NCBI RefSeq assembly: GCF_001424645.1
Contig: NZ_LMQR01000001.1
Span: 2,864,621 to 2,928,620, forward strand
DNA length: 64,000 nucleotides
Origin: Frigoribacterium sp. Leaf415
GTDB taxonomy: Bacteria > Actinomycetota > Actinomycetes > Actinomycetales > Microbacteriaceae
Reading direction: 5' to 3'
Of this stretch, positions 1 to 64,000 are shown one piece after another; positions within the stretch are counted from its first letter, which is position 1; each line of letters begins with the position of its first letter. The position numbers and the translations under genes were made by a program. Below the pieces are notes generated by a model. The model was given only the letters and a program-made list of their open reading frames with translations, was not told the DNA's origin and did no database searches.

Positions 1-1
1 G

Positions 2-145
2 CGTCGCCTCCGCCGCAACTGGTACGGCTCGCGCGAGCGGCGTACCGCAGTCCGCTCCCTCGTGGGCGTCGCCCTCGACGTCGTCGGCGTCTACCGCGAC
101 GGCTACCGCCTCCCCCGGGAGGCGCGCGCGGCCGACCGGCGCTAG
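2..145 (+). CDS. C-terminal end of an unrecognised protein
   Basis: An open frame enters from the left edge and stops with TAG at 143-145, giving 47 residues that are very rich in arginine (motifs NWYGS, LDVVGVYRDGY, LPREARAADRR). Base composition and third-position GC match the neighbouring genes, so it is probably the tail of a real gene, but too little is visible to assign a family. The last codons carry a copy of the dispersed motif core (118-126), read as REAR. The gene converges on the antiporter encoded on the opposite strand, with about 90 bp between them that hold nothing I recognise. Confidence 0.45.
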   Translation, partial: RRLRRNWYGSRERRTAVRSLVGVALDVVGVYRDGYRLPREARAADRR

Positions 146-233
146 TCCCGGTCACCGAGGCGTCCGGGGTGACGTGCTAGCCACATGTGTTGCTTTTTCG
201 CCTACATACGAGGCACCGGGCTATCGGCCGGGG

Positions 234-2090
234 TCAGTCGGCGAGGCGGCCGCGGAGCTCGATCGCGATCTCGGAGGCGTCGAGGTTGGTGAGGGCGTCC
301 GCGAGGACGTCGGCGTCGAACAGGCCGTTGTCGCGGGCGTCGAGCAGGGCCTCCCGCTGCGCGGCCAGCATCGCCAGGGTGTGGGCCACCGACGCGTCGA
401 AGCCCTCCTTCGAGCGGTCGACCGTGCGGGGGTCGGGGCCCGGGACGGTGTCGGCGCTCGTCCGCATCAGCTCGAAGATCTTGGTGCGCTCGGACTCGTT
501 CTGCGCGTGCTCCGCGGCCTCGTCGACCGGCGGCGACAGACGCCGCAACAGGGGCCCGATCGTCCCGCCCTGCAGCAGCAGCGACAGCGCCGCCACCGCG
601 AACGCGATCAACACCAGCACCGGACGCTGCGGGGTGTCCTCGGGCAGCGTCTGCGCCGCCGCGACCGTCACCGCCCCGCGCATGCCCGCCCAGACGACGG
701 CCGTGCCGTCTCGCCAGCCGAGCGGCTGACGCAGGAAGTACTCGATGTCGGCCAGGCCCTGCGTGACGCGCCTCGTGAACTGGTCGAGCGTGCGTTGCGA
801 CGGGGTGCGCGGCGATCGGTCGCGGCCCGATCGGGTGCGCGGCTCGACGCGCCTCGGGCTGCGCGGCGTGCGGGCACGGGGTGACCGACCGGTCGACGCG
901 ACGTCCGCGGGGTCGCCCACCGCGCCTCCTGCGGTGTCGCCGGAACCGGAGCCGGCACGGACACCGGCCTCGAGCTGCCGCGGGTCGCTGCGCGCCCGCC
1001 GGTTCATCTCGGCGAACGAGCCGCCGGCGCCCTCGGACTCGATGCGGTCTTGCATGCTCTGCACCCGCGGCTGCATCGCCTCGGCGTGACGCGCCCTGGC
1101 CGACAGGAAGCGCAGCAGCGGGGCCACGTACGCCGCCCGCACGACGATCGTCAGCGCCAACGCACCGAGCGCGATCAGCAGCGCCGGCACCACGCCGGAG
1201 TGGTCCTCTTGCACGTCCGTGACGATCGACTTGATCTGCAGGCCCATGGTGAGGAAGACGGCCCCCTCGAGCACGAGCTCGACCGTGCGCCAGTTCTGCG
1301 TGTCCGACAGGCGGTTCTGAGGCGAGAGCACCCGAGGCGCCCGGACCCCCGTGACGAGGCCCGCCACCACCGCCGCGACGAGCCCGGACGCCCCGACGGC
1401 GCTCGCCGGGAGCGACGCGACGAACGGCACCGCGAACGAGATCACCGTGTTGACGGTCGAGTCGGTGACGCGCCTCCGCACGGCGAGGTTGGCCCAGCCG
1501 ACGACCAGACCGATCACGAGGGCCACGACGACCGAGTAGGCGAACGTGCCCAGCGCACCCCAGAACGAGAAGGAGGCGGCGGTCGCCACGATCGCGGTGC
1601 GCAACAGCACCAGCGCGGTCGCGTCGTTGAGCAGGCTCTCGCCGTCGAGCATGGCGACGACCCGCTTCGACACCGACGTCTGCTTGACGATCGACGTCGC
1701 GACCGCGTCCGTCGGGCTGATCACGGCGCCGAGCGCGACACCCCAGGCGAAGCCGAGGTCGGGCAGGACGAGCTGGAAGAACACGCCGAGCAGCAGGGCG
1801 GTCGCCACGACCAGCACGACCGACAGGCCGCTGATCGCCCCGAACTCGCGACGGAAGTTCATCGCCGGCATCGACACGGCCGACGAGTAGAGCAGCGGCG
1901 GCAGGACGCCGGCGAGGATCAGCTCGGGGTCGATCTCGATCGCCGCGAACACCGGCAGGAAGCTCGCGGCGACCCCGACGGCGACCAGCAACAGCGGGGC
2001 GGCGACTCCGAGGCGGGGGCCGACGAGGGTCGCAGCGGCGATCACCACGAAACCGGTGACCAGCACGACCAGCAGGTCGGCCATCTCCAT
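234..2090 (-). CDS. CPA1-family Na+/H+ antiporter
   Basis: An integral membrane protein of 618 residues that should exchange sodium (or potassium) for protons across the cytoplasmic membrane. Visible family marks are an N-terminal run of hydrophobic helices, the ISPTDAVA motif (about residues 124-131) with the ion-binding aspartate, the GESLLNDATALVL motif (about 149-161) with a second aspartate, and WAGMRGAVTVA near residue 465. Between the last two transmembrane blocks lies a hydrophilic insertion of about 110 residues rich in R, S, P and G that family members usually lack; it contains one dispersed-motif copy (921-929). The ATG overlaps the stop of the upstream HTH gene (ATGA), so the two are translationally coupled. 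An ATG six bases further in is also possible. Confidence 0.9.
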   Translation of the reverse strand: MEMADLLVVLVTGFVVIAAATLVGPRLGVAAPLLLVAVGVAASFLPVFAAIEIDPELILAGVLPPLLYSSAVSMPAMNFRREFGAISGLSVVLVVATALLLGVFFQLVLPDLGFAWGVALGAVISPTDAVATSIVKQTSVSKRVVAMLDGESLLNDATALVLLRTAIVATAASFSFWGALGTFAYSVVVALVIGLVVGWANLAVRRRVTDSTVNTVISFAVPFVASLPASAVGASGLVAAVVAGLVTGVRAPRVLSPQNRLSDTQNWRTVELVLEGAVFLTMGLQIKSIVTDVQEDHSGVVPALLIALGALALTIVVRAAYVAPLLRFLSARARHAEAMQPRVQSMQDRIESEGAGGSFAEMNRRARSDPRQLEAGVRAGSGSGDTAGGAVGDPADVASTGRSPRARTPRSPRRVEPRTRSGRDRSPRTPSQRTLDQFTRRVTQGLADIEYFLRQPLGWRDGTAVVWAGMRGAVTVAAAQTLPEDTPQRPVLVLIAFAVAALSLLLQGGTIGPLLRRLSPPVDEAAEHAQNESERTKIFELMRTSADTVPGPDPRTVDRSKEGFDASVAHTLAMLAAQREALLDARDNGLFDADVLADALTNLDASEIAIELRGRLAD

Positions 2091-2725
2091 CAGTCGTCGA
2101 CCAGGACGCGGAGGGCCTCGACGAGCGCCCGGTTGCCGGCGCGGAGGGCGGCGACCTCGGCCTCGAGGGCGGTGAGGCGGCTGTCGGCGGGTGCGGGTGC
2201 GGGGCCCGGAGCGGGTGCGGGCTCGGGGTCCGGAGTGGGTGTGGGTGCGGGTGCGGACTGCGGCTCGGGTTCGCTCTCAGGTGTCGGCTCGGGATCGGGG
2301 GCAGGATCTGACGCCGCCCAGGGGTCCTGCTCCGGCTCCGGCTCCGGGTCGGACGCGATGTCTGTCTGCGGTACGGACTCGGTCTGCGACACGGCCTCGA
2401 CGTCGGGCTCGGGCTCGCTCGCGGGCTCCGGAGGTGCGGCGGGCTGCGGAGCCTCGATCGCTTCGTCGTCCGTGGGGGACTCGACCCGCGCCTCCTTGGT
2501 GGTCTTGACGACCTGCGAGAACTTGGGGCGGGGCTTCCGCTTCGGCTTCGCGGACTCGGGCGAGGCCTCGTCGACCCAGTCGCTGAGGGTCTGCCGCGGG
2601 ACGTTGAACTCTTCCGCGACGACGGTGAGGACGTTGCGGTCGGTCGGGTTGGTCATCCGACGCTGCAGCACGCGGGCCGTCGCGGCCTCTCGCGTCTCGT
2701 CGTCGTACCACTCGTCGAAAGGCAT
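2090..2725 (-). CDS. HTH protein with Pro/Glu-rich linker and coiled-coil tail
   Basis: A 211-residue protein in three parts. Residues 1-55 resemble the helix-turn-helix of IS3-type OrfA proteins (a region reading VVAEEFNVPRQTLSDWV). Residues 56-175 are a charged then Pro/Glu/Asp-Pro-rich spacer with short tandem repeats. Residues 176-211 are a predicted coiled coil (LTALEAEVAALRAGNRALVEALRVL). There is no DDE catalytic domain, no second transposase frame and no terminal inverted repeats, so it is not an active transposase; a DNA-binding protein that oligomerises through its tail is more likely. It is the first gene of a two-gene operon with the antiporter and might regulate it. A copy of the dispersed motif (2487-2495) is read here as KEARVE. 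Confidence 0.7.
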   Translation of the reverse strand: MPFDEWYDDETREAATARVLQRRMTNPTDRNVLTVVAEEFNVPRQTLSDWVDEASPESAKPKRKPRPKFSQVVKTTKEARVESPTDDEAIEAPQPAAPPEPASEPEPDVEAVSQTESVPQTDIASDPEPEPEQDPWAASDPAPDPEPTPESEPEPQSAPAPTPTPDPEPAPAPGPAPAPADSRLTALEAEVAALRAGNRALVEALRVLVDD

Positions 2726-2754
2726 GCTCCGATTCTAGGGAGCAGGGAACCGCA

Positions 2755-2783
2755 GGAGGCGCGGGTCACCCGAGCCGCGCCTC
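2755..2783. repeat. Inverted pair of the dispersed motif
   Basis: GAGGCGCGG at 2756-2764 faces CCGCGCCTC at 2775-2783, giving a 9-bp stem with a 10-base loop in the gap between two divergent genes. It lies upstream of the inositol transporter promoter, so it is not a terminator of either neighbour. Confidence 0.6.
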
Positions 2784-2817
2784 ATCGCCTCCGTCGACTC
2801 ACGGAGTCCATGACGGA

Positions 2818-2846
2818 TTGACAGGACATACAGACATGGCTAGCCT
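2818..2846 (+). promoter_or_regulatory. Sigma-70-type promoter of the inositol cluster
   Basis: TTGACA at 2818-2823, a 17-base spacer and TAGCCT at 2841-2846 form a strong actinobacterial housekeeping promoter; transcription would start near 2853, about 67 bases before the transporter's GTG. The -35 box overlaps TTGACAGGACATAC (2818-2831), which recurs with two changes in the leader of the GntR-type regulator at 15081-15094. That makes it a good candidate operator for repression by that regulator. Confidence 0.75.
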
Positions 2847-2919
2847 CGTCTTGTCGCCGTTGCTGGGGCGACGACCCGCACCGACGCGGGAAGCTGTAAC
2901 CACAACCAATGGAGGAATC

Positions 2920-4368
2920 GTGGTCACCGACACATCGGGCAGTTCGCCCCGAGTAGCTCTTCCCGCCCTGGTCTCGGGCCCGCACACCAAGCGCCTCGGC
3001 ACCGTCGCGGTCATCGCCACCTTCGGTGGGCTGCTCTTCGGCTACGACACGGGCGTGATCAACGGCGCGCTCGACTCGATGGAGGAGAGCCTCGGGCTCA
3101 CGCCGGCCAGCGAGGGCATCATGGTCTCGGCCATCCTCATCGGGGCAGCGGTCGGGGCGTTCTTCATCGGGCGCATCTCGGACGCCTTCGGGCGCAAGCC
3201 CACCATCAACACCCTCGCCATCCTGTTCTTCTTCGCCGCCCTCGCCTGCGTGCTCGCCCCCACCTGGGAGTTCCTCACCGGGGCACGGTTCTTCCTCGGC
3301 ATCGCGGTCGGCGGTGCCTCGGTCACCGTTCCGGTGTTCCTCGCCGAGCTCGCCCCCACCGAGCAGCGCGGCGGCCTCGTCAGCCGCAACGAGCTCATGA
3401 TCGTCTCGGGGCAGCTCGCCGCCTTCACGATCAACGCCGTCATCGGCAGCGTCTGGGGCGAGCACGACAACGTGTGGCGCTACATGCTGTCGGTCGCGGT
3501 GCTGCCCGCGATCGCCCTCTTCATCGGCATGTTCCGCGTCCCCGAGAGCCCTCGCTGGCTGATCGCCAAGGGCCGCGACGACGACGCGCTCGCCGTGCTC
3601 AAGCAGATCCGCGCCGACGACCGGGCGGTGGCCGAGATGGCCGAGGTGCGCCTCCTCGCCGACGAAGAGAAAGAGGCCAAGAGCGCCCGCCTCGCCGACC
3701 TCATCGCCGAGCCCTGGCTCCGCAAGATCTTGTTCATCGGCATCGGCCTGGCCGTCGCGCAGCAGCTGACGGGCATCAACTCGATCATGTACTACGGCAC
3801 CCAGGTGCTGCAGCAGTCCGGCTTCTCGCAGAGCGGGGCCCTGATCGCCAACGTCGGGGCCGGCGTCATCGCCGTCGTCGCCATGCTCGTCGCCCTGCGC
3901 ATCATCAACAAGGTCGGACGGCGCACCATGCTCATGGTCGGCTTCGCCGGCGTCACGATCTTCCACCTGCTGATCGGCCTGTCGTCGTTGCTGATCCCCG
4001 AGGGTCTCGGCCGCGCCATCGTCGTCCTGATCTTCGTCATCGGCTTCGTCGGCACCATGCAGGGCACCATCGGCCCCCTCGTCTGGCTGATGCTCAGCGA
4101 GATCTTCCCCCTCAAGCTGCGCGGCGTCGGCATGGGGCTCACGGTGCTGATCCTCTGGCTGACCAACTTCGCCGTCAGCCTGCTCTTCCCGATCCTCGTC
4201 GCCGGCATCGGCATCTCGACGACGTTCTTCATCTTCGCGGTGCTCAACGCCGGGTCGTTCCTCTTCGCCGTGAAGAAGGTCCCCGAGACGAACGGGCGTT
4301 CGCTCGAGCAACTCGAAGAGGACTTCAGCACCGGTGCCATCTACGTCGTGAAGAACGGCAAGAAGTGA
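2920..4368 (+). CDS. iolT: MFS sugar-porter, probable myo-inositol/proton symporter
   Basis: A 482-residue, twelve-helix transporter of the sugar-porter family. It shows GLLFGYDTGVINGA in helix 1, the GRISDAFGRK loop motif, VPESPRWL after helix 6, the QQLTGINSIMYY signature of helix 7, and NKVGRR. The GTG at 2920 is chosen because GGAGGA lies at 2911-2916 and a good promoter lies upstream; an in-frame ATG at 2818 would overlap that promoter. Being the first gene of the inositol catabolic cluster, it most likely imports myo-inositol; other polyols or sugars cannot be excluded. The next gene, iolC, begins 40 bases after its stop, preceded by CGAAAGGA. Confidence 0.88.
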   Translation: MVTDTSGSSPRVALPALVSGPHTKRLGTVAVIATFGGLLFGYDTGVINGALDSMEESLGLTPASEGIMVSAILIGAAVGAFFIGRISDAFGRKPTINTLAILFFFAALACVLAPTWEFLTGARFFLGIAVGGASVTVPVFLAELAPTEQRGGLVSRNELMIVSGQLAAFTINAVIGSVWGEHDNVWRYMLSVAVLPAIALFIGMFRVPESPRWLIAKGRDDDALAVLKQIRADDRAVAEMAEVRLLADEEKEAKSARLADLIAEPWLRKILFIGIGLAVAQQLTGINSIMYYGTQVLQQSGFSQSGALIANVGAGVIAVVAMLVALRIINKVGRRTMLMVGFAGVTIFHLLIGLSSLLIPEGLGRAIVVLIFVIGFVGTMQGTIGPLVWLMLSEIFPLKLRGVGMGLTVLILWLTNFAVSLLFPILVAGIGISTTFFIFAVLNAGSFLFAVKKVPETNGRSLEQLEEDFSTGAIYVVKNGKK

Positions 4369-4408
4369 CCACGACCGCACGCCCGGCTCTCGAAAGGACG
4401 ACCACGTC

Positions 4409-5377
4409 ATGACCGATCGCAACGACACCGCCCCCTACGAGGTCCTGACCATGGGTCGCGTCGGCGTCGACATCTACCCGCAGCAGTCGGGTGTTCCCCT
4501 CGAAGAGGTCGAGACCTTCAGCAAATCCGTCGGGGGCAGCGCGACCAACGTCGCCATCGCCGCGGCTCGGCACGGTCGCCGGTCCGCCGTGGTCACCCGC
4601 ACCGGCGACGACCCCTTCGGCCGCTACATCGTCCGAGAGCTCGAGCGGCTCGGCGTCTCGACCCGGCTCGTCTCGACCGTCGACGGGCTGAACACCCCGG
4701 TCACGTTCTGCGAGATCTTCCCGCCCGACGACTTCCCGCTCTACTTCTACCGGCAGCCGAAGGCACCCGACCTCATGATCACCGCGGGCTCGCTCGACCT
4801 CGCCGCCGTCGAGCAGGCCACGGTCTTCTGGGCCACGGTCACCGGCCTCAGCGAAGAACCGAGCAGGCAGGCGCATCACGTGGCCTGGCAGGCCCGGGGT
4901 CGTCGTCCCCTGACGATCCTCGACCTCGACTACCGCCCCATGTTCTGGAAGAGCCCCGAGGTCGCCACCCGCGAGGTCGGGCGCGCCCTCGAGCACGTCA
5001 CCGTCGCCGTCGGCAACCGCGAAGAGTGCGAGATCGCCGTCGGCGAGACCGAGCCCGAGCGGGCGGCCGACGCCCTCCTCGAACGAGGCGTCGAACTCGC
5101 CGTCGTCAAGCAGGGCCCCAAGGGCGTCCTCGCCAAGACGCGAGACGAACGGATCGAGGTGCCCGCGCACCTCGTCCAGGTCATCAACGGCCTGGGGTCG
5201 GGCGACGGGTTCGGCGGGGCGCTCTGCCACGGCCTGATCGAAGGATGGTCGCTCGACCGCACCCTGCGCTTCGCCAACGCGGCCGGCGGCATCGTCGCCA
5301 CCCGGTTCGAGTGCTCCACCGCCATGCCCACCACCGACGAGGTCGAGGCCGTCCTCGAGGAGGCGCACCATGTCTGA
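4409..5377 (+). CDS. iolC: 5-dehydro-2-deoxygluconokinase
   Basis: A PfkB-family sugar kinase of 322 residues that phosphorylates 5-dehydro-2-deoxy-gluconate (DKG) in inositol breakdown. The N-terminal substrate-binding GGSATNVA motif is at residues 42-49, and the C-terminal ATP and anion-hole motif GLGSGDGFGG starts at 261, with Asp266 as the expected catalytic base. A ribosome binding site CGAAAGGA stands about ten bases before the ATG. Its last eight bases overlap the start of the next gene, so the two are co-translated. Family and context agree; other PfkB kinases share the fold, so the substrate is inferred from the cluster. Confidence 0.9.
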   Translation: MTDRNDTAPYEVLTMGRVGVDIYPQQSGVPLEEVETFSKSVGGSATNVAIAAARHGRRSAVVTRTGDDPFGRYIVRELERLGVSTRLVSTVDGLNTPVTFCEIFPPDDFPLYFYRQPKAPDLMITAGSLDLAAVEQATVFWATVTGLSEEPSRQAHHVAWQARGRRPLTILDLDYRPMFWKSPEVATREVGRALEHVTVAVGNREECEIAVGETEPERAADALLERGVELAVVKQGPKGVLAKTRDERIEVPAHLVQVINGLGSGDGFGGALCHGLIEGWSLDRTLRFANAAGGIVATRFECSTAMPTTDEVEAVLEEAHHV

Positions 5378-6293
5378 TCGCACCGCCCCGGTTCTCGACT
5401 TCGAGCGCCTCCGCACCCTCCGGGCCGCCGAACCGCACCGGGTGGCCGAGGCCCTCGCCGCCCGCACGCGGCCCGCCCCCCTGGCGGCCGACGGACGCCT
5501 CTTCATCGTCGCGGCGGACCACCCCGCCCGTGGTGCTCTCGGCGTCCGCGGAGACGCGACCGCCATGGCCGACCGCTACGACCTCCTCCGTCGACTCGTC
5601 GTCGCCCTCGACCGACCCGGCGTCGACGGCGTGCTCGGCACCCCCGACATCCTCGAGGACCTCGCCCTGCTCGGTGCCCTCGACGGCAAGGTCGTCGTCG
5701 GAAGCATGAACCGCGGCGGGCTCCAGGGCGCCACGTTCGAGCTGGACGACCGCTTCACCGCGTACTCGGCCGCGTCGATCGCCGACTCCCGGTTCGACTT
5801 CGCGAAACTGCTCGTCCGCGTCGCCCTCGACGACCCCGGCACGGCTTCGACCCTCGCCGCGACGGCACGCGCGGTGACCGAGTCGGCCAGGCTGCGCCTC
5901 CCGATCATGCTCGAGCCCTTCATGAGCTCGTGGGTCGACGGGCGCGTGACGAACGACCTCACGGCCGACGCCGTCATCAAGTCGGTCGCCATCGCGTCCG
6001 GTCTCGGCGAATCGTCGGCCTACAGCTGGCTCAAGCTGCCCGTCGTCGACGACATGGAACGCGTGATGGCGGCGACGACCCTGCCCACGCTGCTGCTGGG
6101 GGGCGACCCCGCCGTCGACCCGGCCGACACCTACGCCCGCTGGGCCGCGGCCCTGGCCCTCCCCGGCGTCCGCGGGCTCGTCGTCGGGCGCACCCTGCTC
6201 TACCCGAGCGACGACGACGTCGCCGCAGCCGTGGACCACGCGGCCGGGCTCGTCCACCCACCCTCGACCACGAACGGATCGGCAGAACGATGA
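5370..6293 (+). CDS. Cgl0159-type (beta/alpha)8 protein, probable DKGP aldolase
   Basis: A 307-residue protein matching the actinobacterial Cgl0159 family of TIM-barrel proteins, which sit in inositol clusters and resemble deoxyribose-phosphate and class I aldolases. It contains RLFIVAADHPARGALG near residue 45, KVVVGSMNRGG near 108 and IMLEPFMSSW near 178. No IolJ-like class II aldolase is present in this cluster, so this protein is the best candidate to split 2-deoxy-5-keto-gluconate-6-phosphate. That role is inferred from position and fold. The ATG follows GAGGAGGCGC (5356-5365), a copy of the dispersed motif used as ribosome binding site, and lies inside the end of iolC. Its stop overlaps the start of iolA. 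Confidence 0.78.
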   Translation: MSDRTAPVLDFERLRTLRAAEPHRVAEALAARTRPAPLAADGRLFIVAADHPARGALGVRGDATAMADRYDLLRRLVVALDRPGVDGVLGTPDILEDLALLGALDGKVVVGSMNRGGLQGATFELDDRFTAYSAASIADSRFDFAKLLVRVALDDPGTASTLAATARAVTESARLRLPIMLEPFMSSWVDGRVTNDLTADAVIKSVAIASGLGESSAYSWLKLPVVDDMERVMAATTLPTLLLGGDPAVDPADTYARWAAALALPGVRGLVVGRTLLYPSDDDVAAAVDHAAGLVHPPSTTNGSAER

Positions 6294-7822
6294 CCAGCAC
6301 CACCAGCACGCACACCGGCAACGCCGCCACCGATCGCCCCCTGGTCGCGCACTGGATCGACAACGCCGAGGTGCCCGGCACGAGCGGCCGCACCGCCCCC
6401 GTCTACGACCCGGCCCTCGGGGTCGCGACCAAGGACGTCTCGCTTGCCGACGCCTCCGAGATCGAGGCCGCCGTCGCCTCGGCACGACGGGCGTTCCCCG
6501 CCTGGCGCGACCTCTCGATCACGAAGCGTCAGCAGATCATGTTCCGCTTCCGTGAGCTGCTGAACGAGCGCAAGGGCGAACTTGCCGAGATCCTCACGAG
6601 CGAACACGGCAAGGTGCTGAGCGACGCCCTCGGCGAGATCACCCGCGGCCTCGAGGTCGTCGAACTGGCGACCGGGTTCCCCCACCTGATCAAGGGCGAG
6701 TTCTCGCAGCAGGTCTCCACCGGGGTGGACGTCTACTCGACCAAGGCTCCCCTCGGCGTGGTCGGCGTCATCAGTCCCTTCAACTTCCCGGCCATGGTGC
6801 CGATGTGGTTCTTCCCGATCGCGATCGCGGTCGGGAACACCGTCGTGTTGAAGCCGTCCGAGAAAGACCCGTCCAGCGCCATGTTCCTCGCCCGTCTCTT
6901 CGCCGAGGCCGGTTTGCCCGAGGGTGTGTTCAACGTCCTCCACGGCGACAAGGAGGCCGTCGACGGCCTGCTCGAGCACCCCGACGTGAAGGCCATCTCG
7001 TTCGTCGGGTCGACGCCCATCGCCCGGTACATCTACGAGACCGCCGCCCGGCACGGCAAGCGCGTCCAGGCCCTCGGCGGTGCCAAGAACCACATGCTCG
7101 TGCTGCCCGACGCCGACCTCGACCTGGTGGCCGACAGCGCGATCAACGCCGGATTCGGCTCGGCGGGCGAGCGCTGCATGGCCATCAGCGTGGTCGTCGC
7201 GGTCGAACCCGTGGCCGACGAACTGATCGAGAAGATCACCTCACGCATGGCCGGCCTCACCGTCGGCGACGGCCGCCGCAGCTGCGACATGGGCCCTCTC
7301 GTCACCGAGCAGCACCGGGACAAGGTCGCGAGCTACATCGACATCGCCCTCGCCGACGGAGCCGACGTCGTCGTCGACGGCCGGGGCGTCGAGGTCGACG
7401 GTGAGGCCGACGGCTTCTGGCTCGGGCCCACCCTGATCGACAAGGTGCCGCTCACCAGCCGCGTCTACACCGAAGAGATCTTCGGGCCGGTGCTGTCGAT
7501 CGTGCGCGTCGCGTCGTACGACGAGGGCGTCGCCCTCATCAACGCCGGTGCCTACGGCAACGGAACGGCGATCTTCACCAACGACGGAGGCGCGGCGCGG
7601 CGATTCCAGGCCGAGATCGAGGTCGGCATGATCGGCATCAACGTGCCCATCCCGGTGCCCGTCGCGTACTACTCGTTCGGCGGCTTCAAAGACAGCATCT
7701 TCGGTTCGGACAAGGCCTACGGCCTGCAGGGCTTCGAGTTCTACACCCGCGAGAAGGCGATCACGTCGCGCTGGCTGGACCCGAGCCACGGCGGCGTCGA
7801 CCTGGGCTTCCCCCAGAACTGA
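6290..7822 (+). CDS. iolA: CoA-acylating methylmalonate-semialdehyde dehydrogenase
   Basis: A 510-residue aldehyde dehydrogenase of the MmsA/IolA group. It oxidises malonate semialdehyde (and methylmalonate semialdehyde) to acetyl-CoA (propionyl-CoA), with NAD and CoA, as the last step of the inositol route. Visible are the NAD-binding ISPFNFPAMVP (161-171) typical of this branch, the VGSTP turn at 239-243, the catalytic Cys296 in GERCMAI, and EEIFGPVLS. The start is set by the ATGA overlap with the upstream gene; a longer frame exists but would run through that gene. A motif core lies inside at 7586-7594. Confidence 0.93.
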   Translation: MTSTTSTHTGNAATDRPLVAHWIDNAEVPGTSGRTAPVYDPALGVATKDVSLADASEIEAAVASARRAFPAWRDLSITKRQQIMFRFRELLNERKGELAEILTSEHGKVLSDALGEITRGLEVVELATGFPHLIKGEFSQQVSTGVDVYSTKAPLGVVGVISPFNFPAMVPMWFFPIAIAVGNTVVLKPSEKDPSSAMFLARLFAEAGLPEGVFNVLHGDKEAVDGLLEHPDVKAISFVGSTPIARYIYETAARHGKRVQALGGAKNHMLVLPDADLDLVADSAINAGFGSAGERCMAISVVVAVEPVADELIEKITSRMAGLTVGDGRRSCDMGPLVTEQHRDKVASYIDIALADGADVVVDGRGVEVDGEADGFWLGPTLIDKVPLTSRVYTEEIFGPVLSIVRVASYDEGVALINAGAYGNGTAIFTNDGGAARRFQAEIEVGMIGINVPIPVPVAYYSFGGFKDSIFGSDKAYGLQGFEFYTREKAITSRWLDPSHGGVDLGFPQN

Positions 7823-7896
7823 CCGCCGGCCCGATCTGTCCCCAGGCAGGACCCCGCGGCCCCCGGGCCGCTCCGCTCGATGATGAGGTGGACGAC

Positions 7897-8819
7897 ATGA
7901 ACGACGACCCCCGCTGGTTCTTCCCCCGCGGCGACCTGACCCGCGACGGCTGGCAGACCGTCGTCGACGGCGACCTCGACGGTTGGCAGCACACCGGCCT
8001 GCGCGTCGGCGAGCTCGGTGACGGTGTCTCCTTGCACCTCGCCGCCGGTGGGCTCGAGCGCATGGTGGTGCCGCTGACCGGTGACGTCGTGGTCGAGTGG
8101 AGCGACGCCCGAGGTGGGTCGGGCACCCTCGAGCTCGCCGGGCGGGCGTCCGTCTTCGACGGGCCGGCCGACGTCGCCTACCTGGGCGTCCGGACGGAGG
8201 CGGTGGTCACCGGGCACGGTCGGGTCGCGGTCGCCGAGGCACCCGCCGACCAGGTGCTCGACGTGCAGGTGCTCCGTCGTGACGACATCCCCGTCGAGAT
8301 CCGCGGAGCCGGTCGATCGACCCGCCAGGTGCACAACTTCGGCACCCCGGACGGGCTGCACGCCCAGAAGCTCATCGTCTGCGAGGTCGTGACGCCCGCC
8401 GAGAACTGGTCGTCGTACCCTCCGCACAAGCACGACGAGGGGGTGCCCGGCACCGAGTCCCGCCTCGAAGAGATCTACTACTTCGAATCCGCCGTCAGCC
8501 GCGGCCTCGACGCCCCCTCGCAGGCCGACCCGTTCGGCATGTTCGCCACCTACAGCTCAGCTGCGGGGCAGATCGACGTGAACGCCCTCGTCCGCACCGG
8601 TGACGTCGCCCTCGTCCCGTTCGGCTACCACGGCCCCGCCGTCGCCGCCCCGGGCTACGACCTCTACTACCTCAACGTCATGGCGGGGCCCGACCCCGAG
8701 CGCGCCTGGCTGATCACCGACGACCCGGCCCACGGTTGGGTCCGTGCCGGTTGGGAGTCCCAGGCTCCCGACCCCCGGCTGCCCTACCTCCCCACCGCAC
8801 CCTCGAAAGGACCGCGTCG

Positions 8820-8823
<4 letters not shown>
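7897..8823 (+). CDS. iolB: 5-deoxy-glucuronate isomerase
   Basis: A 308-residue cupin protein that isomerises 5-deoxy-D-glucuronate to DKG, the substrate of IolC. Metal-binding features are the PPHKHD motif (His177, His179), EEIYYF about ten residues later, and a further histidine in PFGYHGP. I prefer the ATG at 7897 because GAGGTGG lies at 7885-7891; an in-frame GTG at 7888 would fall inside that site. The stop overlaps the start of iolD (ATGA). Confidence 0.92.
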
Positions 8824-10718
<1,895 letters not shown>

Positions 10719-10762
10719 CACCGCCGAACCTCACCCGCACCCTCTCGAAAGGCACCGCCGCC

Positions 10763-11719
10763 ATGACCGACACCGTCACCGACCCCGACGCCACGCCCAC
10801 CGGCCCGGGTGGGCGCGGACTCCGCATCGGGACCGCACCCGACTCGTGGGGCGTCTGGTTCCCCGAGCACCCCGGCCAGATCCCCTGGCCGCGTTTCCTC
10901 GACGAGGTGCAACAGGCCGGCTACCACTGGATAGAACTGGGCCCCTACGGGTACCTGCCGACCGACCCCCACCAGCTCGAGGACGAGCTCGCGCGGCGCG
11001 ACCTGAAGCTCTCGGCCGGCACGGTCTTCACCGGGTTCCACAAGGGCGACGACCAATGGCGACGCGCCTGGGACCAAGCGCTCGCCGTCGCAGGGCTCGC
11101 CTCGACGCTCGGTGCCGAGCACCTCGTCGTCATCCCCGACCTCTGGCGCAGCGACGCCACGAGCGAGGTGCTCGAGGCCCGCACCCTCACCGACGACCAG
11201 TGGGCGAAACTCGGCGCCGGCCACGACAAGCTCGGCAAGGCGCTCCTCGAAGAATTCGGCGTCCAGCAGCAGTTCCACACCCACGCCGACAGCCACGTCG
11301 GCACGTACCGAGAGACCGAGCGTTTCCTGGCCGAGACCGACGCCCGCTACACCAACCTCTGCCTCGACACCGGGCACTTCGCGTACTACGGCGGCGACTC
11401 CGTGCGCCTCGTCGAGCAGTACCCCGACCGCATCGGCTACCTGCACCTCAAGCAGGTCGACTCCGACCTGCGCTTCACCGTGCTCAAGAACGACGTGCCG
11501 TTCGGTGACGCCGTCGCCCAGGGCGTCATGGTCGAGCCGCCGAAGGGCGTGCCCGAACTGGCACCGGTGCTCGACGCGGTCAGCCGCATCGACCCCGAGA
11601 TCTTCGCGATCGTCGAGCAGGACATGTTCCCCGTCGAATCGATCGACCTGCCGCTCGGCATCGCGACCCGCACGCGCGAGCACATCATGAGCTGCTCGCC
11701 CCGCTCCCGCCTCGTCTGA
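10763..11719 (+). CDS. iolE: Inosose dehydratase
   Basis: A 318-residue TIM-barrel protein of the sugar-phosphate isomerase/epimerase superfamily that removes water from 2-keto-myo-inositol to give the substrate of IolD. Family marks are GTAPDSWGVW near residue 23, YHWIELGPYGYLP, HTHADSHVGTY near 172, LCLDTGHFAYYGG and YLHLKQVD, the histidine and acidic residues that hold the metal. The ATG at 10763 follows TCGAAAGG by about a dozen bases. The last nine residues (SCSPRSRLV) go beyond the usual family end. Confidence 0.92.
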   Translation: MTDTVTDPDATPTGPGGRGLRIGTAPDSWGVWFPEHPGQIPWPRFLDEVQQAGYHWIELGPYGYLPTDPHQLEDELARRDLKLSAGTVFTGFHKGDDQWRRAWDQALAVAGLASTLGAEHLVVIPDLWRSDATSEVLEARTLTDDQWAKLGAGHDKLGKALLEEFGVQQQFHTHADSHVGTYRETERFLAETDARYTNLCLDTGHFAYYGGDSVRLVEQYPDRIGYLHLKQVDSDLRFTVLKNDVPFGDAVAQGVMVEPPKGVPELAPVLDAVSRIDPEIFAIVEQDMFPVESIDLPLGIATRTREHIMSCSPRSRLV

Positions 11720-11759
11720 CGTCCCCGCCGACGATCCCCCGCCCCGAAGGAGAACACCC

Positions 11760-12809
11760 GTGACCACCACCCCCGACCTCCGCGTCGCCGTCGTCGGCGC
11801 CGGCATGATGGGCGCCGACCACGTCGCCCGCATCACGTCCACCATCAGCGGGGCCACGGTCGTCGCCGTCGTCGACCCCGACACCGCTCGGGCCGACGCC
11901 GCGGCGGCCACCGCCCCCGGCGCGATCACCGCGGCCGACTTCGACGAGGCGCTCGCCGCCACCGAGATCGACGCCGTGATCATCGCCACCCCCGGGTTCC
12001 TGCACGAGGCCGTCCTCCTGCCCGCCCTGGACGGCGGTCTGGCCATCCTCTGCGAGAAGCCCCTCACGACCGACGAGGCCGCGTCGCTCCGCGTGCTCGA
12101 GGCCGAGCAGAAGCTCGACCGGCCGCACATCCAGGTCGGCTTCATGCGCCGCTTCGACCAGGGGTACCAAGACCTCCGGGCCCTCGTCGCGTCCGGCGAG
12201 CACGGAGCCCTGCTCGCCCTGCACTGCGCCCACCGCAACGCCACGACCCCGCCGAGCTACTCCGAAGAGATGCTCATCCTCGACTCGGTCATCCACGAGA
12301 TCGACGCCGTCCCCTTCATCGCCGGCGAGCCGATCGTCGCGGTCGAGGTCAAGAAGCCCCGCCGCAACTCGCTGGCACCCGAGGGGCTCCGCGAGCCGCA
12401 GTTCGTGATCCTCGAGACCGAGTCGGGCACGATGGCGATCGTCGAGATCAACGTCAACATCCAGTTCGGCTATCAGGTCACCACGGACGCCGTCTTCGAG
12501 AGCGGCGTCGCCTCCATCGGGCGCGAGACCGGACTCCAGCTCACCACGGCCGCCCGGTCGGGCGTGGCCGTGCCGCCGACGTTCAAAGAGCGCTTCGGCG
12601 CCGCCTACGACACCCAGGTGCAGCGCTGGGTCGACGCCGCGCACCGCGGCACCATCGACGGTCCGAGCGCCTGGGACGGCTACCTCGCGAGCGTCGTCGC
12701 CACCGCCGGCGTCGAGGCGCAGAAGACCGGCCGCCGCGTCGAGGTCGACTACGCGATGGCCAAGCCGTCGTTCTACGACCTGCCCCGTGCCACCGCGACG
12801 GGGGAATGA
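11760..12809 (+). CDS. iolG: myo-inositol 2-dehydrogenase
   Basis: A 349-residue GFO/IDH/MocA-family oxidoreductase that converts myo-inositol to 2-keto-myo-inositol with NAD, the first catabolic step. It shows the dinucleotide-binding GAGMMGADH (13-21), the CEKP motif with Glu99-Lys100, and DSVIHEID (175-182), where Asp175 and His179 complete the catalytic set. The GTG start follows GAAGGAGA (11746-11753). It sits between iolE and iolH with gaps of 40 and 3 bases, so all three are one transcript. Scyllo- or chiro-inositol dehydrogenase activity is possible, since these paralogues cannot be separated by eye. Confidence 0.9.
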   Translation: MTTTPDLRVAVVGAGMMGADHVARITSTISGATVVAVVDPDTARADAAAATAPGAITAADFDEALAATEIDAVIIATPGFLHEAVLLPALDGGLAILCEKPLTTDEAASLRVLEAEQKLDRPHIQVGFMRRFDQGYQDLRALVASGEHGALLALHCAHRNATTPPSYSEEMLILDSVIHEIDAVPFIAGEPIVAVEVKKPRRNSLAPEGLREPQFVILETESGTMAIVEINVNIQFGYQVTTDAVFESGVASIGRETGLQLTTAARSGVAVPPTFKERFGAAYDTQVQRWVDAAHRGTIDGPSAWDGYLASVVATAGVEAQKTGRRVEVDYAMAKPSFYDLPRATATGE

Positions 12810-12812
12810 CCG

Positions 12813-13694
12813 GTGGTGAAGATCGCCCTCGACCCCACCCCGCTGCACCACAGCCACTCCCTGCTCGAGCTGCCCGCCAAGGTCGCCGAGCTGGGGTACG
12901 ACCACCTGCAGCTGACGCCGCACCGCGACTTCATCCCGTTCTTCCGGCACCCGAAGGCCGACGACGACCTCGTCGACGCCTTCGCGGCGGCCTGCAAGGA
13001 GGCGCGGGTCGAGATCGCGTCCGTCCTGCCCGTCCTGCGCTGGTCCGGTCCCGACGAGGAGTCCCGTCGGGCCGCCGTCAAGCAGTGGAAGCGCGTCATC
13101 GAGATCACCGCCCGCCTCGGCGTCGAGGTGATCAACACCGAGTTCAGTGGTCGGCCCGAGCTGTCGGAGGAGTCCGAGCGCCAGTTCTACTGGTCGATGG
13201 AAGAGTTGCTGCCCGTCCTCGAACGTGAGGGCATCCGCGTCTTCATCGACCCGCACCCCGACGACTTCGTCGAGGACGGCCTGGAGGCCCTCCGGGTCAT
13301 CCGGGGCCTCAACACGAAGCACGTCGGTCTCGCCTACGTCGCGTGCCACACCTTCCACTACGGCGGCGACATGGACGGGATCATGGCCGCGGCCGGGCAG
13401 TCGCTCGGGCTCGTCCACATCGCCGACACGTTCGACCACCGCCGGTCGCACGGGCTGCGGTACATCTCCAACCCGCCCGGCAACGCGGCCCGTGTGCACC
13501 AGCACCTCAAGATCGGCGACGGTGACGTCGACTGGGACGGCTTCTTCGGCGGCCTGCACCGGCTCGGCTTCTTCGATCGCGACGACACCGTCGCCGTCTC
13601 GAGCGTCTTCGCCGAGGACGAAGCCGTCGACAGCGTCAGCCGCTACCAACGCGAACAGATCACGGCGCGCATCGACGCCGCGTCACACGCCTGA
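12813..13694 (+). CDS. iolH: IolH-type sugar-phosphate isomerase/epimerase
   Basis: A 293-residue xylose-isomerase-like TIM-barrel protein. It begins IALDPTPLHHSHSL as IolH proteins do, and carries the metal-site elements INTEFSG, FIDPHPDDF, VACHTFHYGGD and VHIADTFDH. IolH proteins accompany inositol clusters in actinobacteria and bacilli, but the reaction is not firmly established; an epimerase or isomerase acting on inosose or on a side-chain intermediate is usual. The GTG at 12813 follows GGGGGAA by six bases, starting three bases after iolG. Its stop codon lies inside the first unit of a 17-bp tandem repeat. Confidence 0.85.
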   Translation: MVKIALDPTPLHHSHSLLELPAKVAELGYDHLQLTPHRDFIPFFRHPKADDDLVDAFAAACKEARVEIASVLPVLRWSGPDEESRRAAVKQWKRVIEITARLGVEVINTEFSGRPELSEESERQFYWSMEELLPVLEREGIRVFIDPHPDDFVEDGLEALRVIRGLNTKHVGLAYVACHTFHYGGDMDGIMAAAGQSLGLVHIADTFDHRRSHGLRYISNPPGNAARVHQHLKIGDGDVDWDGFFGGLHRLGFFDRDDTVAVSSVFAEDEAVDSVSRYQREQITARIDAASHA

Positions 13695-13775
13695 GCCGCC
13701 GTCCCACCTGAGCCGCTGTCCCACCTGAGCCGCTGTCACACCTGAGCCGCCGACCCGCCTGAGCCGCCGACTTGC
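13690..13775. repeat. 17-bp tandem repeat, five copies
   Basis: CCTGAGCCGC starts at 13690, 13707, 13724, 13741 and 13758, exactly 17 bp apart. The first copy covers the iolH stop, so the array begins in coding sequence and extends through the gap before the tautomerase gene. Confidence 0.85.
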
Positions 13776-13819
13776 CGACACCCGGCGACACCTGACCACT
13801 CCCGACGAAAGAAGAGACC

Positions 13820-14239
13820 ATGCCCCTCGTCCGCATCGACCTCCTGCCCGGTCGCACCCCCGAACAGATCACCGCGATCGCCGACGCCGTCCACGACGCG
13901 ATCGTCGAGGTCTACGGCATCCCGCCTCGCGACCGTTTCCAGGTGATCAGCGAACTGCCGGCCGGTCGCATCATCGCGCAAGACGCCGGGCTCGGTTTCG
14001 AACGCTCCGGCGGAGTCGTCATGATCCAGATCTTCACCCAGAGGGGGCGCACCGACGAAGCCAAGCAGGCCCTCTACGCGCGGATCGCCTCGGGCCTCGA
14101 GATTGTCGGCGTGGCCGGAGAGGACGTCTTCATCGGCTACGTCGAGAACGGTCCGCAGGACTGGTCGTTCGGCCTCGGGGTGGCGCAGTACCTGACGGGT
14201 GAACTGCAGGTGCCCTCCGCCGCCGGACAGGCCGGCTGA
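13820..14239 (+). CDS. Tautomerase-family protein
   Basis: A 139-residue protein of the larger 4-oxalocrotonate tautomerase type (tautomerase_2). Residue 2 is the proline that becomes the catalytic N-terminal base (MPLVRIDLLPGRT), and the chain continues through the usual helix, the DRFQVI strand and VMIQIFTQRGRTDEAKQAL. It is the last gene in line with the inositol cluster, 125 bp behind iolH, with a GAAAGAAGAG ribosome binding site. A keto-enol tautomerase would suit a pathway with several diketo intermediates, but no such role is established; this is inference from position. It converges on the cluster's regulator. Confidence 0.8.
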   Translation: MPLVRIDLLPGRTPEQITAIADAVHDAIVEVYGIPPRDRFQVISELPAGRIIAQDAGLGFERSGGVVMIQIFTQRGRTDEAKQALYARIASGLEIVGVAGEDVFIGYVENGPQDWSFGLGVAQYLTGELQVPSAAGQAG

Positions 14240-14305
14240 CCCGCCGGTCGGGCGTCGGCGCCTGACGCTGGCCGCCGCCGCCCGGGGCCCGGCGTCCCTC
14301 GTCGA

Positions 14306-15061
14306 CTACTTGTCGACGAGGGTGATCGAGAACGAGTAGAGGTCGGGCCGGTAGCAGTGGTGCCCGACCTCGACCGCACGCCCCGACGCGTCGTAGGCCG
14401 TGCGGGTCATGGTCAGCACGGCCCCGCGCGGCTCGATCTCGAGCAGCTGAGCCTCGTCGGCGTGAGCGGCCCGGGCCCCGATCCGCTGCTTCGCCACCCG
14501 GATCGTGACGCCGAGGGCTCGGAGCAGTTGGTACAGACCCTGGGCGGCGAGGTCGGCGTCCGAGAACGGGGCGAGGTCGAGCGGCAGGTAGTTCTCGAGC
14601 ACCGCCACGGGGACCCCGTCCGCCAGGCGAAGGCGCCGCACGTGGCTGACCTGGTCGCCGGCCTCGATGCCGAGCGCCAAGGCGGTCTTCTCGTCGGCCG
14701 CGACGACCTGGTGGGCGAGCAGACGTGTCGTCGGGGCCTTGCCGCTGTCGGTCAGGTCTTCGAACAGGCTGGTCAGCTCGACGTTGCGAGTCACGGGCCC
14801 GTGGACGACCTGGGTGCCGATGCCTCGCCGCCGGACGACGAGCCCCTTGTCGACCAGCTCTTGGATGGCTCGGCGGACGGTGGGTCTCGACAGGCCGAGA
14901 CGTTCGCCGAGTCCGACCTCGTTCTCGAGTCGAGCGCCCGCGGGCAGCTGCCCACCCAGGATGGCCGCCTCGAGTCGCGTGGACATCTGGAACCACAAAG
15001 GGATCGGGCTGCCGCGGTCGAGGTCGGCGAAGAGATCGGCCGGAAGCGTCGCGTCGGTCAT
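14306..15061 (-). CDS. iolR: GntR/HutC regulator of the inositol cluster
   Basis: A 251-residue transcription factor with an N-terminal winged helix (about 20-88, including GERLGLSRPTVRRAIQELVDKGLV) and a C-terminal UTRA ligand domain (about 105-245, ending YRPDLYSFSITLVDK). It is convergent with the inositol genes and is the only regulator beside them, so repression of iol genes relieved by an inositol metabolite is the simplest reading. Note that the well-known Bacillus IolR belongs to the DeoR family, so the symbol here denotes role rather than homology. Its own leader carries the 14-bp element shared with the transporter promoter, suggesting autoregulation. Confidence 0.82.
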   Translation of the reverse strand: MTDATLPADLFADLDRGSPIPLWFQMSTRLEAAILGGQLPAGARLENEVGLGERLGLSRPTVRRAIQELVDKGLVVRRRGIGTQVVHGPVTRNVELTSLFEDLTDSGKAPTTRLLAHQVVAADEKTALALGIEAGDQVSHVRRLRLADGVPVAVLENYLPLDLAPFSDADLAAQGLYQLLRALGVTIRVAKQRIGARAAHADEAQLLEIEPRGAVLTMTRTAYDASGRAVEVGHHCYRPDLYSFSITLVDK

Positions 15062-15080
15062 GTGGTCCCCTCAGCCGAAC

Positions 15081-15094
15081 GTATGTCGTGACAA
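15081..15094 (-). promoter_or_regulatory. Candidate operator in front of iolR
   Basis: Read on the minus strand this is TTGTCACGACATAC, which differs at only two positions from TTGACAGGACATAC at 2818-2831, on the -35 box of the inositol transporter promoter. It stands about 20 bases upstream of the regulator's ATG. A shared site of this length at the two ends of one regulon is best read as the regulator's binding site. Confidence 0.55.
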
Positions 15095-15164
15095 CCTTAC
15101 GGGCGGCACGGGGCGGTGGCCATCCCGACGGACGGGTCGGCGCCTCGCACGGGCAACGGCCGGG

Positions 15165-15650
15165 TCAGCGCTCGGTGAGCGCGGCCGCGTAGGCGCGGAC
15201 CGAGCGGTGGTAGCGGGGGAGGGTCGGCTCGACGGCCTCGATCGCGACCCGCAGGGCTTCGTCGACCCGGCCGGCGCTGTGCAGGGCGAGCGCGAGGAAG
15301 ACCTTCGGCGCCGCTCCGGTGGCAGGGTGCTCGGGGGCGTCACGCAGCATGGCGATGGCCTCGTCGACGCGGCCGAGGTTGCGCAGGGTCGAGGCGTGCT
15401 GCACGACCATCTGCGCGGCACGGGCCGGGTCGACGGCATCGAGGCCGGCCTCGGTCGCCGCGGCGTAGTGGACGTGGGCCTCGACCTCACGGCCGCCCGA
15501 GTCGTGGGCGCCACCGAGCTCGAACTCGCCCAGCGCGGGGTGAGGTGCATCGGCGGCCAGGGCCGTCATGCGCTCGATGCGCTGCTCGTCGTCGACGGTC
15601 TCGTCGGCCCAGAGGGCGGCGACGCGGTCTTCCCAGGCCTCGGTGCTCAT
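15165..15650 (-). CDS. Tetratricopeptide-repeat (TPR_5-like) protein
   Basis: A small soluble protein of 161 residues made of paired helices with the alternating small and large residues of tetratricopeptide repeats; the FELGGAHDSGGREVEAHVHYAAATEAGL stretch is typical of the TPR_5 group. Such proteins mediate protein contacts and have no enzymatic signature. The frame is open far upstream, but the ATG at 15650 begins the recognisable MSTEAWEDRV start of the family, and the longer frame would run back through two other genes. It is a single-gene unit between iolR and the gene for an exported protein. Confidence 0.75.
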   Translation of the reverse strand: MSTEAWEDRVAALWADETVDDEQRIERMTALAADAPHPALGEFELGGAHDSGGREVEAHVHYAAATEAGLDAVDPARAAQMVVQHASTLRNLGRVDEAIAMLRDAPEHPATGAAPKVFLALALHSAGRVDEALRVAIEAVEPTLPRYHRSVRAYAAALTER

Positions 15651-15842
15651 CCGGCCACGGTAGCGGGCGGGGTGAGGCGCGCCTCCTCGGGGTGAGGCTC
15701 GCCTCCTCCCCAGCGACACCCGACCGGGATCTTGTCCCCGCGTTGACCTCCTGCTGACCGAGTGCTGACGCGCCTCCCGAGAGGCTTGATCCACCGCACA
15801 CCCCGGGCCGGCACACCGGCCCCCTAGCGAAGGAACACGCAC

Positions 15843-16370
15843 ATGACCCGCCGTCGAATCGCCCTCCCCGTCATCGCCGTCTCCGCCGCCGCCGTCCTCG
15901 GCATCACCGGCTTCACGGCCGCGACCGCCGCCGCCCCCGACCCGGCCCGCGACTCCTCGACGGCCGAGAAGACGCCCCCGACGGCGGACGCCCCGACCGA
16001 GGCCGAGGTCAAGGCCCTCTTCGAGGACTGGAACGCTTCGCTCGCCACCGGTGACCCCACCCGGGTCGCCGAGCACTACGCCGAGGACGCCGTCCTGCTG
16101 CCGACGGTCTCGCCCGGCATCCACGACACCCCCGCCGAGCGCCTCGAGTACTTCGAGGGCTTCCTGCTCAACGAACCGCAGGGCGAGATCACCGAGAGCG
16201 TCGTCCGCGACCTCGGCGACGGGTACGTCTCGCACTCCGGCCTGTACACGTTCACGATGGGGGCGAGCGGCGACGTCGTGCCGGCCCGGTTCACGTTCGT
16301 CTACGCCGAGGACGACGGCGAGTGGCAGATCGTCGAGCACCACTCGTCGAAGGAGCCGGTGAAGGGCTAG
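15843..16370 (+). CDS. Exported SgcJ/EcaC-family (NTF2-like) protein
   Basis: A 175-residue protein with a classic Sec signal peptide (RRR, a hydrophobic core to about residue 25, TAATAAA) followed by an NTF2-like cone domain of about 125 residues (EAEVKALFEDWNASLATGDPTRVAEHYAEDAVLLP ... GEWQIVEHHSS). Members are annotated as SgcJ/EcaC or SnoaL-like and bind small ligands; no catalytic residues are assigned. A ribosome binding site CGAAGGAAC precedes the ATG. The gap before it holds the fused motif palindrome GAGGCGCGCCTC at 15674-15685. Its function is not established. Confidence 0.78.
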   Translation: MTRRRIALPVIAVSAAAVLGITGFTAATAAAPDPARDSSTAEKTPPTADAPTEAEVKALFEDWNASLATGDPTRVAEHYAEDAVLLPTVSPGIHDTPAERLEYFEGFLLNEPQGEITESVVRDLGDGYVSHSGLYTFTMGASGDVVPARFTFVYAEDDGEWQIVEHHSSKEPVKG

Positions 16371-16444
16371 GCGACCGTGCCCCGTCGACCGGGGCGCGCC
16401 TCCTGGGTTCGCCGTCCGTCCAGTCGAGGGTGAGATCGTCGACC

Positions 16445-17128
16445 GTGCTCGTTCTGCTCGTGGAAGACGATCCCGCCATCGCCGCCTCGCTGCGCGAGGG
16501 CCTCGCGCGCTTCGGCTACGACGTCGAGTGGGTGACGACCGGAGGCGAGGCGCTCGACGCCGACCCGCCCGGCGTCGTCCTGCTCGACCTCGGCCTGCCC
16601 GACATGGACGGCCTCGACGTCTGCCGACGCCTGCGAGCAAGGTCGAACGTGCCGATCATCGTCATCACCGCCCGAGGCGACGAGGTCGACACCGTCGCCG
16701 GGCTCGAGGTCGGTGCCGACGACTACGTCGCGAAACCGTTCGGCGTCCGCGAGATCGTGGCACGCATCCGCGCGGTGACCCGGCGCCACGGGGGCGACGC
16801 GACGGGCGAGGCCACCGAGCCCGCGCCTCCTGCCGTGGCACTCGGCGCCGTGAGCGTCGACGTCGCGGCGAGGCGGGTGCGCCGACACGACGCCGAGGTC
16901 GCCCTCGCGCCGAAGGAGTTCGACCTGCTCGTCGCCCTGGCCCGTCGCGTCGGCTCGGTCGTCACCCGGGAGGCGCTGATCGACGAGGTCTGGGACAGTC
17001 ACTGGTTCGGGTCGACGCGCACCCTCGACGTCCACGTGTCGGCCCTTCGGCAGAAGCTCGGGCCCGAGATCGCCATCACGACCGTGCGCGGGGTCGGGTT
17101 CCGGTTGGAGCACGCCGATGCGCCGTAG
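16445..17128 (+). CDS. OmpR/PhoB-type response regulator
   Basis: A 227-residue regulator with a receiver domain (1-112) carrying acidic residues 8-9, phospho-acceptor Asp48 and Lys97, and a C-terminal winged-helix DNA-binding domain (about 133-225; LAPKEFDLLVALARR, TLDVHVSALRQKL, TVRGVGFRLE). The linker between the domains is encoded by a dispersed-motif copy (16822-16830) read as PAPP. The GTG at 16445 gives the usual start VLVLLVEDD; GGTGAG lies 11 bases upstream. It overlaps the following kinase gene by 11 bases, so they form a translationally coupled pair. The target genes are not evident. Confidence 0.9.
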   Translation: MLVLLVEDDPAIAASLREGLARFGYDVEWVTTGGEALDADPPGVVLLDLGLPDMDGLDVCRRLRARSNVPIIVITARGDEVDTVAGLEVGADDYVAKPFGVREIVARIRAVTRRHGGDATGEATEPAPPAVALGAVSVDVAARRVRRHDAEVALAPKEFDLLVALARRVGSVVTREALIDEVWDSHWFGSTRTLDVHVSALRQKLGPEIAITTVRGVGFRLEHADAP

Positions 17129-18584
17129 GCTCGTCGCCTCGTACCTCGTGATCGTCGGGCTCGCCCTCGTCGCCTTCACCGTGCCGGTCGGCCTGCAGCT
17201 GACCGACCTGTTGCGCAGCGATCAACGCGAGGTGGCCCTGCGCGAGGCACGCACCATCGCCGTCCTGCTCGCCACCGCCACCCAAGCGGACGACGCCACG
17301 GCCCGCGGTGCCCGGGTGGCGCTGCTGCAGTTGCGTGACGAGATGGAGGAGCAGACCGACGGCCGTGTCGAGCTGATCGGCGTCGACCGGTCACCCGCCC
17401 TCGGCCGGCCGGTCGTCGGCGCGGACGACGGCGACTTCGACGACGCCCTGTCGGGGCAGGAGCGTGTGCGTTCACTCGACGACTCCGTGCTCGGCGAGCG
17501 GGGCCTGCAGGTGACGGTGCCCGCGACGACCGACGACGGCCGGGTGGACGGCGCCGTCCGGGTCACGGTGCCCACGGCCCCGGTGGACGAGGAGGTGCGG
17601 GGCATCTGGATCTTCCGGCTCGCGGCCGGTGCGGTCGTCCTGGTGCTCTCGGTGGTCGCCAGCGCCGTCGTCGCCACGTCGCTGCTGCGCCCGCTGCGGT
17701 TGCTCGACGCGATGGCCGACCGCATCTCGCGCGGCGACCTCACCGCCCGCGCCGACCTCGACGCGATGGGCCCGCCCGAGATGCGCCGCCTCGCGAGCAC
17801 CCTGAACGACGGCACCCGACGGATCGAGGTGCTGCTCTCGGCCCAGCGGGCCTTCACCGCGGACGCGTCGCACCAGCTGCGCACGCCCCTCACCGCCCTG
17901 CGCCTCGGCCTCGAGAACCTGCAGGACCGGCTCGACGACCCCGCCGACGTGGCCGCCGTCGATCGTGCCCTGAGCGAGTCCGGTCGGCTCAGCCGGCTCG
18001 TCTCGGACCTGCTCGTGCTCGCTCGCAGCCAGGGCGCCTCGGCCACGCCGGTACCCGTCGACGTCGGGGCGGTCCTGGAGGCGCGGGCCGAGGTCTGGTC
18101 GTCGTCGGCCGAGGACGTCGGGGCGCGGATCGTGGTGGAGCTCGGGGGACCGGGGTTCGGCAGGTCGGGGCTCGGCGGGTCGGGGTCGGGCGGACCGGGG
18201 TCGGGCGGGCCGGGGTTGGTCGCGCTGGCCTCGCCGGGGCAGCTCGAGCAGGCGCTCGACAACCTCATCGACAACGCGTTGCGGGTGTGCCCGACCGGCG
18301 AGGCGGTGACCCTGCGAGCGACGGCGCCCCCGGAGTCGGACGCAGTCCTCGTCGAGGTGATCGACCGCGGGCCCGGCATGTCGGAGGGCGACCGGGCCCG
18401 CGCGTTCGACCGCTTCTGGAGCACCACGCCGGGCGGCTCCGGCCTCGGACTCGCCATCGCTCGAGAACTCGTCCAGCACGACGGCGGGTCGGTCGACCTG
18501 GTCGACACTCCCGGCGGCGGGCTGACCGCCCGGCTCGTGCTGCCGCGCGACACCGCGTCGACCGCGGGCGACCGGGCGAGGTGA
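17118..18584 (+). CDS. Sensor histidine kinase
   Basis: A 488-residue membrane kinase with a first transmembrane segment at about 7-30, an extracytoplasmic domain of about 130 residues, a second segment at about 165-190, HAMP (190-242), the HisKA box with His252 in ASHQLRTPL, and an ATPase domain with LDNLIDNAL, DRGPGMS and GGSGLGLAI. Between HisKA and the N box lies an odd Gly/Ser/Pro repeat at about 343-366, encoded by short tandem repeats (18146-18216), which appears to extend a loop of the ATPase domain. It is the partner of the regulator it overlaps. The signal it senses is unknown. Confidence 0.9.
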   Translation: MRRRLVASYLVIVGLALVAFTVPVGLQLTDLLRSDQREVALREARTIAVLLATATQADDATARGARVALLQLRDEMEEQTDGRVELIGVDRSPALGRPVVGADDGDFDDALSGQERVRSLDDSVLGERGLQVTVPATTDDGRVDGAVRVTVPTAPVDEEVRGIWIFRLAAGAVVLVLSVVASAVVATSLLRPLRLLDAMADRISRGDLTARADLDAMGPPEMRRLASTLNDGTRRIEVLLSAQRAFTADASHQLRTPLTALRLGLENLQDRLDDPADVAAVDRALSESGRLSRLVSDLLVLARSQGASATPVPVDVGAVLEARAEVWSSSAEDVGARIVVELGGPGFGRSGLGGSGSGGPGSGGPGLVALASPGQLEQALDNLIDNALRVCPTGEAVTLRATAPPESDAVLVEVIDRGPGMSEGDRARAFDRFWSTTPGGSGLGLAIARELVQHDGGSVDLVDTPGGGLTARLVLPRDTASTAGDRAR

Positions 18585-18638
18585 GCAGGGACGCAGGAGG
18601 CGCGGGTCGGCCGCCCCGCGCCTCCTGCGTCCCTGCTC
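18583..18638. terminator. Perfect 24-bp stem built from two motif copies
   Basis: The arm 18583-18606 is the exact complement of 18615-18638, with an 8-base loop. Each arm contains CAGGAGGCGCGGG or its complement. It begins inside the histidine kinase's stop codon and lies between two convergent genes, so it probably stops transcription from both sides, although there is no T-tract. Confidence 0.7.
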
Positions 18639-18737
18639 GGTGCCGTCGCGGCGGCCAGTGCACGATCGGGGCGAGCCGCGCCTCCTCGGGGTCGGAGGCG
18701 GCGGCGGCGGCCGACGAGGCGGCGGCGGCCGTCCGCG

Positions 18738-19571
18738 TCAGGCTCGCCGGGGGTGTGCGCGAGCGCGGATCAGCTGCACGGCCACCGCCGCGACGGCCGT
18801 CGCGACCAGGACGAGTGCGCCCGCGAGGGTGCCGGCGAAGAACGTGAACGACTTCGCCGTGTGGACGTCGGTCGGCAGTCCCCGGGTCGCGGCCACGATC
18901 ACGACGCCGGCGACGAGGGCGGCGGCCAGCGAGGCCCAGAAGACGAGGCGGATGCGTGCAGCCGGGACGAGGGCCGCAGTCTGGGGCGACGTGGTCGGGG
19001 GAGTGCGCCGCAGGTACCGGACGGCCGCGATGCCGAGCACGACGAGCCCGCCCACCGACGAGACGTACTGCGCCCACTGCGTGCCGACCAGCGGCCCCCA
19101 CTGCTCGGCCAGCGCCGGGATGAGCATGCTGCCGAACCGGTCCGGGTGCGTGAACGCGTCCCAGAACACGTGGGTGACCACGCCGAGGACGAGTGCGAGG
19201 AGGGCCCACGGGGCCGTGCGGGCGAGGCCGGGCCCCGAGCCGGTGTCGACGCCGGGCCCTTGCCCGGCCTCAGGCCCGTACCCGTGCCCACGGGAGTCCC
19301 ACGACGTCGGCAGGCGCGACCCGATCGACGTCGGCAGCAGGGCGCGGGCCGCCGGCCGCAGCAGCACGCGCCAGACGAGGTAGAGCAGCATCGCGACCGG
19401 CACCGAGAACACCAGCAGGCTCGGGAACCCGTGGGTCTGCTCGTAGGTCACGCCGACGGGGAAGAACAGCGGCACGTCCGGCGCCATCGAGCCGACCGCG
19501 ACCGCCCCGAACGGCAGGGGCGTGCGGACGAACGGCAGGGCGACGACGGCATGGCTGGGGGTGAACGGCAC
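18738..19571 (-). CDS. DUF4184-family membrane protein
   Basis: A 277-residue integral membrane protein starting VPFTPSHAVVALPFVR, the hallmark of DUF4184, with the conserved SMAPDVPLFF and THVFWDAFTHPDRFG motifs, whose histidine and acidic residues could hold a metal as in membrane-bound hydrolases of the YdjM type. About six transmembrane segments are apparent. A Gly/Pro-rich loop (near residues 90-115) is unlike the rest. The GTG start is chosen because the family begins at this point; the frame is open further upstream and no clear ribosome binding site is visible. Its function is unknown. It is divergent from the next transporter gene. Confidence 0.75.
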   Translation of the reverse strand: MPFTPSHAVVALPFVRTPLPFGAVAVGSMAPDVPLFFPVGVTYEQTHGFPSLLVFSVPVAMLLYLVWRVLLRPAARALLPTSIGSRLPTSWDSRGHGYGPEAGQGPGVDTGSGPGLARTAPWALLALVLGVVTHVFWDAFTHPDRFGSMLIPALAEQWGPLVGTQWAQYVSSVGGLVVLGIAAVRYLRRTPPTTSPQTAALVPAARIRLVFWASLAAALVAGVVIVAATRGLPTDVHTAKSFTFFAGTLAGALVLVATAVAAVAVQLIRARAHPRRA

Positions 19572-19720
19572 ACGCCATCGTGGCGAACGGGGGCCGGGGT
19601 CGGCATCCACCCCCGGGTTGAGAAGCGGCGAGCCCCGTCGCGAGTTCCCTCGAGACACATCGACCCATTTGGGATACCGAACGTCACAACATCGCCACAG
19701 CGCCCGATCGACAACCCTGC

Positions 19721-19793
19721 TTTTGGTGACCTGAAACAAAGCGTATTGTCGACGTAACCTGTCCGAAATCGATTCCGGGATACAAAGTGAGGA
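19721..19793 (+). promoter_or_regulatory. Candidate promoter region of the MFS/OCD/racemase operon
   Basis: The most AT-rich stretch of the divergent gap. A weak promoter is possible with TTTTGG (19721-19726), a 16-base spacer and TATTGT (19743-19748); GTGAGGA at 19787-19793 would be the ribosome binding site for the GTG at 19798. The assignment is tentative. Confidence 0.3.
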
Positions 19794-19797
19794 CTTC

Positions 19798-21318
19798 GTG
19801 CAACTGACCTCGTCGCCAGTCGCCACTCAACCCTCACCTGCCGTGGAGTCGCTCATGACTGCTGTATCCCGCACCACCGCACCCCCGTCTTCGTCCGGCG
19901 CATCCGTCGCCTCCGTCCTCGACTCGATCGGGTTCACCCGCGCCCAGTTCTGGATCTTCCTGCTGATCCTCGCCGGCGAGTTCTTCAACACCCTCGAACA
20001 GAACTCGGTCGGCGCCATGGGCAGCCACCTCAAGGACTCGCTGCAGATCGGCGACGTCCAGCTCACCGGCATCAACACGGCGACCGTCATCGGCGGCCTC
20101 ATCGGTCGGCTGCTCGCCGGCTACCTGGCCGACAAGTACGGCCGACGCTTCTCGCTCAGCCTGAACCTGCTGATCTACACGCTGGGTGGGCTGCTCAGCG
20201 CGGTCGCCATGAACTACGAGTGGCTGCTGGTCAGCCGGCTGATCGTGGGAATCGGCATCGGTGGTGAGTTCATGATCGGCATCGTCATGTTGTCCGAGAT
20301 GGTCGCCACGAAGTTCCGGGGCACGGCCATCGGCATGATCAACGTAGGCGCGGGCGGCCTCGGCAACTTCATCTCGTACGGCCTGTTCCTGCTGCTGCTC
20401 GGCCCGCTCGAGATCAGCCTCGGCGGCCCCGACGTCGTCTGGCGCTGGACCTTCGTCATCTTGGCCGTGCCCGCCCTGTTGGTCGTCCTCTACCGGCGGC
20501 GGCTGCCCGAGACCCCGCGGTTCCTGCTCTCGAAGGGCCGGGTCGACGAGGCCAACCGGTCCCTCGCGATCCTCGCGTCGAACTCGCTGCGCCCGACGGA
20601 TGCGAAGCCGCCCGTGCAGCTGTCGCCGGACGACTTGCCGCCCATGCCCGTCCACGCCAACCCCGCCGCCGTGTTCCACCGGTTCGTCCTGCGCCGCACC
20701 GTGGCGCTCGGCGTGGCGTCGTGGATGGCCTTCGGGTCGCAGGTGACGCTCAACTTCCTGATGCCCACCCTGCTCGTCGAGCGCGGCTACAGCGTCACCC
20801 AGAGCCTGCTCTACACGATGATCATGAACATCGGTTCGTTGCTCGGCGCCACCACGGCCGCCCTGATCGCCGGCCGGGTCGGCCGTCGCACGGCGGTCAC
20901 CACCGCCGGGGTGCTCGGCTGCCTCACCGCCCTCGCCTTCGCGGCGCTCGGCAACGGGACCGGGGCCATCCTGGTGCTGGGCGCCTTGTTCCAGTACTTC
21001 ACCATGGTCACCAACACGACCCTCGCGACGTGGACCGCAGAGGTCTTCCCGACCGCCATCCGCGCCTCCGGAGCCTCGATCGTCAACGGGATCGGCAACA
21101 TCGCCGGCGCGATCATGCCGTTCCTGGCCGTGGCCCTCTACGGCTCGTACGCCTTCGCCGGGGTCTTCGGTCTCGCCGCCGCCATGTACGCCGTGCTCGT
21201 GGTCGCCGCCCGCTTCGCTCCCGAGACCAGGGGGCGCTCGCTCGAGGACGTCAACGAGAACGCCCTGATGGCCGCGACCCCCGCACCGACCCCGGCCGCC
21301 ACCCGCGCGACCGACTGA
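19798..21318 (+). CDS. MFS transporter heading a catabolic operon
   Basis: A 506-residue, twelve-helix major facilitator with the loop motif ADKYGRRFS, the helix-4 run LIVGIGIGGEFMIG, LPETPRFLL in the central loop and FAPETRGRSLEDV near the end, features of the metabolite:H+ and sugar-porter branches. Two starts are plausible: GTG 19798 (GTGAGGA four bases upstream) or ATG 19855 (GTGGAG six bases upstream). The substrate is not evident; the following genes suggest an amino acid or a hydantoin- or lactam-like compound. The next gene follows 66 bases downstream, so it probably feeds the enzymes encoded there. Confidence 0.8.
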   Translation: MQLTSSPVATQPSPAVESLMTAVSRTTAPPSSSGASVASVLDSIGFTRAQFWIFLLILAGEFFNTLEQNSVGAMGSHLKDSLQIGDVQLTGINTATVIGGLIGRLLAGYLADKYGRRFSLSLNLLIYTLGGLLSAVAMNYEWLLVSRLIVGIGIGGEFMIGIVMLSEMVATKFRGTAIGMINVGAGGLGNFISYGLFLLLLGPLEISLGGPDVVWRWTFVILAVPALLVVLYRRRLPETPRFLLSKGRVDEANRSLAILASNSLRPTDAKPPVQLSPDDLPPMPVHANPAAVFHRFVLRRTVALGVASWMAFGSQVTLNFLMPTLLVERGYSVTQSLLYTMIMNIGSLLGATTAALIAGRVGRRTAVTTAGVLGCLTALAFAALGNGTGAILVLGALFQYFTMVTNTTLATWTAEVFPTAIRASGASIVNGIGNIAGAIMPFLAVALYGSYAFAGVFGLAAAMYAVLVVAARFAPETRGRSLEDVNENALMAATPAPTPAATRATD

Positions 21319-21384
21319 CCCCCGACGGTGTCGCGGGTCGACGACACCACCAGCACCGACCACCACCATCCCAGGAGGAACCCC

Positions 21385-22296
21385 ATGGACCAGCTCAACG
21401 TCACCGCCACGGCGAACGGCTTGAACTACCTGCCCGAGTACGTCGCCGACGCGGGCGGACTCTTCGCCGCCGCCGGCCTCGAGGTCACGGCCACGGCGCG
21501 CGACCCGTGGACCGGAGTGCTCGACGACCTCGAGTCGGGCGAGGCCGACGTGGCGTTGGGCGGTCTCTGGGTGCCCGGCATGTACGCCGGCATGGACCGC
21601 CGCGTCACGGTCGTCGGACAGCTCAACCACCGGTTCCCGATGACGATCGTGGCCCGGGACGCCACCGGGCCCGTCGGCCTCGACTGGCTGGCCGGCAAGG
21701 TCGCCCTCGCCCCGGGGGCCGGCGGCAGCGCACCGTACGAGTTCACGGCGGGCCTGATCCGCGAGGCCGGCCTCGACCCGGCGGCCACCCGCTGGGTGCG
21801 CGACCTGTCGACCGCCATGATGATCGAGCTCTATCGGGGCGGTCTCGGCGACGCCATCGTGCTCGACCTGCTCTCGGCGTCCGAGCTCGTCGCGGCCGGT
21901 CACGGCACGATCGTCTTCAGCCACCTCGCCGAGGGCGGCGTCATGCCCAACAGCGTGTACTACGTGCGCACCGACCGGGTCGAGGAACTCGCCGACAGGG
22001 TCGAGCGGTTCGTCGGCGCCGTCGAGCAGGGCATGCGGAAGATCACCTCGGACGACGCCGACGCCGAGATCGCCACCGTCCTCGCCGCCCGCTGGCCCGA
22101 GAAGGACCCCGCACTGCTCCGCTCGGCCGTCGAGCAGATGACCCAGGGCGGCGTGTGGGACACGACCGAGATCGACGCCGACGCCTCGGACCGGTGGATG
22201 CGCATCCTCGTCGACGGAGGCCTGGTCGGACGCGCGCCGTCGCTGGACGAGCTCACGGGCGGCCACGCGGTCCGCACGGTGGGCGCCGCCTCGTGA
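21385..22296 (+). CDS. Cytosolic NMT1/THI5-like periplasmic-binding-fold protein
   Basis: A 303-residue protein of the NMT1/THI5-like superfamily, whose usual members are substrate-binding proteins of ABC importers (aliphatic sulfonate, taurine, thiamine precursor). The pattern ANGLNYLPEYVADAGGLFAAAGLEV, GEADVALGGLW, GAGGSAPYEF and NSVYYVRTDRVEEL fits. There is no signal peptide or lipobox at the ATG, which is fixed by a very good AGGAGGAA at 21373-21380, and no ABC permease or ATPase gene is near. It is therefore probably cytosolic and either an enzyme (as Thi5 is) or a ligand-binding partner. The following start overlaps its stop (GTGA). Confidence 0.75.
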   Translation: MDQLNVTATANGLNYLPEYVADAGGLFAAAGLEVTATARDPWTGVLDDLESGEADVALGGLWVPGMYAGMDRRVTVVGQLNHRFPMTIVARDATGPVGLDWLAGKVALAPGAGGSAPYEFTAGLIREAGLDPAATRWVRDLSTAMMIELYRGGLGDAIVLDLLSASELVAAGHGTIVFSHLAEGGVMPNSVYYVRTDRVEELADRVERFVGAVEQGMRKITSDDADAEIATVLAARWPEKDPALLRSAVEQMTQGGVWDTTEIDADASDRWMRILVDGGLVGRAPSLDELTGGHAVRTVGAAS

Positions 22297-23306
22297 CGCT
22301 CGTCCTCGCCTCGACCGAGATCACCGATCTGCTGTCCGGGGTCGACGTGTTCGGCGTCGTCGAGGCGGTGCACGCCGACCTCGGCACGGGGGCCATGACG
22401 CAGCCGGCCCCGGTGACGCTGTCCGGGTCGGACGACACGGTGTTCCTGCCCATGGCCGTGCGCTCGGATCGCCTCGGCCTGGCCGCCGTCAAGCTGATGG
22501 CCGACGTCCCGGGCAACACCGCCCGGGGCCTGCCGTCCCAGCGTTCGACCATCGTCGTCTCGTCCGTCGAGACCGGCGAGTGCGTGGCCGTGCTCGACGG
22601 GGCCATGATCACGCGGGCCAGGACGGCCGCCGCGTCGGCCGTCGCCACCCGGCACCTCGCACGCCCTGACTCGCGCGTGCTCGGATTGGTGGGGGCCGGC
22701 AACCTGGCCGTCGAGCACGTCCGTGCCCTGCGGGTGGCCCGGGTCCCTCCGCAGCTGGACCACGTCGTGGTGTGGTCCCGCTCGTCGTCGACCGTCGATC
22801 GGTTCGTCGACGCCGTGGGCGAGTGCGCCCCCGGGCTCGCGGTGACGGTGGCGGACGACGTCCGGGCCGTCGTCGAGTCGTCCGACGTGCTCTGCACCCT
22901 GACGCCGTCGGTCGACCCCATCGTCCGAGGGGCGTGGTTGCGCGCGGGCCAGCATGTCAACGCCGTCGGGGCCCGCCCGAGACCGACCCACCGAGAGCTG
23001 GACGGGGCGGCCATGGCCCGCGGCACCCTCGTGGTCGACGGCGCCGCGACCGCCCGGGCCAAGTCCGGCGACCTGCTCGAGGCCCTGCGTGAGGGGTCCT
23101 TGCCGGCCGACACGCGCCTCCGTGAGCTCGGCGAGATCGTCGCGGGCATCGCGCCCGGACGCGCGTCGGCCGACGAGGTGACCGTGTTCGACTCGGTCGG
23201 CCTCGCGGCGCAGGACCTCGCGGTGGCGGCCGCCGTCGTCGACCTCGCCCGGGCCCGCGGCGTGGGCGACGAACGTCACCTCGCGCCCGTGGCGGTGCCG
23301 GCGTGA
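22293..23306 (+). CDS. Ornithine cyclodeaminase / mu-crystallin family protein
   Basis: A 337-residue NAD(P)-binding protein of the OCD/mu-crystallin family. It has the substrate-side lysine in VKLMADVPGN, TRARTAA near residue 108, the nucleotide motif LGLVGAGNLAVEHV and the C-terminal VFDSVGLAAQDLA, whose aspartate is the catalytic acid in ornithine cyclodeaminase. Relatives act as ornithine or lysine cyclodeaminases, ketimine reductases or amino-acid dehydrogenases, so the exact reaction cannot be fixed here. The GTG start overlaps the previous stop, and the stop overlaps the next start, within a tightly coupled operon. Confidence 0.85.
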   Translation: MTLVLASTEITDLLSGVDVFGVVEAVHADLGTGAMTQPAPVTLSGSDDTVFLPMAVRSDRLGLAAVKLMADVPGNTARGLPSQRSTIVVSSVETGECVAVLDGAMITRARTAAASAVATRHLARPDSRVLGLVGAGNLAVEHVRALRVARVPPQLDHVVVWSRSSSTVDRFVDAVGECAPGLAVTVADDVRAVVESSDVLCTLTPSVDPIVRGAWLRAGQHVNAVGARPRPTHRELDGAAMARGTLVVDGAATARAKSGDLLEALREGSLPADTRLRELGEIVAGIAPGRASADEVTVFDSVGLAAQDLAVAAAVVDLARARGVGDERHLAPVAVPA

Positions 23307-24061
23307 CGGACGGTGCCGGCGGGCTCCGCATCGCCGTCGTCAACTGCAACACGACCGAGTCGATGACCGAGACGGCCGTCGCCCGGGCGCGTCTCGCCGT
23401 CGCGCCCGGCACGACGGTCGTCGGCATCACGCCGAGCTGGGGCGTGGCCTCGGCCGAGGGGTGGTATGACAGCTTCGTCAGCGCGGCGGCCGTGCTCGAC
23501 ACCCTGGGCAGCTTGCCGGACGACGTCGACGGGGTCGTCCTGGCCGGGTTCGGCGAACACGGCCGCGAGGGCGCCCGTGAGTTGCTCGACATCCCGGTGG
23601 TCGACATCACCGAGGCCGCGGCCCACGTCGCCATGCTGCTCGGCAGGCGGTTCGGCGTGGTGACGACGGTGCGTCGCGCGGTCGGCCAGATCACCGACAG
23701 CCTCACCACCGCGGGGCTGATGGAGCACTGCGTCGCCGTCGAGGACACCGGGCTCGGCGTCCTCGAGCTCGAGGCCGACCCCGCGGCCACCGCCGAGGCC
23801 TTCGTCGCCGCGGGCCTGCGCGCCGTCGCCCGCGGGGCGGAGGTGGTCTGCCTCGGCTGCGCGGGCATGGCCGGACTCGAGGAACACGTCGGGGAGCGCC
23901 TCCCCGTCCCGGTCGTCGACGGTGTCGCGGCCGCCGCCTCGCTCGTCGAGACGCTCGCCCGGCAGGGGCTGACGACGAGCAAGATCGACAGCTACGCCAC
24001 CCCGCTCGCCAAGGCTCGCAGCTGGCCCGGGCCGGAGCGGGCGGCGGCTCGTGTTGAATGA
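23303..24061 (+). CDS. Asp/Glu/hydantoin-racemase homologue lacking the first cysteine
   Basis: A 252-residue member of the Asp/Glu racemase superfamily, closest in pattern to hydantoin racemase (IAVVNCNTTESMT at the start; EVVCLGCAGMAGL near the end). The second catalytic cysteine is present (Cys186), but the position where racemases have the first (ACFGDPG in hydantoin racemase) reads LAGFGEHG, with Gly82. A glycine at that site with a single remaining cysteine is the arrangement of arylmalonate decarboxylase, a non-racemising relative. A decarboxylase, isomerase or lyase activity is therefore as likely as racemisation. The gene overlaps the OCD gene by four bases. Confidence 0.8.
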   Translation: MTDGAGGLRIAVVNCNTTESMTETAVARARLAVAPGTTVVGITPSWGVASAEGWYDSFVSAAAVLDTLGSLPDDVDGVVLAGFGEHGREGARELLDIPVVDITEAAAHVAMLLGRRFGVVTTVRRAVGQITDSLTTAGLMEHCVAVEDTGLGVLELEADPAATAEAFVAAGLRAVARGAEVVCLGCAGMAGLEEHVGERLPVPVVDGVAAAASLVETLARQGLTTSKIDSYATPLAKARSWPGPERAAARVE

Positions 24062-24089
24062 GGTGATCCCCCTCCGAACGGACCACGTC

Positions 24090-24788
24090 ATGACCGCCGT
24101 CACCCCCGAGTCCTCCCTCGCCGAGCAGACCTACCGGACGCTCCGCCGACGGATCATCCTCGGCGAGTACACGCAGGGCGCCCGGCTCGTGGAGGCGACC
24201 CTCGCGGCCGAGCTCAACGTGTCGCGGCTGCCCATCCGCGAGGCGTTGCCGCAGCTCGAGAACGAGGGCTTCGTCCGCACACTGCCCCGTCGGTCGTCCC
24301 GTGTCGTCGAGTGGACCGAGGCCGACATCACCGAGCTGTTCGACGCCCGTCTGAGCCTCGAGACCCTCGCCGCCCGGTTGGCGGCCCGCGCGGCGGCGGC
24401 GGGTGCCTCGCTCGACCCCCTGCGGAAGGCGATCGCCGACGAGCACCGGGCGCTCGACGGCAACGACTGGCTCGAGGTCGCCGAGACGTCGACGGTCGTG
24501 CACGAGGTCGTCGTCCAGATCGGTGGCAGCGCCCTGCTCACCTCGCTGATGAGGGCCGTGACCGGTCGGATGACGTGGCTCTTCTACCTGACGTCGGCCC
24601 GCGACCAACGCCAACAGTCCGACGAGCACCACGAGATGCTCGAGGCCATCGGTGCGGGCAACGAGCGGCTCGCCGAGTCGATCGCGTTCACGCACATCGA
24701 GAAGGGGCGGGCACCGTCCCTGAGCTTGCTGACGCAGGCGACGACCGCCGAGGGCGACACCGGCAGCGGGCGGCTCGCCCGGCCCTGA
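24090..24788 (+). CDS. GntR/FCD-family regulator of the preceding operon
   Basis: A 232-residue regulator with an N-terminal winged helix (about 8-75: LAEQTYRTLRRRIILGEY, LAAELNVSRLPIREALPQLENEGFV) and an all-helical FCD ligand domain with the metal-site histidines spread through VVHEVVVQI, DEHHEMLEAI and FTHIEKG. The ATG at 24090 is preceded by the GAACGGACCACGTC leader seen in similar form before iolC; an upstream GTG would overlap the racemase gene. It follows that gene by 28 bases in the same direction, so it probably controls the MFS/NMT1/OCD/racemase operon in response to its substrate. Confidence 0.85.
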   Translation: MTAVTPESSLAEQTYRTLRRRIILGEYTQGARLVEATLAAELNVSRLPIREALPQLENEGFVRTLPRRSSRVVEWTEADITELFDARLSLETLAARLAARAAAAGASLDPLRKAIADEHRALDGNDWLEVAETSTVVHEVVVQIGGSALLTSLMRAVTGRMTWLFYLTSARDQRQQSDEHHEMLEAIGAGNERLAESIAFTHIEKGRAPSLSLLTQATTAEGDTGSGRLARP

Positions 24789-24839
24789 GGCGCTCGAGGC
24801 GGGCCGACGTCCGTCACCGACCCGCGCCTCCTGGGGTCG

Positions 24840-25763
24840 TCAGGCGGTGGACCCCGCCGCCGGTCCGGTCCGCGTCGCGAGGACGTCGCGCACGGTCGTC
24901 CAGCGTGCTGGGCCGTAGCGGTCGTTGTCGACGTGGCGCAGCTGCGCGTCGCCGCTGAACATGTTGACGAAGTACTGCATGCCCTGCCAAGCGGGGAAGG
25001 TGTCGTCGCCCTTCGACGTGCGACGCATGACGGCCGCCATCGCCGAGAGGGTGCCGGTCGTGCCGGCCCACTGCGGCTTGAAGGGCGTGCCGGTGAGCTC
25101 GCTCATCGTGCGAGCGACCTGGCGGGCGGTGACCCGGTCGCCGGCGACCTCGACGACGCGCGGAGCCTCGGGGTCGAGCGCGACCCGGGCGACGACGTGG
25201 GCGACGTCGTCCTTCGTCGTGAAGTCGAGCACCTGGTCGGCCGACGACCAGAACAGCACCCGCTTCCGGTCGAACAGGACCATCGGCGCGTCCCCGGTCA
25301 GCAGGTCGGTGAACATGCCGTTGAGCACCGACGTCGCCCGGATCGGAGCCGCGTCGACGTCGGCCGCGAACTCACGCCGCAGCTCGAAGTTGCGGTTGCT
25401 GCCCGGCGGGATGCTGCGGTAGTCGGCCGAGTAGTCCGAGGGCACGAACCGCGGCACGCCCGCCGCGACGGCGGCCTTCAGCAGAGCACGCTGCGCGTCG
25501 ACGATCACGGGACGGACGCCGCTCACGGCCGACACGACGACGTCGGCTCCGCGGGCGGCCTCGGTCAGGGCGGGCACGTCCGTGTAGGAGGCGCGGGTCA
25601 CCTCGACCCGGTCGTCGTCACCGAACAGCGTGGTCGCGCCGGTGCTGCCGGGGCGGGTCAGGACGCGCAGGCGCACGTCGCTCGTGGTGTCGCGGAGCAG
25701 CTCGCGGGAGATGCGCTGGCCGAGGTCGCCGGTCGCGCCGGCGAGGAGGACGGTGGTGGTCAT
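24840..25763 (-). CDS. NmrA-like NAD(P)-binding protein
   Basis: A 307-residue atypical short-chain dehydrogenase of the NmrA / isoflavone-reductase-like group. It has the N-terminal nucleotide motif LLAGATGDLGQRI, a Rossmann core (VVVSAVSG, AAGVPRFVPSDYSAD) and a C-terminal substrate domain, and lacks the YxxxK pair of classical reductases. Such proteins act as redox sensors or as reductases of quinones and aromatic compounds; no specific role is evident. A dispersed-motif copy at 25587-25595 is read as TRASY. It converges on the GntR gene across a 51-bp gap holding another motif copy. Confidence 0.8.
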   Translation of the reverse strand: MTTTVLLAGATGDLGQRISRELLRDTTSDVRLRVLTRPGSTGATTLFGDDDRVEVTRASYTDVPALTEAARGADVVVSAVSGVRPVIVDAQRALLKAAVAAGVPRFVPSDYSADYRSIPPGSNRNFELRREFAADVDAAPIRATSVLNGMFTDLLTGDAPMVLFDRKRVLFWSSADQVLDFTTKDDVAHVVARVALDPEAPRVVEVAGDRVTARQVARTMSELTGTPFKPQWAGTTGTLSAMAAVMRRTSKGDDTFPAWQGMQYFVNMFSGDAQLRHVDNDRYGPARWTTVRDVLATRTGPAAGSTA

Positions 25764-25910
25764 GGGGGAGTGGCTCGTTCCGTCGGGGGGTCAGAGGCCA
25801 GTCTGCGCGCTCGGGGGCGGTGCGGTGCGGCGGGGGTGGGGTGGGGGTGCGGGTGCGGGTGCGGGTGGGGTGGGCTGGGTGGCGGTGCGGGTCGGGTGTG
25901 GGGCGCACGA

Positions 25911-25968
25911 CGCCAGGATGTGGGCACAGCGCCAGGACGAGGGCTGGCGCTGTGCCCACTTCCTGGCG
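25911..25968. repeat. Palindrome, family C (copy 1)
   Basis: The 25-base arms at 25911-25935 and 25944-25968 match except at one or two central positions, with an 8-base loop. The arms begin CGCCAGGATGTGGGCACAGC. Copies lie at 26056, 35187, 44414, 44587 and 46840. Confidence 0.85.
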
Positions 25969-26055
25969 CAGTGTGCTGGGGACGGGGCGTCCCCGGGGAC
26001 GCGACCCGCGCCTCCTCGGGGCTCGTGGCGTCGCCACGGTACCGGGACGTGGACT

Positions 26056-26119
26056 CGACGCCAGGATGTGGACACAGCGCCAGGACAAGGGCTGGCGCTG
26101 TGCCCATCGTCTGGCGTCG
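26056..26119. repeat. Palindrome, family C (copy 2)
   Basis: The same arms as the copy 145 bp upstream (CGACGCCAGGATGTGG ... CGTCTGGCGTCG), slightly diverged, so two copies of one element lie in a single gap. Confidence 0.85.
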
Positions 26120-26199
26120 TGGGCCCGTTCCTCGTGCGGGAGGAGCACGATGGCGGGGACCCGTCGCACCCGTGCGCGGGCGAACGGAGAGAGCCGACC

Positions 26200-26580
26200 A
26201 TGAGCACCACCGACCCCGACGACTTCGTCACCCGCGCCGCACGACGGGCCCGTGAACTCATCGACACCCAGGACGTCGTGCCGCCCGTCGCCCGGGGTGC
26301 CCTGCACGACCTCGCGGGCCGGGCCGAGACCGTGGTGCGCGACGTCACCGACCGGGCCGGGTCGTCGGCCCACGACCTGGTCGACCGCGCGGAGGTGATC
26401 GCCGACCGGGCGGAGAAGACCGTGCGCGACGTCGCCGAGACCGTCACGATCGCCGCCATGGAGGCCACCGACCAGGCCCACCAGCGCTACCGCCGCCGCT
26501 CCCGCGTCACCAACGCCGTGGGTGCCACCGTCATCTCGGGGCTGGTCGTGGCGCTGGTCGCGAGCAGGCGTCGGCAGTAG
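26200..26580 (+). CDS. Helical protein with C-terminal membrane anchor
   Basis: I do not recognise a named family. The 126 residues form a long amphipathic helix with a repeating pattern (GRAETVVRDVTDRAG, VDRAEVIADRAEKTVRDVAE; about 11-residue periodicity, as in LEA- or YtxH-like stress proteins), followed by a predicted transmembrane segment (NAVGATVISGLVVALVA) and a basic tail RRRQ. This suggests a tail-anchored membrane protein. The ATG follows GGAGAGAG. The gene stands alone between an NmrA-like gene and a convergent membrane protein gene. Confidence 0.65.
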   Translation: MSTTDPDDFVTRAARRARELIDTQDVVPPVARGALHDLAGRAETVVRDVTDRAGSSAHDLVDRAEVIADRAEKTVRDVAETVTIAAMEATDQAHQRYRRRSRVTNAVGATVISGLVVALVASRRRQ

Positions 26581-26644
26581 CGCCGCCGCTGGCCTGCCGG
26601 CCCGCCGACCTACCGGCCCGCCGCCCTGCTGACCTGCCACCCTG

Positions 26645-26714
26645 CCACCCCGCCACGAAGTAAACATCCCGCCACGAGAAAAGGTGGCGGGATGTTTACT
26701 TCGTGGCGGGGTGG
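26645..26714. repeat. Palindrome, family B (copy 1), perfect 31-bp stem
   Basis: The arms 26645-26675 and 26684-26714 are exactly complementary, with the loop GAGAAAAG. The arms contain CCGCCACGAAGTAAACATCC. It lies between convergent genes, so it may also terminate transcription. Other copies are at 27515, 28323 and 44699. Confidence 0.9.
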
Positions 26715-26758
26715 CGGCGTGGACGCGGTCCGAGGGTGAGGAGGCGCGGTGCGAGGGG

Positions 26759-27442
26759 TCAGTCGCGCGCCGGCGGGTCGGGCAGCACGAGCTCGCGGTC
26801 GCCGAGTGGCGCCGACAGGGGCACGTGCACGATGCGGAGTTCAGCCGCGTCGGGCCTCGTCAACGGGTTCGATGTGCCGCAGCGCAACGGCGCGCCCTGG
26901 AACCGGATCTTCGAGGTGCCGGTCACCGCCACCGAGACCTCGTCGGCGCTCTCTTCGACGAAGACCGTCCCGGGCTGACAGCTGCCCTGCCGCACGGCGA
27001 CGACGACGTCACCGTCGGCCAGGTCTCCGCCCAGTTCGCCGAGGTCGTCACGCCCGACGACCTTCGCCTGCCACACCGGCAGCCCCTGCTGCTCGCCCGT
27101 GGACCGCGACATCACACCGGCCACGCTCGTGGTCTGCTCGACGTCGGGGTCGAGGTCGATCTGCAGGTCGCTGTAGGACGAGAAGACGCCGATGTCCCAG
27201 GCGTCCTGCAACGACTCGCGTGCCTCCGCTTGTCGTTGCGCGGTGAAGCCCCAGAACCCGAAGCCGACCGAGAGCACGATCAGGATCACGCCCGAGACCC
27301 GGGTGTAGCGGATCAAGAGGTCGCTCGGCTCGGCCCGGTCGCCGTCGCGCACCTGCCAGCGCGAGCCGAACAACATGGCCCGGGGCGGCGCGACCAGGCA
27401 CCAGACTCCGGCCAACACCCCGACGACGGATATCCATAACAT
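26759..27442 (-). CDS. Membrane-anchored protein of unknown function
   Basis: A 227-residue protein with two N-terminal transmembrane segments (about 1-20 and 50-68: VSGVILIVLSVGFGFWGF) and an exported or cytosolic domain of about 150 residues containing one CQPG and one RCGT cysteine that could form a disulfide. The N-terminal part resembles small actinobacterial membrane domains such as DUF6199, but I hold that only loosely. The ATG at 27442 is followed directly by the hydrophobic stretch. No functional hint comes from its neighbours, a helical membrane-anchored protein and a cysteine hydrolase. Confidence 0.65.
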   Translation of the reverse strand: MLWISVVGVLAGVWCLVAPPRAMLFGSRWQVRDGDRAEPSDLLIRYTRVSGVILIVLSVGFGFWGFTAQRQAEARESLQDAWDIGVFSSYSDLQIDLDPDVEQTTSVAGVMSRSTGEQQGLPVWQAKVVGRDDLGELGGDLADGDVVVAVRQGSCQPGTVFVEESADEVSVAVTGTSKIRFQGAPLRCGTSNPLTRPDAAELRIVHVPLSAPLGDRELVLPDPPARD

Positions 27443-27514
27443 GACGAAACCCTATCCAGTCCGGTCGCACGCTGCGCCAGCCAGCCAGCCAGCCAGCCCG
27501 CCAGCCCGCCAGCC

Positions 27515-27573
27515 CACCACGAAGTGAACATACCGCCACGCGAAAAGGTGGCGGCATGTTCACTTCGTGGCGG
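27515..27573. repeat. Palindrome, family B (copy 2)
   Basis: Arms containing CCACGAAGTGAACATACCGC and its near-complement surround GCGAAAAG. It follows a CCAG-type simple repeat at 27475-27513. It lies between two genes on the minus strand. Confidence 0.85.
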
Positions 27574-27616
27574 GAAGAGGTGGAGCCAACGCGACGCAGC
27601 CCTGCGCGCCGAGTAG

Positions 27617-28162
27617 TCAGGCCGCGAGCAAGGACTCGCTCGTGACGACGGTCGCGAAGCTCCCGTCGAGGGCGGCCATGAACGCCGCGTGGACGTCGCG
27701 GCCGGCGATGGTCGTCCCGCCGTGCACGAGGTCGGGGGCCGCGCAGGCGTCGGCGACGACGGTGCAGGCGAAACCGAGCTCGTGCGCGGCCCGCGTGGTC
27801 GAGTCGACGCACATGCTGCTCATCATCCCGACGATCACGAGTTCGGTCACGTCGCGCTCGCGGAGGCTCGCCTCGAGTCCCGTGCCCACGAAACTGTTCG
27901 GCACGTGCTTCTCGACGACCAGCTCGCCGTCGCGGGGCTCGACCGACGGGTGGAACGCGAGGCCGGCCGTCCCCGGGCGGAAGAACGTCGCGCCGTCACC
28001 GGTCGAGACATGGAAGACGTGCACGACGGGCTCACCCGACGCCCGGAATGCCTCGAGCACCTCGCCGGCGGCTGCTGCCGCCGCCTCGGGCTCGACGAGG
28101 GGGAACGCGCCCCCGGGAAAATAGTCCAGCTGGATGTCGACGATGAGCAGCGCGCGGGTCAT
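27617..28162 (-). CDS. Cysteine hydrolase (isochorismatase-like)
   Basis: A 181-residue protein of the isochorismatase-like superfamily. The catalytic triad is visible as Asp9 (LLIVDIQLDY), Lys85 (LVVEKHVPNSF) and Cys118 (MMSSMCVDSTTRAA), and the cis-peptide region precedes the cysteine. Relatives are nicotinamidases, N-carbamoylsarcosine amidases and ureidoacrylate hydrolases; the short length and MMSSMCVDST pattern fit the generic cysteine-hydrolase group, and the substrate cannot be named. It is a single gene flanked on both sides by family B palindromes. Confidence 0.85.
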   Translation of the reverse strand: MTRALLIVDIQLDYFPGGAFPLVEPEAAAAAAGEVLEAFRASGEPVVHVFHVSTGDGATFFRPGTAGLAFHPSVEPRDGELVVEKHVPNSFVGTGLEASLRERDVTELVIVGMMSSMCVDSTTRAAHELGFACTVVADACAAPDLVHGGTTIAGRDVHAAFMAALDGSFATVVTSESLLAA

Positions 28163-28476
28163 CGTGCAAGCATGCCAGGCAGCACGCCCGGGGCGGGGAC
28201 GAGGAGGCGCGGTGTGCGGCCGTCAGGCATCGCGCCTCCCGCGATCCGGTCGCCGGCCCGCGCCTCGTGGTCCCGTCGCCCCGCCCCGCCCCGGTCAGCT
28301 CCGCCCGTCCGTGGCCACCAACCCGCCACGAAGTGAACATTCCGCCACGACATGAGGTGGCGGATTGTTTACTTCGTGGCGGCGTGGTCGGTTGCGGGGT
28401 CGCGGAGCGCAGCGCGGCGGGGGGATAGGGCGACGTGCGGGGTGGCGGCGGCCGGGGCGGGGCGGGGCGGCCCAGC
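28163..28476. other. Gap with motif pair and family B palindrome
   Basis: The 314 bp without a gene contain an inverted motif pair (28203-28211 and 28231-28239), the family B palindrome at 28323-28382 and GC-rich filler. I see no promoter or RNA gene. Confidence 0.65.
28323..28382. repeat. Palindrome, family B (copy 3)
   Basis: Arms CCGCCACGAAGTGAACATTC and GGATTGTTTACTTCGTGGCG around ACATGAG. The arms differ at two positions (GTGAAC against GTTTAC), showing divergence within the element. Confidence 0.85.
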
Positions 28477-29781
28477 TCAGGGGCGCACCGGCACCGACGT
28501 CGGCACGAGCGTCGTCGCGACGACCGTCACGTCGTCGCTGCGCTCGCGCTCGCGGGCCAGACCCTCGACGACCTCGACGATGCGGGCCGGTTCGGGGGTC
28601 GCGGCGAGCAGTTGCTCGAGGTCGTGCAGCGCCTCGAGCTCGACCGGGAACAGGTCGAGCACCCCGTCGCTGACGCAGACGAACACGTCGCCATCGTCGA
28701 GCTGCGAGCGGTGCCGATGCCAGGCGGTGCCCACGCCGATCGGCAGGTCGGCCGAGTTGAGACGGTCGACGCCGCCCGCCGCGCGCCGGATGAACGCCAG
28801 CCCGTGCCCCGCGTCGGCCCAGAGCACCCCGCCGTCGGCGTCGATGCGGGCGTGGAACGACGTCGTGAACTGCGTCTCGGTGTCGTAGGCGCTCGTCGTC
28901 AACCCGACGGAGGCGCGGTGGAAGGCCTCGGCCGGGTCGCCGTCGTCGACGCTGCTGCGGATCACCGAGCGCACCGCGGCCGCGATCATGCCCGCGCCGA
29001 CGCCCTTGCCCATCACGTCGCCGACGGTCACGGCGATGCCGGACGAGGTCGGGTACCAGTCGAAGAAGTCGCCGCCGACCTCGCGGGCCGGCACACAGGC
29101 CCCGAACACCGCGAACGCGTCGGGCAGGGTCGAGGCGTCCGGAGGCAGCAGCGACTGCTGCACCACGGCCGCCCGATTCAGTTCGCGCTCGACGGCGTGC
29201 TGCTGGGCCCGCGCCCGTTCGAGGCGCGCCTTCGCCTGGCGGGCCAGCTCGTTGACCGCCGCGGCCACCGTCGCGTAGACGATCAGGGCGAACGCCAGGC
29301 GGATCAGTTCGCTCGGGCCACGACCCTCCGAACTGAACAGGTACGGCAGCAGCAAGGTGACACACGTTCCGACCAGGGGCAGCAGCACGTTGCGCCGGCC
29401 GGGCCAGGACGCGACCCAGATGACCGCCAGCAGCACGATCGGCAGGAAGACCGACCGCTGGTCGCCCGTGCCGTAGCGCAGCAGCCCCACGGCGACGAAG
29501 TCGGCCGCGGGGACGAGCATCTCCCACCGGCGCAACTCGGCGTGGCGGGCCATCAGGGCGGCGAACACCAGCGCGGCGACGGCCACCGCGACGCCGAGCC
29601 ACATCGTGATCGCGTCGGTGACGATCAGCCACGGCAGGGTCGCACTGAGCACCGCGGCCAGCACGATCAGCAGGGCGATGAACGACTGTCGGAACAGCGG
29701 CACCTTCTCGAGAGGCACGCGCCGCAGGGCCGTGTTGAGTGCTCGCCCGACGGCGTCGGCACCCTCCGTCACGCGTCCCAT
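28477..29781 (-). CDS. Membrane PP2C-type (SpoIIE) phosphatase
   Basis: A 434-residue protein with about six transmembrane helices in the first 200 residues, a short coiled coil (QAKARLERARAQQHAVERELNRAA), and a SpoIIE-like phosphatase domain: QSLLPP, REVGGDFFDWY with the metal aspartate, VTVGDVMGKGVGAGM, LWADAGHG and VCVSDGVLD, then ERSDDVTVVA. RsbU-type members dephosphorylate anti-sigma-factor antagonists in general stress signalling; no such partner lies nearby. The ATG at 29781 is preferred because GAGGGG precedes it; a GTG 36 bases upstream is possible. It is divergent from the KDPG aldolase gene. Confidence 0.88.
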   Translation of the reverse strand: MGRVTEGADAVGRALNTALRRVPLEKVPLFRQSFIALLIVLAAVLSATLPWLIVTDAITMWLGVAVAVAALVFAALMARHAELRRWEMLVPAADFVAVGLLRYGTGDQRSVFLPIVLLAVIWVASWPGRRNVLLPLVGTCVTLLLPYLFSSEGRGPSELIRLAFALIVYATVAAAVNELARQAKARLERARAQQHAVERELNRAAVVQQSLLPPDASTLPDAFAVFGACVPAREVGGDFFDWYPTSSGIAVTVGDVMGKGVGAGMIAAAVRSVIRSSVDDGDPAEAFHRASVGLTTSAYDTETQFTTSFHARIDADGGVLWADAGHGLAFIRRAAGGVDRLNSADLPIGVGTAWHRHRSQLDDGDVFVCVSDGVLDLFPVELEALHDLEQLLAATPEPARIVEVVEGLARERERSDDVTVVATTLVPTSVPVRP

Positions 29782-29882
29782 GCCGATCCCCTCGCCCCTG
29801 GATGGTCCGTCGACCACAGGTGTCGTCTTGCCTCGTCGTCCCCCTGACGCTACAGGGTGCGGCCGACGGAACCGAGGACCCG

Positions 29883-29921
29883 AGGAGGCGCGGTGTGGGC
29901 ACGACGCGCACCGCGCCTCCT
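29883..29921. repeat. Inverted motif pair between divergent genes
   Basis: AGGAGGCGCGGTG at 29883-29895 and its exact complement at 29909-29921 form a 13-bp stem with a 13-base loop. Since both neighbouring genes point away, this pair cannot be a terminator of either. Confidence 0.75.
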
Positions 29922-29993
29922 GGGGGCGAGGCGTCGTCCACAGGCGACGCGGGGTCGTTGTGTGGTGTGGGCGGGCGATGGTTGGGTGGTGGC

Positions 29994-30623
29994 ATGAGCG
30001 CCGTCGACGTCCTCAGCCGCCTCTCCGAGATCCACGTGCTGCCCGTGGTCGTGATCGACGACCCGGGGCAGGCCGTTCCGCTCGCCCGCGCCCTCGTCGC
30101 GGGCGGCGTGCCGTGCGCCGAGGTGACCCTCCGCACCCCGGGCGCGATCAAGGCGCTCCGGGCCATGGCGGGGGTGCCCGACTTCGTCGTCGGGTGCGGC
30201 ACGGCGCTGTCGGCCGAGCAGGTCGACGCGTCCGTCGATGCCGGGGCGACGTTCGTGATCAGCCCCGGGCTCGACGAGTCGGTGGCCGATCGGTGCCGGG
30301 CGCTCGGGGTGTCGCACGTCCCGGGCGTGGCCACGGCCACCGAGGTGATGCGGGCACGCGCGGCGGGGTTCACGGTGCAGAAGTTCTTCCCGGCGGCCCA
30401 GCTCGGTGGCGCTGCGGCGATCTCGGCGCTCGCCGGGCCGTTCCCCGACCTCCGGTTCGTGCCGAGCGGAGGGGTGGGCCTCGCCGAGGCCGCGTCCTAT
30501 CGCGGGGACGCCGTGCACTCGATCAGCACGAGCTGGATCACCCCGCGCGACGCCGTCGCCGCCGGCCGCTTCGACCTGGTCACCGACCGTGCCCGGGCGT
30601 TCCGTGAGGAGGCGTCGGCGTGA
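29994..30623 (+). CDS. eda: KDPG/KHG aldolase
   Basis: A 209-residue class I aldolase that cleaves 2-keto-3-deoxy-6-phosphogluconate to pyruvate and glyceraldehyde-3-phosphate. Visible are Glu43 and Arg47 in EVTLRTPGA, VVGCGTALS, the Schiff-base Lys130 in TVQKFFPA, and PSGGVGLAEA, which binds phosphate. The ATG at 29994 follows GGTGG; longer frames upstream cross the motif hairpin. The next gene, a KDG kinase, starts with GTG over its stop, so the two form a two-gene module for hexuronate or gluconate-type sugar acids. Confidence 0.9.
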   Translation: MSAVDVLSRLSEIHVLPVVVIDDPGQAVPLARALVAGGVPCAEVTLRTPGAIKALRAMAGVPDFVVGCGTALSAEQVDASVDAGATFVISPGLDESVADRCRALGVSHVPGVATATEVMRARAAGFTVQKFFPAAQLGGAAAISALAGPFPDLRFVPSGGVGLAEAASYRGDAVHSISTSWITPRDAVAAGRFDLVTDRARAFREEASA

Positions 30624-31669
30624 GCGGCGTCCCGAGCGGGTTCGAGGGCCGGGGTCGCGCCCGGGGCTCGTTCGAGCGCGTCGTCACCGTGGGCGAAGGC
30701 CTCGCCGTCTTCCGGTCGGGACCCGACGAGCAGCTCTGGCGGGCCGAGCAGGTGGCCGTCGGCACGGGCGGCGCCGAGGCCAACGTCGCCATGACCCTCG
30801 CCCACCTGGGCGTCCCGGTCGTCTGGGCCGGCCGGGTGGCCGCCGACTCGCTCGCCCGCCGCATCGTCCGCGAGCTGCGGGCCGAGGGGGTGACGGCCCG
30901 CACCGTCGTCGACCCGGACCGCCCCACCGGTCTGCTCGTCAAGGACGTCCGCGCCGACGGTCGCACCGCTGTCTCGTACCATCGCGCCGGCAGCGCGGGC
31001 AGCGCCCTCACCGCCGCGGACGTCGACGCGCTCGACCTCGACCTCGCCCCCGGCACCCTGGTGCACGTCACCGGCATCACCGGCTGCCTCTCGGATTCGG
31101 CCTCCCAGGCCGTCCGGCATCTCGTCACGCGGGCCCGCGAGGCTGGCGCCCTCGTCTCGTTCGACGTCAACCACCGGCCGCGCCTGTGGGGCGACCGGCC
31201 CGCCGCCGAGGCGCACCGGGAGCTCGCCGCGGCGGCCGACCTCGTCGTCGCGAGCGTCGACGAGGTGCCGTTCCTCGTCGGGTCCTCGTTCGAGTTCGAC
31301 ACCCGGGCGTCCGGCCTCGAGCAGGCCGAGCTCGCTGCCGACACGTTGGTCGGGGCGGGCCACCAGCACGTCGTCGTCACGGCGGGAGCAGCCGGCGCGT
31401 TCGCGGTCGACGGCGGTGATCGGGCCCCGGTCGTCGCGCACGAGATCGACGTTGTCGACACCGTCGGCGCCGGGGACGCGTTCGTCGGGGGCTACCTCGC
31501 GGGATGGGCCCGCGGCGAGGTGCTGACCGGACGCCTGCGGCTCGCGAGTCTGTCGGGTGCCGCGGCGTGTCGGCACGCGGGCGACTGGGAGGGAGCGCTC
31601 GACCTCGACGGGCTCGGCGAGGGCCCCGGGCCGGGGTTGGGGGCCGGCGGCGACCCCGTCATCCGGTGA
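30620..31669 (+). CDS. kdgK: 2-keto-3-deoxygluconate kinase (PfkB family)
   Basis: A 349-residue PfkB sugar kinase with GTGGAEANVAMTLAHLG near residue 50, SFDVNHRPRLW near 175, VVASVDEVPFL, and the ATP motif DTVGAGDAFVGGYLAGWARG near 275 with its catalytic aspartate. Pairing with a KDPG aldolase indicates KDG as substrate, yielding KDPG for the aldolase. The final 20 or so residues are Gly/Pro/Asp repeats without structure. The GTG overlaps the eda stop. It converges on the NERD gene across palindrome A. Confidence 0.85.
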   Translation: MSGVPSGFEGRGRARGSFERVVTVGEGLAVFRSGPDEQLWRAEQVAVGTGGAEANVAMTLAHLGVPVVWAGRVAADSLARRIVRELRAEGVTARTVVDPDRPTGLLVKDVRADGRTAVSYHRAGSAGSALTAADVDALDLDLAPGTLVHVTGITGCLSDSASQAVRHLVTRAREAGALVSFDVNHRPRLWGDRPAAEAHRELAAAADLVVASVDEVPFLVGSSFEFDTRASGLEQAELAADTLVGAGHQHVVVTAGAAGAFAVDGGDRAPVVAHEIDVVDTVGAGDAFVGGYLAGWARGEVLTGRLRLASLSGAAACRHAGDWEGALDLDGLGEGPGPGLGAGGDPVIR

Positions 31670-31677
31670 CGGTGCGT

Positions 31678-31735
31678 CGAGATGTCACGACTGGCCGCTC
31701 ACCTCCGAAGACGAGCGGCACGTCGTGACATCTCG
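31678..31735. repeat. Palindrome, family A (copy 1)
   Basis: CGAGATGTCACGACTGGCCG and its near-complement ending GTCGTGACATCTCG surround CCTCCGAAGA. It fills the 72 bp between two convergent genes. Other copies are at 32946, 34439 and 58006. Confidence 0.88.
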
Positions 31736-31741
31736 CCGACC

Positions 31742-32833
31742 TCACTCGGTCGGGTCGGGCCGCTGGGGGTCCGCGGCCTCCGAGGCCGGCGCGACCCGCG
31801 CCTCCGGCACCTGGGGGGCCGACGCGACCCGCGCCTCCTGGGCTTCTGCGACCTCGGGCGTCGACGCGACCCGCGCCTCCTGGGCGTACGCGCCGAAGCG
31901 CAGCACGTCGGCGCCGTAGGACGCGAACAGCCGGGCCAGGTCGTCGACCCGGGCCCGGGACAGCTTCTTCGTCGGACGCGAGGTCAGTTCGCGGACGACG
32001 CCCGCGAGCTGGGACCGGTGCGACACGATCGCGGTCGCCGCGCCTCCGTCGGTGGCGTCGCGCTCGGTCGCGAAGACCGTCGCGTCGCGGTGCGAGTAGA
32101 ACACGCAGGTGTCGAACCAGAGCCGGACGCCGGTCTCGGCCTGCACCCGGTCGGACAGCCGCTGGGCCTGCCGCCGCACCTGCGACGCGGGGGCCTCGCG
32201 GCCGAGGTGGGTCCGCACGGTGAGCACGGTGGGGGAGTCCTTGACGACCTGCAGCGCGAACGGCGGCGTCATCGTGCTCTCGTCGAACAGGCCCGCGAAC
32301 GCCGGGAACACGCTGCTCGGCGTGAGCCCGTCGAAGACGATGCCGTTCCAGCCCTTGTTCTCGATCACCATCACGCCGGTCTCGCCGAGCAGGACGTGGT
32401 CGACCTGCGCGACGAACCGCGAGGAGGCGCTGGTCGCCACGGGCACGAAGACCACGTTGGTCAGCAACACCGCGTCCACTCCCAGCTGACGGCAGGCGTC
32501 GGCGATGTCGTCGCGCGAGGTGGCCTCCCACTTGAGCCCGGCGGCGACGAGGTCGCGGGCCTGCTTCGCCTCGGTGAGGGCGGCCTGGCGCTCGGCACCC
32601 AGGGCGTCGCGCTCGCGGGCGTGGTCGGCGGCTGCCTGGGCGAGGGCGTCGTCGTGGGCCGTGGCGAGGGCCTCGTGCTGCTCGCGGGCGGCCCGGGCCT
32701 GCTCGTCGGCGGCGGCCTTCGCGGCGGCCACGGCCCGACGGGCCCGGGCACGCAGCACGACGGCGACCACGACCAGGGCGACGAGCAGGACGGCGGCGAT
32801 GATCCACGGGACGAGGCTCTGGTCGAACGGCAT
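31742..32833 (-). CDS. Membrane-anchored NERD-domain protein
   Basis: A 363-residue protein with an N-terminal transmembrane segment (VPWIIAAVLLVALVVVAVVL), a coiled coil of about 65 residues (ARAAREQHEALATAHDDALAQAAADHARERD), and a nuclease-related NERD domain from about 110, with QVDHVLLGETGVMVIENKGWNG supplying the D...E-x-K residues of the PD-(D/E)xK-like site. The tail is odd: QEARVA-type repeats encoded by three copies of the dispersed motif in one frame (31797, 31830, 31872). The ATG at 32833 begins the membrane segment. Its substrate is unknown. Confidence 0.8.
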   Translation of the reverse strand: MPFDQSLVPWIIAAVLLVALVVVAVVLRARARRAVAAAKAAADEQARAAREQHEALATAHDDALAQAAADHARERDALGAERQAALTEAKQARDLVAAGLKWEATSRDDIADACRQLGVDAVLLTNVVFVPVATSASSRFVAQVDHVLLGETGVMVIENKGWNGIVFDGLTPSSVFPAFAGLFDESTMTPPFALQVVKDSPTVLTVRTHLGREAPASQVRRQAQRLSDRVQAETGVRLWFDTCVFYSHRDATVFATERDATDGGAATAIVSHRSQLAGVVRELTSRPTKKLSRARVDDLARLFASYGADVLRFGAYAQEARVASTPEVAEAQEARVASAPQVPEARVAPASEAADPQRPDPTE

Positions 32834-32945
32834 GCCTCCAGCAGAACACGGGGTGCCGGTGGGGCGCGGGTGCCTCGCCGGGCGGGCGGTCGGTGCTCGC
32901 CGAGATGCCGCGACGGGGTGCCGGGGCGGCGGGGTGGCGGGGTGG

Positions 32946-33003
32946 CGAGATGTCACGACTTGCCGCTCAGGTTCGAACGTGAGCGGCAAGTCGTGACATC
33001 TCG
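32946..33003. repeat. Palindrome, family A (copy 2)
   Basis: The arms CGAGATGTCACGACTTGCCG and complement differ at one position (CAGGTTCGAACGTG centre). It lies between two minus-strand genes. Confidence 0.9.
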
Positions 33004-33038
33004 AGGGGCCGGGCGGGCCGGGCTCGGCCCGGCCCGGG

Positions 33039-34403
33039 TCAGCCGGGCAGCACCGCGAGCAGCAGACCGCCGGCCGCCGCCACTGCGACGACGGCCCACG
33101 GCGGAGTCCGCCACGCGACCAGCAGCACGAAGCAGACGAGGGCGAGACAGAACGGCCCCACACCGGTGATCGCCGTCGTGACGACCGGGTCGTAGAGGGC
33201 GGCGGCGAGCAGGCCGACGACGGCGGCGTTCGCTCCGCGCATCAGGGCTCGGACCGGCGCGCGGCCGCCGAGGGTGTTCCAGAACGGCAGCACCCCGACC
33301 AGCAGCAGGAGCCCCGGCGCGAAGATCGCGAGGGTCGCGAGCGCAGCCCCGAGCGCGCCTCCTGGTCCGATGTCGGCCACGGCACCGAGGTAGGTGGCGA
33401 AGGTGAAGAGCGGGCCCGGGACCGCCTGGGCGGCGGCATAACCGGTCAAGAAGGTGTCGTCGTCGACGAAGCCGGGCTCGACCAGGCCGGCGTGCAGCAG
33501 CGGCAGGACGACGTGGCCGCCGCCGAAGACGAGGGCTCCGGCGCGGTAGAAGACGTCGACGAGCGCGACGGTGCCCGAGCCGGTGGCGGAGGCCAGGGCG
33601 GGCAGGCCGACGAGCAACGCCGCGAACACCGCGAGGCAGGTGACGCCGGCGGCACGCGTCACAGGGAAGCGGAGGGGCGTGGCCGGGGTCGTACCGGCAG
33701 ACGGCCCGGCGGACGGCCCGGCAGGAGGCCCGGCGGACGGCCCGGATGACGGCCCGGCGGTCAGCCCGGAAGACGGCTCGGCCGTCGGCTCGGCCGTCCT
33801 GCAGAAGACGAGCCCGGCCAGCACCCCCAGCGCGATCGCCGAGAGCTGCCCGGCCGGTCCCGCCAGGGTCAGTGCGAGGACGGCGGCGGCGGCCGCGATG
33901 CTCGCTCGAGTTCGATCCGGGGCGAGGAATCGGCACATGCCCATGACGGCATGTGCCACGATCGCGACCGCGCCGATCTTCAGCCCCGTGACGATCGCCG
34001 ACCCGACGACGCCGTCGAGCAGCCCGACCCCCGTCGCCACGGCGAACATGATCACCGCGGACGGCAGGGTGAACGCGACGAAGGCGACGAGCGCCCCGAT
34101 CGGACCCGCCCGCAGCAGACCCAGCCCGAACCCGACCTGGCTCGAGGCCGGCCCCGGAAGGAACTGCGCGATCGCGACCAGGTCGCCGTACGGCCCGTCG
34201 CCCAGCCAGCGCCGACGCGTCACGGCCTCGGCCCGGAAGTACCCGAGGTGGGCGATCGGACCGCCGAACGACGTCACCCCGAGCACCGAGAACGCGGACA
34301 GCACCTCGCGGACGCGGCTCGGACTGCGAGCCGGGCCACGAGCCGGGCCACGGGTCTGGCCACGGGCGGGTCGGCCGCCGGGGTCGGGTGCGCGCTCGGT
34401 CAC
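33039..34403 (-). CDS. chrA: Two-domain chromate (CHR-family) transporter
   Basis: A 454-residue membrane protein with two homologous CHR halves. The first begins SAFSVLGVTSFGGPIAHLGYF with QFLPGPASSQVG; the second has YRAGALVFGGGHVVLPLL and AAAQAVPGPLFTFATYLG. Full-length members export chromate or act as oxyanion exchangers; chromate is the textbook substrate but is not proven here. The halves are joined by a repeat linker of alternating GPSAG-type units (about 203-240) encoded by 15-bp tandem repeats (33705-33790). The N-terminus also carries ARGPARGP repeats, so the exact start is uncertain. Confidence 0.85.
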   Translation of the reverse strand: MTERAPDPGGRPARGQTRGPARGPARSPSRVREVLSAFSVLGVTSFGGPIAHLGYFRAEAVTRRRWLGDGPYGDLVAIAQFLPGPASSQVGFGLGLLRAGPIGALVAFVAFTLPSAVIMFAVATGVGLLDGVVGSAIVTGLKIGAVAIVAHAVMGMCRFLAPDRTRASIAAAAAVLALTLAGPAGQLSAIALGVLAGLVFCRTAEPTAEPSSGLTAGPSSGPSAGPPAGPSAGPSAGTTPATPLRFPVTRAAGVTCLAVFAALLVGLPALASATGSGTVALVDVFYRAGALVFGGGHVVLPLLHAGLVEPGFVDDDTFLTGYAAAQAVPGPLFTFATYLGAVADIGPGGALGAALATLAIFAPGLLLLVGVLPFWNTLGGRAPVRALMRGANAAVVGLLAAALYDPVVTTAITGVGPFCLALVCFVLLVAWRTPPWAVVAVAAAGGLLLAVLPG

Positions 34404-34438
34404 GAGGTCATCGTGGCAGGTGGCCGCCCGCGCCGCCG

Positions 34439-34496
34439 CGAGATGTCACGACTTGCCGCTCATCTACGAAGGTGAGCGGCAAGTCCTGACATCTCG
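34439..34496. repeat. Palindrome, family A (copy 3)
   Basis: The same arms as the copy at 32946 with one arm mismatch (GTCCTGACAT for GTCGTGACAT) and the centre ATCTACGAAGG. It lies 35 bp upstream of the chromate transporter start, between minus-strand genes. Confidence 0.88.
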
Positions 34497-34518
34497 GTGC
34501 CCCAGGAGGCGCGGGTCG

Positions 34519-35160
34519 TCACCCCGGGAGGCCGCGGCCCCGCCACGTGCCCAGCTCGGCGACCTCGCGCCAGCCGAGGCTCTCGTAGAGGCGGCGACCG
34601 TCGACGCTCGCGAAGAGCATGCCCGTCGTCGCTCCTCGGGCGGCGGCCCCGTGCTCGAGACCGGACATGACGCGGCGACCCAGCCCGCGCCTCCGGAAGT
34701 CGGGTTCGGTCGCGATGCGGTCGAAGACGACGTGGTCGCCGACGATCGCCGCCTGGCCGCGGGCGGCGACGACGCCGTCGACCTCGACCCTGACGTGCAC
34801 GACCTGGTCGTCGTCGTCGACGACGACGATCCCCGGGGGCGACGGCGTCGCCGACACGGGGGCCGTCATCATGCGCTCGGCGTGGGTCACCGCCTCGAGT
34901 CGGGCCAGGGTCGTGCGGGCGACGTCGTCGAGGGGGCCGACCACCGACAGCCAGACGTCGGGCGTGATCGTCTCGTCGACGAGGCGGGTCAGCTCGGCCG
35001 GCGTCGGCTGAGCCACGATGCGTTCCAGCGACCGGGTCGCGGCCGCCACCTCGACCCGCCAGGCGTCGCCGTCGCGGTGACGGGCGGCGCCACGCGAGAG
35101 CGCCCAGCCCTTGACCCACCGGTCGACGAGCGGGATGAGGTCGTCCGTCGTCTTGGTCAC
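34519..35160 (-). CDS. GNAT-family N-acetyltransferase
   Basis: A 213-residue protein whose C-terminal half is a GNAT fold. The acetyl-CoA-binding motif is VFDRIATEPDFRRRGLGRRVM (about 143-163), followed by a helix with AAARGATTGMLFASVDGRRLYESLGWREV. The N-terminal half is a divergent helical and acidic region. The GTG at 35160 gives a normal length, though no strong ribosome binding site is seen. The substrate is unknown. The motif core at 34686-34694 falls exactly on the RRRGLG turn, where arginine codons make a chance match likely. Confidence 0.78.
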   Translation of the reverse strand: MTKTTDDLIPLVDRWVKGWALSRGAARHRDGDAWRVEVAAATRSLERIVAQPTPAELTRLVDETITPDVWLSVVGPLDDVARTTLARLEAVTHAERMMTAPVSATPSPPGIVVVDDDDQVVHVRVEVDGVVAARGQAAIVGDHVVFDRIATEPDFRRRGLGRRVMSGLEHGAAARGATTGMLFASVDGRRLYESLGWREVAELGTWRGRGLPG

Positions 35161-35186
35161 CCCCTGAGCCTAGGTCGGGTCGTCAC

Positions 35187-35271
35187 GACGCCAGGATGTG
35201 GGCACAGCGCCATCACTGGTCCTGGCGTGGTGACCACATCCTGGCGGGGTGACCACAGCCTGGCGTCGTGC
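35187..35271. repeat. Palindrome, family C (copy 3, expanded)
   Basis: The left arm CGACGCCAGGATGTGGGCAC is followed by three diverged right-arm segments (CCTGGCGTGGTGACCAC, CCTGGCGGGGTGACCAC, CCTGGCGTCGTGCCCAC), so the right arm has been triplicated. Confidence 0.8.
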
Positions 35272-35298
35272 CCACCCGGCGGCATCGTCCGCCTCGCC

Positions 35299-35802
35299 TC
35301 AGGGCGTCGCGTCGTCGTACACGGCGATCAGTCGGTCGAGGAAGCCCTGCACGACCGCCCGCTCGGCCTCGTCCATGCCGTCGACGAGGCGCTCGATGCC
35401 GTCGATCATCGGCAGCACCTGCTCGTAGGCCCGGTCGGCCGACGCCTGCTCGGCCGTGACGATCAGCTTGCGGCCGTCGGAGGGGTGTCGCTCGCGCCGC
35501 ACGTGACCGGCCGACTCGAGGCGGTTCAACACGAGGGTCATCGCGGCCGTCGACACCTCGACGCGGCGCGCCAGCTCGCTCGGGGTCGCCGGGCCGGTCG
35601 TGATCAGGTGGTCCATGGCGTCGAGCCCGGCCCGGTCGACGCCGAGACGCTCGGCCAGGTGCCGCTCGAAGCGCTGCTGCCGGACGGCCACCTGCTGCAC
35701 GCGGGCACGGATGTCGTCCGCGGGCAGCTCGCGACCGTCACGCCGGGCCCGGGTGCGGTCGTCGCGATCTGGGCGGTCGTGGAGGTCGATGTCGGTCACC
35801 AC
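35299..35802 (-). CDS. MarR-family regulator
   Basis: A 167-residue winged-helix regulator with the core DAMDHLITTGPATPSELARRVEVSTAAMTLVLNRLESAGHVRRERHPSDGRK, which covers the recognition helix and the wing with the conserved DxR. Two adjacent GTG codons (35802 and 35799) could start it. It is divergent from an FAD monooxygenase, and a MarR-type dyad lies between them, so it most likely represses that gene and itself until an aromatic or phenolic ligand binds. The ligand is inferred from family habit, not seen. Confidence 0.85.
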   Translation of the reverse strand: MVTDIDLHDRPDRDDRTRARRDGRELPADDIRARVQQVAVRQQRFERHLAERLGVDRAGLDAMDHLITTGPATPSELARRVEVSTAAMTLVLNRLESAGHVRRERHPSDGRKLIVTAEQASADRAYEQVLPMIDGIERLVDGMDEAERAVVQGFLDRLIAVYDDATP

Positions 35803-35818
35803 TCAACGATAGCCGTGT

Positions 35819-35846
35819 AGATTGCCAATATCGTTGATAATCAATC
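35819..35846. promoter_or_regulatory. MarR-type operator in the divergent gap
   Basis: TTGATAATCAA (35834-35844) is an 11-bp palindrome inside the most AT-rich stretch of the gap, flanked by ATTGCCAATATC. It stands about 15 bases before the monooxygenase GTG and about 35 bases from the regulator start, so one site could control both. Confidence 0.6.
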
Positions 35847-35859
35847 CAGGGAGCAACTC

Positions 35860-37203
35860 GTGACCATTCCCACCACGCGCACCCGCGTCCTCATCTCGGG
35901 CGCCAGCATCGCGGGGCCTGCCCTCGCCTACTGGCTCGACCGCTACGGCTTCGAGACGACGATCGTCGAACGGGCCCCCGAGCTGCGGACCGGCGGGCAG
36001 AACGTCGACGTCCGCGGTGCAGGCCGTGAAGTCGTGCGTCGCATGGGCCTCGAGGACGACGTCCGCGCCGCCACCACGGGCGAGGTCGGCACCCGGTTCG
36101 TCGGGCCGACGGGCGGCACGGTCGCCGAGTTCCCCGCCGGAACCTCCGATTCAGGAGGCGCGACCGCCGAACTCGAGATCCTGCGGGGGGACCTCGCGCG
36201 GCTCCTCGTCGGGCGCACCACGGGCGACGGCCAGGGTCGTGGCACCACGTACCGGTTCGGCGACCGCATCACCGGCATCCGGGAGGACGACGGGGGCGGG
36301 GCCGCCGGCGCCGCAGCCGATGCCGCCACGGGAGGCGACCCGATGACCACCGTGGCCTCCACGCCCGCCGGCAACGCGCCTCCCGGGTCCGTCTCGCAGG
36401 GCGTCGTCGTCTCGTTCGAGCACGCCCCCGACGAGCGCTTCGACCTCGTGGTCGCTGCCGACGGCATCGGCTCGTCGACACGGCGCCTCGTGTTCGGCGA
36501 CGAGCCGACGATCCGGTCGCTGGGGCTCGAGACCTCGTACGCGACGATCCCGCGGACGGCCGACGACGACGACTGGTGGCGCTGGTACAACGCCGCCGGG
36601 GGTCGCTCGATCACCCTGCGGCCCGACGCCCACGGGACGATCCGCGCCGCGATGTCGTTCGTCACCGACCGCACCCGTGAGCGGGGCGGGGCCGAGCGCC
36701 GCACCGTCGCGGAACAGCGGGCCCGACTGCACGAGATCTTCGACGACGCGGGCTGGGAGGCCCGACGCGTGCTCGCCGGCTTCGATCAGGCCGACGACCT
36801 CTACTTCGAGTCGATCGGGCAGGTGCGGGCGCCGCGATGGTCGACGGGACGGGTCGTGCTGCTCGGCGACGCCGCGTACTGCGCCTCGCCGGTGAGCGGC
36901 ATGGGCACGAGCCTGTCGCTGGCCGGGGCCTACGTCTTGGCCGGCGAGCTCGCCTCCCACCGTCACCACCGTGACGCCATCGCCGGGTACGAGCGGCTCA
37001 TGCGGCCCTACGTCGAGCAGGCACAGCAGCTGCCACCGGGGGTGCCGCGGGTCGCCAACCCGACGTCCCGCGCCGGCGTCGCGCTGTTCCACGCCGGAGT
37101 GCGGCTCGCGTCGACCCGGGTCGCGCGTCGGCTCGGGGCGCGCTTCTCCACCCCGCCGGCCGACGCGCTCGAGTTGCCGGACTACGCACACCTCGAGCCC
37201 TGA
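35860..37203 (+). CDS. FAD-dependent monooxygenase
   Basis: A 447-residue group A flavoprotein monooxygenase with SGASIAGPALAYWLDRYGFETTIVER (FAD-binding GxGxxG variant and the acidic ribose residue), FDLVVAADGIGSSTR (DG motif) and RVVLLGDAAYCASPVSGMGTSLSLAGAY (GD motif). An insertion of about 40 Gly/Ala/Pro-rich residues (near 148-190) interrupts the strand leading to the DG motif and contains a dispersed-motif copy (36375-36383). It is probably an aromatic or polyketide hydroxylase, or a TetX-like enzyme; the substrate is not evident. The GTG follows AGGGAGC. Confidence 0.87.
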   Translation: MTIPTTRTRVLISGASIAGPALAYWLDRYGFETTIVERAPELRTGGQNVDVRGAGREVVRRMGLEDDVRAATTGEVGTRFVGPTGGTVAEFPAGTSDSGGATAELEILRGDLARLLVGRTTGDGQGRGTTYRFGDRITGIREDDGGGAAGAAADAATGGDPMTTVASTPAGNAPPGSVSQGVVVSFEHAPDERFDLVVAADGIGSSTRRLVFGDEPTIRSLGLETSYATIPRTADDDDWWRWYNAAGGRSITLRPDAHGTIRAAMSFVTDRTRERGGAERRTVAEQRARLHEIFDDAGWEARRVLAGFDQADDLYFESIGQVRAPRWSTGRVVLLGDAAYCASPVSGMGTSLSLAGAYVLAGELASHRHHRDAIAGYERLMRPYVEQAQQLPPGVPRVANPTSRAGVALFHAGVRLASTRVARRLGARFSTPPADALELPDYAHLEP

Positions 37204-37218
37204 CGCCCTGACGCTCCC

Positions 37219-37278
37219 GTCGAGTGGTCCCGAATCGTCCTCCACCCCGCCGGGAAGGACGATCTCGGACCACTCGAC
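37219..37278. repeat. Long inverted repeat, single copy (type E)
   Basis: GTCGAGTGGTCCCGA and TCGGACCACTCGAC are the ends of 23-base arms with about two mismatches around a 14-base centre. I see no second copy in this window, but it is built like families A-C. Confidence 0.75.
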
Positions 37279-37337
37279 CGAGCAGCCGGGACGAGGAGGC
37301 GCGGCGCGGGTGTCCGACGGAGGGCCCGGACACGCAG

Positions 37338-37399
37338 AACGGGCGGGCCCGGGGGAGGCGGGCGTCCGAAGACGCCCGTTCCCGCCGAACCCGCCCGTC
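37338..37399. repeat. Palindrome, family D (copy 1)
   Basis: A nested inverted repeat with a strong core GGCGGGCGTC-CGAA-GACGCCCGTT and outer arms ACGGGCGGG / CCCGCCCGT. It lies between convergent genes, so it may act as a bidirectional terminator. Copies are at 42829 and 55921. Confidence 0.75.
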
Positions 37400-37422
37400 G
37401 TCAGCCGGGGAGGCCGACCGAC

Positions 37423-38883
37423 CTAGCGCGCCGAGGCGGTCTGGCCGACGCGCGTGCCGTCGGCGGCCGTCGCCGCATCGCCCGAGCCGGCGTCGCCGTC
37501 GGCACCACCGTCGCGGCCACCGGCGCGGCGGGCACGAGCCCGCACGAACAGGCTCGACGCGTACACCAGCACGAGCGACGCGAGGATCGCGACGATCACG
37601 GCGATCTGACCGCCGGCCAGGCTGATCTGGCCGAACAGGATGCCGACCACGCCGTAGTCCGAGTCGGAGAAGGTCGAGTTCGACAGTCCGATGTCGCCGA
37701 GCACCGGCAGCAGGAACAGCGGCAGGAAGGTGATCGCGAGACCGTTGGCGAAGGCACCGAGCACGGCACCGCGTCGACCGCCCGCGGCGTTGCCGATGAC
37801 GCCCGAGGCGGCTCCGGTCATGAAGTGGGCGACGACGCCCGGGATCACGATGGCGGTGCCGGCGAAGATCATCACCGACATGCCGACGATGCCGCCGACG
37901 AAGCTCGCGAGGAACCCGATCAGCACGGCGTTCGGGGCGAAGGTGAAGGTGATCGGCACGTCGAGCGCAGGGATCGCGTTCTTGACGAGGCGCTCGCTGA
38001 TGCCCTTGAACGCGGGCACGATCTCGGCCAGCACGACGCGCACGCCGGCGAGGATCACGAAGACGCCCGCCGAGAAGGTCGCGGCCTGCATGACGACGTA
38101 GACGATGTAGTTCTGGCCGTCGCTCAGCTCGGTCTCGACGAACGAGGCCCCGGCGAACAGCGCGACGATCACGTAGATCACGGCCATCGACAGTGCCACG
38201 ATCACCGTGGTGTCGCGGAGGAACCCGAGGCCCTTCGGGAACGTGATGTCCTCGGTCGACTTCGACGGGGTGCCCTTGCCCCGGGTCAGCGTGGCGACCA
38301 GGCCGCTCAGGGCGACGCCGGCACCGCCGGTGTGGCCGAGGGCGACGTCGTTCGAGCCGGTGACCTTCCGCATGAAGGGCTGCACGATCGCCGGCGACAG
38401 CGTCGTGACGAGACCCTGCAGCAGCGCGCCCCAGAGCACGACGCCCCAGACCGGGAACCCGGCGACGCCGAGGATCACGGCGATCATCGCGGCCATGTAG
38501 AAGGCGACGTGACCCGAGAGGTAGATGTACTTGAAGTGCGTCGTCGCGGCCAGCAGCACGTTGACGATGAACCCGAAGAAGAAGATCAGCGCGGCGGCCG
38601 AGCCGTAGTCGAGCAGCACCTGGCCGACGATGGCCTCGTTGTTCGGCACGACGCCCTGCACGTTGAACGCCTCCTGGAACATGGCGCCGAACGGGTCGAG
38701 CGAGGCGACGACCACGCCGGCACCGGCGGCCAGCACCAGGAACCCGACGAGGGTGCGCACGGTGCCCTTGAGCACGTCGCTGAACGCCTTGCGCTGCAGC
38801 AGCAGGCCGACGAGCGAGATCAGCGCGACGATGATCGCGGGCTGGCGGAAGACGTCCAGCAGGACGGAGAGCACGCCCTCCAT
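37423..38883 (-). CDS. ulaA: Ascorbate-type PTS permease EIIC (UlaA family)
   Basis: A 486-residue, roughly ten-helix permease of the UlaA/SgaT family, which imports L-ascorbate or related pentitol-like sugars while phosphorylating them. Family marks include GFLVLAAGAGVVVASLDPFG, VPNNEAIVG, ALGHTGGAGVALSG and FTFAPNAVLIGFLASFVGG. The C-terminal 45 residues are a hydrophilic Gly/Ala/Asp/Arg tail. The start overlaps the EIIB stop by one base, so EIIA, EIIB and EIIC are made together. The true substrate is uncertain because no UlaD, UlaE or UlaF-type enzymes are nearby. Confidence 0.88.
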   Translation of the reverse strand: MEGVLSVLLDVFRQPAIIVALISLVGLLLQRKAFSDVLKGTVRTLVGFLVLAAGAGVVVASLDPFGAMFQEAFNVQGVVPNNEAIVGQVLLDYGSAAALIFFFGFIVNVLLAATTHFKYIYLSGHVAFYMAAMIAVILGVAGFPVWGVVLWGALLQGLVTTLSPAIVQPFMRKVTGSNDVALGHTGGAGVALSGLVATLTRGKGTPSKSTEDITFPKGLGFLRDTTVIVALSMAVIYVIVALFAGASFVETELSDGQNYIVYVVMQAATFSAGVFVILAGVRVVLAEIVPAFKGISERLVKNAIPALDVPITFTFAPNAVLIGFLASFVGGIVGMSVMIFAGTAIVIPGVVAHFMTGAASGVIGNAAGGRRGAVLGAFANGLAITFLPLFLLPVLGDIGLSNSTFSDSDYGVVGILFGQISLAGGQIAVIVAILASLVLVYASSLFVRARARRAGGRDGGADGDAGSGDAATAADGTRVGQTASAR

Positions 38884-39185
38884 CAGTTGGCCTCGGCGTC
38901 GGGCACGGTCACGCCCTTGCGGATCGCGGTCTCGCGCACCTTGGTACGCAGCTCGGCCAGGTCGATGATGCTGTCGAGCACCACGACGTCGCCGAGGCCG
39001 CCGACCGAGTCGGCCAGGTCGGCGCCGACGAAGATCACGTCGGCGGCACCCGGGCCGACCGAGCCGAGGTCGGCGTGGTCGACGTCGACCCCGGTGATGC
39101 CCTGCTCTTTGAGGACCTTCTCGATGTTCATGTGGACCATGAAGCTCGAACCGAGGCCCGAGCTGCAGACGGCGAGGAATTTCAT
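38883..39185 (-). CDS. ulaB: PTS EIIB component (UlaB-like)
   Basis: A 100-residue soluble phosphocarrier whose MKFLAVCSSGLGSS start holds Cys7, the phosphorylated cysteine of lactose/ascorbate-type EIIB proteins, in the usual P-loop. It passes phosphate from EIIA to the sugar entering through EIIC. Its ATG overlaps the EIIA stop (ATGA), and its stop overlaps the EIIC start. Length is normal. Confidence 0.9.
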   Translation of the reverse strand: MKFLAVCSSGLGSSFMVHMNIEKVLKEQGITGVDVDHADLGSVGPGAADVIFVGADLADSVGGLGDVVVLDSIIDLAELRTKVRETAIRKGVTVPDAEAN

Positions 39186-39637
39186 GCGTTCTGTCCGATC
39201 TTGGTGAGGACCGCCAGGGTGTCGGCGGGGGTGGAGGAGGCGAGCAGCTCGGCGCGGAGCGTCTCGTCGGAGAGCAGGGTGGCGAGGGCCATCATCGTGT
39301 CGAGGTGGCTCTGCGGGTCGGTCGCGGCGAGGCAGAAGAAGAGGTCGATCGGGTGCGCGGGCTCGTCGTTCAGCAGGACGGTCTCGCCGACCCGCAGGCT
39401 CGAGAGCCCGGTGCGCTCGACGCCGTTCTCGGGCCGGCTGTGCGCCAGGGCGATGCCGAAGCCGAGGTCGATGTAGGTGCCGCCCGCGGCGATCGAGTCG
39501 GTCATGGCCGCGACGTAGTGGCTGCTGATGGCGCCGCTGTCGAGCAGGGGCTGCGCGACGCGTTCGACGGCGTCGCGCCAGCCGTCGACGCGGTCGGCGA
39601 AGAGGATGGTCTCGGGGGTGAGGAGGTCGGTCAGCAC
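39182..39637 (-). CDS. ulaC: PTS EIIA component (UlaC-like)
   Basis: A 151-residue EIIA of the mannitol/fructose/ascorbate fold. The phosphorylated histidine is His66 in GFGIALAHSRPENGV, followed by the conserved PIDLFFCLAATDPQSHLDTMMALATLL. It receives phosphate from HPr. It is the first gene of the PTS operon, begins with GTG, and lies downstream of the GntR gene on the same strand, so regulator and PTS could be one transcript. Confidence 0.88.
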   Translation of the reverse strand: MLTDLLTPETILFADRVDGWRDAVERVAQPLLDSGAISSHYVAAMTDSIAAGGTYIDLGFGIALAHSRPENGVERTGLSSLRVGETVLLNDEPAHPIDLFFCLAATDPQSHLDTMMALATLLSDETLRAELLASSTPADTLAVLTKIGQNA

Positions 39638-39746
39638 TGTCGTTCCTGGTGGGGGTCGGTGACGTCGGCGTCGGGACGGGCGTCGGTTGCGGTGGTGGGG
39701 CGGGGTTCAGGAGGCGCGGCTCGGCGGACGAGGAGCGTCCGGTCGG

Positions 39747-40478
39747 TCAGCCGTGCAGGCCGAAGAAGATCTCGCTGTTCTGCGGGGTGAAGTGGCTGGT
39801 CCCGTAGGCGACGGCCCGCTCGTCGCCGTCGAACACGGTCGAGGCGATCTTCAGCAGGGTCGTCCCGAGGGGGACGTCGAGCTCGTCGGCGTGGAGGGTG
39901 CTCGCGCCGTCGAGCGAGACCAGCAGGTCCTGCCGGGCGAGCGTCACGCCGTGCTCGCGGTCGAGGTGCCCGTAGAGCGAGCCGTCGGTGAAGTCGACGG
40001 TCGCCGTCTCGGGGAACAGCGCGTACGGCAGCCAGGTCACGACGAGGTGGTGCAGCGAGCCGTTGACGAAGCGCAGGCGGGTGAGCTCGACGACCTCGTC
40101 GGCCGAGTTGATGTCGAGGTGGCTCGCCACGGTCTCGCCGGCCCGGACGACCTTCTGGTCGAGCACACGGGTGCTGACCGCGAAGCCCTCACCCGTCTGC
40201 TGTGCGTGGAAGCCCTTGACCTCGTCGGCGAAGCGCTCGCGGTAGTGCAGGCGGTACTGCGGCTCGGTGACGAAGGTGCCCCGGCCGTGCTCGCGCACCA
40301 GGTGGCCGTCGGCGATCAGGCCGTCGACCGCGTGCCGCAACGTGATGCGGCTGACGCCGTACTCGTCGCAGAGCACGGGCTCGGCGGGCAGCTGCGACCC
40401 GGGCTCGAGCTTCTGGATTCGGGACAGCAGGTGCTCGCGCACGGCCACGTACTTGCTCGTGCCGCTCGTGGTGCTCAT
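39747..40478 (-). CDS. GntR/UTRA regulator of the PTS and transketolase genes
   Basis: A 243-residue GntR/HutC-type regulator with a winged helix at 10-75 (LPAEPVLCDEYGVSRITLRHAVDGLIADGHLVREHGRGTFV) and a UTRA domain ending NSEIFFGLHG. It is encoded between the PTS operon and the divergent transketolase, and the gap to the latter holds repeated dyads, so it should control both in response to a sugar phosphate. The ATG at 40478 is chosen because CGGAGG precedes it by eight bases; the frame is open 81 bases further. Phosphorylated PTS product is a plausible ligand, by analogy with other UTRA proteins. Confidence 0.85.
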   Translation of the reverse strand: MSTTSGTSKYVAVREHLLSRIQKLEPGSQLPAEPVLCDEYGVSRITLRHAVDGLIADGHLVREHGRGTFVTEPQYRLHYRERFADEVKGFHAQQTGEGFAVSTRVLDQKVVRAGETVASHLDINSADEVVELTRLRFVNGSLHHLVVTWLPYALFPETATVDFTDGSLYGHLDREHGVTLARQDLLVSLDGASTLHADELDVPLGTTLLKIASTVFDGDERAVAYGTSHFTPQNSEIFFGLHG

Positions 40479-40496
40479 CTGGTGCCTCCGCGCCGT

Positions 40497-40722
40497 TGCT
40501 GAAGTGGGTGGTGCTGAAGTGGGTGGTGCCCGACCGAAGTCGACACATCGTCGAGTCATCAGGTCGTCAAGTCGTCAAGTCGTCATGATGACTTCGACGA
40601 GATTACGTCTCGGCGACCGCCGGTGCAAGTCGACAGTCGTCTTGATTCATCATGACGTCCTGATGACTCACGCTACGGTCGTCGGAGACCAGCCCGCCCC
40701 TCCTCGAACCGGAGCCCCACAC
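40497..40722. promoter_or_regulatory. Divergent control region with repeated operators
   Basis: Contains GTCATGATGAC (40582-40592, perfect 11-bp dyad), the related TCATCATGACGTCCTGATGA (40648-40667), several GTCGTCAAG direct repeats (40563-40583) and a duplicated GCTGAAGTGGGTGGT (40499-40528). GT...AC dyads of this kind fit GntR/HutC binding. These sites flank the likely start of the transketolase transcript. Confidence 0.6.
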
Positions 40723-42810
40723 GTGACCCATGCTCTCAACCAGGCCCCTCTCGACCACGCCGCCGTCACCACCGCCCGCCTGCTCGCCCTCGACGCCGTC
40801 GAGCGTGCCGGGTCCGGCCACCCGGGGACGGCGGCCGCGCTGGCCCCCGTCGCGCACCTCCTCTTCCAGAAGCACCTGCGGCACGACCCGCAGGCACCCG
40901 ACTGGGCCGGCCGCGACCGGTTCGTCCTGAGCTGCGGGCACGCGAGCGTCCTGCTCTACACGCAGCTCTTCCTCACCGGCTACGACGTGTCGCTCGACGA
41001 CCTCCGGGCGTTCCGGTCGTTCGGGTCGCGCACCCCCGGCCACCCCGAGCTCGGCCACACCCCCGGCGTCGAGACCACGACCGGGCCGCTCGGGCAGGGC
41101 CTCGCCACGGCCGTCGGCATGGCGATGGCGATGCTGCACGAGCGGGCCGTCAACGATCCCGACGCCGCCCCCGGCGAGTCAGTCTTCGACCGCCGGGTCT
41201 TCGTGCTCGCGTCCGACGGCGACCTGCAGGAGGGCCTCTCGTACGAGGCCGGCGCGCTCGCCGGGCGGCACCGGCTCGGCAACCTCACGGTGATCTACGA
41301 CGACAATGACATCCAGATCGAGGGCGACACGAGCCTCACCTCGAGCGAGAACGTCGGCGCCCGGTTCGCCGCGCAGGGCTGGCGCGTCGACCACGTCGGA
41401 CTCGCCTCGGACGGCGACGTCGACGTCGAGGCCCTCGACGAGGTGCTCTCGACCACCGACCGCCGCGGCGACCGCCCCCACCTCGTCGTGCTCAAGTCGC
41501 AGATCGCCTGGCCCGCCCCGAACGCCCGCAACACCTCGGCCTCGCACGGCGCCCCGCTCGGAGCCGCCGAGGTCGCCGCCACCCGGGTCGAGCTCGGCGT
41601 CGACTCCGAGCCCTTCATCGTCGACGACGCCGTGCTCGCCCACACCCGTTCCGTGCTCGAGCGCGGCCGGGCCGCCCGCGAGGCCTGGCAGGTCGCCGCC
41701 GACGCCTGGGAGCTCGCCCACCCCGCGGCCGCCACCGAACTGCGCCGCTCGCGGTCATGCACCCTGCCCGCGGACCTCGGGTCGCGCCTCCCCGTCTTCT
41801 CTCCCGGCGACACGCTCGCCACCCGCGACGCGTCGGGCAAGGTCATCCAGGCGCTCGCCGAGGCGCTGCCCGAGCTGTGGGGCGGCTCGGCCGACCTCGC
41901 CGAGCCCAACCGCACGGCGATCGCAGGAGGCGCGTCGTACCTCCCCGAGGAGGCCCCCGGCACCGGCCGCGCCGGTCGCAACGTCCACTGGGGCGTGCGC
42001 GAGGGTGCGATGGCCTCGGCCATGAACGGCATCGCCCTCGTCGAGGGCTCACGGTTCTTCGCCGGGACGTTCCTCGTCTTCAGCGACTACCAGCGCCCGG
42101 CGATCCGGCTGGCCGCGCTCATGCAGCTGCCGGTCACCTACCTCTGGTCGCACGACTCGGTCGCCCTCGGCGCCGACGGGCCGACCCACCAGCCGATCGA
42201 GCACCTGGCGAGCCTGCGGGCGATGCCCGGGTTCTCGGTGGTGCGCCCGGCCGACGGCGCCGAGACCGCTGCGGCGTGGCTGGCGATCCTCGAGAAGGAC
42301 GGTCCGGCGGGTCTCGTGCTGGCCCGCCAGCCGCTGCCGGTCGCGGCGACCCCGGCCGACGTGGTGGCGGCGGGCGTGCGCCGCGGGGCCTACGTCGTGC
42401 AGGACGGCGCAGACGGCGGCACGCCCGACGTGGTCGTCGTCGCCACGGGCAGCGAGGTCGCCCTCGTGCTCGAGGCCGTCGCGCAGATCGACGACCTCGC
42501 CGTGCGCGTCGTGTCGATGCCCTGCCGCGAGTGGTTCGACGCCGAGTCCGCCGAGTACCGCGAGCAGGTGCTGCCCCGCGCCGTGTCGGCCCGGGTCGTC
42601 GTCGAGGCCGCCGCGAGCTTCGGCTGGGAGGGCGTCGCCGGTCCCGACGGGGTCATCGTCGGCATCGACGAGTTCGGCCTGTCGGCCCCCGCGGCGGACG
42701 CGCTGCGCGAGCGCGGCATGACGACCGACCGTGTCGTCGCCGCGGTGCGCGCTGCGACCGCCCGGGCCGGGGTCGGCCGCGCCGCTGCCTCCCGGGCCGC
42801 GACGGCCTGA
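40723..42810 (+). CDS. tkt: Transketolase
   Basis: A 695-residue thiamine-diphosphate enzyme that moves two-carbon units between sugar phosphates. All parts are present: GSGHPG near residue 27, HTPGVETTTGPLGQG, the ThDP/metal site DGDLQEGLSYE...YDDNDIQIEG, the active-site histidine in LGADGPTHQPIEHL, and a C-terminal domain with VVVVATGSEVALVLEA. The GTG follows CCGGAGCC. Its location opposite the PTS regulator, away from zwf/tal genes, suggests a dedicated copy feeding a PTS-imported pentose or pentitol into the non-oxidative pentose phosphate route, rather than the housekeeping copy. Confidence 0.92.
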   Translation: MTHALNQAPLDHAAVTTARLLALDAVERAGSGHPGTAAALAPVAHLLFQKHLRHDPQAPDWAGRDRFVLSCGHASVLLYTQLFLTGYDVSLDDLRAFRSFGSRTPGHPELGHTPGVETTTGPLGQGLATAVGMAMAMLHERAVNDPDAAPGESVFDRRVFVLASDGDLQEGLSYEAGALAGRHRLGNLTVIYDDNDIQIEGDTSLTSSENVGARFAAQGWRVDHVGLASDGDVDVEALDEVLSTTDRRGDRPHLVVLKSQIAWPAPNARNTSASHGAPLGAAEVAATRVELGVDSEPFIVDDAVLAHTRSVLERGRAAREAWQVAADAWELAHPAAATELRRSRSCTLPADLGSRLPVFSPGDTLATRDASGKVIQALAEALPELWGGSADLAEPNRTAIAGGASYLPEEAPGTGRAGRNVHWGVREGAMASAMNGIALVEGSRFFAGTFLVFSDYQRPAIRLAALMQLPVTYLWSHDSVALGADGPTHQPIEHLASLRAMPGFSVVRPADGAETAAAWLAILEKDGPAGLVLARQPLPVAATPADVVAAGVRRGAYVVQDGADGGTPDVVVVATGSEVALVLEAVAQIDDLAVRVVSMPCREWFDAESAEYREQVLPRAVSARVVVEAAASFGWEGVAGPDGVIVGIDEFGLSAPAADALRERGMTTDRVVAAVRAATARAGVGRAAASRAATA

Positions 42811-42828
42811 GCTGGTCCGACGCCGGAA

Positions 42829-42886
42829 CGGGCGAGTTCGGCGTCGACGGGCGCTCAGGAACGCCCGGGTCCCGCGAACTCGCCCG
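42829..42886. repeat. Palindrome, family D (copy 2)
   Basis: CGGGCGAGTTCGGCG and CGCGAACTCGCCCG flank an inner CGACGGGCG / CGCCCGGG pair. It lies between convergent genes and is followed directly by an inverted motif pair at 42893-42929. Confidence 0.75.
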
Positions 42887-42891
42887 CCTTC

Positions 42892-42929
42892 AGGAGGCGC
42901 GGCGCGGCATCTCGCGCACCGCGCCTCCC
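42892..42929. terminator. Inverted motif pair between convergent genes
   Basis: GGAGGCGCGG (42893-42902) faces CCGCGCCTCC (42919-42928), a 10-bp stem with an 18-base loop. Together with palindrome D it probably terminates the transketolase and BMP transcripts. Confidence 0.55.
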
Positions 42930-42951
42930 GGGGCCTGGGCTGTCTTTCGGC

Positions 42952-44229
42952 CTACGGCTGGCTGGGCGAGGTGACCGTGACGGCGCCGCTGGCGATCTGG
43001 TCGCGCAGGGCGTCGAGCTCGGCCGACAGCTCGGGGCTGACCGACGACGCCAGGTCGTGGAACGGTGCGAGGCCGACGCCGCCGTTGTCGAGCGTGCCGA
43101 CGTAGGGCTCGTTGGTGAACGAGTCGTCGGTCGACGAGACCGCGATCTGCTGGACGGCCTTCTCGGTGTCCTTGATGACGCTGGTCAGCACGATCGGGCG
43201 GTACTCGGCCGGCAACGTGTCGTAGCCGTCGTTGTCGACCCAGATCACGTCGACGTCGCCCGTGGCGAGTGCCGCCGACGCCGCCCCCTCGCCGACCTGC
43301 CCGGCGACCGGCATGATCACGTCGGCACCCTGGTCGATCAACGCCTGGGCGAGCTGCTTGCCCTTGTTGACGTCCTCGAAGTCGCCGGTGAACGAGCCGT
43401 CCTGCGCCTCCTTCGACCAGCCGAGCAGCTGCACGCTCGTGCCGTGCGCGGCGTTGTAGGCGTCGACGCCGTCCGCGAAGCCGTCCATGAACAGGGTGAC
43501 CGGGGGCTGGTTGCCGCCGCCGAAGGTCGCGACCTTGCCCGTCTTGCTCACGCCCGCCGCGAGGTAGCCGGCGAGGTACGAGGCCTGCGCCGTGTCGAAC
43601 AGGATCGGCTTGACGTTCGGGGCCTCGACGGTCTCGTCGACGATGGCGAAGTCGATGTCGGGGTTGGCCTTCGCCTGCTCCTCGGTGGCGGGGGCGAGCT
43701 CGTAGCCGACCGTCAGCACGAAGCCGCAGCCCGAGTCGACGGCCTGCGCGACGTTCGGGGCCAGGTCGTTCTCGGTCGTCGAGACGAGGACGCGGGCCTG
43801 GATGCCGTCGTCTTTCTCGGCCTTCTGCAGCCCGGCCCAGCTCGACTGGTTGAACGAGCGGTCGTCGAGCCCGCCGGAGTTCGTCACCATGCGGGCGCAG
43901 TTCTCGCCCGCGCCGGCGCTGCCCGAGGCGGCCGTGTCGGACGGGGCGCTGGCACAGCCGGCCAGCAGCGCGAGACCGGCGAGGCCGCCGGCGACCCCGA
44001 GGAGGCGCGGGTGGCGAAGTCGGGACGACGAGCGGCTCCCGGCGCGGGCGGCCCCGAGGCGGGTGCTCGGGCGGGGTGCGGGTGCTGCGGGTGCTGCGGA
44101 GCGCGCGGACGCGGCGGGGCGCGCGGACGCGGCGGGGCGCGCGGGGTCGGCGAGGCGCGCGGACGCGGCGGGGTGAGCGGGGTCGGCGAGGCGTGCGGGT
44201 GTGGCGGGGCGCGAGGGGTGGACGGACAT
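42952..44229 (-). CDS. BMP-family lipoprotein with extended N-terminus
   Basis: A 425-residue BMP/Med-type substrate-binding lipoprotein; the family binds nucleosides and purines. The lipobox is LLAGC with Cys92, and the mature part shows NSGGLDDRSFNQSSWAGL, FVLTVGYELA, FAIVDETV and ASYLAGYLAAGVSKTGKVATFGG. Oddly, about 75 residues of Pro/Ala/Ser/Arg repeats precede the hydrophobic h-region. No other ATG, GTG or TTG lies between the ATG at 44229 (with GGAGG before it) and the h-region, so the extension is not a start-site error unless there is a frameshift. No ABC permease genes are adjacent. Confidence 0.82.
   Translation of the reverse strand: MSVHPSRPATPARLADPAHPAASARLADPARPAASARPAASARSAAPAAPAPRPSTRLGAARAGSRSSSRLRHPRLLGVAGGLAGLALLAGCASAPSDTAASGSAGAGENCARMVTNSGGLDDRSFNQSSWAGLQKAEKDDGIQARVLVSTTENDLAPNVAQAVDSGCGFVLTVGYELAPATEEQAKANPDIDFAIVDETVEAPNVKPILFDTAQASYLAGYLAAGVSKTGKVATFGGGNQPPVTLFMDGFADGVDAYNAAHGTSVQLLGWSKEAQDGSFTGDFEDVNKGKQLAQALIDQGADVIMPVAGQVGEGAASAALATGDVDVIWVDNDGYDTLPAEYRPIVLTSVIKDTEKAVQQIAVSSTDDSFTNEPYVGTLDNGGVGLAPFHDLASSVSPELSAELDALRDQIASGAVTVTSPSQP
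44098..44226. repeat. Tandem repeats encoding the BMP N-terminal extension
   Basis: Units of about 18 bp (GCGGGGCGCGCGGACGCG) repeat imperfectly and encode alternating ASAR and ADPA blocks ahead of the signal sequence. Confidence 0.7.
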
Positions 44230-44413
44230 GAGGCGGGACCTCCGGGAACGGGTGTGCTGTGGGGTTGCCGGCGGTGCGGGCCGGGCGGGTGGACACAGTC
44301 AACTGCCTGCGGGCCTCCGTGCCAAGCGTGTGACGGGGTCGGGCTGCGTCGGCGGCCCGACCCGCTCCTCCTGTGCTCGCCCGTCCGGCTCGCGCCGCGC
44401 CTCCTGTGTTCCC

Positions 44414-44471
44414 CGCCAGGAGATGGTCACAGCGCCAGGACTAGTCGTGGCGTCATGACCACTTCCTGGCG
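44414..44471. repeat. Palindrome, family C (copy 4)
   Basis: CGCCAGGAGATGGTCACAGC and its near-complement flank an ACTAGT centre. Confidence 0.85.
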
Positions 44472-44586
44472 TCGTGCGGCGGGCTGGCGGGCTCCGTCGG
44501 CGGCCCGACCCGCGCCTCCTGCGTTCGCCCGTCCGGCCCGCGCCGCGCTTCCTGCGTTCCCCGCTGGCCGCGCCTCCCGCGCTCCC

Positions 44587-44644
44587 CGCCAGGAGATGGT
44601 CACAGCGCCAGGACTAGTCGTGGTGTCGTGACCACTTCCTGGCG
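44587..44644. repeat. Palindrome, family C (copy 5)
   Basis: Nearly identical to the copy at 44414 (same ACTAGT centre), part of a local duplication. Confidence 0.85.
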
Positions 44645-44698
44645 CCGTGTGACGGGGGCGGGCTCCGTCGGCGCCCCGACCCGCGCCTCCTGCTCTCG

Positions 44699-44758
44699 CC
44701 GCCACGAAGTAGACATGCCGCCACTTATTCTCGTGGCGGGGTGTTTAGTTCGTGGCGG
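44699..44758. repeat. Palindrome, family B (copy 4, decayed)
   Basis: CCGCCACGAAGTAGACATGC and GTGTTTAGTTCGTGGCGG flank CACTTATTCTCG. The arms have diverged further than in the other copies. Confidence 0.75.
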
Positions 44759-44808
44759 ACTGGCGGGCTGGCGGACTGGCGGGCGCCCGGCCCGGCGGCG
44801 GCGCCGCC

Positions 44809-46467
44809 TCAGCGGACCTCGACCCGGGCGTCGAGCCCGAGCCGCTCGAGGAAGGCCTCGTCGTGGCTGACGATCACGAGCGCCCCGCGGTAGCCGCGCA
44901 ACGCCTGGAGCAGGTGGTCGGTGCTCGCCATGTCGAGGTCGTTCGTCGGCTCGTCGAGCACCAGCAGTTCGGGCGGCGGGTCGGCGAGCAGCAGCCCGGC
45001 CAGCGCGACCCGGAACCGCTCACCGCCCGAGAGTGTCCCGCCGAGCCGGTCCACGATGTCTCCCCGGATGAGGAACCGCGCGAGACGGTTACGCACCTCG
45101 CGCGGAGGAACGGCCGGTGCAGCCCTCCGGACGTTGTCGAGCACCGTGAGTCCGTCGTCGAGCGAGTCCTTCTTCTGCCCGAGGTGGGCGACGCGACCGG
45201 TCAGGGCGACGGCGTGCGTGTCGGGCAGCGGATGCGGCCGCGCGTCCGGCGCACCGACGAGCTGCTCGAGCAGCGTCGTCTTGCCCGAACCGTTGTCGCC
45301 GACGACGGCGATGCGCTCCACCCCCTGGACGACCACGGTGCGTCCCCGCACCGTCAGCTCGGCGAGGCGCCGGGACGCCGGGACCGCCGGGTCCGGCAGG
45401 TCGACCACGATCGTGTCGTCACGACGCAGACGGCGTTCGGCGGTGTCGACCGCGACCCGCGCCTCCTGCTCGGACGACGCGTGCGCCTTGCGCAGCGAGC
45501 CAGCCGTCGCCTCGGCCTGGCCGCGCAGCTGGTTCGCCATGATCTTCGGCATCGACTCGCCGGCCTTGGCTCCCGCCTTGGCCCGCCGCGCGATGGTCGT
45601 CTCGGCCTCGATGCGCTGCCTCCGCTCGGCCTTGAACACCTGCTCGGCGGCCCGGACGTCGCGCTCGGCCGCGGCCTGCAGCACCGCGAGCTGCTGCTCG
45701 TAGGCCGACCAGGTCCCGCCGAACACGGTCATCGAACCGCCGCGCAGCTCGGCGATCTCGTCGACGTGCTCGAGCAGCTCGCGGTCGTGGCTGACGACGA
45801 CGAGCGTCCCCCGCCAGCGGTCGACCACGTCGAGCAGCAGGCCGCGCGATCGTCGGTCGAGGTCGTTCGAGGGCTCGTCGAACACGGCGATCGGCCGACC
45901 CCGCAAGCGCACGCCGGCGATCGCGACGAGCACGGCCTGCCCTCCGGACAACGTCGACACCGGGCGGTCGAGGACGGTGCTGCCGCTGCCGCTGCCGCTG
46001 CCGCTGCCGGTGCCGGTGCCGGTGCTGGTGCGGCTGCGGCTGCTGCCGCCGCCGTCGAGGTGGCCCAGCCCGACGTCGGCGAGGGCCGCGGCGGCGCGCG
46101 ACTCGACGTCCCAGACGTCGGCGAGCAGCTCGAACTGCCGTTCGGTCGCGTCGCCGGCGAGGATCGCCCGCAAGGCGAGGAGGCGCGGGCCGACCCCCAG
46201 CAGGTCGGCCACGGTGTCGTCGGCGCGGGACCGCAGCCGTTGCGGCAGCAGGTCGACCTCGCCGGTGGTCGTGAGACGTCCGCCGGTGGGGACGAGGTCG
46301 CCGGTGACGAGCCGGACGAGCGTGGACTTGCCCGCGCCGTTCGCGCCGACGAGGCCGGTGCGGCCACGGCCGAACGCGGTCGACAGGTGGTCGATCACCC
46401 CCGAGCCGTCGGGCCAGGAGAACGAGAGGTCGGACAGGACGATGGAGGGCGTGGTGATGGTGGGCAC
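44809..46467 (-). CDS. ABC-F family ATPase
   Basis: A 552-residue soluble protein with two ABC domains and no membrane part: Walker A GANGAGKST and GDNGSGKTT, signatures LSGGQ and LSGGE, Walker B AVFDEPSNDLD and LVLDEPTNDLD. The inter-domain region has the long charged helices (VFKAERRQRIEAETTIARRAKAG) that reach the ribosome in ABC-F factors. Members act on translation; some protect against ribosome-targeting antibiotics. A Gly-Ser-Thr repeat (about 163-180) encoded by hexanucleotide repeats (45976-46040) sits in the first ABC domain before its signature. The GTG follows GGGAG. A motif copy is read as EQEARVA in the linker. Confidence 0.88.
   Translation of the reverse strand: MPTITTPSIVLSDLSFSWPDGSGVIDHLSTAFGRGRTGLVGANGAGKSTLVRLVTGDLVPTGGRLTTTGEVDLLPQRLRSRADDTVADLLGVGPRLLALRAILAGDATERQFELLADVWDVESRAAAALADVGLGHLDGGGSSRSRTSTGTGTGSGSGSGSGSTVLDRPVSTLSGGQAVLVAIAGVRLRGRPIAVFDEPSNDLDRRSRGLLLDVVDRWRGTLVVVSHDRELLEHVDEIAELRGGSMTVFGGTWSAYEQQLAVLQAAAERDVRAAEQVFKAERRQRIEAETTIARRAKAGAKAGESMPKIMANQLRGQAEATAGSLRKAHASSEQEARVAVDTAERRLRRDDTIVVDLPDPAVPASRRLAELTVRGRTVVVQGVERIAVVGDNGSGKTTLLEQLVGAPDARPHPLPDTHAVALTGRVAHLGQKKDSLDDGLTVLDNVRRAAPAVPPREVRNRLARFLIRGDIVDRLGGTLSGGERFRVALAGLLLADPPPELLVLDEPTNDLDMASTDHLLQALRGYRGALVIVSHDEAFLERLGLDARVEVR
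45973..46045. repeat. Hexanucleotide repeat within the ABC-F gene
   Basis: CCGCTG then CCGGTG units in tandem (at least eight) encode a Gly-Ser then Gly-Thr run. Being in-frame hexamers, changes in copy number would alter only the loop length. Confidence 0.8.
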
Positions 46468-46973
46468 GAGGGCTCCCGGTGGATGGTGTCGGAGCACGAC
46501 GACCACCCGTCCCTCGCCGGCGACGGAGGTCGGCTGCGACGGGGGAACGACCCGGCAGGAGGCGCGGCGCCTCGAGCGAGGCGGCGCCCGGTTCACGGGG
46601 CGGGAGGGTGTGGCGTCAGTGCGAGGGCGACTGCTGCGCGAGGGGCGCAGTACCGGTGATGAGACGCAACGCTCTGCCTTCTGTGCGGTGGGCCCCCGTG
46701 TCCGCGAAGGCCGTCGACCGGCCGGTGTGTCGGCCGCACCGGTGCCTGCTCTCGCGACGGGGTACCCCGCCACGGTAGGTCGTGCCCACGCCGGTCCGCA
46801 AGGGGCGGGTGCCGGCCGACCCGCGCCTCCTGCGCTCGCCGCCAGGAGATGGACACGGCGCCAGGAGATGGACATGGCGCCAGAACTAGTCATGGCGTCG
46901 TGCCCACATCCTGGCGTCGTGCGACGGGCCGACGGGTGCGGCGGCGTCCAGGCGGGCGGGGCACACTGTCGGC
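46468..46973. other. Leader/gap with motif copies and an expanded palindrome C
   Basis: This 506-bp gap lies between the divergent starts of the ABC-F gene and a small membrane protein gene. It has motif cores at 46558 and 46822, the palindrome at 46840-46919, and GC-rich dyads around 46716-46745 (CGACCGGCCGGTGTGTCGG). Antibiotic-type ABC-F genes often have long attenuating leaders, but I could not define alternative hairpins or a leader peptide here. Confidence 0.5.
46840..46919. repeat. Palindrome, family C (copy 6, arm duplicated)
   Basis: The left arm CGCCAGGAGATGGACA occurs twice in tandem (46840 and 46860), then a centre with ACTAGT and one right arm CCACATCCTGGCGTCG. Confidence 0.8.
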
Positions 46974-47465
46974 ATGTACCGAGGCCTGCCGACCATCTCG
47001 TTGCCCGAACCCGAGCGTCCGCCGTTCGTCGATCGGCTGCGACGGGCGCTCGACCTGGCCGCCGCCGAGGAGAGCGGGCGCCTGCGGGTCGTCCACTCGT
47101 GGGTCGGCGACGAGGTGCCGGGCACGACCCTGCGCCGCGTCGGCTGGCAGACGCGCGTCCTGACGGTCACGGGCCCGCGGCGGGCACCCGTTGACGTCTG
47201 GTTCGACGCCGACGACGGTGACGTCAGCGTGATCGGTGACGTGTCGGTGCCCGACTGGTCCCTGCACGACGCCGAGGCCGAGTCGGCCTGCCTCGCGGCG
47301 TCCGGCCAGTTGCTCCACGACCTCGCCGCCGGGCGCCTGCCCCGCGGTCGCCGCTCGGACTTCGTCCGGTCGAGCTCCGTGCTCGCCCTGCTCGGTGCCG
47401 GGGCCGTCGTCGGCGCGGTCGTCGTCGACGTGCTGCGCGCCCGGGGACGGGGCCGCTCGGTCTGA
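46974..47465 (+). CDS. Small protein with C-terminal membrane segment, unknown
   Basis: I do not recognise this 163-residue protein. The first 120 residues look soluble, with alternating strands (LRVVHSWVGDEVPGTTLRRVGWQTRVLTVTG, PVDVWFDADDGDVSVIGDVSVPDW), followed by a predicted transmembrane helix (SSVLALLGAGAVVGAVVVDVL) and a basic tail, so it is probably tail-anchored with its main domain in the cytosol. Codon use matches its neighbours. It stands alone between repeat-filled gaps. Confidence 0.6.
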   Translation: MYRGLPTISLPEPERPPFVDRLRRALDLAAAEESGRLRVVHSWVGDEVPGTTLRRVGWQTRVLTVTGPRRAPVDVWFDADDGDVSVIGDVSVPDWSLHDAEAESACLAASGQLLHDLAAGRLPRGRRSDFVRSSSVLALLGAGAVVGAVVVDVLRARGRGRSV

Positions 47466-47620
47466 CGGCCCGCGCCTCCCGGCCCGGCGACCCGCGCCTC
47501 CTGGCCTGGCGACCCGCGCCTCCTGACCTGGCGACCCAGGCCCCTTGGCCCGGCGACCCGCGCCTCCTGACCTCGCGATCGGCGCCTCCCGGCCTCGCGA
47601 TCCGCGCCTTCTCGGGGTGT
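47466..47620. repeat. 22-bp tandem array of the dispersed motif
   Basis: Six to seven units of GGCGACCCGCGCCTCCTGGC type follow one another directly behind the stop of the preceding gene. Motif cores lie at 47471, 47493, 47515 and 47559, with decayed copies between, so the motif itself has been amplified in tandem. Confidence 0.85.
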
Positions 47621-47662
47621 CCCGCAGCGCGGACGTCGCCAGCGTGCGCGCCGGGCGAGCGA

Positions 47663-48079
47663 CTAGCGGGTGTGCCGCTCGAAGAACGCCGTCGACGACG
47701 GCACCAGCATCAGCAAGGTGGCGATCAGCGCGCAGATCACGGACGCCCACTCGAGCACCCCGCCGCCGCTCGCCCCGCTCACACCGCCCAGCACCTGCAG
47801 GATGGTCAGCACGAGCAGCACGGTGCGCGCCCAGCGGCGCCCGTCGCGCATCGACCGCACGACCGCGAGCTGCACCAGGGCGACCACGATCGCGAACACC
47901 CCGCCGGCGATGTCGGCCCCGCGCGGGTTCGCCAGGGCCCCACCGGACGTCGACACCCGCGCCGGCCCGCCGAAAAGCATCAGCAGGACGGCGCCGACGA
48001 CACCCAGGACGACGACGACGATCCACAGGACGTACGCCGCCGAGATCGTGCGGGGGGCGGGTGGGGCGGCGTCGCGCAT
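47663..48079 (-). CDS. Four-helix membrane protein of unknown function
   Basis: A 138-residue protein with four predicted transmembrane helices (AYVLWIVVVVLGVVGAVLLMLF, AGGVFAIVVALVQLAVV, ARTVLLVLTILQVLGGV, WASVICALIATLLMLV) and the short basic loop SMRDGRRWAR that is common in small actinobacterial membrane proteins. No enzymatic residues are seen. The ATG at 48079 is set by GAGGAGG five bases upstream. It converges on the previous gene across the tandem motif array. Confidence 0.7.
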   Translation of the reverse strand: MRDAAPPAPRTISAAYVLWIVVVVLGVVGAVLLMLFGGPARVSTSGGALANPRGADIAGGVFAIVVALVQLAVVRSMRDGRRWARTVLLVLTILQVLGGVSGASGGGVLEWASVICALIATLLMLVPSSTAFFERHTR

Positions 48080-48165
48080 CGGGCCTCCTCGAGCGGCGGG
48101 CGGGGCCTCCAGGGTAGGCCCGGCCACCGTCGGTGGTGCGGCGTACCCTCGACGCCACGAACCCG

Positions 48166-48243
48166 CAGAGCACGAACGAGCAGTGCCCGGACGAGCAGTG
48201 CCCGGACGAGCAGTGCCCGGGCGAGCAGAGCACGAACGAGCAG
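48166..48243. repeat. 15-bp tandem repeat before the DUF1992 gene
   Basis: ACGAGCAGTGCCCGG begins at 48176, 48191 and 48206, then a variant at 48221; the run is bracketed by GAGCACGAACGAGCAG on both sides. Confidence 0.85.
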
Positions 48244-48298
48244 GGGCGACGGCCGGGCACCGCCCGCCGTCCGACGACGAGCGCAGGAGGCGCGGCGC

Positions 48299-48952
48299 AT
48301 GGACCGAGAACCCGAACGACGACCGCAGGGTCGCGACCACCGCGTCGACGCGGCCCGCTACCGGGTCGACGGCGACGTGCCGAGCGACGACGCGCCCCGC
48401 GACACCCGCACGGCCGCCGAGATGCGGGCCTGGGCCCGCACCGCCATCGACCTGGCGATCGCCCGCGGCGAGTTCGACGACCTGCCGCTCGCCGGCAAGC
48501 CGCTGCCCGGCCTGGCCGGGGGCACGGTCGACCCCGACTGGTGGCTGCGCGGTCTGATCGAGCGCGAAGGACTCACCGGGCTCGCGCCTCCGGCCCTGTC
48601 GTTGCGGGCCGAGAGCACCGGGCTGCACGCCGAGCTCGACCGGCTGCGCTCCGAGGCCGCCGTGCGGTCTCACCTCGAGGACTTCAACGCGCGCATCGTC
48701 GAGGCGAGGCGCCAGCTGTCCGGCGGCCCGCCGGTCGTGACACCCACGCGGGACGTCGACGGCGAGGTGCTGCTCTGGCACGAGCGGCGTCAGGCGCGAC
48801 GAGCCGCCGAGGCCGCGGCCGTGCCACCCCCGCCCCCGAGTTGGCGTGAGAGACGTGCGCTGCGGCGCGAGCTCAAGCGGCGTCGCGGGGTGCCGGGCCC
48901 ACCGTCCGGGCAGGGTGACCCGCACTCACCCGACGATCGATCACCCGCATGA
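48299..48952 (+). CDS. DnaJ-C28 homologue (DUF1992) protein
   Basis: A 217-residue soluble protein with the DUF1992 core AIDLAIARGEFDDLPLAGKPLPGL (about 49-72) and WWLRGLIEREGL, the conserved domain of DnaJ homologue subfamily C member 28; it has no J domain. The C-terminal 70 residues are strongly basic. The biochemical role is not known. The ATG at 48299 is served by AGGAGG (48285-48290), which is itself part of a dispersed-motif copy. Confidence 0.8.
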   Translation: MDREPERRPQGRDHRVDAARYRVDGDVPSDDAPRDTRTAAEMRAWARTAIDLAIARGEFDDLPLAGKPLPGLAGGTVDPDWWLRGLIEREGLTGLAPPALSLRAESTGLHAELDRLRSEAAVRSHLEDFNARIVEARRQLSGGPPVVTPTRDVDGEVLLWHERRQARRAAEAAAVPPPPPSWRERRALRRELKRRRGVPGPPSGQGDPHSPDDRSPA

Positions 48953-49057
48953 TCCCGTGACCGATTCGTGATCTTTTTCCGACGACAACTACACCTCGAG
49001 GATGATGCGCGCTAGGGTCGAGTGTTCGCACCACCCCCAGACGAGAGGACCGCACGC

Positions 49058-50239
49058 GTGACGAAGCCCGCCTCCCCGACCTCTCCGGATCAGGGTGGCG
49101 CGACGGCTGGTCACGCCGACGGTGTTGGTCAGAACCCCGCTGGTCACGACCGTGTTGGTCAGAACCCCGCTGGTCACGACGGCGTTCGTCCGCTCGGTGA
49201 GCGTTCGGCCCGACTGGCCCTCGAGCGTCGCGAACGCCGTGCCCGCCGCGACGTGTTGCCCACCTCGCACCGCGAGTCCTTCGTCGAGTGCGCCGCCCTC
49301 GTCGGTGCCGCCGAGGCCGCGGTCGCCCCGCGCGTCCGTCCCCGCCGCGCCGAGGCTCCGGTCCAGACCAGCCCGCTGCTCGGTCTCGAGGAGTCCGCCG
49401 CGACCGAGGCCGCTCGTCCTGCGGTCGCCGCCCGCGCCTCCTCGGTCGCCGCTCACCCCGCGCCTGCCCGTCCCTCGCGTCGGGCCCGCCGTGCCGCGGT
49501 CGTGGCCGCTCGTCCCGTGTCGCCGACCCGTGGTGTCGCCGGTCGTGCCGGAGCGGCGCGCAGCGTCGGCACCGCCGTGAAGAAGCTCTCCATCGTCACC
49601 GCGATCGTCGGCTTCGCCGCCAGCGGCGTGCTGCCTCTGCTCGCGACTACCGGTGACGAGGCCCAGGCCGTCGCCGCGGGTGAGTCGGCGCGGTCGTCGC
49701 TCGGATCGCAGACGCTGTCGGTCGACACCGCGTCGCTGACCGACGAGTCCGACGAGACCGCCCGCGACGCCTACTCGGCCACGTCGATGATCGACGTCGT
49801 GACGCAGAACCTCCAGAACCGCAAGGCCGCGGCGAACACGACCTACGAGGGGCCGACCACGGCCGACTACCTCGCGAACCCGCTCTACCCCGAACTCGAC
49901 CGCGACCAGGTGCTCGCCGTCGCGCTGCAGTACATCGGCACGCCGTACGTGCACGGCGGCGAAGACCCCTCGAAGTTCGACTGCTCGGGCCTGATCACCT
50001 TCGTCTACGCGCAGTTCGGCATCAAGCTGACCCACTACGTGCCGACGCAGAACACCGAGGGGCGCACCATCCCCGAGTCCGAGGCGGTGCCCGGCGACCT
50101 CGTCGTGTTCGACAACCTGGCCCACGACGGCATCTACGCCGGCAACGGGATGATCCTCGACGCCCCGAAGCCCGGCGGCTTCGTCGACGTCCGCCCGATC
50201 TGGAACCAGGCGCACCACTTCGTCCGCATCGACGGCTGA
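49058..50239 (+). CDS. Exported NlpC/P60 (C40) cell-wall peptidase
   Basis: A 393-residue protein with a long charged N-terminus (about 1-165), one hydrophobic segment (KLSIVTAIVGFAASGVLPLLA, about 177-197), a helical spacer and a C-terminal NlpC/P60 domain. Catalytic Cys309 is in FDCSGLITFVYAQFG and His356 in LAHDGIYAGNG, so it should cut peptidoglycan stem peptides. The N-terminus holds an imperfect 33-bp repeat (49117-49184) encoding VGQNPAGHD twice. The GTG follows GAGAGGAC; a GTG at 49022 has weaker support. Such a long cytosolic N-terminus is unusual for this family. Confidence 0.85.
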   Translation: MTKPASPTSPDQGGATAGHADGVGQNPAGHDRVGQNPAGHDGVRPLGERSARLALERRERRARRDVLPTSHRESFVECAALVGAAEAAVAPRVRPRRAEAPVQTSPLLGLEESAATEAARPAVAARASSVAAHPAPARPSRRARRAAVVAARPVSPTRGVAGRAGAARSVGTAVKKLSIVTAIVGFAASGVLPLLATTGDEAQAVAAGESARSSLGSQTLSVDTASLTDESDETARDAYSATSMIDVVTQNLQNRKAAANTTYEGPTTADYLANPLYPELDRDQVLAVALQYIGTPYVHGGEDPSKFDCSGLITFVYAQFGIKLTHYVPTQNTEGRTIPESEAVPGDLVVFDNLAHDGIYAGNGMILDAPKPGGFVDVRPIWNQAHHFVRIDG

Positions 50240-50897
50240 GCCGGGGCCTCGGGGTTCGGTCGCGTCAGGACGACGCGCGCCCTGAGCTGACGACCTGCGC
50301 CTCCGGGGGGTCATCGTGCTGCGTTGATGATCCTCACTTCAGGGGTCGTCGTCCTGCGTTGACGATCCTCACCTCAGGGGTCGCCGTCCTCGGGTGGTGA
50401 CCTGCGCCTCCGGGGTGCGGTCATTCTGCGGTGGTGATCCGCGCCTCCGGGTGTCGTCGTCCTGCGGTGGTGACTCGCGCCTCCGAGGTGTGGTCATCCT
50501 GCGGTGGTGACCTGCGCCTCCGGGGTGTGGTCGTCCTGATGTGGTGACCCGCGCCTCCGGGGTGTGGTCGTCCTGATGTGGTGACCCGCGCCTCCGGGGT
50601 GTCGTCGTCCTCGGGTGGTGATCCGCGCCTCCCGGGGTCCGCCTTCTGGCAGGTCCGCCTTCCGGCGCGTCGGCACCGCGCCGCGTGTGCAATTCGCGAC
50701 CTGTGACGAGCCATCTCGCGTGCCGAACCCGACCACCGGCCGGCGCCGCGCCGCTCATGTTCGTCCGGGGCCGTTCGTCCGGCCCCGGTTGTCGCGATTT
50801 GCACACCGGGGCGGGGGCGGGGACGGCAGGCAGGCAGGCAGGCAGGCGGGTGGGGGGCAGGACCAGGAGGCGCGGGTCGCGACTCCGGGACGACGCG
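50240..50897. other. Gene-free gap containing a 37-bp tandem array
   Basis: This 658-bp gap holds the array at 50290-50640, a GGCA tetranucleotide run at 50825-50850 and a motif copy at 50866. Open frames across it encode only repeat peptides and change frame at every unit because 37 is not a multiple of three. Confidence 0.8.
50290..50640. repeat. 37-bp tandem array containing the dispersed motif
   Basis: About ten units; the best, GTGGTGACCCGCGCCTCCGG plus 17 bases, begin at 50541 and 50578. Each carries the motif core GCGCCTCC (at 50404, 50441, 50478, 50515, 50551, 50588 and 50625, with decayed units before). There are no unique spacers, so this is not a CRISPR array. Confidence 0.88.
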
Positions 50898-52547
50898 CTA
50901 CCCGAGGCGGCCGGTGAGGCGGCCGTGGAACGCCTCGCTGCGGTCGTCCAGCCCGACGAACGTCGCCGTCACGCCGTGCGCCCGGAACTTCTCGTCGACC
51001 GAGTCGAGGGCCGCGACGCTCGACGCGTCCCACACCTGGGCGCGGGACAGGTCGACGGTGACGGCCTCGGGGTCGTCTCCGTAGGAGAAGTGCTCGACGA
51101 GGTCGTTGCTGCTGCCGAAGAAGAGGGGGCCGATGACGTCGTACCGCACCGTCTCGGGGGCCGGGGCAGACCCGGCGACCGCACCCGCGCCTCCTGCGTA
51201 AGAGACGTTCGAGACGTCCGAGGCGTCCGACGTCTCGCCGAGGGCGCCGGTGCCGGTGCCGGTGCCTGCCACGGCGCCCGGCGTCACGTGCCGCTCGACC
51301 GTGATCACGTGGGCCACCCGACGCGCGAACAGCACCATCGCGAGCAGCACGCCGACCGCGACGCCGAGGGCGAGGTTGTTCGTGGCGACGACCACGGCCA
51401 CCGTGACCACCATGACGAGTGTCTCGGGCACCGGCATGCGCCGCAGGGTCGACGGCTTCAGCGAGTGCCAGTCGACCGTGGTGATCGCGACGATCATCAT
51501 GACGGCGGCCAGCGCCACCATCGGGATCGCCGACATCACGGCGCTCAGCCCGGTGACGAGCAGCAGCAGGAAGAGCCCGGCCGCGATCGTCGAGACCCGG
51601 GTGCGGGCCCGTCCGATCTTCACGTTGACGACCGTCTGACCGATCATGGCGCAGCCGGCGATGCCGCCGTAGAAGCCGGCCGCGATGTTCGCGACGCCGA
51701 GCGCCCAGGACTCCTTGCCCTTGTGCGACGGGGTCTCGGTGAGGTCGTCGACGAGCTTGGCGGTCAGCAGGGTCTCCATCAGGCCGACGAAGGCGACGCT
51801 GAGGGCGGTGGGCCAGATGATCTGCAGCGTCTCGAGCGTGAACGGGGCGAGCCACGGGGTCAGGCCGGGCAGGCCGCCGCCCATCGGTCCCTCGTCGCCG
51901 ACGGTGTGCACGTCGAGGCGGGCGGCCACGGCGATGACCGTCACGACGACGATGGCGACCAGCGGCGCCGGCACGGCCTTCGTCACCTTCGGCAACAGCA
52001 CGACGATCGCGATGGTCAGGGCGAACAGCGGGTACACGACCCACGGCTGGTCGATGATGTGCGGCACCTGCGCCACGAAGATCAGCACGCCGAGCGCGTT
52101 GACGAAGCCGATCATGACCGAGCGGGGGATGAACCGCATCAGCCGGGCGAGACCGGCGAGCCCGAAGGCGAGCTGCACGAGCCCGGCCAGGACGACCGTC
52201 GGCAGCACGTAGTCGGTGCCGTGCTCGCGCACCAGCGGCGCGATCACGAGGGCGACCGACCCGGCGGCAGCGGTGACCATCGCCGGCCGGCCGCCGAGCA
52301 CCGACATGACGAGCGCCAGCACGATCGACGCGACGAGGCTGACCATCGGGTCGACCCCGGCGATCACCGAGAACGAGATGACCTCGGGCACGAGGGCGAG
52401 CGTCGTGACGACGCCGGCCAGGGCCTCGCGGGTCAGGAGGCGCGGGTCGCGCAACACGGACAGCACCGTGTCGGCGGGGCGGGCGGGGCGGACCGACCGC
52501 GCGGCGGGTTCAGGGCGCGCGCGGTCGGAGTCGGGGGCAGTGGTCAC
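50898..52547 (-). CDS. SulP-family anion transporter with STAS domain
   Basis: A 549-residue transporter with about twelve helices (1-415) showing EALAGVVTTLALVPEVISFSVIAGVDP, the SulP signature region near the N-terminus, then a STAS domain (about 455-545; VIGPLFFGSSNDLVEHF, VTVDLSRAQVWDASSVAALDSV). It may carry sulfate, bicarbonate or a dicarboxylate. The link between the parts is a Gly/Thr/Ser-rich run that includes a motif copy (51186-51194, read as AGGAG); another motif copy encodes DPRLL near the N-terminus. The GTG start follows GGAG. It is divergent from a MerR gene. Confidence 0.88.
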   Translation of the reverse strand: MTTAPDSDRARPEPAARSVRPARPADTVLSVLRDPRLLTREALAGVVTTLALVPEVISFSVIAGVDPMVSLVASIVLALVMSVLGGRPAMVTAAAGSVALVIAPLVREHGTDYVLPTVVLAGLVQLAFGLAGLARLMRFIPRSVMIGFVNALGVLIFVAQVPHIIDQPWVVYPLFALTIAIVVLLPKVTKAVPAPLVAIVVVTVIAVAARLDVHTVGDEGPMGGGLPGLTPWLAPFTLETLQIIWPTALSVAFVGLMETLLTAKLVDDLTETPSHKGKESWALGVANIAAGFYGGIAGCAMIGQTVVNVKIGRARTRVSTIAAGLFLLLLVTGLSAVMSAIPMVALAAVMMIVAITTVDWHSLKPSTLRRMPVPETLVMVVTVAVVVATNNLALGVAVGVLLAMVLFARRVAHVITVERHVTPGAVAGTGTGTGALGETSDASDVSNVSYAGGAGAVAGSAPAPETVRYDVIGPLFFGSSNDLVEHFSYGDDPEAVTVDLSRAQVWDASSVAALDSVDEKFRAHGVTATFVGLDDRSEAFHGRLTGRLG

Positions 52548-52610
52548 GGGGGACTCCTGGGGGTGTGCGGAAGAATGGGGGAGTCGGCGACACTGCCGTA
52601 CGATGCAACC

Positions 52611-52630
52611 CTACCCTTACGTGAGGGTAG
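52611..52630. promoter_or_regulatory. MerR-type operator
   Basis: CTACCCTTACGTGAGGGTAG is a near-perfect 20-bp dyad immediately before the MerR gene. TAGAGA (52628-52633) could be the -10 box and GAGGG within the dyad the ribosome binding site. MerR proteins bind such dyads between -35 and -10. It is about 65 bases from the divergent SulP start. Confidence 0.65.
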
Positions 52631-52632
52631 AG

Positions 52633-53154
52633 ATGAAACGAGACCCCATGCCCGACGAGACCGCCACGATGCAGATCGGCGAGCTCGCCGACCGCACCGA
52701 GATGTCGCTGCGCACGATCCGCCACTACGACGAGGTCGGTCTGCTGACGCCGTCGGGCCGGAGCGAGGGCGGGTTCCGGCTCTACACCCACGACGACTAT
52801 CTGCGGCTCATGGTGATCCGGCGCATGAAGCCGCTGGGGTTCAGCCTCGACGAGATGGCCGAGCTGCTGCGGGTCGTCGACGCGCTCGACCGCGGGGCGG
52901 GCAACGCGGCCGGGGCGGGTGACGCGGCCGGGGCGGGTGACGCGGCCGGGGCGGGTGACGCGGCCGGGGCGGGTGACGACGCCGGGCCGGCGGGCGAGGC
53001 CGGAGCGGGCGACGAGGGTGACGGGCGCGACCAGGCGACCCGCGCCTCCTTGGCGGCGTTCGTCGACGAGACCGTCGAGCGTCGCGCGAAGCTCGAGCGT
53101 CAGCTCGCGATGGCCGACGAGTTCCTCGAGCTGCTGCGCGCCCGCCTGCGCTGA
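52633..53154 (+). CDS. MerR-family regulator with repeat linker
   Basis: A 173-residue regulator with the MerR winged helix (about 13-82: MQIGELADRTEMSLRTIRHYDEVGLLTPSGRSEGGFRLYTHDDYLRLMVIRRMKPLGFSLDEM) and a C-terminal helical effector region without metal-binding cysteines. Between them lies a Gly-Ala-Asp run (about 88-120) encoded by four 18-bp tandem repeats (52902-52980) and a motif copy (53041-53049). The ATG at 52633 is chosen because GAGGG precedes it; 52648 and 52669 are alternatives. It is divergent from the SulP gene and probably regulates it. The ligand is unknown. Confidence 0.82.
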   Translation: MKRDPMPDETATMQIGELADRTEMSLRTIRHYDEVGLLTPSGRSEGGFRLYTHDDYLRLMVIRRMKPLGFSLDEMAELLRVVDALDRGAGNAAGAGDAAGAGDAAGAGDAAGAGDDAGPAGEAGAGDEGDGRDQATRASLAAFVDETVERRAKLERQLAMADEFLELLRARLR

Positions 53155-53164
53155 GCGCCGCGGG

Positions 53165-54235
53165 TCAGTCGCGCGCCCACTCGGGGCGGCGGTCGACGAG
53201 CATCTCGGCGTACGACGGGTACCACTCGCCGGCCGGGGGTCCGTCGTTGCAGGTGCCGTCGCTGATGCCCGGCGTCTTGACCCAGAGCAGGGCGTCGAGG
53301 CGGCCGTCGTCGGACACCACGCGAGGGTCTTGGCCGAGGCCGACGTCCTCCGGGTTGCACCAGGTCCCCTTCCAGCCGCGGCCGTTGCGTGACACGTCGA
53401 TCACGTAGCGGCTGCCGCCCGTCATCGCGGCGACCTCCTCGGCGTAGGGCTGTTCGTCGCCCACGGGGTAGAAGCCCGCGACGTTGGTGAAGAAGCCCCG
53501 GGCCTGGTCGATGCCCGCCGCCTCCAGCCGCTCCGCCATCACCTCGGGCTGCACCCAGTGCGAGTTGCCGCCGTCGAGGTAGGCGGGCACGCCGGCCGCC
53601 GCGAAGTCGGCGACGGCCTGCCTCAGCAACGGGAGGCGCGTGTCGGCCACCTGCGGGCACCGGCTCAGCATGCCGAGCGAGTCGGGCTCGACGATGACGA
53701 CGGCCCGGTGCCCGGCGAGGGTGGCCGCGACGGTCGCGTTCCAGGCGGGATAGCGCTCGACGGACAGGCCGCCGGCCGAGTAGTTGCCGCAGTCCCGGTC
53801 GGGGATCGCGTACGTGACGAACACCGGCGTCGCACCCTGCTCCTCGGCGGCGGCGAGGTAGTCGGTGATGACCTTCACGAGCTGCGCGTCGTCGTAGCCG
53901 TCGCCGATCCACATCGCGACGGGACGCTCGGCGATCAGGGCCGCGGCCCGGGCGGCGTCCGTCTCGCCGTCGGCGCTCAGCGTCGCCTCGGCCCGCACCG
54001 CCAGCGAGTTCGGTTCGAGCGCGATGCCGCCGTGGAAGACCGTGCCGGACGGAGCCGTGCGGATCGTCTCGGGCGTCACCCGGGTCGCCTGCGACGTCGG
54101 GGTCGGACTCGGCGTGGCCGACCCGTCGGTCGGCGTCGGACGGGTGGTGTCACCCGACGAGCACGCGGTCAGCAGGACGACGGTGGCCGCGGCGAGCAGG
54201 CCGAGGGTGGTCCGGGCCGGTCGGGACGATGCCAT
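53165..54235 (-). CDS. Glycoside hydrolase family 6 lipoprotein
   Basis: A 356-residue putative endoglucanase or cellobiohydrolase anchored as a lipoprotein (LLTAC, Cys25), with a Thr/Pro/Ser linker to about residue 60 and a GH6 domain. Key residues are visible: YAIPDRDCGNYSAGG with acid Asp148, AVVIVEPDSLGML with Asp185, NSHWVQP, GFFTNVAGFYP and a C-terminal LLWVKTPGISDGTC. It should act on beta-1,4-glucan at the cell surface. It may serve plant-derived cellulose or a cell-wall glucan; neither can be decided here. The ATG follows GAGAGGCGC. Confidence 0.88.
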   Translation of the reverse strand: MASSRPARTTLGLLAAATVVLLTACSSGDTTRPTPTDGSATPSPTPTSQATRVTPETIRTAPSGTVFHGGIALEPNSLAVRAEATLSADGETDAARAAALIAERPVAMWIGDGYDDAQLVKVITDYLAAAEEQGATPVFVTYAIPDRDCGNYSAGGLSVERYPAWNATVAATLAGHRAVVIVEPDSLGMLSRCPQVADTRLPLLRQAVADFAAAGVPAYLDGGNSHWVQPEVMAERLEAAGIDQARGFFTNVAGFYPVGDEQPYAEEVAAMTGGSRYVIDVSRNGRGWKGTWCNPEDVGLGQDPRVVSDDGRLDALLWVKTPGISDGTCNDGPPAGEWYPSYAEMLVDRRPEWARD

Positions 54236-54582
54236 CTGCGCCTCTCTCGGCGCAAGCGGGGATGCTGCCCCGACGGTGGTGGAAGGGACCAGTCGACCAC
54301 GGATGCGGCGGCGGGCACAGGGGCCGAAAGGGGGACACGGCCGTACCTCGCGGGCGCCGGGATCGCCGCCGGGACCGGCGCCCGGGTCGCCGCCGCGTCG
54401 ACGTCTCCTCCCCACGGCGTCGACCACCCCGAGGAGGCGCGGTGCCGCGTGACCGCGCCGGTTCCGACCCGGCCCACTCGGTAGTGTGGGTGGTCCGCGA
54501 GGCCCGAGCGCGGACGCCCCTGCACCACGGCGCACCCCCGGCCTCACCGGACGGGTCGTGCGCACCAGACAGACAGAGAGTC
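54236..54582 (+). promoter_or_regulatory. Divergent gap with candidate promoter for the M23 gene
   Basis: This 347-bp gap between divergent GH6 and M23 genes holds a motif core (54433-54441) and a good -10 hexamer TAGTGT (54482-54487) facing the M23 gene, about 95 bases before its ATG. No convincing -35 box is present at 16-18 bases, so the promoter is tentative. I see no riboswitch-like structure. Confidence 0.35.
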
Positions 54583-55893
54583 ATGCACCACTCGGTCCGC
54601 CCCGTTCCCTCCTCGCTCCGCCCCGTTCCCTCCTCCGGTCAGCTCCGTCGCACGCCGGTCGTCGCCGGCCTCCTCACGCTGGCCCTGCTGGCAGCGCTCC
54701 TCCTCCCCGAGCGGGCGACCGCGGCCGCCCCGACCTGGCAGGCCGTCCTCGCCGCTCGCGACGACGAGTCGGCCAAGAAGAAGGCCCTCGCCGACCTGCA
54801 GACCGCGCTCGAGGCCGCGTCGGCCCGTGCCGACGCCGCCCGCACCGCGGCCGACGAGGCCGGTCGCGTGCTGGGCGAGGCCCAGGCGGCCGTTGACGAG
54901 GCCACGGCCCGGCACGAGCAGCTCGAGACGCGTCGGGCCGAGGCCCGCGAGACCGCCGACTCCGCACGTCAGGTCGTCGGCCAGGCCGCCGCGTTGATGG
55001 CCCGCCCCGGCAGCGGGGGCATGGTGGGCGACCTCCTCGCGGCCGGCGACGGCGCGCAAGAGGTGCTCAAGGGGCTGAGCCTGTCGAGCAAGCTCGGCGA
55101 GAACATCGGGCGGCTCCGCGAACGGGCCCAGGCCGCCGACAATCTCGCGACCTCGTTGGCCGACCAGGCCGCCGTGGCACTCGCCGAGCGCGACCGGCTC
55201 GCGGCCGACGCCCAGACCGCGCTCGACGACGCGGCCGCGGCCAGCGTGACGGCCGAGGCCGACCTGGCCGCCGTCGACGACGAGAAGGCCACCCTCGCCG
55301 CGCAGGTCGCCCTGCTCGAAGACGACCGCATGACGCTCGAGCAGGCCTACGCCCAGGCGCAGGCGGCCGCTGCGGCCGCCGCCTCCGCGGCAGCCCGCCC
55401 CGCCCCGGCCGCGGGTGGCGGCACGGGTCCCGTGGCACCCGGCACGGGCGGCCCGGGACCGGGCGTCACGGTGCCCGACCCGGGCACCGGGTGGGTCACG
55501 GCCATCCGCTCGTACAGCTCGTACCAGCCCTACGGCTACCGCGTCCACCCGATCACGGGCGAGTACAAGTTGCACGCGGGCGCCGACTTCGGTGCGGCCT
55601 GCGGCACGCCGATCTACTCGGTCTCGGCCGGTCGCGTCAGCTACGCGGGGCCGTCGAGCGGCTACGGCAACCTGATCGTCGTCGATCACGGCGGCGGTGT
55701 CAGCAGCGCCTACGCCCACATGGAGCGCAACGGCATCTACGTCTCGGTCGGCCAGCAGGTCCAGGCCGGCCAGAACATCGCCGGGGTCGGCACCTCGGGC
55801 GGCTCGACCGGCTGCCACCTGCACCTCGAGGTGCGGCAGGGTGGGGTCGCGACCGACCCCGTGGCCTTCCTCGCGACGAAGGGCGTGCGCTGA
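54583..55893 (+). CDS. Secreted M23 metallopeptidase with coiled coils
   Basis: A 436-residue exported protein with a signal segment (VVAGLLTLALLAALLL ... ATAAA, to about residue 48), two long coiled coils (50-125 and 180-275), a Gly/Pro linker, and a C-terminal LytM/M23 domain. The zinc residues are in KLHAGADFG (H...D) and GCHLHLEV (HxH), all intact, so it is likely an active peptidoglycan endopeptidase and not an EnvC-type activator, though the coiled-coil plan resembles EnvC/RipA-partner proteins that serve cell division. The ATG at 54583 follows AGAGAG. Confidence 0.88.
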   Translation: MHHSVRPVPSSLRPVPSSGQLRRTPVVAGLLTLALLAALLLPERATAAAPTWQAVLAARDDESAKKKALADLQTALEAASARADAARTAADEAGRVLGEAQAAVDEATARHEQLETRRAEARETADSARQVVGQAAALMARPGSGGMVGDLLAAGDGAQEVLKGLSLSSKLGENIGRLRERAQAADNLATSLADQAAVALAERDRLAADAQTALDDAAAASVTAEADLAAVDDEKATLAAQVALLEDDRMTLEQAYAQAQAAAAAAASAAARPAPAAGGGTGPVAPGTGGPGPGVTVPDPGTGWVTAIRSYSSYQPYGYRVHPITGEYKLHAGADFGAACGTPIYSVSAGRVSYAGPSSGYGNLIVVDHGGGVSSAYAHMERNGIYVSVGQQVQAGQNIAGVGTSGGSTGCHLHLEVRQGGVATDPVAFLATKGVR

Positions 55894-55920
55894 CGACTGT
55901 CGGGCGTCGGCTGCCGTGAG

Positions 55921-55980
55921 GCGGGCGTGTTCGGCGGTTCCGGGCGTCCGCATCCGACCGTCTCCGCCGAACTCGCCCGC
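55921..55980. repeat. Palindrome, family D (copy 3)
   Basis: GCGGGCGTGTTCGGCGG and CCGCCGAACTCGCCCGC with an inner GGGCGTC. It fills the gap between convergent genes, as the other D copies do. Confidence 0.75.
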
Positions 55981-55989
55981 CGTCGCGCG

Positions 55990-56922
55990 CTAGTCGGACG
56001 CGCCCGCCAGGTCGTCGTGCACCTGGATCGAGGCGGCTTCGGCCCGGATCTCGTCGACCACGGTGCGGACGGCCGGGCGGGCCGCGCGGTCGGGTCGCAT
56101 CAGCGCCTCGAGGTGCCGCCCGGCCCGCACGTTCTCGAGCGTCGCCAGGTGGAACCGGCCGGGCGCCCGCGAGGCCGACGTGTGGCGGGGCACGAGTGCC
56201 ACCCCGTGCCCGGCGGCGACGAGGTTCTCGATCAGCGGCAGGTGCACCGTGCGGTGGACGACCTCGGGCGCGACGCCCGACTGCAGGGCCATCGACACCA
56301 GCACGCGGTCGATCGGGTAGCCCTCGGGCACCCCGATCCACGGCTCGCGGATGACGTCGTCGACGGCCACGCGTCCGCGGTCGGCCAGGCGGTGACCGAG
56401 GGGCAGGGCGACCTCGAGCGGTTCGCGCAGCAACGACACGACGGTCGTCGACCCCCGGCCCGGCGGCAGCACGCCGTCCGAACGGTGGGCGAGCACCACG
56501 TCGAAGTCGGCCGTCAGCGGGGCGAACTCGTCCTCCGAGACGTCCCGGTCGGCCACGTCGAGCTCGACGCCCGGGTGCGACCTCATGCGGTGCAACAGCC
56601 CGGGCAGCAACAGTTCGGCCGCCGAGGCGAACATCGACACCCGCACCACGCCGCCCGTGCCTCCGCGGACGGCGTCGAACGCCGCCTCGGCCTCGGCCAC
56701 CGCGGTCGCGACCCCGACCGACGCCCGGGCCAGCGCGTGGCCCTCGTCGGTCAGCACGACGCCCCGGCCGGCGCGACTGACGAGCTCGACCCCGAGCTGG
56801 CGCTGGAGCGTCTTCAGCTGCTGCGACACGGCGCTGGGCGAGCGGTGGGTGGCGGCCGCGACGGCGGTGACGCTGCCGCGGTCGGCGAGTTCCCGCAGCA
56901 GGTCGAGATGGGACAGGTCCAT
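55990..56922 (-). CDS. LysR-family regulator
   Basis: A 310-residue regulator with the N-terminal LysR winged helix (MDLSHLDLLRELADRGSVTAVAAATHRSPSAVSQQLKTLQRQLGVELVSRAGRGVVLTDEG) and a periplasmic-binding-type effector domain (from about 92: VRVSMFASAAELLLPGLL). It is divergent from an EamA-type exporter with only 71 bp between, the usual arrangement of a LysR protein and its target. The inducer is unknown; amino-acid or metabolite export is typical of this pairing. Confidence 0.87.
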   Translation of the reverse strand: MDLSHLDLLRELADRGSVTAVAAATHRSPSAVSQQLKTLQRQLGVELVSRAGRGVVLTDEGHALARASVGVATAVAEAEAAFDAVRGGTGGVVRVSMFASAAELLLPGLLHRMRSHPGVELDVADRDVSEDEFAPLTADFDVVLAHRSDGVLPPGRGSTTVVSLLREPLEVALPLGHRLADRGRVAVDDVIREPWIGVPEGYPIDRVLVSMALQSGVAPEVVHRTVHLPLIENLVAAGHGVALVPRHTSASRAPGRFHLATLENVRAGRHLEALMRPDRAARPAVRTVVDEIRAEAASIQVHDDLAGASD

Positions 56923-56993
56923 GAAGGCAGCCTACAAAGTGCACGCGGCGATCTGCGCTGGTCCTGAACGGTCCGGCACGCCACGATGGAGAC

Positions 56994-57944
56994 GTGACCG
57001 TCCGTGACCGCCTCCTCGCCCTCGTCGTCGCCGTCTGCTGGGGCATCAACTTCCCCGTGACGGCGATCGCCCTCGAGCACTTCCCGCCGTTCCTGCTCGT
57101 GGCGCTGCGCTTCACGTTGCTCGCGGTGCCGACCGTGCTGCTGGTGCCGCGTCCGGCGATCCCGTGGTCGCGCCTCCTGCTCGTGGGGGCCACCCTCGGC
57201 ATGCTGCAGTTCGCCTTCCTCTACCTCGGCATCGCGGCGGGCATGCCCTCGGGTCTCGCCTCGCTCGTGTTACAGGCGTCGGCGCCGTTCACGGTCGTGA
57301 TCGCCGGCTTCTGGCTCCGGGAACGCATCACCCGTCGGCAGGCGATCGGCATCGGCATCGCCGTCGTGGGGCTCGTCGTCATCGCGGGGCACCGGTCGCA
57401 GGTCGCGGCGCTGCTGCCCGTCGTGCTGACGCTGTGCGGTGCGCTCGGCTGGGCGATCGGCAACGTGGCCGTGCGACGGGCCGCCCCACCGAACCCGATG
57501 CACCTGACGCTGTGGATGTCGATCGTCGCGCCGGTGCCGATGCTCGCCCTGTCGTTCGTCGTCGAGGGCCCCGAGCGCATCGGTGAGAGCCTCGGCACGG
57601 TCTTCACGCTCGAGGCGCTGCCGTCGGTGCTCTGCCTGCTCTACCTCGTGCTGATCGCCTCGGTCGTGGGCTACGGCATCTGGACGCGCCTGCTCTCGGT
57701 CTACCCCTCGGCCACCGTCGCACCGTTCTCGATGCTCGTGCCCGTGGTCGGCGTGCTGGCCTCGTGGCTGGCGTTCGGCGAGGTGCCCGACCTGGTCGAG
57801 CTCGTCGCCGGCGTCGCGGTGGTCGGCGGTGTGCTCTACGCCAGCCGCGTGCCGAGGGCCCGCGCCGGCGACGGCGACCCCGAGGAGGCGCGGGTCGCCC
57901 CGCCCGCACCGGCCCCCGTCCCCGAGGCCACCCCTCCCCGCTGA
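56994..57944 (+). CDS. EamA-family (DMT) exporter
   Basis: A 316-residue ten-helix transporter made of two EamA repeats (AVCWGINFPVTAIALEHFPP at the start; LCGALGWAIGNVAVRRAAP for the second), similar to RhtA/YdcZ-type amino-acid and metabolite exporters. The GTG at 56994 begins MTVRDRLLALVVAVCWG as usual. The last 25 residues are a hydrophilic tail that starts where a motif copy (57884-57892) is read as EEARVA and continues Pro/Ala-rich, so the motif appears to have been added at the C-terminus. It is probably controlled by the divergent LysR protein. Confidence 0.85.
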   Translation: MTVRDRLLALVVAVCWGINFPVTAIALEHFPPFLLVALRFTLLAVPTVLLVPRPAIPWSRLLLVGATLGMLQFAFLYLGIAAGMPSGLASLVLQASAPFTVVIAGFWLRERITRRQAIGIGIAVVGLVVIAGHRSQVAALLPVVLTLCGALGWAIGNVAVRRAAPPNPMHLTLWMSIVAPVPMLALSFVVEGPERIGESLGTVFTLEALPSVLCLLYLVLIASVVGYGIWTRLLSVYPSATVAPFSMLVPVVGVLASWLAFGEVPDLVELVAGVAVVGGVLYASRVPRARAGDGDPEEARVAPPAPAPVPEATPPR

Positions 57945-58260
57945 CTCGACCCGCCCCTCCTGCCCCGCCCCGCCGCTCCTGCCCCGCCCCTCCTGCCCGG
58001 CTGGGGGTCGAGATGTCACGACTTGCCGCTCACGTTCGAACGTGAGCGGCAAGTCGTGACATCTCGACCAGTGGGAACACCTCGGCGCAGGCTGGGCGGC
58101 AGGCGGACCGGTCAGTCGTACCCCGAAACGCTTCACCACGCGTACCCCGGCAGCTGTCGGAGGGCGCAGGTCGTCCCGGTAACGTGTGCAGCGGTCGACG
58201 GGGGACGGCCGTGCGGTGCCTCGCAGGGCGCCGTGTCGACCCGCAGGAGAGACCCACCCG
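57945..58260. other. Gap with decayed motif repeats and a 64-bp palindrome
   Basis: This 316-bp gap has a run of CTCCTGCCCCGCCC-type repeats (57957-58000), the perfect palindrome at 58006-58069, then about 190 bp in front of the TetR gene with GCAGGAGAG as ribosome binding site (58241-58249) and TAACGT (58180-58185) as a possible -10 box. Confidence 0.6.
58006..58069. repeat. Palindrome, family A (copy 4), perfect over 64 bp
   Basis: Every base from 58006 to 58037 pairs with 58038 to 58069 with no spacer; the centre is TTCGAA and the arms contain GAGATGTCACGACTTGCCGC. It is the best-preserved member of family A. Confidence 0.92.
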
Positions 58261-58938
58261 ATGCCCCAGCAGAAACGCGCCCAGGCGACCCGCGCCGCCA
58301 TCATCCGAGGGGCCGCCGTCGTCTTCGACGAGCACGGCTACAGCGACGCCTCGCTCGACCTCGTCGCCGAGACCGCCAAGGTGACCAAGGGTGCGCTCTA
58401 TTTCCACTTCCGCTCGAAGGCCGACCTCGCGAACGCGGTCATCGCCGAGCAGCACGCCCTCTCGCGGGCCTACGCCGACCAGGTGTCCGAGACCGCGGGC
58501 AGCGGTGCCGAGGCGCTCATGCTCTCGTGCGCGTCGCTCGCGACGCAGCTGACCACCGAGGTGCTCGTGACGGCGGGCATCCGCCTGACCACCCAGTCGC
58601 CGAGCCGCGAGCTCCGGGTCGAGCACCCGTACCTCGACTGGCAGGCCCAGATCTCGGGACTCGTCGAGCGGGCGGTCGCCGACGGGGACTTCCGTGCCGA
58701 CACCGACGTCGAGAGCGTCGCCCGGTTCGTCGTCGGGTCGTACGCCGGCGTGCACATCGTGTCGCAGGCACTGACCGGCCGCGCCGACCTCTTCGACCGG
58801 CTGCGCGACATGTGGGCGTTCGTGCTGCCCACCGTCGTGGCCCCCGGGCACGAAGGCCTGACCAGCTCGTTGCCCCCGCTGATCAGGCCGTCGGTCGTGC
58901 CCCCGTCCCTCGACGTGTCCTCTGTGCATCCAGATTAG
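58261..58938 (+). CDS. TetR-family regulator of ScbR/gamma-butyrolactone-receptor type
   Basis: A 225-residue regulator whose N-terminal helix-turn-helix (SDASLDLVAETAKVTKGALYFHFRSKADLANAVIAEQHAL) has the GALYFHF signature of ScbR/BarA-type receptors, followed by a helical ligand domain. In Streptomyces these bind gamma-butyrolactone signals and AREs; there is no AfsA-type synthase in this window, so it may be an orphan receptor. The ATG follows GCAGGAGAG. A sequence like an ARE overlaps its stop codon, but in a region between convergent genes. Confidence 0.8.
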   Translation: MPQQKRAQATRAAIIRGAAVVFDEHGYSDASLDLVAETAKVTKGALYFHFRSKADLANAVIAEQHALSRAYADQVSETAGSGAEALMLSCASLATQLTTEVLVTAGIRLTTQSPSRELRVEHPYLDWQAQISGLVERAVADGDFRADTDVESVARFVVGSYAGVHIVSQALTGRADLFDRLRDMWAFVLPTVVAPGHEGLTSSLPPLIRPSVVPPSLDVSSVHPD

Positions 58939-58977
58939 ATACTGGCCGACCGGTTTTCCAGTCCCCTCAAGGAGGGG
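58937..58977. terminator. Hairpins between convergent genes, one ARE-like
   Basis: ACTGG (58941-58945) pairs with CCAGT (58958-58962), then CCCCTC (58963-58968) pairs with GAGGGG (58972-58977). The first hairpin contains AGATAC ... CGGTTTTCC, which resembles autoregulatory elements bound by ScbR-type proteins, with one base of extra spacing. Termination is the more conservative reading. Confidence 0.5.
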
Positions 58978-58982
58978 GCCGG

Positions 58983-59978
58983 TCAGGACGACGGCCGCGG
59001 CGGGGTGAGCTCCGTCAGCACCTGCCGGATCGTGGCGTTGTCGGCCGCGAGGGCCGCGGTGTCGATCTGGGCCAGGAGCTCACCGTCGTCATGGGGCACG
59101 GTGAGCTGGCGCTGCCACTCGGCCTCGTAGAGGGCGTCGCGGTAGCCGGAGGACTCGCGGCAGCGGGCGTCGGCCGTCGCGATCTCGATCTCGTCGTCGG
59201 TCGGCGACGTGCTCGAGTCGAGCGTCTCGAACCGGTCGACCATCTCGAGGGTCGGCATGCCCGACGGGTCGGAGGCCACGTCGCCCACCCGGGCGTCCTG
59301 CATGCACCCGCGCCAGTCGTCCCAGGTCGCGGTCACCGTCGGGTCGTCGCGAGCCCCGTCGAACGCCGCGTTGTTGAGGCGCACGAGTGACTGGGTCCGG
59401 TCGTAGTAGTCGTCCATGGACGGCACGGTCTTGCGGGCGCGCTGGACGCAGGTGTCGAACCGGTCGGATCTGCCGGTGGTCCAGGGCTGCGCCGAGAACT
59501 CCGACCAGGCCGCGGCCCCCGCGTCGATCACCGAGGCGGCGTGGTAGCCCCGGGTCTCGGCCGTCGCCAGGTCGAAGGCCCGCAGGCGGAGCGAACCGTT
59601 CGTCGACAGCTCGCCCGCCCGGTCGCCCGCCGCGACGTCCCGCCAGGGCACCACGTAGTCGTCGTAGCCCGCGCCCACCATGCACTGCTGGGCCACGAGG
59701 AGCAACGCGTAGGCCGACGAGGTCTCGCCGACCGGCACGTACCGGTCGAGCGGCATCGTCCACGCGTCGACGTCCTTCGCCGGTAGGTCGGGCAGGGCGT
59801 ACGCGGCATTGGCGGGGATGCCGTAGGCGACGACGCCGGCGACCACCGCGACCACGGCGACCAGCGTGATGCGCTTCGCCCGCCGCTGTCGGGGCGAGAC
59901 GCTGCCGGACGGAACGCTGCCGGGCGGAACGCTGCCGGACGGAACGCTGCGGGTCGGAGAGCTCTTCTCGTCGGTCAT
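58983..59978 (-). CDS. Exported tetra-cysteine protein coupled to a two-component system
   Basis: I do not recognise a named family. The 331 residues begin with a cytosolic stretch of SVPSGSVPPG repeats (59896-59955 in DNA, 15-bp units), a transmembrane or signal segment (ITLVAVVAVVAGVVAYGI), then an extracytoplasmic domain with four cysteines in CMVGAG, CVQRAR, CMQDAR and CRESSG, likely two disulfides. The ATG overlaps the stop of the response-regulator gene, so it is made with the kinase and regulator and could be their sensory accessory or main target. GAGGGGGG precedes the start. Confidence 0.72.
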   Translation of the reverse strand: MTDEKSSPTRSVPSGSVPPGSVPSGSVSPRQRRAKRITLVAVVAVVAGVVAYGIPANAAYALPDLPAKDVDAWTMPLDRYVPVGETSSAYALLLVAQQCMVGAGYDDYVVPWRDVAAGDRAGELSTNGSLRLRAFDLATAETRGYHAASVIDAGAAAWSEFSAQPWTTGRSDRFDTCVQRARKTVPSMDDYYDRTQSLVRLNNAAFDGARDDPTVTATWDDWRGCMQDARVGDVASDPSGMPTLEMVDRFETLDSSTSPTDDEIEIATADARCRESSGYRDALYEAEWQRQLTVPHDDGELLAQIDTAALAADNATIRQVLTELTPPRPSS

Positions 59979-60712
59979 CGCGATCCCCCCTCGTCGTCGC
60001 GGGCCGGGCCCACGAGGTCGTTCTCGTAGGCGAAGACGACGATCTGGACCCGGTTGCGCATGCCGAGCTTCTGCAGCACCGCCCGGACGTGGCTCTTGAC
60101 CGTCGCCTCGCTCAGCCACGCGCTCTCGGCGATCTCGGCGTTGCTCAGGCCCCGCGCCACGAGCAGGAAGATCTCGCGCTCGCGGGGTGAGAGCACCTCG
60201 AGCGGTTCGCTCCGCCGCTTCGGTGACGGGGTCGGCACGGCGAACGCGTGCACGACGTCGAGCGCGGCGGCCGCGGTCGGCACCGGTTCGCCGGCCGCCG
60301 CCGCGCGGATCGTCGTCAACACCTCGTCGGGCGTCGCGTCCTTCGTCAGGAACGCGTAGGCCCCGGCCTTCAACGCGCTGAACACGGCCTCGTCGCGCTG
60401 GATCGTGGTCAGGGCCACGACGCGCGGGGTCGAGTCGGGGTCGGTGCCGGCCGCCGCGACGATGCGCGTGGTGGCTTCGAGGCCGTTCATCACGGGCATG
60501 CGGAGGTCCATCAGCACGACGTCGGGTCGCTCGCGCTCGACCAGGGCGACGCCGGCGGCCCCGTCGACGGCCGTGCCCACACAGACGAGGTCGGACTGCG
60601 CCTCGATCAGCATCTGCAGCCCCGAAGCGAAGAGCGGCTGGTCGTCGACGACGACCACCCGCACGAGGGCAGGAGGCGCGGTGCGCGTCGTCGCGGTCGT
60701 CACGTCGGTCAT
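59975..60712 (-). CDS. NarL/LuxR-type response regulator
   Basis: A 245-residue regulator with a receiver domain (about 17-138; VVVVDDQPLF, phospho-acceptor Asp69 in VLMDLRMPVMNGLEA, LTKDATPDE with its lysine) and a LuxR helix-turn-helix (about 170-230; LSPREREIFLLVARGLSNAEIAESAWLSEATVKSHVRAVLQKLGMRNR). A motif copy (60672-60680) lies in the disordered N-terminus, read as RTAPPAL. The ATG overlaps the kinase stop by four bases. It pairs with that kinase. Confidence 0.92.
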   Translation of the reverse strand: MTDVTTATTRTAPPALVRVVVVDDQPLFASGLQMLIEAQSDLVCVGTAVDGAAGVALVERERPDVVLMDLRMPVMNGLEATTRIVAAAGTDPDSTPRVVALTTIQRDEAVFSALKAGAYAFLTKDATPDEVLTTIRAAAAGEPVPTAAAALDVVHAFAVPTPSPKRRSEPLEVLSPREREIFLLVARGLSNAEIAESAWLSEATVKSHVRAVLQKLGMRNRVQIVVFAYENDLVGPARDDEGGSR

Positions 60713-61968
60713 GCGGGTTGCTCCGTCCAGGACTGCAGGAGTCCGATCGGTTCGGGAGTGGGCAGGAACGCGGTGACGACGAAGACACCGTCGTCGCCGA
60801 GCTCGGCCGTCAGCCAGCCACCGGCGAGCCGGGCCCGTTCGGTCATGCTGGCGATGCCGGTGCCTCGGCCCGTGCCGCGGCGTGAGGCGACGAGCGGGTC
60901 GTCACCCGACGACGTCACGAGCAGCGCGAGCCCGGGGCCGCGCCAGTCGAGCGCGACGTCGACGGTGCTCGACGAGCCTGAGTGCTTGAGTGCGTTGGTC
61001 AGGCTCTCCTGCACGATGCGGAAGACCGCCAACTCCTGCGAGGGCAACAGCTCGGCGGCGTCACCGAGGTGCCGCAGGGTCACGGTCATGCCGACGTCGC
61101 GCATCGTCGTCGCCAGCCGGTCGAGGTCGGCGAGGGTCTCGCGGGGCGTCGCGTCGTCGGCGTCCTGCTGGATGCGCTCGACCAGGTGTCGCACGTCGAC
61201 CAAGGAGGTGCGGCCGACGTCGGCGATCGTGCGTAGCGCCTGCTCGACGACCTCGGGACGGGTCGCCGACAGGGCGAGGGCGCCCTGCGCCTGCGACACG
61301 ACCACCGCGAGCGAGTGGGCGAGGGCGTCGTGCACGTCCCGCGAGATGCGGGCTCGGTCGTGGGCGAGGCGCAACTCGAAGTCCGTCTCGTGGAAGCGCG
61401 TCTCGGTGCGCTCGAGCACCTGCCCGATGCGGCGCACCCGCAGCACGCTCGACAGGAAGATGCCGACGGCCCAGGCCGCGGCCGCGGCACCGAAGAGCGA
61501 GGCCGCCAGGGTGATCACGTCGGTCTTCGTGCCCTGGCCGCCGCCCACCCACGACGACCAGACGTACGGCCGTGCGAGGGTGGGCACGGCCATCGCGATC
61601 GCGGCGAGCCCTGAGGCCAGGCCGGCGGCGGCCAGCGCGACCAGCCGCACGGCGACCGACCGGGCGAACGCGGCGAAGAACGCCACGAACGCGATGGCCA
61701 GGTACGTGGGCCACGTGGTGTCCGTCGGGGGCTGCACCCAGCCGGCGAGCTGCAGGGCCGGGATCGCCACCGTCAGGCCGATCGAGGTCCACGGCATCCA
61801 GACCGCGAGGCCGACGGCGAGGCCGAAGAGGCCGAACACGACGACGTTCTCGACGAGGTCGCCCCGGCCGGCCTCGGCGATCGTCCACAGCAGCACGAAG
61901 ACCGCGGCGGCGACGGGGGCCGCGAGGCGCGGCACCCAGGTGCGCAGGTCGTCGGGGATGGTGTCCAT
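60709..61968 (-). CDS. NarL-type sensor histidine kinase
   Basis: A 419-residue kinase with about six transmembrane helices (15-180) that serve as the sensor, a short linker, HisKA_3 with His213 in RISRDVHDALAHSLAVV, and a HATPase domain with VQESLTNALKHSG (N box) and GTGRGTGIASMTERARLAGG (G box). It belongs to the DesK/LiaS-like group that senses membrane or envelope state with few external residues. The ATG at 61968 gives the standard start; the frame is open further. It is the first gene of the operon, just after the sodA terminator. Confidence 0.88.
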   Translation of the reverse strand: MDTIPDDLRTWVPRLAAPVAAAVFVLLWTIAEAGRGDLVENVVVFGLFGLAVGLAVWMPWTSIGLTVAIPALQLAGWVQPPTDTTWPTYLAIAFVAFFAAFARSVAVRLVALAAAGLASGLAAIAMAVPTLARPYVWSSWVGGGQGTKTDVITLAASLFGAAAAAWAVGIFLSSVLRVRRIGQVLERTETRFHETDFELRLAHDRARISRDVHDALAHSLAVVVSQAQGALALSATRPEVVEQALRTIADVGRTSLVDVRHLVERIQQDADDATPRETLADLDRLATTMRDVGMTVTLRHLGDAAELLPSQELAVFRIVQESLTNALKHSGSSSTVDVALDWRGPGLALLVTSSGDDPLVASRRGTGRGTGIASMTERARLAGGWLTAELGDDGVFVVTAFLPTPEPIGLLQSWTEQPA

Positions 61969-62081
61969 GTCGACGACCGTAAGGCGTCGTCGTCGGGCCG
62001 CGCGCGCCTCCTGCGGGTTTTCATCCTTCAGGACGAACGCGCCGGCGGTGGGGACGAGCCGTCGGGCCCCCGGCCACGCAG

Positions 62082-62115
62082 CGACGGCGCGCCCCCGGGT
62101 GGGGACGCGCCGTCG
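62082..62115 (-). terminator. sodA terminator hairpin
   Basis: CGACGGCGCG (62082-62091) pairs with CGCGCCGTCG (62106-62115), extended by four G-C pairs after a single mismatch. It lies 20 bases past the sodA stop, in front of the histidine kinase gene, so it should separate the two transcripts. Confidence 0.65.
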
Positions 62116-62135
62116 GCGTGGTGCGGGTGGAGCGA

Positions 62136-62756
62136 CTAGAGCGTGATCAGACCGTCGGTCTTGGTCGTCGCGGCGGCGAGGCGGGCCTCGACGTTGCTCC
62201 AGTTGACGATGTTCCAGAAGGCCTTGACGTAGTCGGCGCGCACGTTCTGGTAGTCGAGGTAGTAGGCGTGCTCCCAGACGTCGAGCATCAGCAGGGGGAC
62301 GAGGCCGAACGGCACGTTGCCCTGCTGGTCGAAGAGCTGGAAGACGCTGAGGCGCTGACCGAGCACGTCGTAGGCGAGCACCGACCACCCGGAGCCCTGC
62401 ACACCGAGCGCGGTGGCGGTGAAGTGGGCCTTGAACTTCTCGAGGTCGCCGAAGTCGCGGCCGATGGCCTCGAGCAGGTCGCCGGTGGGCTCGCTGGTCT
62501 CGGGGGTCAGGTTCGTCCAGAAGATCGAGTGGTTGACGTGGCCGCCGAGGTTGAAGGCGAGGTCCTTCTCGAGCTTGTTGACGTTCGCCAGGTCACCCGT
62601 CGAGCGGGCTTCGGCGAGGGCGGCGTTGGCCGTGTTCGCGCCGGTGACGTACGTGTTGTGGTGCTTCGAGTGGTGCAGCTCCATGATCTTCGCGCTGATG
62701 TGCGGCGCCAGAGCGGAGTAGTCGTAGGGCAGATCGGGCAGGGTGTACTCAGCCAT
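62136..62756 (-). CDS. sodA: Superoxide dismutase (Mn/Fe type)
   Basis: A 206-residue superoxide dismutase. The four metal ligands are seen: His28 (ELHHSKHHNTYV), His76 (GGHVNHSIFW), Asp159 and His163 (LDVWEHAYYLDY). GVQGSGWSVL and DQQGN follow the manganese-type pattern more than the iron type, but the metal is not certain. It is cytosolic and detoxifies superoxide. The ATG follows TCGAAAGGACC. A candidate promoter lies 30-60 bases upstream and a clear terminator follows, so it is a single-gene transcript. Confidence 0.95.
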   Translation of the reverse strand: MAEYTLPDLPYDYSALAPHISAKIMELHHSKHHNTYVTGANTANAALAEARSTGDLANVNKLEKDLAFNLGGHVNHSIFWTNLTPETSEPTGDLLEAIGRDFGDLEKFKAHFTATALGVQGSGWSVLAYDVLGQRLSVFQLFDQQGNVPFGLVPLLMLDVWEHAYYLDYQNVRADYVKAFWNIVNWSNVEARLAAATTKTDGLITL

Positions 62757-62785
62757 GTGGGGTCCTTTCGAATTGACCTGCATCC

Positions 62786-62816
62786 ACCGTACGACCTCCA
62801 CCCATGCCGGGGTCAA
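62786..62816 (-). promoter_or_regulatory. Candidate sodA promoter
   Basis: Read on the minus strand, TTGACC (62816-62811) and TACGGT (62791-62786) are separated by 19 bases, slightly long. Transcription would begin about 20-25 bases before the start codon. The -35 box is good; the spacing lowers confidence. Confidence 0.4.
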
Positions 62817-62931
62817 CGTTCTCCCAGCGCGGACGCAGCCTCGGGGCCATGCGACGTCGGGGGTCGTGCGTAGGCTGACGGGCGCGGGACGAACCGGCGA
62901 ACGACCCCGCCCCACCCCGAGGAGGCGCACC

Positions 62932-63510
62932 ATGGCAGGATTCACCGGCTTCGGCAGGCGGCGCGCGGCCGACCCCCGACTGCCCCCGGGGCAGTACCTC
63001 GAGAGCGGGTTCCCGGTCCTCTCGGCCGGCCCCACGCCGAACATCAAGCGGTGGGAGCTCCAGGTCGCGACCGAGACCGGGCAGCGCTCGCTGAGCTGGG
63101 CCGACTTCCAGGCGCTTCCGCACGAGGCGATCGAGACCGACATCCACTGCGTCACGAGCTGGTCGAAGCTCGGCACGCACTGGCGAGGCGTCTCGCTCGA
63201 CACCCTCTTCGACGGCCTCGAGACCACGCACGAGTTCGCGATGGCGACCAGCCACGGCGGGTACACGACCAACCTGCCGCTCAGCGAGCTGCTGGGAGGC
63301 AAGGCCTGGGTGGTCGACACCTACGAGGGGCAGCCGTTGCACGCCGAGCACGGCGGGCCCGCGCGACTCTTCGTGCCCGGGCTCTACTTCTGGAAGAGCG
63401 CGAAGTGGTTGCAGGGCATCCAGACCATGGCCACCGACCGCCGCGGCTTCTGGGAGAGCATGGGCTACCACCCCCACGGCGACCCGTGGAAGGAAGAACG
63501 GTACGCGTGA
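62932..63510 (+). CDS. Sulfite-oxidase-like molybdopterin oxidoreductase
   Basis: A 192-residue protein of the sulfite oxidase/MsrP fold, reduced to the molybdopterin domain. Cys73 in ETDIHCVTSWSKLGTHWRGV is the molybdenum ligand, and THEFAMATSHGGYTTNLPL and PARLFVPGLYFWKSAKWLQG follow as in the actinobacterial sulfite oxidase-like family. There is no signal peptide, so it is cytosolic; the substrate is unknown. The ATG follows GAGGAGG (62919-62925), part of a motif-like GAGGAGGCGC. The next gene starts over its stop (GTGA) and encodes a flavin reductase that should pass electrons to or from it. Confidence 0.87.
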   Translation: MAGFTGFGRRRAADPRLPPGQYLESGFPVLSAGPTPNIKRWELQVATETGQRSLSWADFQALPHEAIETDIHCVTSWSKLGTHWRGVSLDTLFDGLETTHEFAMATSHGGYTTNLPLSELLGGKAWVVDTYEGQPLHAEHGGPARLFVPGLYFWKSAKWLQGIQTMATDRRGFWESMGYHPHGDPWKEERYA

Positions 63511-64000
63511 GCGAGCCCGTCGCCGGGGCCGGTGGGTCCGACGGGGCCGGTGGCTCCGACCGGGCCGACCCCGCGGGTGACCCGTACGCCTGGCTGCCCG
63601 CCACGATCGTGTCGTCGGTCGCGCAGACGCCCCGAGCCCGCTCGCTGACCCTCGCGGTGCCCGGACTCCGCCCCGCGCGAGCCGGCCAGCACGTCGACCT
63701 GCGCCTGACCGCCGACGACGGCTACACGGCCGTGCGGTCGTACTCGCTGAGCGACGTCCGGGCCTCCGACGGAGCGCGAGGCGCAGGAGGCGCGGGTCCG
63801 GTCCCGCAGATCGAGGTCACCGTCGAGCGCCTCGACGACGGCGAGGTCTCGCCCTACCTGGTCGACGCGGCCGAACCGGGCGACCCGATCGAGGTGCGCG
63901 GCCCGATCGGCGGTTGGTTCGTCTGGCCGCCGACCGAGTTCGAACCCGAGTCGGCCGTGCACGCGGTGCTGCCCGAGCCCGAGGGGGCGACTCCGCCGAC
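63507..64000 (+). CDS. Ferredoxin-NADP reductase-type flavoprotein, cut by window end
   Basis: The first 164 residues of an FAD-binding oxidoreductase. After a Gly/Asp-rich N-terminus comes the FNR-type FAD domain with AGQHVDLRL, the flavin-binding RSYSLS, VERLDDGEVSPYLV and VRGPIGGWFVW. The NAD(P) domain lies beyond the window. The loop after RSYSLS is enlarged by ASDGARGAGGAGPVP, encoded by a motif copy (63786-63794). The GTG overlaps the stop of the molybdopterin gene, a standard pairing of oxidase-like subunit and reductase. Confidence 0.85.
   Translation, partial: MSEPVAGAGGSDGAGGSDRADPAGDPYAWLPATIVSSVAQTPRARSLTLAVPGLRPARAGQHVDLRLTADDGYTAVRSYSLSDVRASDGARGAGGAGPVPQIEVTVERLDDGEVSPYLVDAAEPGDPIEVRGPIGGWFVWPPTEFEPESAVHAVLPEPEGATPP

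Follow-up and report, generated by a model that had tools for sequence, protein, structure and literature searches.

The well-established self-specific DNA uptake sequences are those of the Neisseriaceae and the Pasteurellaceae, both Gram-negative. The neisserial DUS, as described in the available text of PMC3630211, is a high-copy word on the 10-bp scale that lies both in and between genes, forms terminator-linked inverted pairs and has clade-specific forms. The pasteurellacean USS has a 9-bp core with less conserved flanking bases (available text of PMC1939737), and in cyanobacteria the short word HIP1 far exceeds expectation across a clade (PMC4390886, in the part accessible). Among actinobacteria, Micrococcus luteus transforms via a Tad pilus with ComEA/ComEC present, a pairing common across the phylum; the term 'uptake sequence' is absent from the accessible portion of that paper (PMC4322843). 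Nor did an uptake sequence in this phylum turn up in the accessible parts of the open-licence PubMed Central literature, including PMC6370729.

Here we analyze a window of DNA (the whole 64,000-nt stretch) in which the 9-mer GGAGGCGCG recurs. On the sequence evidence, we lean towards the view that this word is a genus-wide self tag that would work like a DNA uptake sequence; it is the first DNA-uptake-sequence-like tag known to us in actinobacteria. Like the DUS, it is a high-copy word of 10-bp scale, genic and intergenic, with inverted pairs (PMC3630211, available text), and like the USS it has a 9-bp core with weaker flanks (PMC1939737, available text). It differs from the neisserial DUS/ComP system in sequence and phylum, its uptake role is putative, and the form seen in the related genus Curtobacterium is a hairpin rather than a scattered tag. 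The host tag cannot be equated with the Neisseria system, since three genomes without the type IVa pilus ATPases keep it. Unlike the USS, it is GC-rich, lacks A/T-rich side regions and belongs to a Gram-positive host. The density of the USS is similar to that of the host motif. The host genus resembles M. luteus in being actinobacterial, with a Tad-like ATPase and ComEA/ComEC.

Abundance, shape and strand of the word

Coordinates are positions in the window, with position 1 the first letter. There are 74 exact copies of the 9-mer on the two strands, spanning 118 to 63794, and it ranks first by count among all 9-mers of the window. In 100 dinucleotide shuffles of the window, the mean was 6.14 (sd 2.45, maximum 12). 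An earlier note on this DNA had put the copies at about 70 and the chance level at about five, and both estimates are borne out. The motif also survives Markov models of order 1–4, which predict 2.7–6.5 copies; order 5 predicts 13.5 and order 6 predicts 35. Four rearranged 9-mers with the same letters fell under their own shuffle means, a control that leaves the motif standing. The rate of once per kilobase given in the earlier note applies to the core (1.16/kb in the window) but not to the 15-mer CAGGAGGCGCGGGTC, present in 16 exact copies (0.25 per kb). Core density is lower, at 0.67/kb (255 in 380 kb), across 19 evenly spaced 20-kb stretches of the same contig. Genome-wide, the 13-mer GGAGGCGCGGGTC occurs 534 times, 264 forward and 270 reverse, compared to 0 for the reversed control.

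The core is sharp, at 9–10 bp: AGGAGGCGCGG has 182 copies, compared to 58 summed over 27 single-change neighbours. The commonest long form of GGAGGCGCG is (C)AGGAGGCGCGGGTCG. Both the GGTCG extension and an A preceding the core are over-represented by count; in genic copies they change at rates of 0.099 and 0.113, respectively, compared to 0.100–0.114 in more distant flanks, i.e. these preferred flanks are conserved between relatives no better than farther ones. Within genes, 89 cores are sense and 106 antisense, each ∼5 times expectation. That both orientations are raised alike argues for a DNA-level, orientation-free signal.

No strand skew was seen over half partitions of contig C1 (p 0.46; best 54.7% versus a random mean of 54.6%), a test that is approximate because contigs C2 and C3 are most likely chromosomal and C1 is thus not the whole chromosome. 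C2 and C3 are unlikely to be plasmids, given the tRNA-Ser and tRNA-Arg genes on C2 and, as read from translations, seryl-tRNA synthetase on C2 and DnaK, DnaJ, ClpB and PurA on C3. Their core density (83 in 120 kb) is uninformative on plasmids. Within the window, cores showed no regular spacing, being random after clusters were collapsed, and no higher density in DNA common to more relatives.

Placement of copies and their conservation in relatives

Counts of genic and intergenic copies are approximate, as the calls come from a crude, home-made gene caller: 36 cores of the window are genic and 38 intergenic, and 195 of 329 copies are genic. Compared to these 195 genic cores, forty synonymous shuffles gave 36.3 (sd 5.7, maximum 54), and hence the motif survives codon shuffling. 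Chance and codon usage as the source of the excess are rejected by the dinucleotide, Markov and synonymous-shuffle tests. Intergenic density is 5.4 times genic density, with convergent gaps richest (5.5 per kb, compared to 1.9–2.6 elsewhere). Genic cores occupy less conserved stretches (0.097 versus 0.072, p 0.018).

The arrangements claimed for the window are all real: copies form inverted pairs and tandem arrays and also lie within genes (Table 1). Four of five inverted pairs folded from the host genus were far more stable than shuffles, and among the hairpins tested z lay between -4.5 and -9.0 in five of six. A hairpin downstream of genes, as in intrinsic terminators, was found for inverted pairs only.

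Table 1. Cores and core-containing features of the window
Feature	Position	Strand	Remarks
Inverted core pair in convergent gap, starts 21 bp apart	18596..18625	.	fold -40.2 kcal/mol, z -5.4
Inverted core pair, 28 bp start to start	28203..28239	.	fold z -1.6, weak
Inverted core pair in divergent gap, starts 28 bp apart	29884..29920	.	fold -43.5 kcal/mol, z -7.5
Inverted core pair in convergent gap, starts 27 bp apart	42893..42928	.	fold -36.3 kcal/mol, z -4.5
Intergenic cluster, 4 same-strand cores	44396..44690	-	
Tandem array, 22-bp unit	47462..47609	-	4 exact cores (47471-47567)
Tandem array, 37-bp unit	50292..50638	-	5 exact cores (50440-50632)
3 same-frame cores within one gene	31797..31880	-	gaps in relatives' alignments
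Genic core	118..126	+	
Genic core	921..929	-	
Genic core	1469..1477	-	
Genic core	2487..2495	-	unchanged in 4/4 relatives
Intergenic core	2755..2763	+	inside full 15-mer
Genic core	7586..7594	+	
Genic core	9070..9078	+	
Genic core	12998..13006	+	
Intergenic core	15678..15686	-	
Intergenic core	15769..15777	-	
Intergenic core	16395..16403	-	
Genic core, antisense	16822..16830	-	
Genic core	18077..18085	+	
Intergenic core	18677..18685	-	
Genic core, antisense	21061..21069	-	
Genic core, antisense	23113..23121	-	
Intergenic core	24823..24831	-	
Genic core, antisense	25587..25595	+	unchanged in 4/4 relatives
Intergenic core	26007..26015	-	
Intergenic core	26740..26748	+	
Genic core, antisense	28909..28917	+	unchanged in 4/4 relatives
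Genic core	32039..32047	-	
Genic core	33354..33362	-	
Intergenic core	34505..34513	+	
Genic core	34686..34694	-	
Genic core	36154..36162	+	
Genic core, antisense	36375..36383	-	
Intergenic core	37295..37303	+	
Intergenic core	39710..39718	+	unchanged in 4/4 relatives
Core within transketolase gene, antisense	41783..41791	-	unchanged in 4/4 relatives
Core within transketolase gene, sense	41926..41934	+	unchanged in 4/4 relatives
Genic core, antisense	44001..44009	+	unchanged in 4/4 relatives
Genic core	45458..45466	-	
Genic core, antisense	46179..46187	+	
Intergenic core	46558..46566	+	
Intergenic core	46822..46830	-	
Intergenic core	48286..48294	+	unchanged in 4/4 relatives
Genic core, antisense	48583..48591	-	
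Genic core, antisense	49433..49441	-	unchanged in 4/4 relatives
Intergenic core	50866..50874	+	
Genic core	51186..51194	-	
Genic core, antisense	52436..52444	+	unchanged in 4/4 relatives
Genic core, antisense	53041..53049	-	unchanged in 4/4 relatives
Genic core, antisense	53632..53640	+	unchanged in 4/4 relatives
Intergenic core	54433..54441	+	
Genic core, antisense	57169..57177	-	unchanged in 4/4 relatives
Genic core	57884..57892	+	
Genic core, antisense	60672..60680	+	unchanged in 4/4 relatives
Intergenic core	62003..62011	-	unchanged in 4/4 relatives
Genic core	63786..63794	+	

At orthologous places, genic cores are identical in 88 of 105 aligned cases, compared to 858 of 1864 for composition-matched control 9-mers; for intergenic cores, the corresponding figures are 45/74 and 130/345. 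Thus, the core is kept in place far more often than 9-mers of matched composition. Third codon positions change at a rate of 0.054 in the core versus 0.154 in the flanks. Where genic cores have changed, substitution is responsible in 12 of 17 cases, the remaining five being gapped and all from one repeat cluster; changed intergenic cores comprise 13 substitution cases and 16 with indels. There are 19 cases of a core present in a relative and absent in the window, and 14 of these amount to one or two substitutions within the 9-mer. Cores are thus retained, and both gains and losses occur at the site itself through substitution, which is the main mode of change in genes.

Competence genes, pili and prophages

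ComEC, DprA and (by weak match) a presumed TadA-like ATPase were found in all 16 host-genus genomes, with dprA split in two of them, and ComEA adjoins ComEC in the four of four genomes looked at. The competence genes for which the earlier note had proposed a search are thus present; they are not discriminating. Among control genomes, 10/14 have ComEC matches and 11/14 DprA matches. Of 85 family genera, 51 have PilM, and the motif is missing from 49 of those. With competence genes near-universal and PilM mostly in motif-free genera, none of these genes tracks the motif. Because of this near-universality, the uptake role is something that we infer.

Three genomes (G002, G007 and G014) lack the PilB/PilT of the operon, the type IVa pilus ATPases, and their core is still sharp and conserved. 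These data exclude a system that relies on the type IVa pilus only, and we rejected this pilus as the sole machine. In two species, dprA is interrupted near residue 270 by different prophages (integrases 45% identical). The two prophages hold 0 cores in 36.6 kb, compared to 11–18 predicted from host genic densities, a count that covers these two elements, from which any host-accumulated motif, whatever its function, would be missing.

Uptake tag, protein site or repeat

The main rival to an uptake tag is a site bound by a protein of the chromosome, one involved in nucleoid organisation, repair or segregation or some other factor, and maintained by selection for that protein with no part in uptake; we consider it a rather unlikely but serious alternative. 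It would be a non-palindromic counterpart of the cyanobacterial HIP1. HIP1 is a palindromic octamer linked to methyltransferases, unlike the host core, which is no palindrome. Such a site would fit a core that is sharp, orientation-free, conserved and independent of the type IVa pilus, as well as the irregular spacing and the restriction of in-place conservation to the 9 bp of the core, without the extension. The lack of strand skew in C1 speaks against it, though such sites need not be skewed, and on its own it predicts neither inverted hairpin pairs in convergent gaps nor prophage insertion in dprA. We find it improbable that the motif is the stem of a terminator or RNA-hairpin family spread by recombination, with single copies as remnants or coincidences. 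The richness of convergent gaps and the stability of the hairpins are in its favor, as is the situation in Curtobacterium, which has GGAGGCGCGGTGC in common with the host genus, mostly as hairpins; an identical 14-bp spacer was seen in 11/11 of those found, and eight stretches yielded only 13 genic copies (0.09/kb). However, the majority of host-genus copies are genic, equally sense and antisense, and conserved, and remnants should yield a spectrum of single mismatches, which are rare. The Curtobacterium hairpin, with its few genic copies, suggests that the hairpin may predate, or be independent of, any tag role.

Spread of a mobile, REP-like palindromic repeat by a transposase is very unlikely. 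High copy number, hairpins and tandem arrays would suit it, as would the gaps in some half of the intergenic copies that have changed, and the motif does resemble REP/RAYT elements in its many short copies, some palindromic. But no Y1/RAYT transposase was found in any of the 16 host-genus genomes, leading us to reject a RAYT-driven repeat; moreover, genic copies, rather than extragenic palindromes, predominate, and those that changed did so mostly by substitution. The parallel once drawn with Rickettsia palindromic elements therefore fails, on the single genic copies and the absent RAYT. Least probable is an FtsK-orienting (KOPS) or Chi-like recombination signal, to which a short, dense, genome-wide word might point: the even strand counts and the C1 partitions go against it, as does the core's preference for intergenic DNA. 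Insofar as a strand bias is what defines such signals, they are refuted, and with them these two parallels of the earlier note.

An uptake signal is still the best reading, as the earlier note had it, with the amendment that a type IVa pilus is not needed. The word is short, far above chance genome-wide and alike on both strands; its sharp core has weaker preferred flanks by count, which are not conserved beyond background; it lies in genes and between them, in permissive places, with inverted pairs at gene ends; its copies are kept, gained and lost in place; and its host encodes competence machinery. In the mechanism that we propose, a surface protein of this machinery would bind the double-stranded tag of free DNA in either orientation, and a filament, most likely the Tad/Flp pilus (given the ATPase in 16/16 genomes), would draw the DNA inward. 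ComEA/ComEC would carry it across the membrane, and DprA would aid its recombination. Tagged kin DNA would supplant untagged or mutated alleles, and new tags would thereby spread through biased uptake where tolerated, i.e. between genes and in permissive codons, with inverted pairs settling as hairpins at places suited to terminators. More tentatively, the tag may be a Gram-positive uptake sequence read by a Tad/Flp competence machine, one that arose from the terminator hairpin also present in Curtobacterium and that dprA-integrating prophages counteract. If true, this would be a third, independent uptake-sequence case, in an actinobacterial genus with competence genes. Three questions could then be put: whether a bias in any receptor is enough for tags to arise by drive, whether an outer membrane or type IVa pilus is a prerequisite for them, and by what means prophages counter transformation in actinobacteria.

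All 16 host-genus genomes searched contain the 13-mer, at 141–553 copies per genome. The host genus belongs to the Microbacteriaceae, close to Frondihabitans, Curtobacterium and Cryobacterium. Among 398 genomes of the family, only the host genus and, more weakly, Curtobacterium are clearly above control. In viral contigs, the pattern matched once in each of the best 80 of at least 120 loci, which equals background and is uninformative on host-genus phages. No second comparable word was clear in other genera, in a scan of named loci that recovered the host motif in two of three positive-control loci. GGATGCC was raised in several genera.

Abundance, form and distribution of the core

The core pattern is real, genus-wide and maintained. 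With 74 copies on both strands, GGAGGCGCG (the core) is the most frequent 9-mer of the window; 100 shuffles gave a mean of 6.1 (sd 2.45, maximum 12). The 13-mer GGAGGCGCGGGTC occurs 25 times and the 15-mer 16 times. An A lies directly 5' of the core in 49 of the 74 copies, and GGTCG is preferred on the 3' side, with GGTGC another common continuation. The window is C1:2864621-2928620 of a 3.42-Mb genome (four contigs), from which we sampled 444 kb, comprising the window and 19 evenly spaced 20-kb stretches of contig C1. Exact AGGAGGCGCGG was found 182 times in this sample, compared to 58 occurrences in all for the 27 single-change core neighbours (top neighbour, 18), and variation is graded at positions just beyond the core. 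The sharp core holds in other sampled groups of the genus, with ratios of exact to mean-neighbour counts of 94 (G005, G006, G010 and G013 pooled), 91 (G008, from just 11 copies), 75 (G014), 41 (G002), 41 (G007) and 27 (G001, G011 and G015 pooled). A sharp core with graded edges would be the picture of protein recognition, not of a decaying repeat.

Across the genome, the 13-mer GGAGGCGCGGGTC is present in 264 forward and 270 reverse copies (backward-read control, 0), and all 16 genus genomes searched carry 141-553 copies (controls, 0-3). Among 398 family genomes, 10 of them from the genus, clear excess over control was seen only in this genus and in Curtobacterium (4-60 copies in 9 genomes); the remainder have 10 copies at most. 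The GGTGC form, counted in 179 genomes, gave 86-234 copies in four genomes of the genus, 16-285 in three of Curtobacterium and ≤7 elsewhere. Contigs C2 and C3 of the own genome (stretches L084-L089) are most likely parts of the chromosome, given their tRNA or housekeeping genes. The 7-mer GGATGCC reaches ∼2.5-4 times its third-order Markov expectation in named loci of Agromyces, Microbacterium, Subtercola, Mycetocola, Herbiconiux, Cryobacterium and Leifsonia, and is not raised in those of Leucobacter, Rathayibacter, Frondihabitans, Plantibacter and Demequina.

Placement and conservation

Of 329 cores in the 444-kb sample, 195 lie in genes (0.49/kb) and 134 between genes (2.69/kb), with the highest density in convergent gaps (5.5/kb, versus 1.9-2.6/kb in others). 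Synonymous codon shuffling within 425 genes (40 rounds) predicts 36.3 genic cores (sd 5.7, maximum 54), and for the 13-mer GGAGGCGCGGGTC 2.2 genic copies, compared to 44 observed. Four rearranged 9-mers showed no excess, their counts falling under their own shuffle means. Genic cores exceed expectation in both sense (89 versus 17.5) and antisense (106 versus 19.7) orientation, which argues for a signal at the level of double-stranded DNA rather than RNA. Lone intergenic cores in co-directional gaps number 19 sense and 30 antisense, and no strand skew was found over half-partitions of C1 (P = 0.46).

To assess conservation, we aligned the window to orthologous stretches of four relatives, G005, G006, G010 and G013 (90-93% identity), excluding 117 of 296 site-by-relative cases as unaligned. 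Genic cores were identical in 88/105 aligned cases, versus 858/1864 for composition-matched 9-mers (P = 8e-15), and intergenic cores in 45/74 versus 130/345 (P = 4e-4). Differences are lower in the core than in its flanks at third (0.054 versus 0.154) and first (0.028 versus 0.078) codon positions, with no significant difference at second positions (P = 0.19). Conservation of the base 5' of the core and of the 3' GGTCG was not above that of farther flanks. Among the 17 changed genic cases, 12 have substitutions and 5 have gaps, and the gapped ones all fall within the 31797-31880 cluster. Between genes, 29 cases changed, 13 with substitutions and 16 with gaps. In 19 cases the core is present in a relative and not in the window. 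In 14 of these, at nine places, the 9-mers are separated by just one or two base substitutions, and flanks are poor in some; the other 5 lie in badly aligned stretches. Stretches holding genic cores are less conserved than the average gene (0.097 versus 0.072; P = 0.018), as expected if tags settle at tolerant places.

A possible uptake tag or chromosomal site

What might such a word do? Judging from these sequence patterns, we lean slightly towards a candidate uptake-type self tag as explaining more of the pattern than its rivals. The main alternative is a site for a chromosomal protein acting in nucleoid organization, repair or segregation, and several results count against an uptake tag. 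Parts of the window shared with more relatives are no richer in cores (genic density 0.64, 0.71 and 0.52/kb for 3-4, 1-2 and 0 relatives), core spacing in the window is random rather than regular, the pilus gene PilM was found in 51/85 family genera, 49 of which lack the motif, and sampled stretches of G008 are sparse (0.25/kb), versus a genome total of 468.

As for machinery that might serve a self tag, ComEA and ComEC adjoin leuS in the own genome, and both ComEC and DprA are present in 16/16 genus genomes, each being near-universal beyond the genus. The own genome also encodes an operon for a type IVa pilus (PilB, PilC, PilM, PilO, PilD, pilins and a second T2SSE ATPase interpreted as PilT) and a small tad locus (TadA-like ATPase, T2SSF protein, TadE and a DUF4244 protein read as Flp-like). 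PilB and PilT occur together in 13/16 genus genomes; G002, G007 and G014, one group in the LeuS tree (support 0.999), lack both, and PilM was absent from G002 and G007, where it was sought. A weaker match, presumed TadA, occurs in 16/16 and is the sole such match in these three. Within this trio the core is conserved in genes (43/70 versus 352/1735 controls) and in intergenic gaps (11/16 versus 34/210), the three pairs being non-independent in both comparisons. Since the core is still conserved in genomes without PilB and PilT, a tag would be independent of the type IVa pilus. Transformation of Micrococcus luteus, which also has ComEA and ComEC, requires Tad pili (PMC4322843, PMC6370729). From this, we infer that a Tad pilus would be the likelier machine here.

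In G002 and G013, dprA is interrupted by prophage elements (18.1 kb and 18.5 kb, respectively) with genes for integrase, terminase, portal and tail proteins. The 5' parts stop at residues 270 and 275 of 420, respectively; the 3' part begins at residue 266 in G013, and the G002 match extends back, weakly, to 196. The insertion point is about the same in the two species. The integrases share 45% identity and the host species fall in different branches, so the insertions look independent. Mobile elements disrupting comYC, comK, comFA and comM have been read as blocking their own removal by transformation (PMC4774983). The core is absent from the 36.6 kb of the two prophages, versus 11-18 copies predicted from host genic densities and about one from composition alone (hand estimate).

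Hairpins, arrays and other repeats

Neighbouring cores ≤120 bp apart form 20 hairpin-facing, 13 opposite-facing and 21 same-direction pairs. Nine of the hairpin-facing pairs are exactly 28 bp apart, with differing inner sequences. Inverted pairs are likewise known for the DUS of Neisseriaceae, tied there to terminators (PMC3630211). Of six hairpins folded (five from the genus, one from Curtobacterium), five have much greater stability than their shuffles (z scores of -4.5 to -9.0) and one does not (-1.6).

Coordinates of repeats, prophages and competence or pilus genes (L, sequence stretches)
Feature	Location	Remark
Tandem array with repeated cores	window 47462-47609	built around motif
Tandem array, 37-bp unit, repeated cores	window 50292-50638	built around motif; no alignment in G005, G006, G010
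Second intergenic palindromic element, arms GTCGTGACATCTC and GCCGCTCAC	window 31679-31735, 32946-33005, 34439-34454, 58009-58066; also L001, L014, L015	
Palindrome GATCCGGTACGTACCGGATC	L001:6918-7030, L015:15846, L017:3352	centre exact three times at close range in L001
dprA prophage	G002:C1:170363-188476 (L359/L360)	
dprA prophage	G013:C1:604247-622724 (L361/L362)	
PilB and PilT, own genome	L080, C1:2406001-2426000	
ComEC and DNA polymerase III delta subunit, own genome	L082:10617-14102	single open frame; matches in separate frames in G002 (from coordinates)

In eight Curtobacterium stretches (L064-L071), cores lie chiefly in gaps (27 intergenic, 13 genic). The 11 hairpins found there all have an identical 14-bp spacer; the hairpin is a 32-bp near-perfect palindrome carrying the same core. 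A search for such hairpins in eight named Curtobacterium leuS loci, allowing spacers of 8-22 bp, gave none. GGAGGCGCGGTGC is present at ∼140 copies per strand in each of two Curtobacterium-group genomes. The 13-mer of the second palindromic element is intergenic in 14/14 copies (444 kb), and the palindrome GATCCGGTACGTACCGGATC looks like a regulator's operator.
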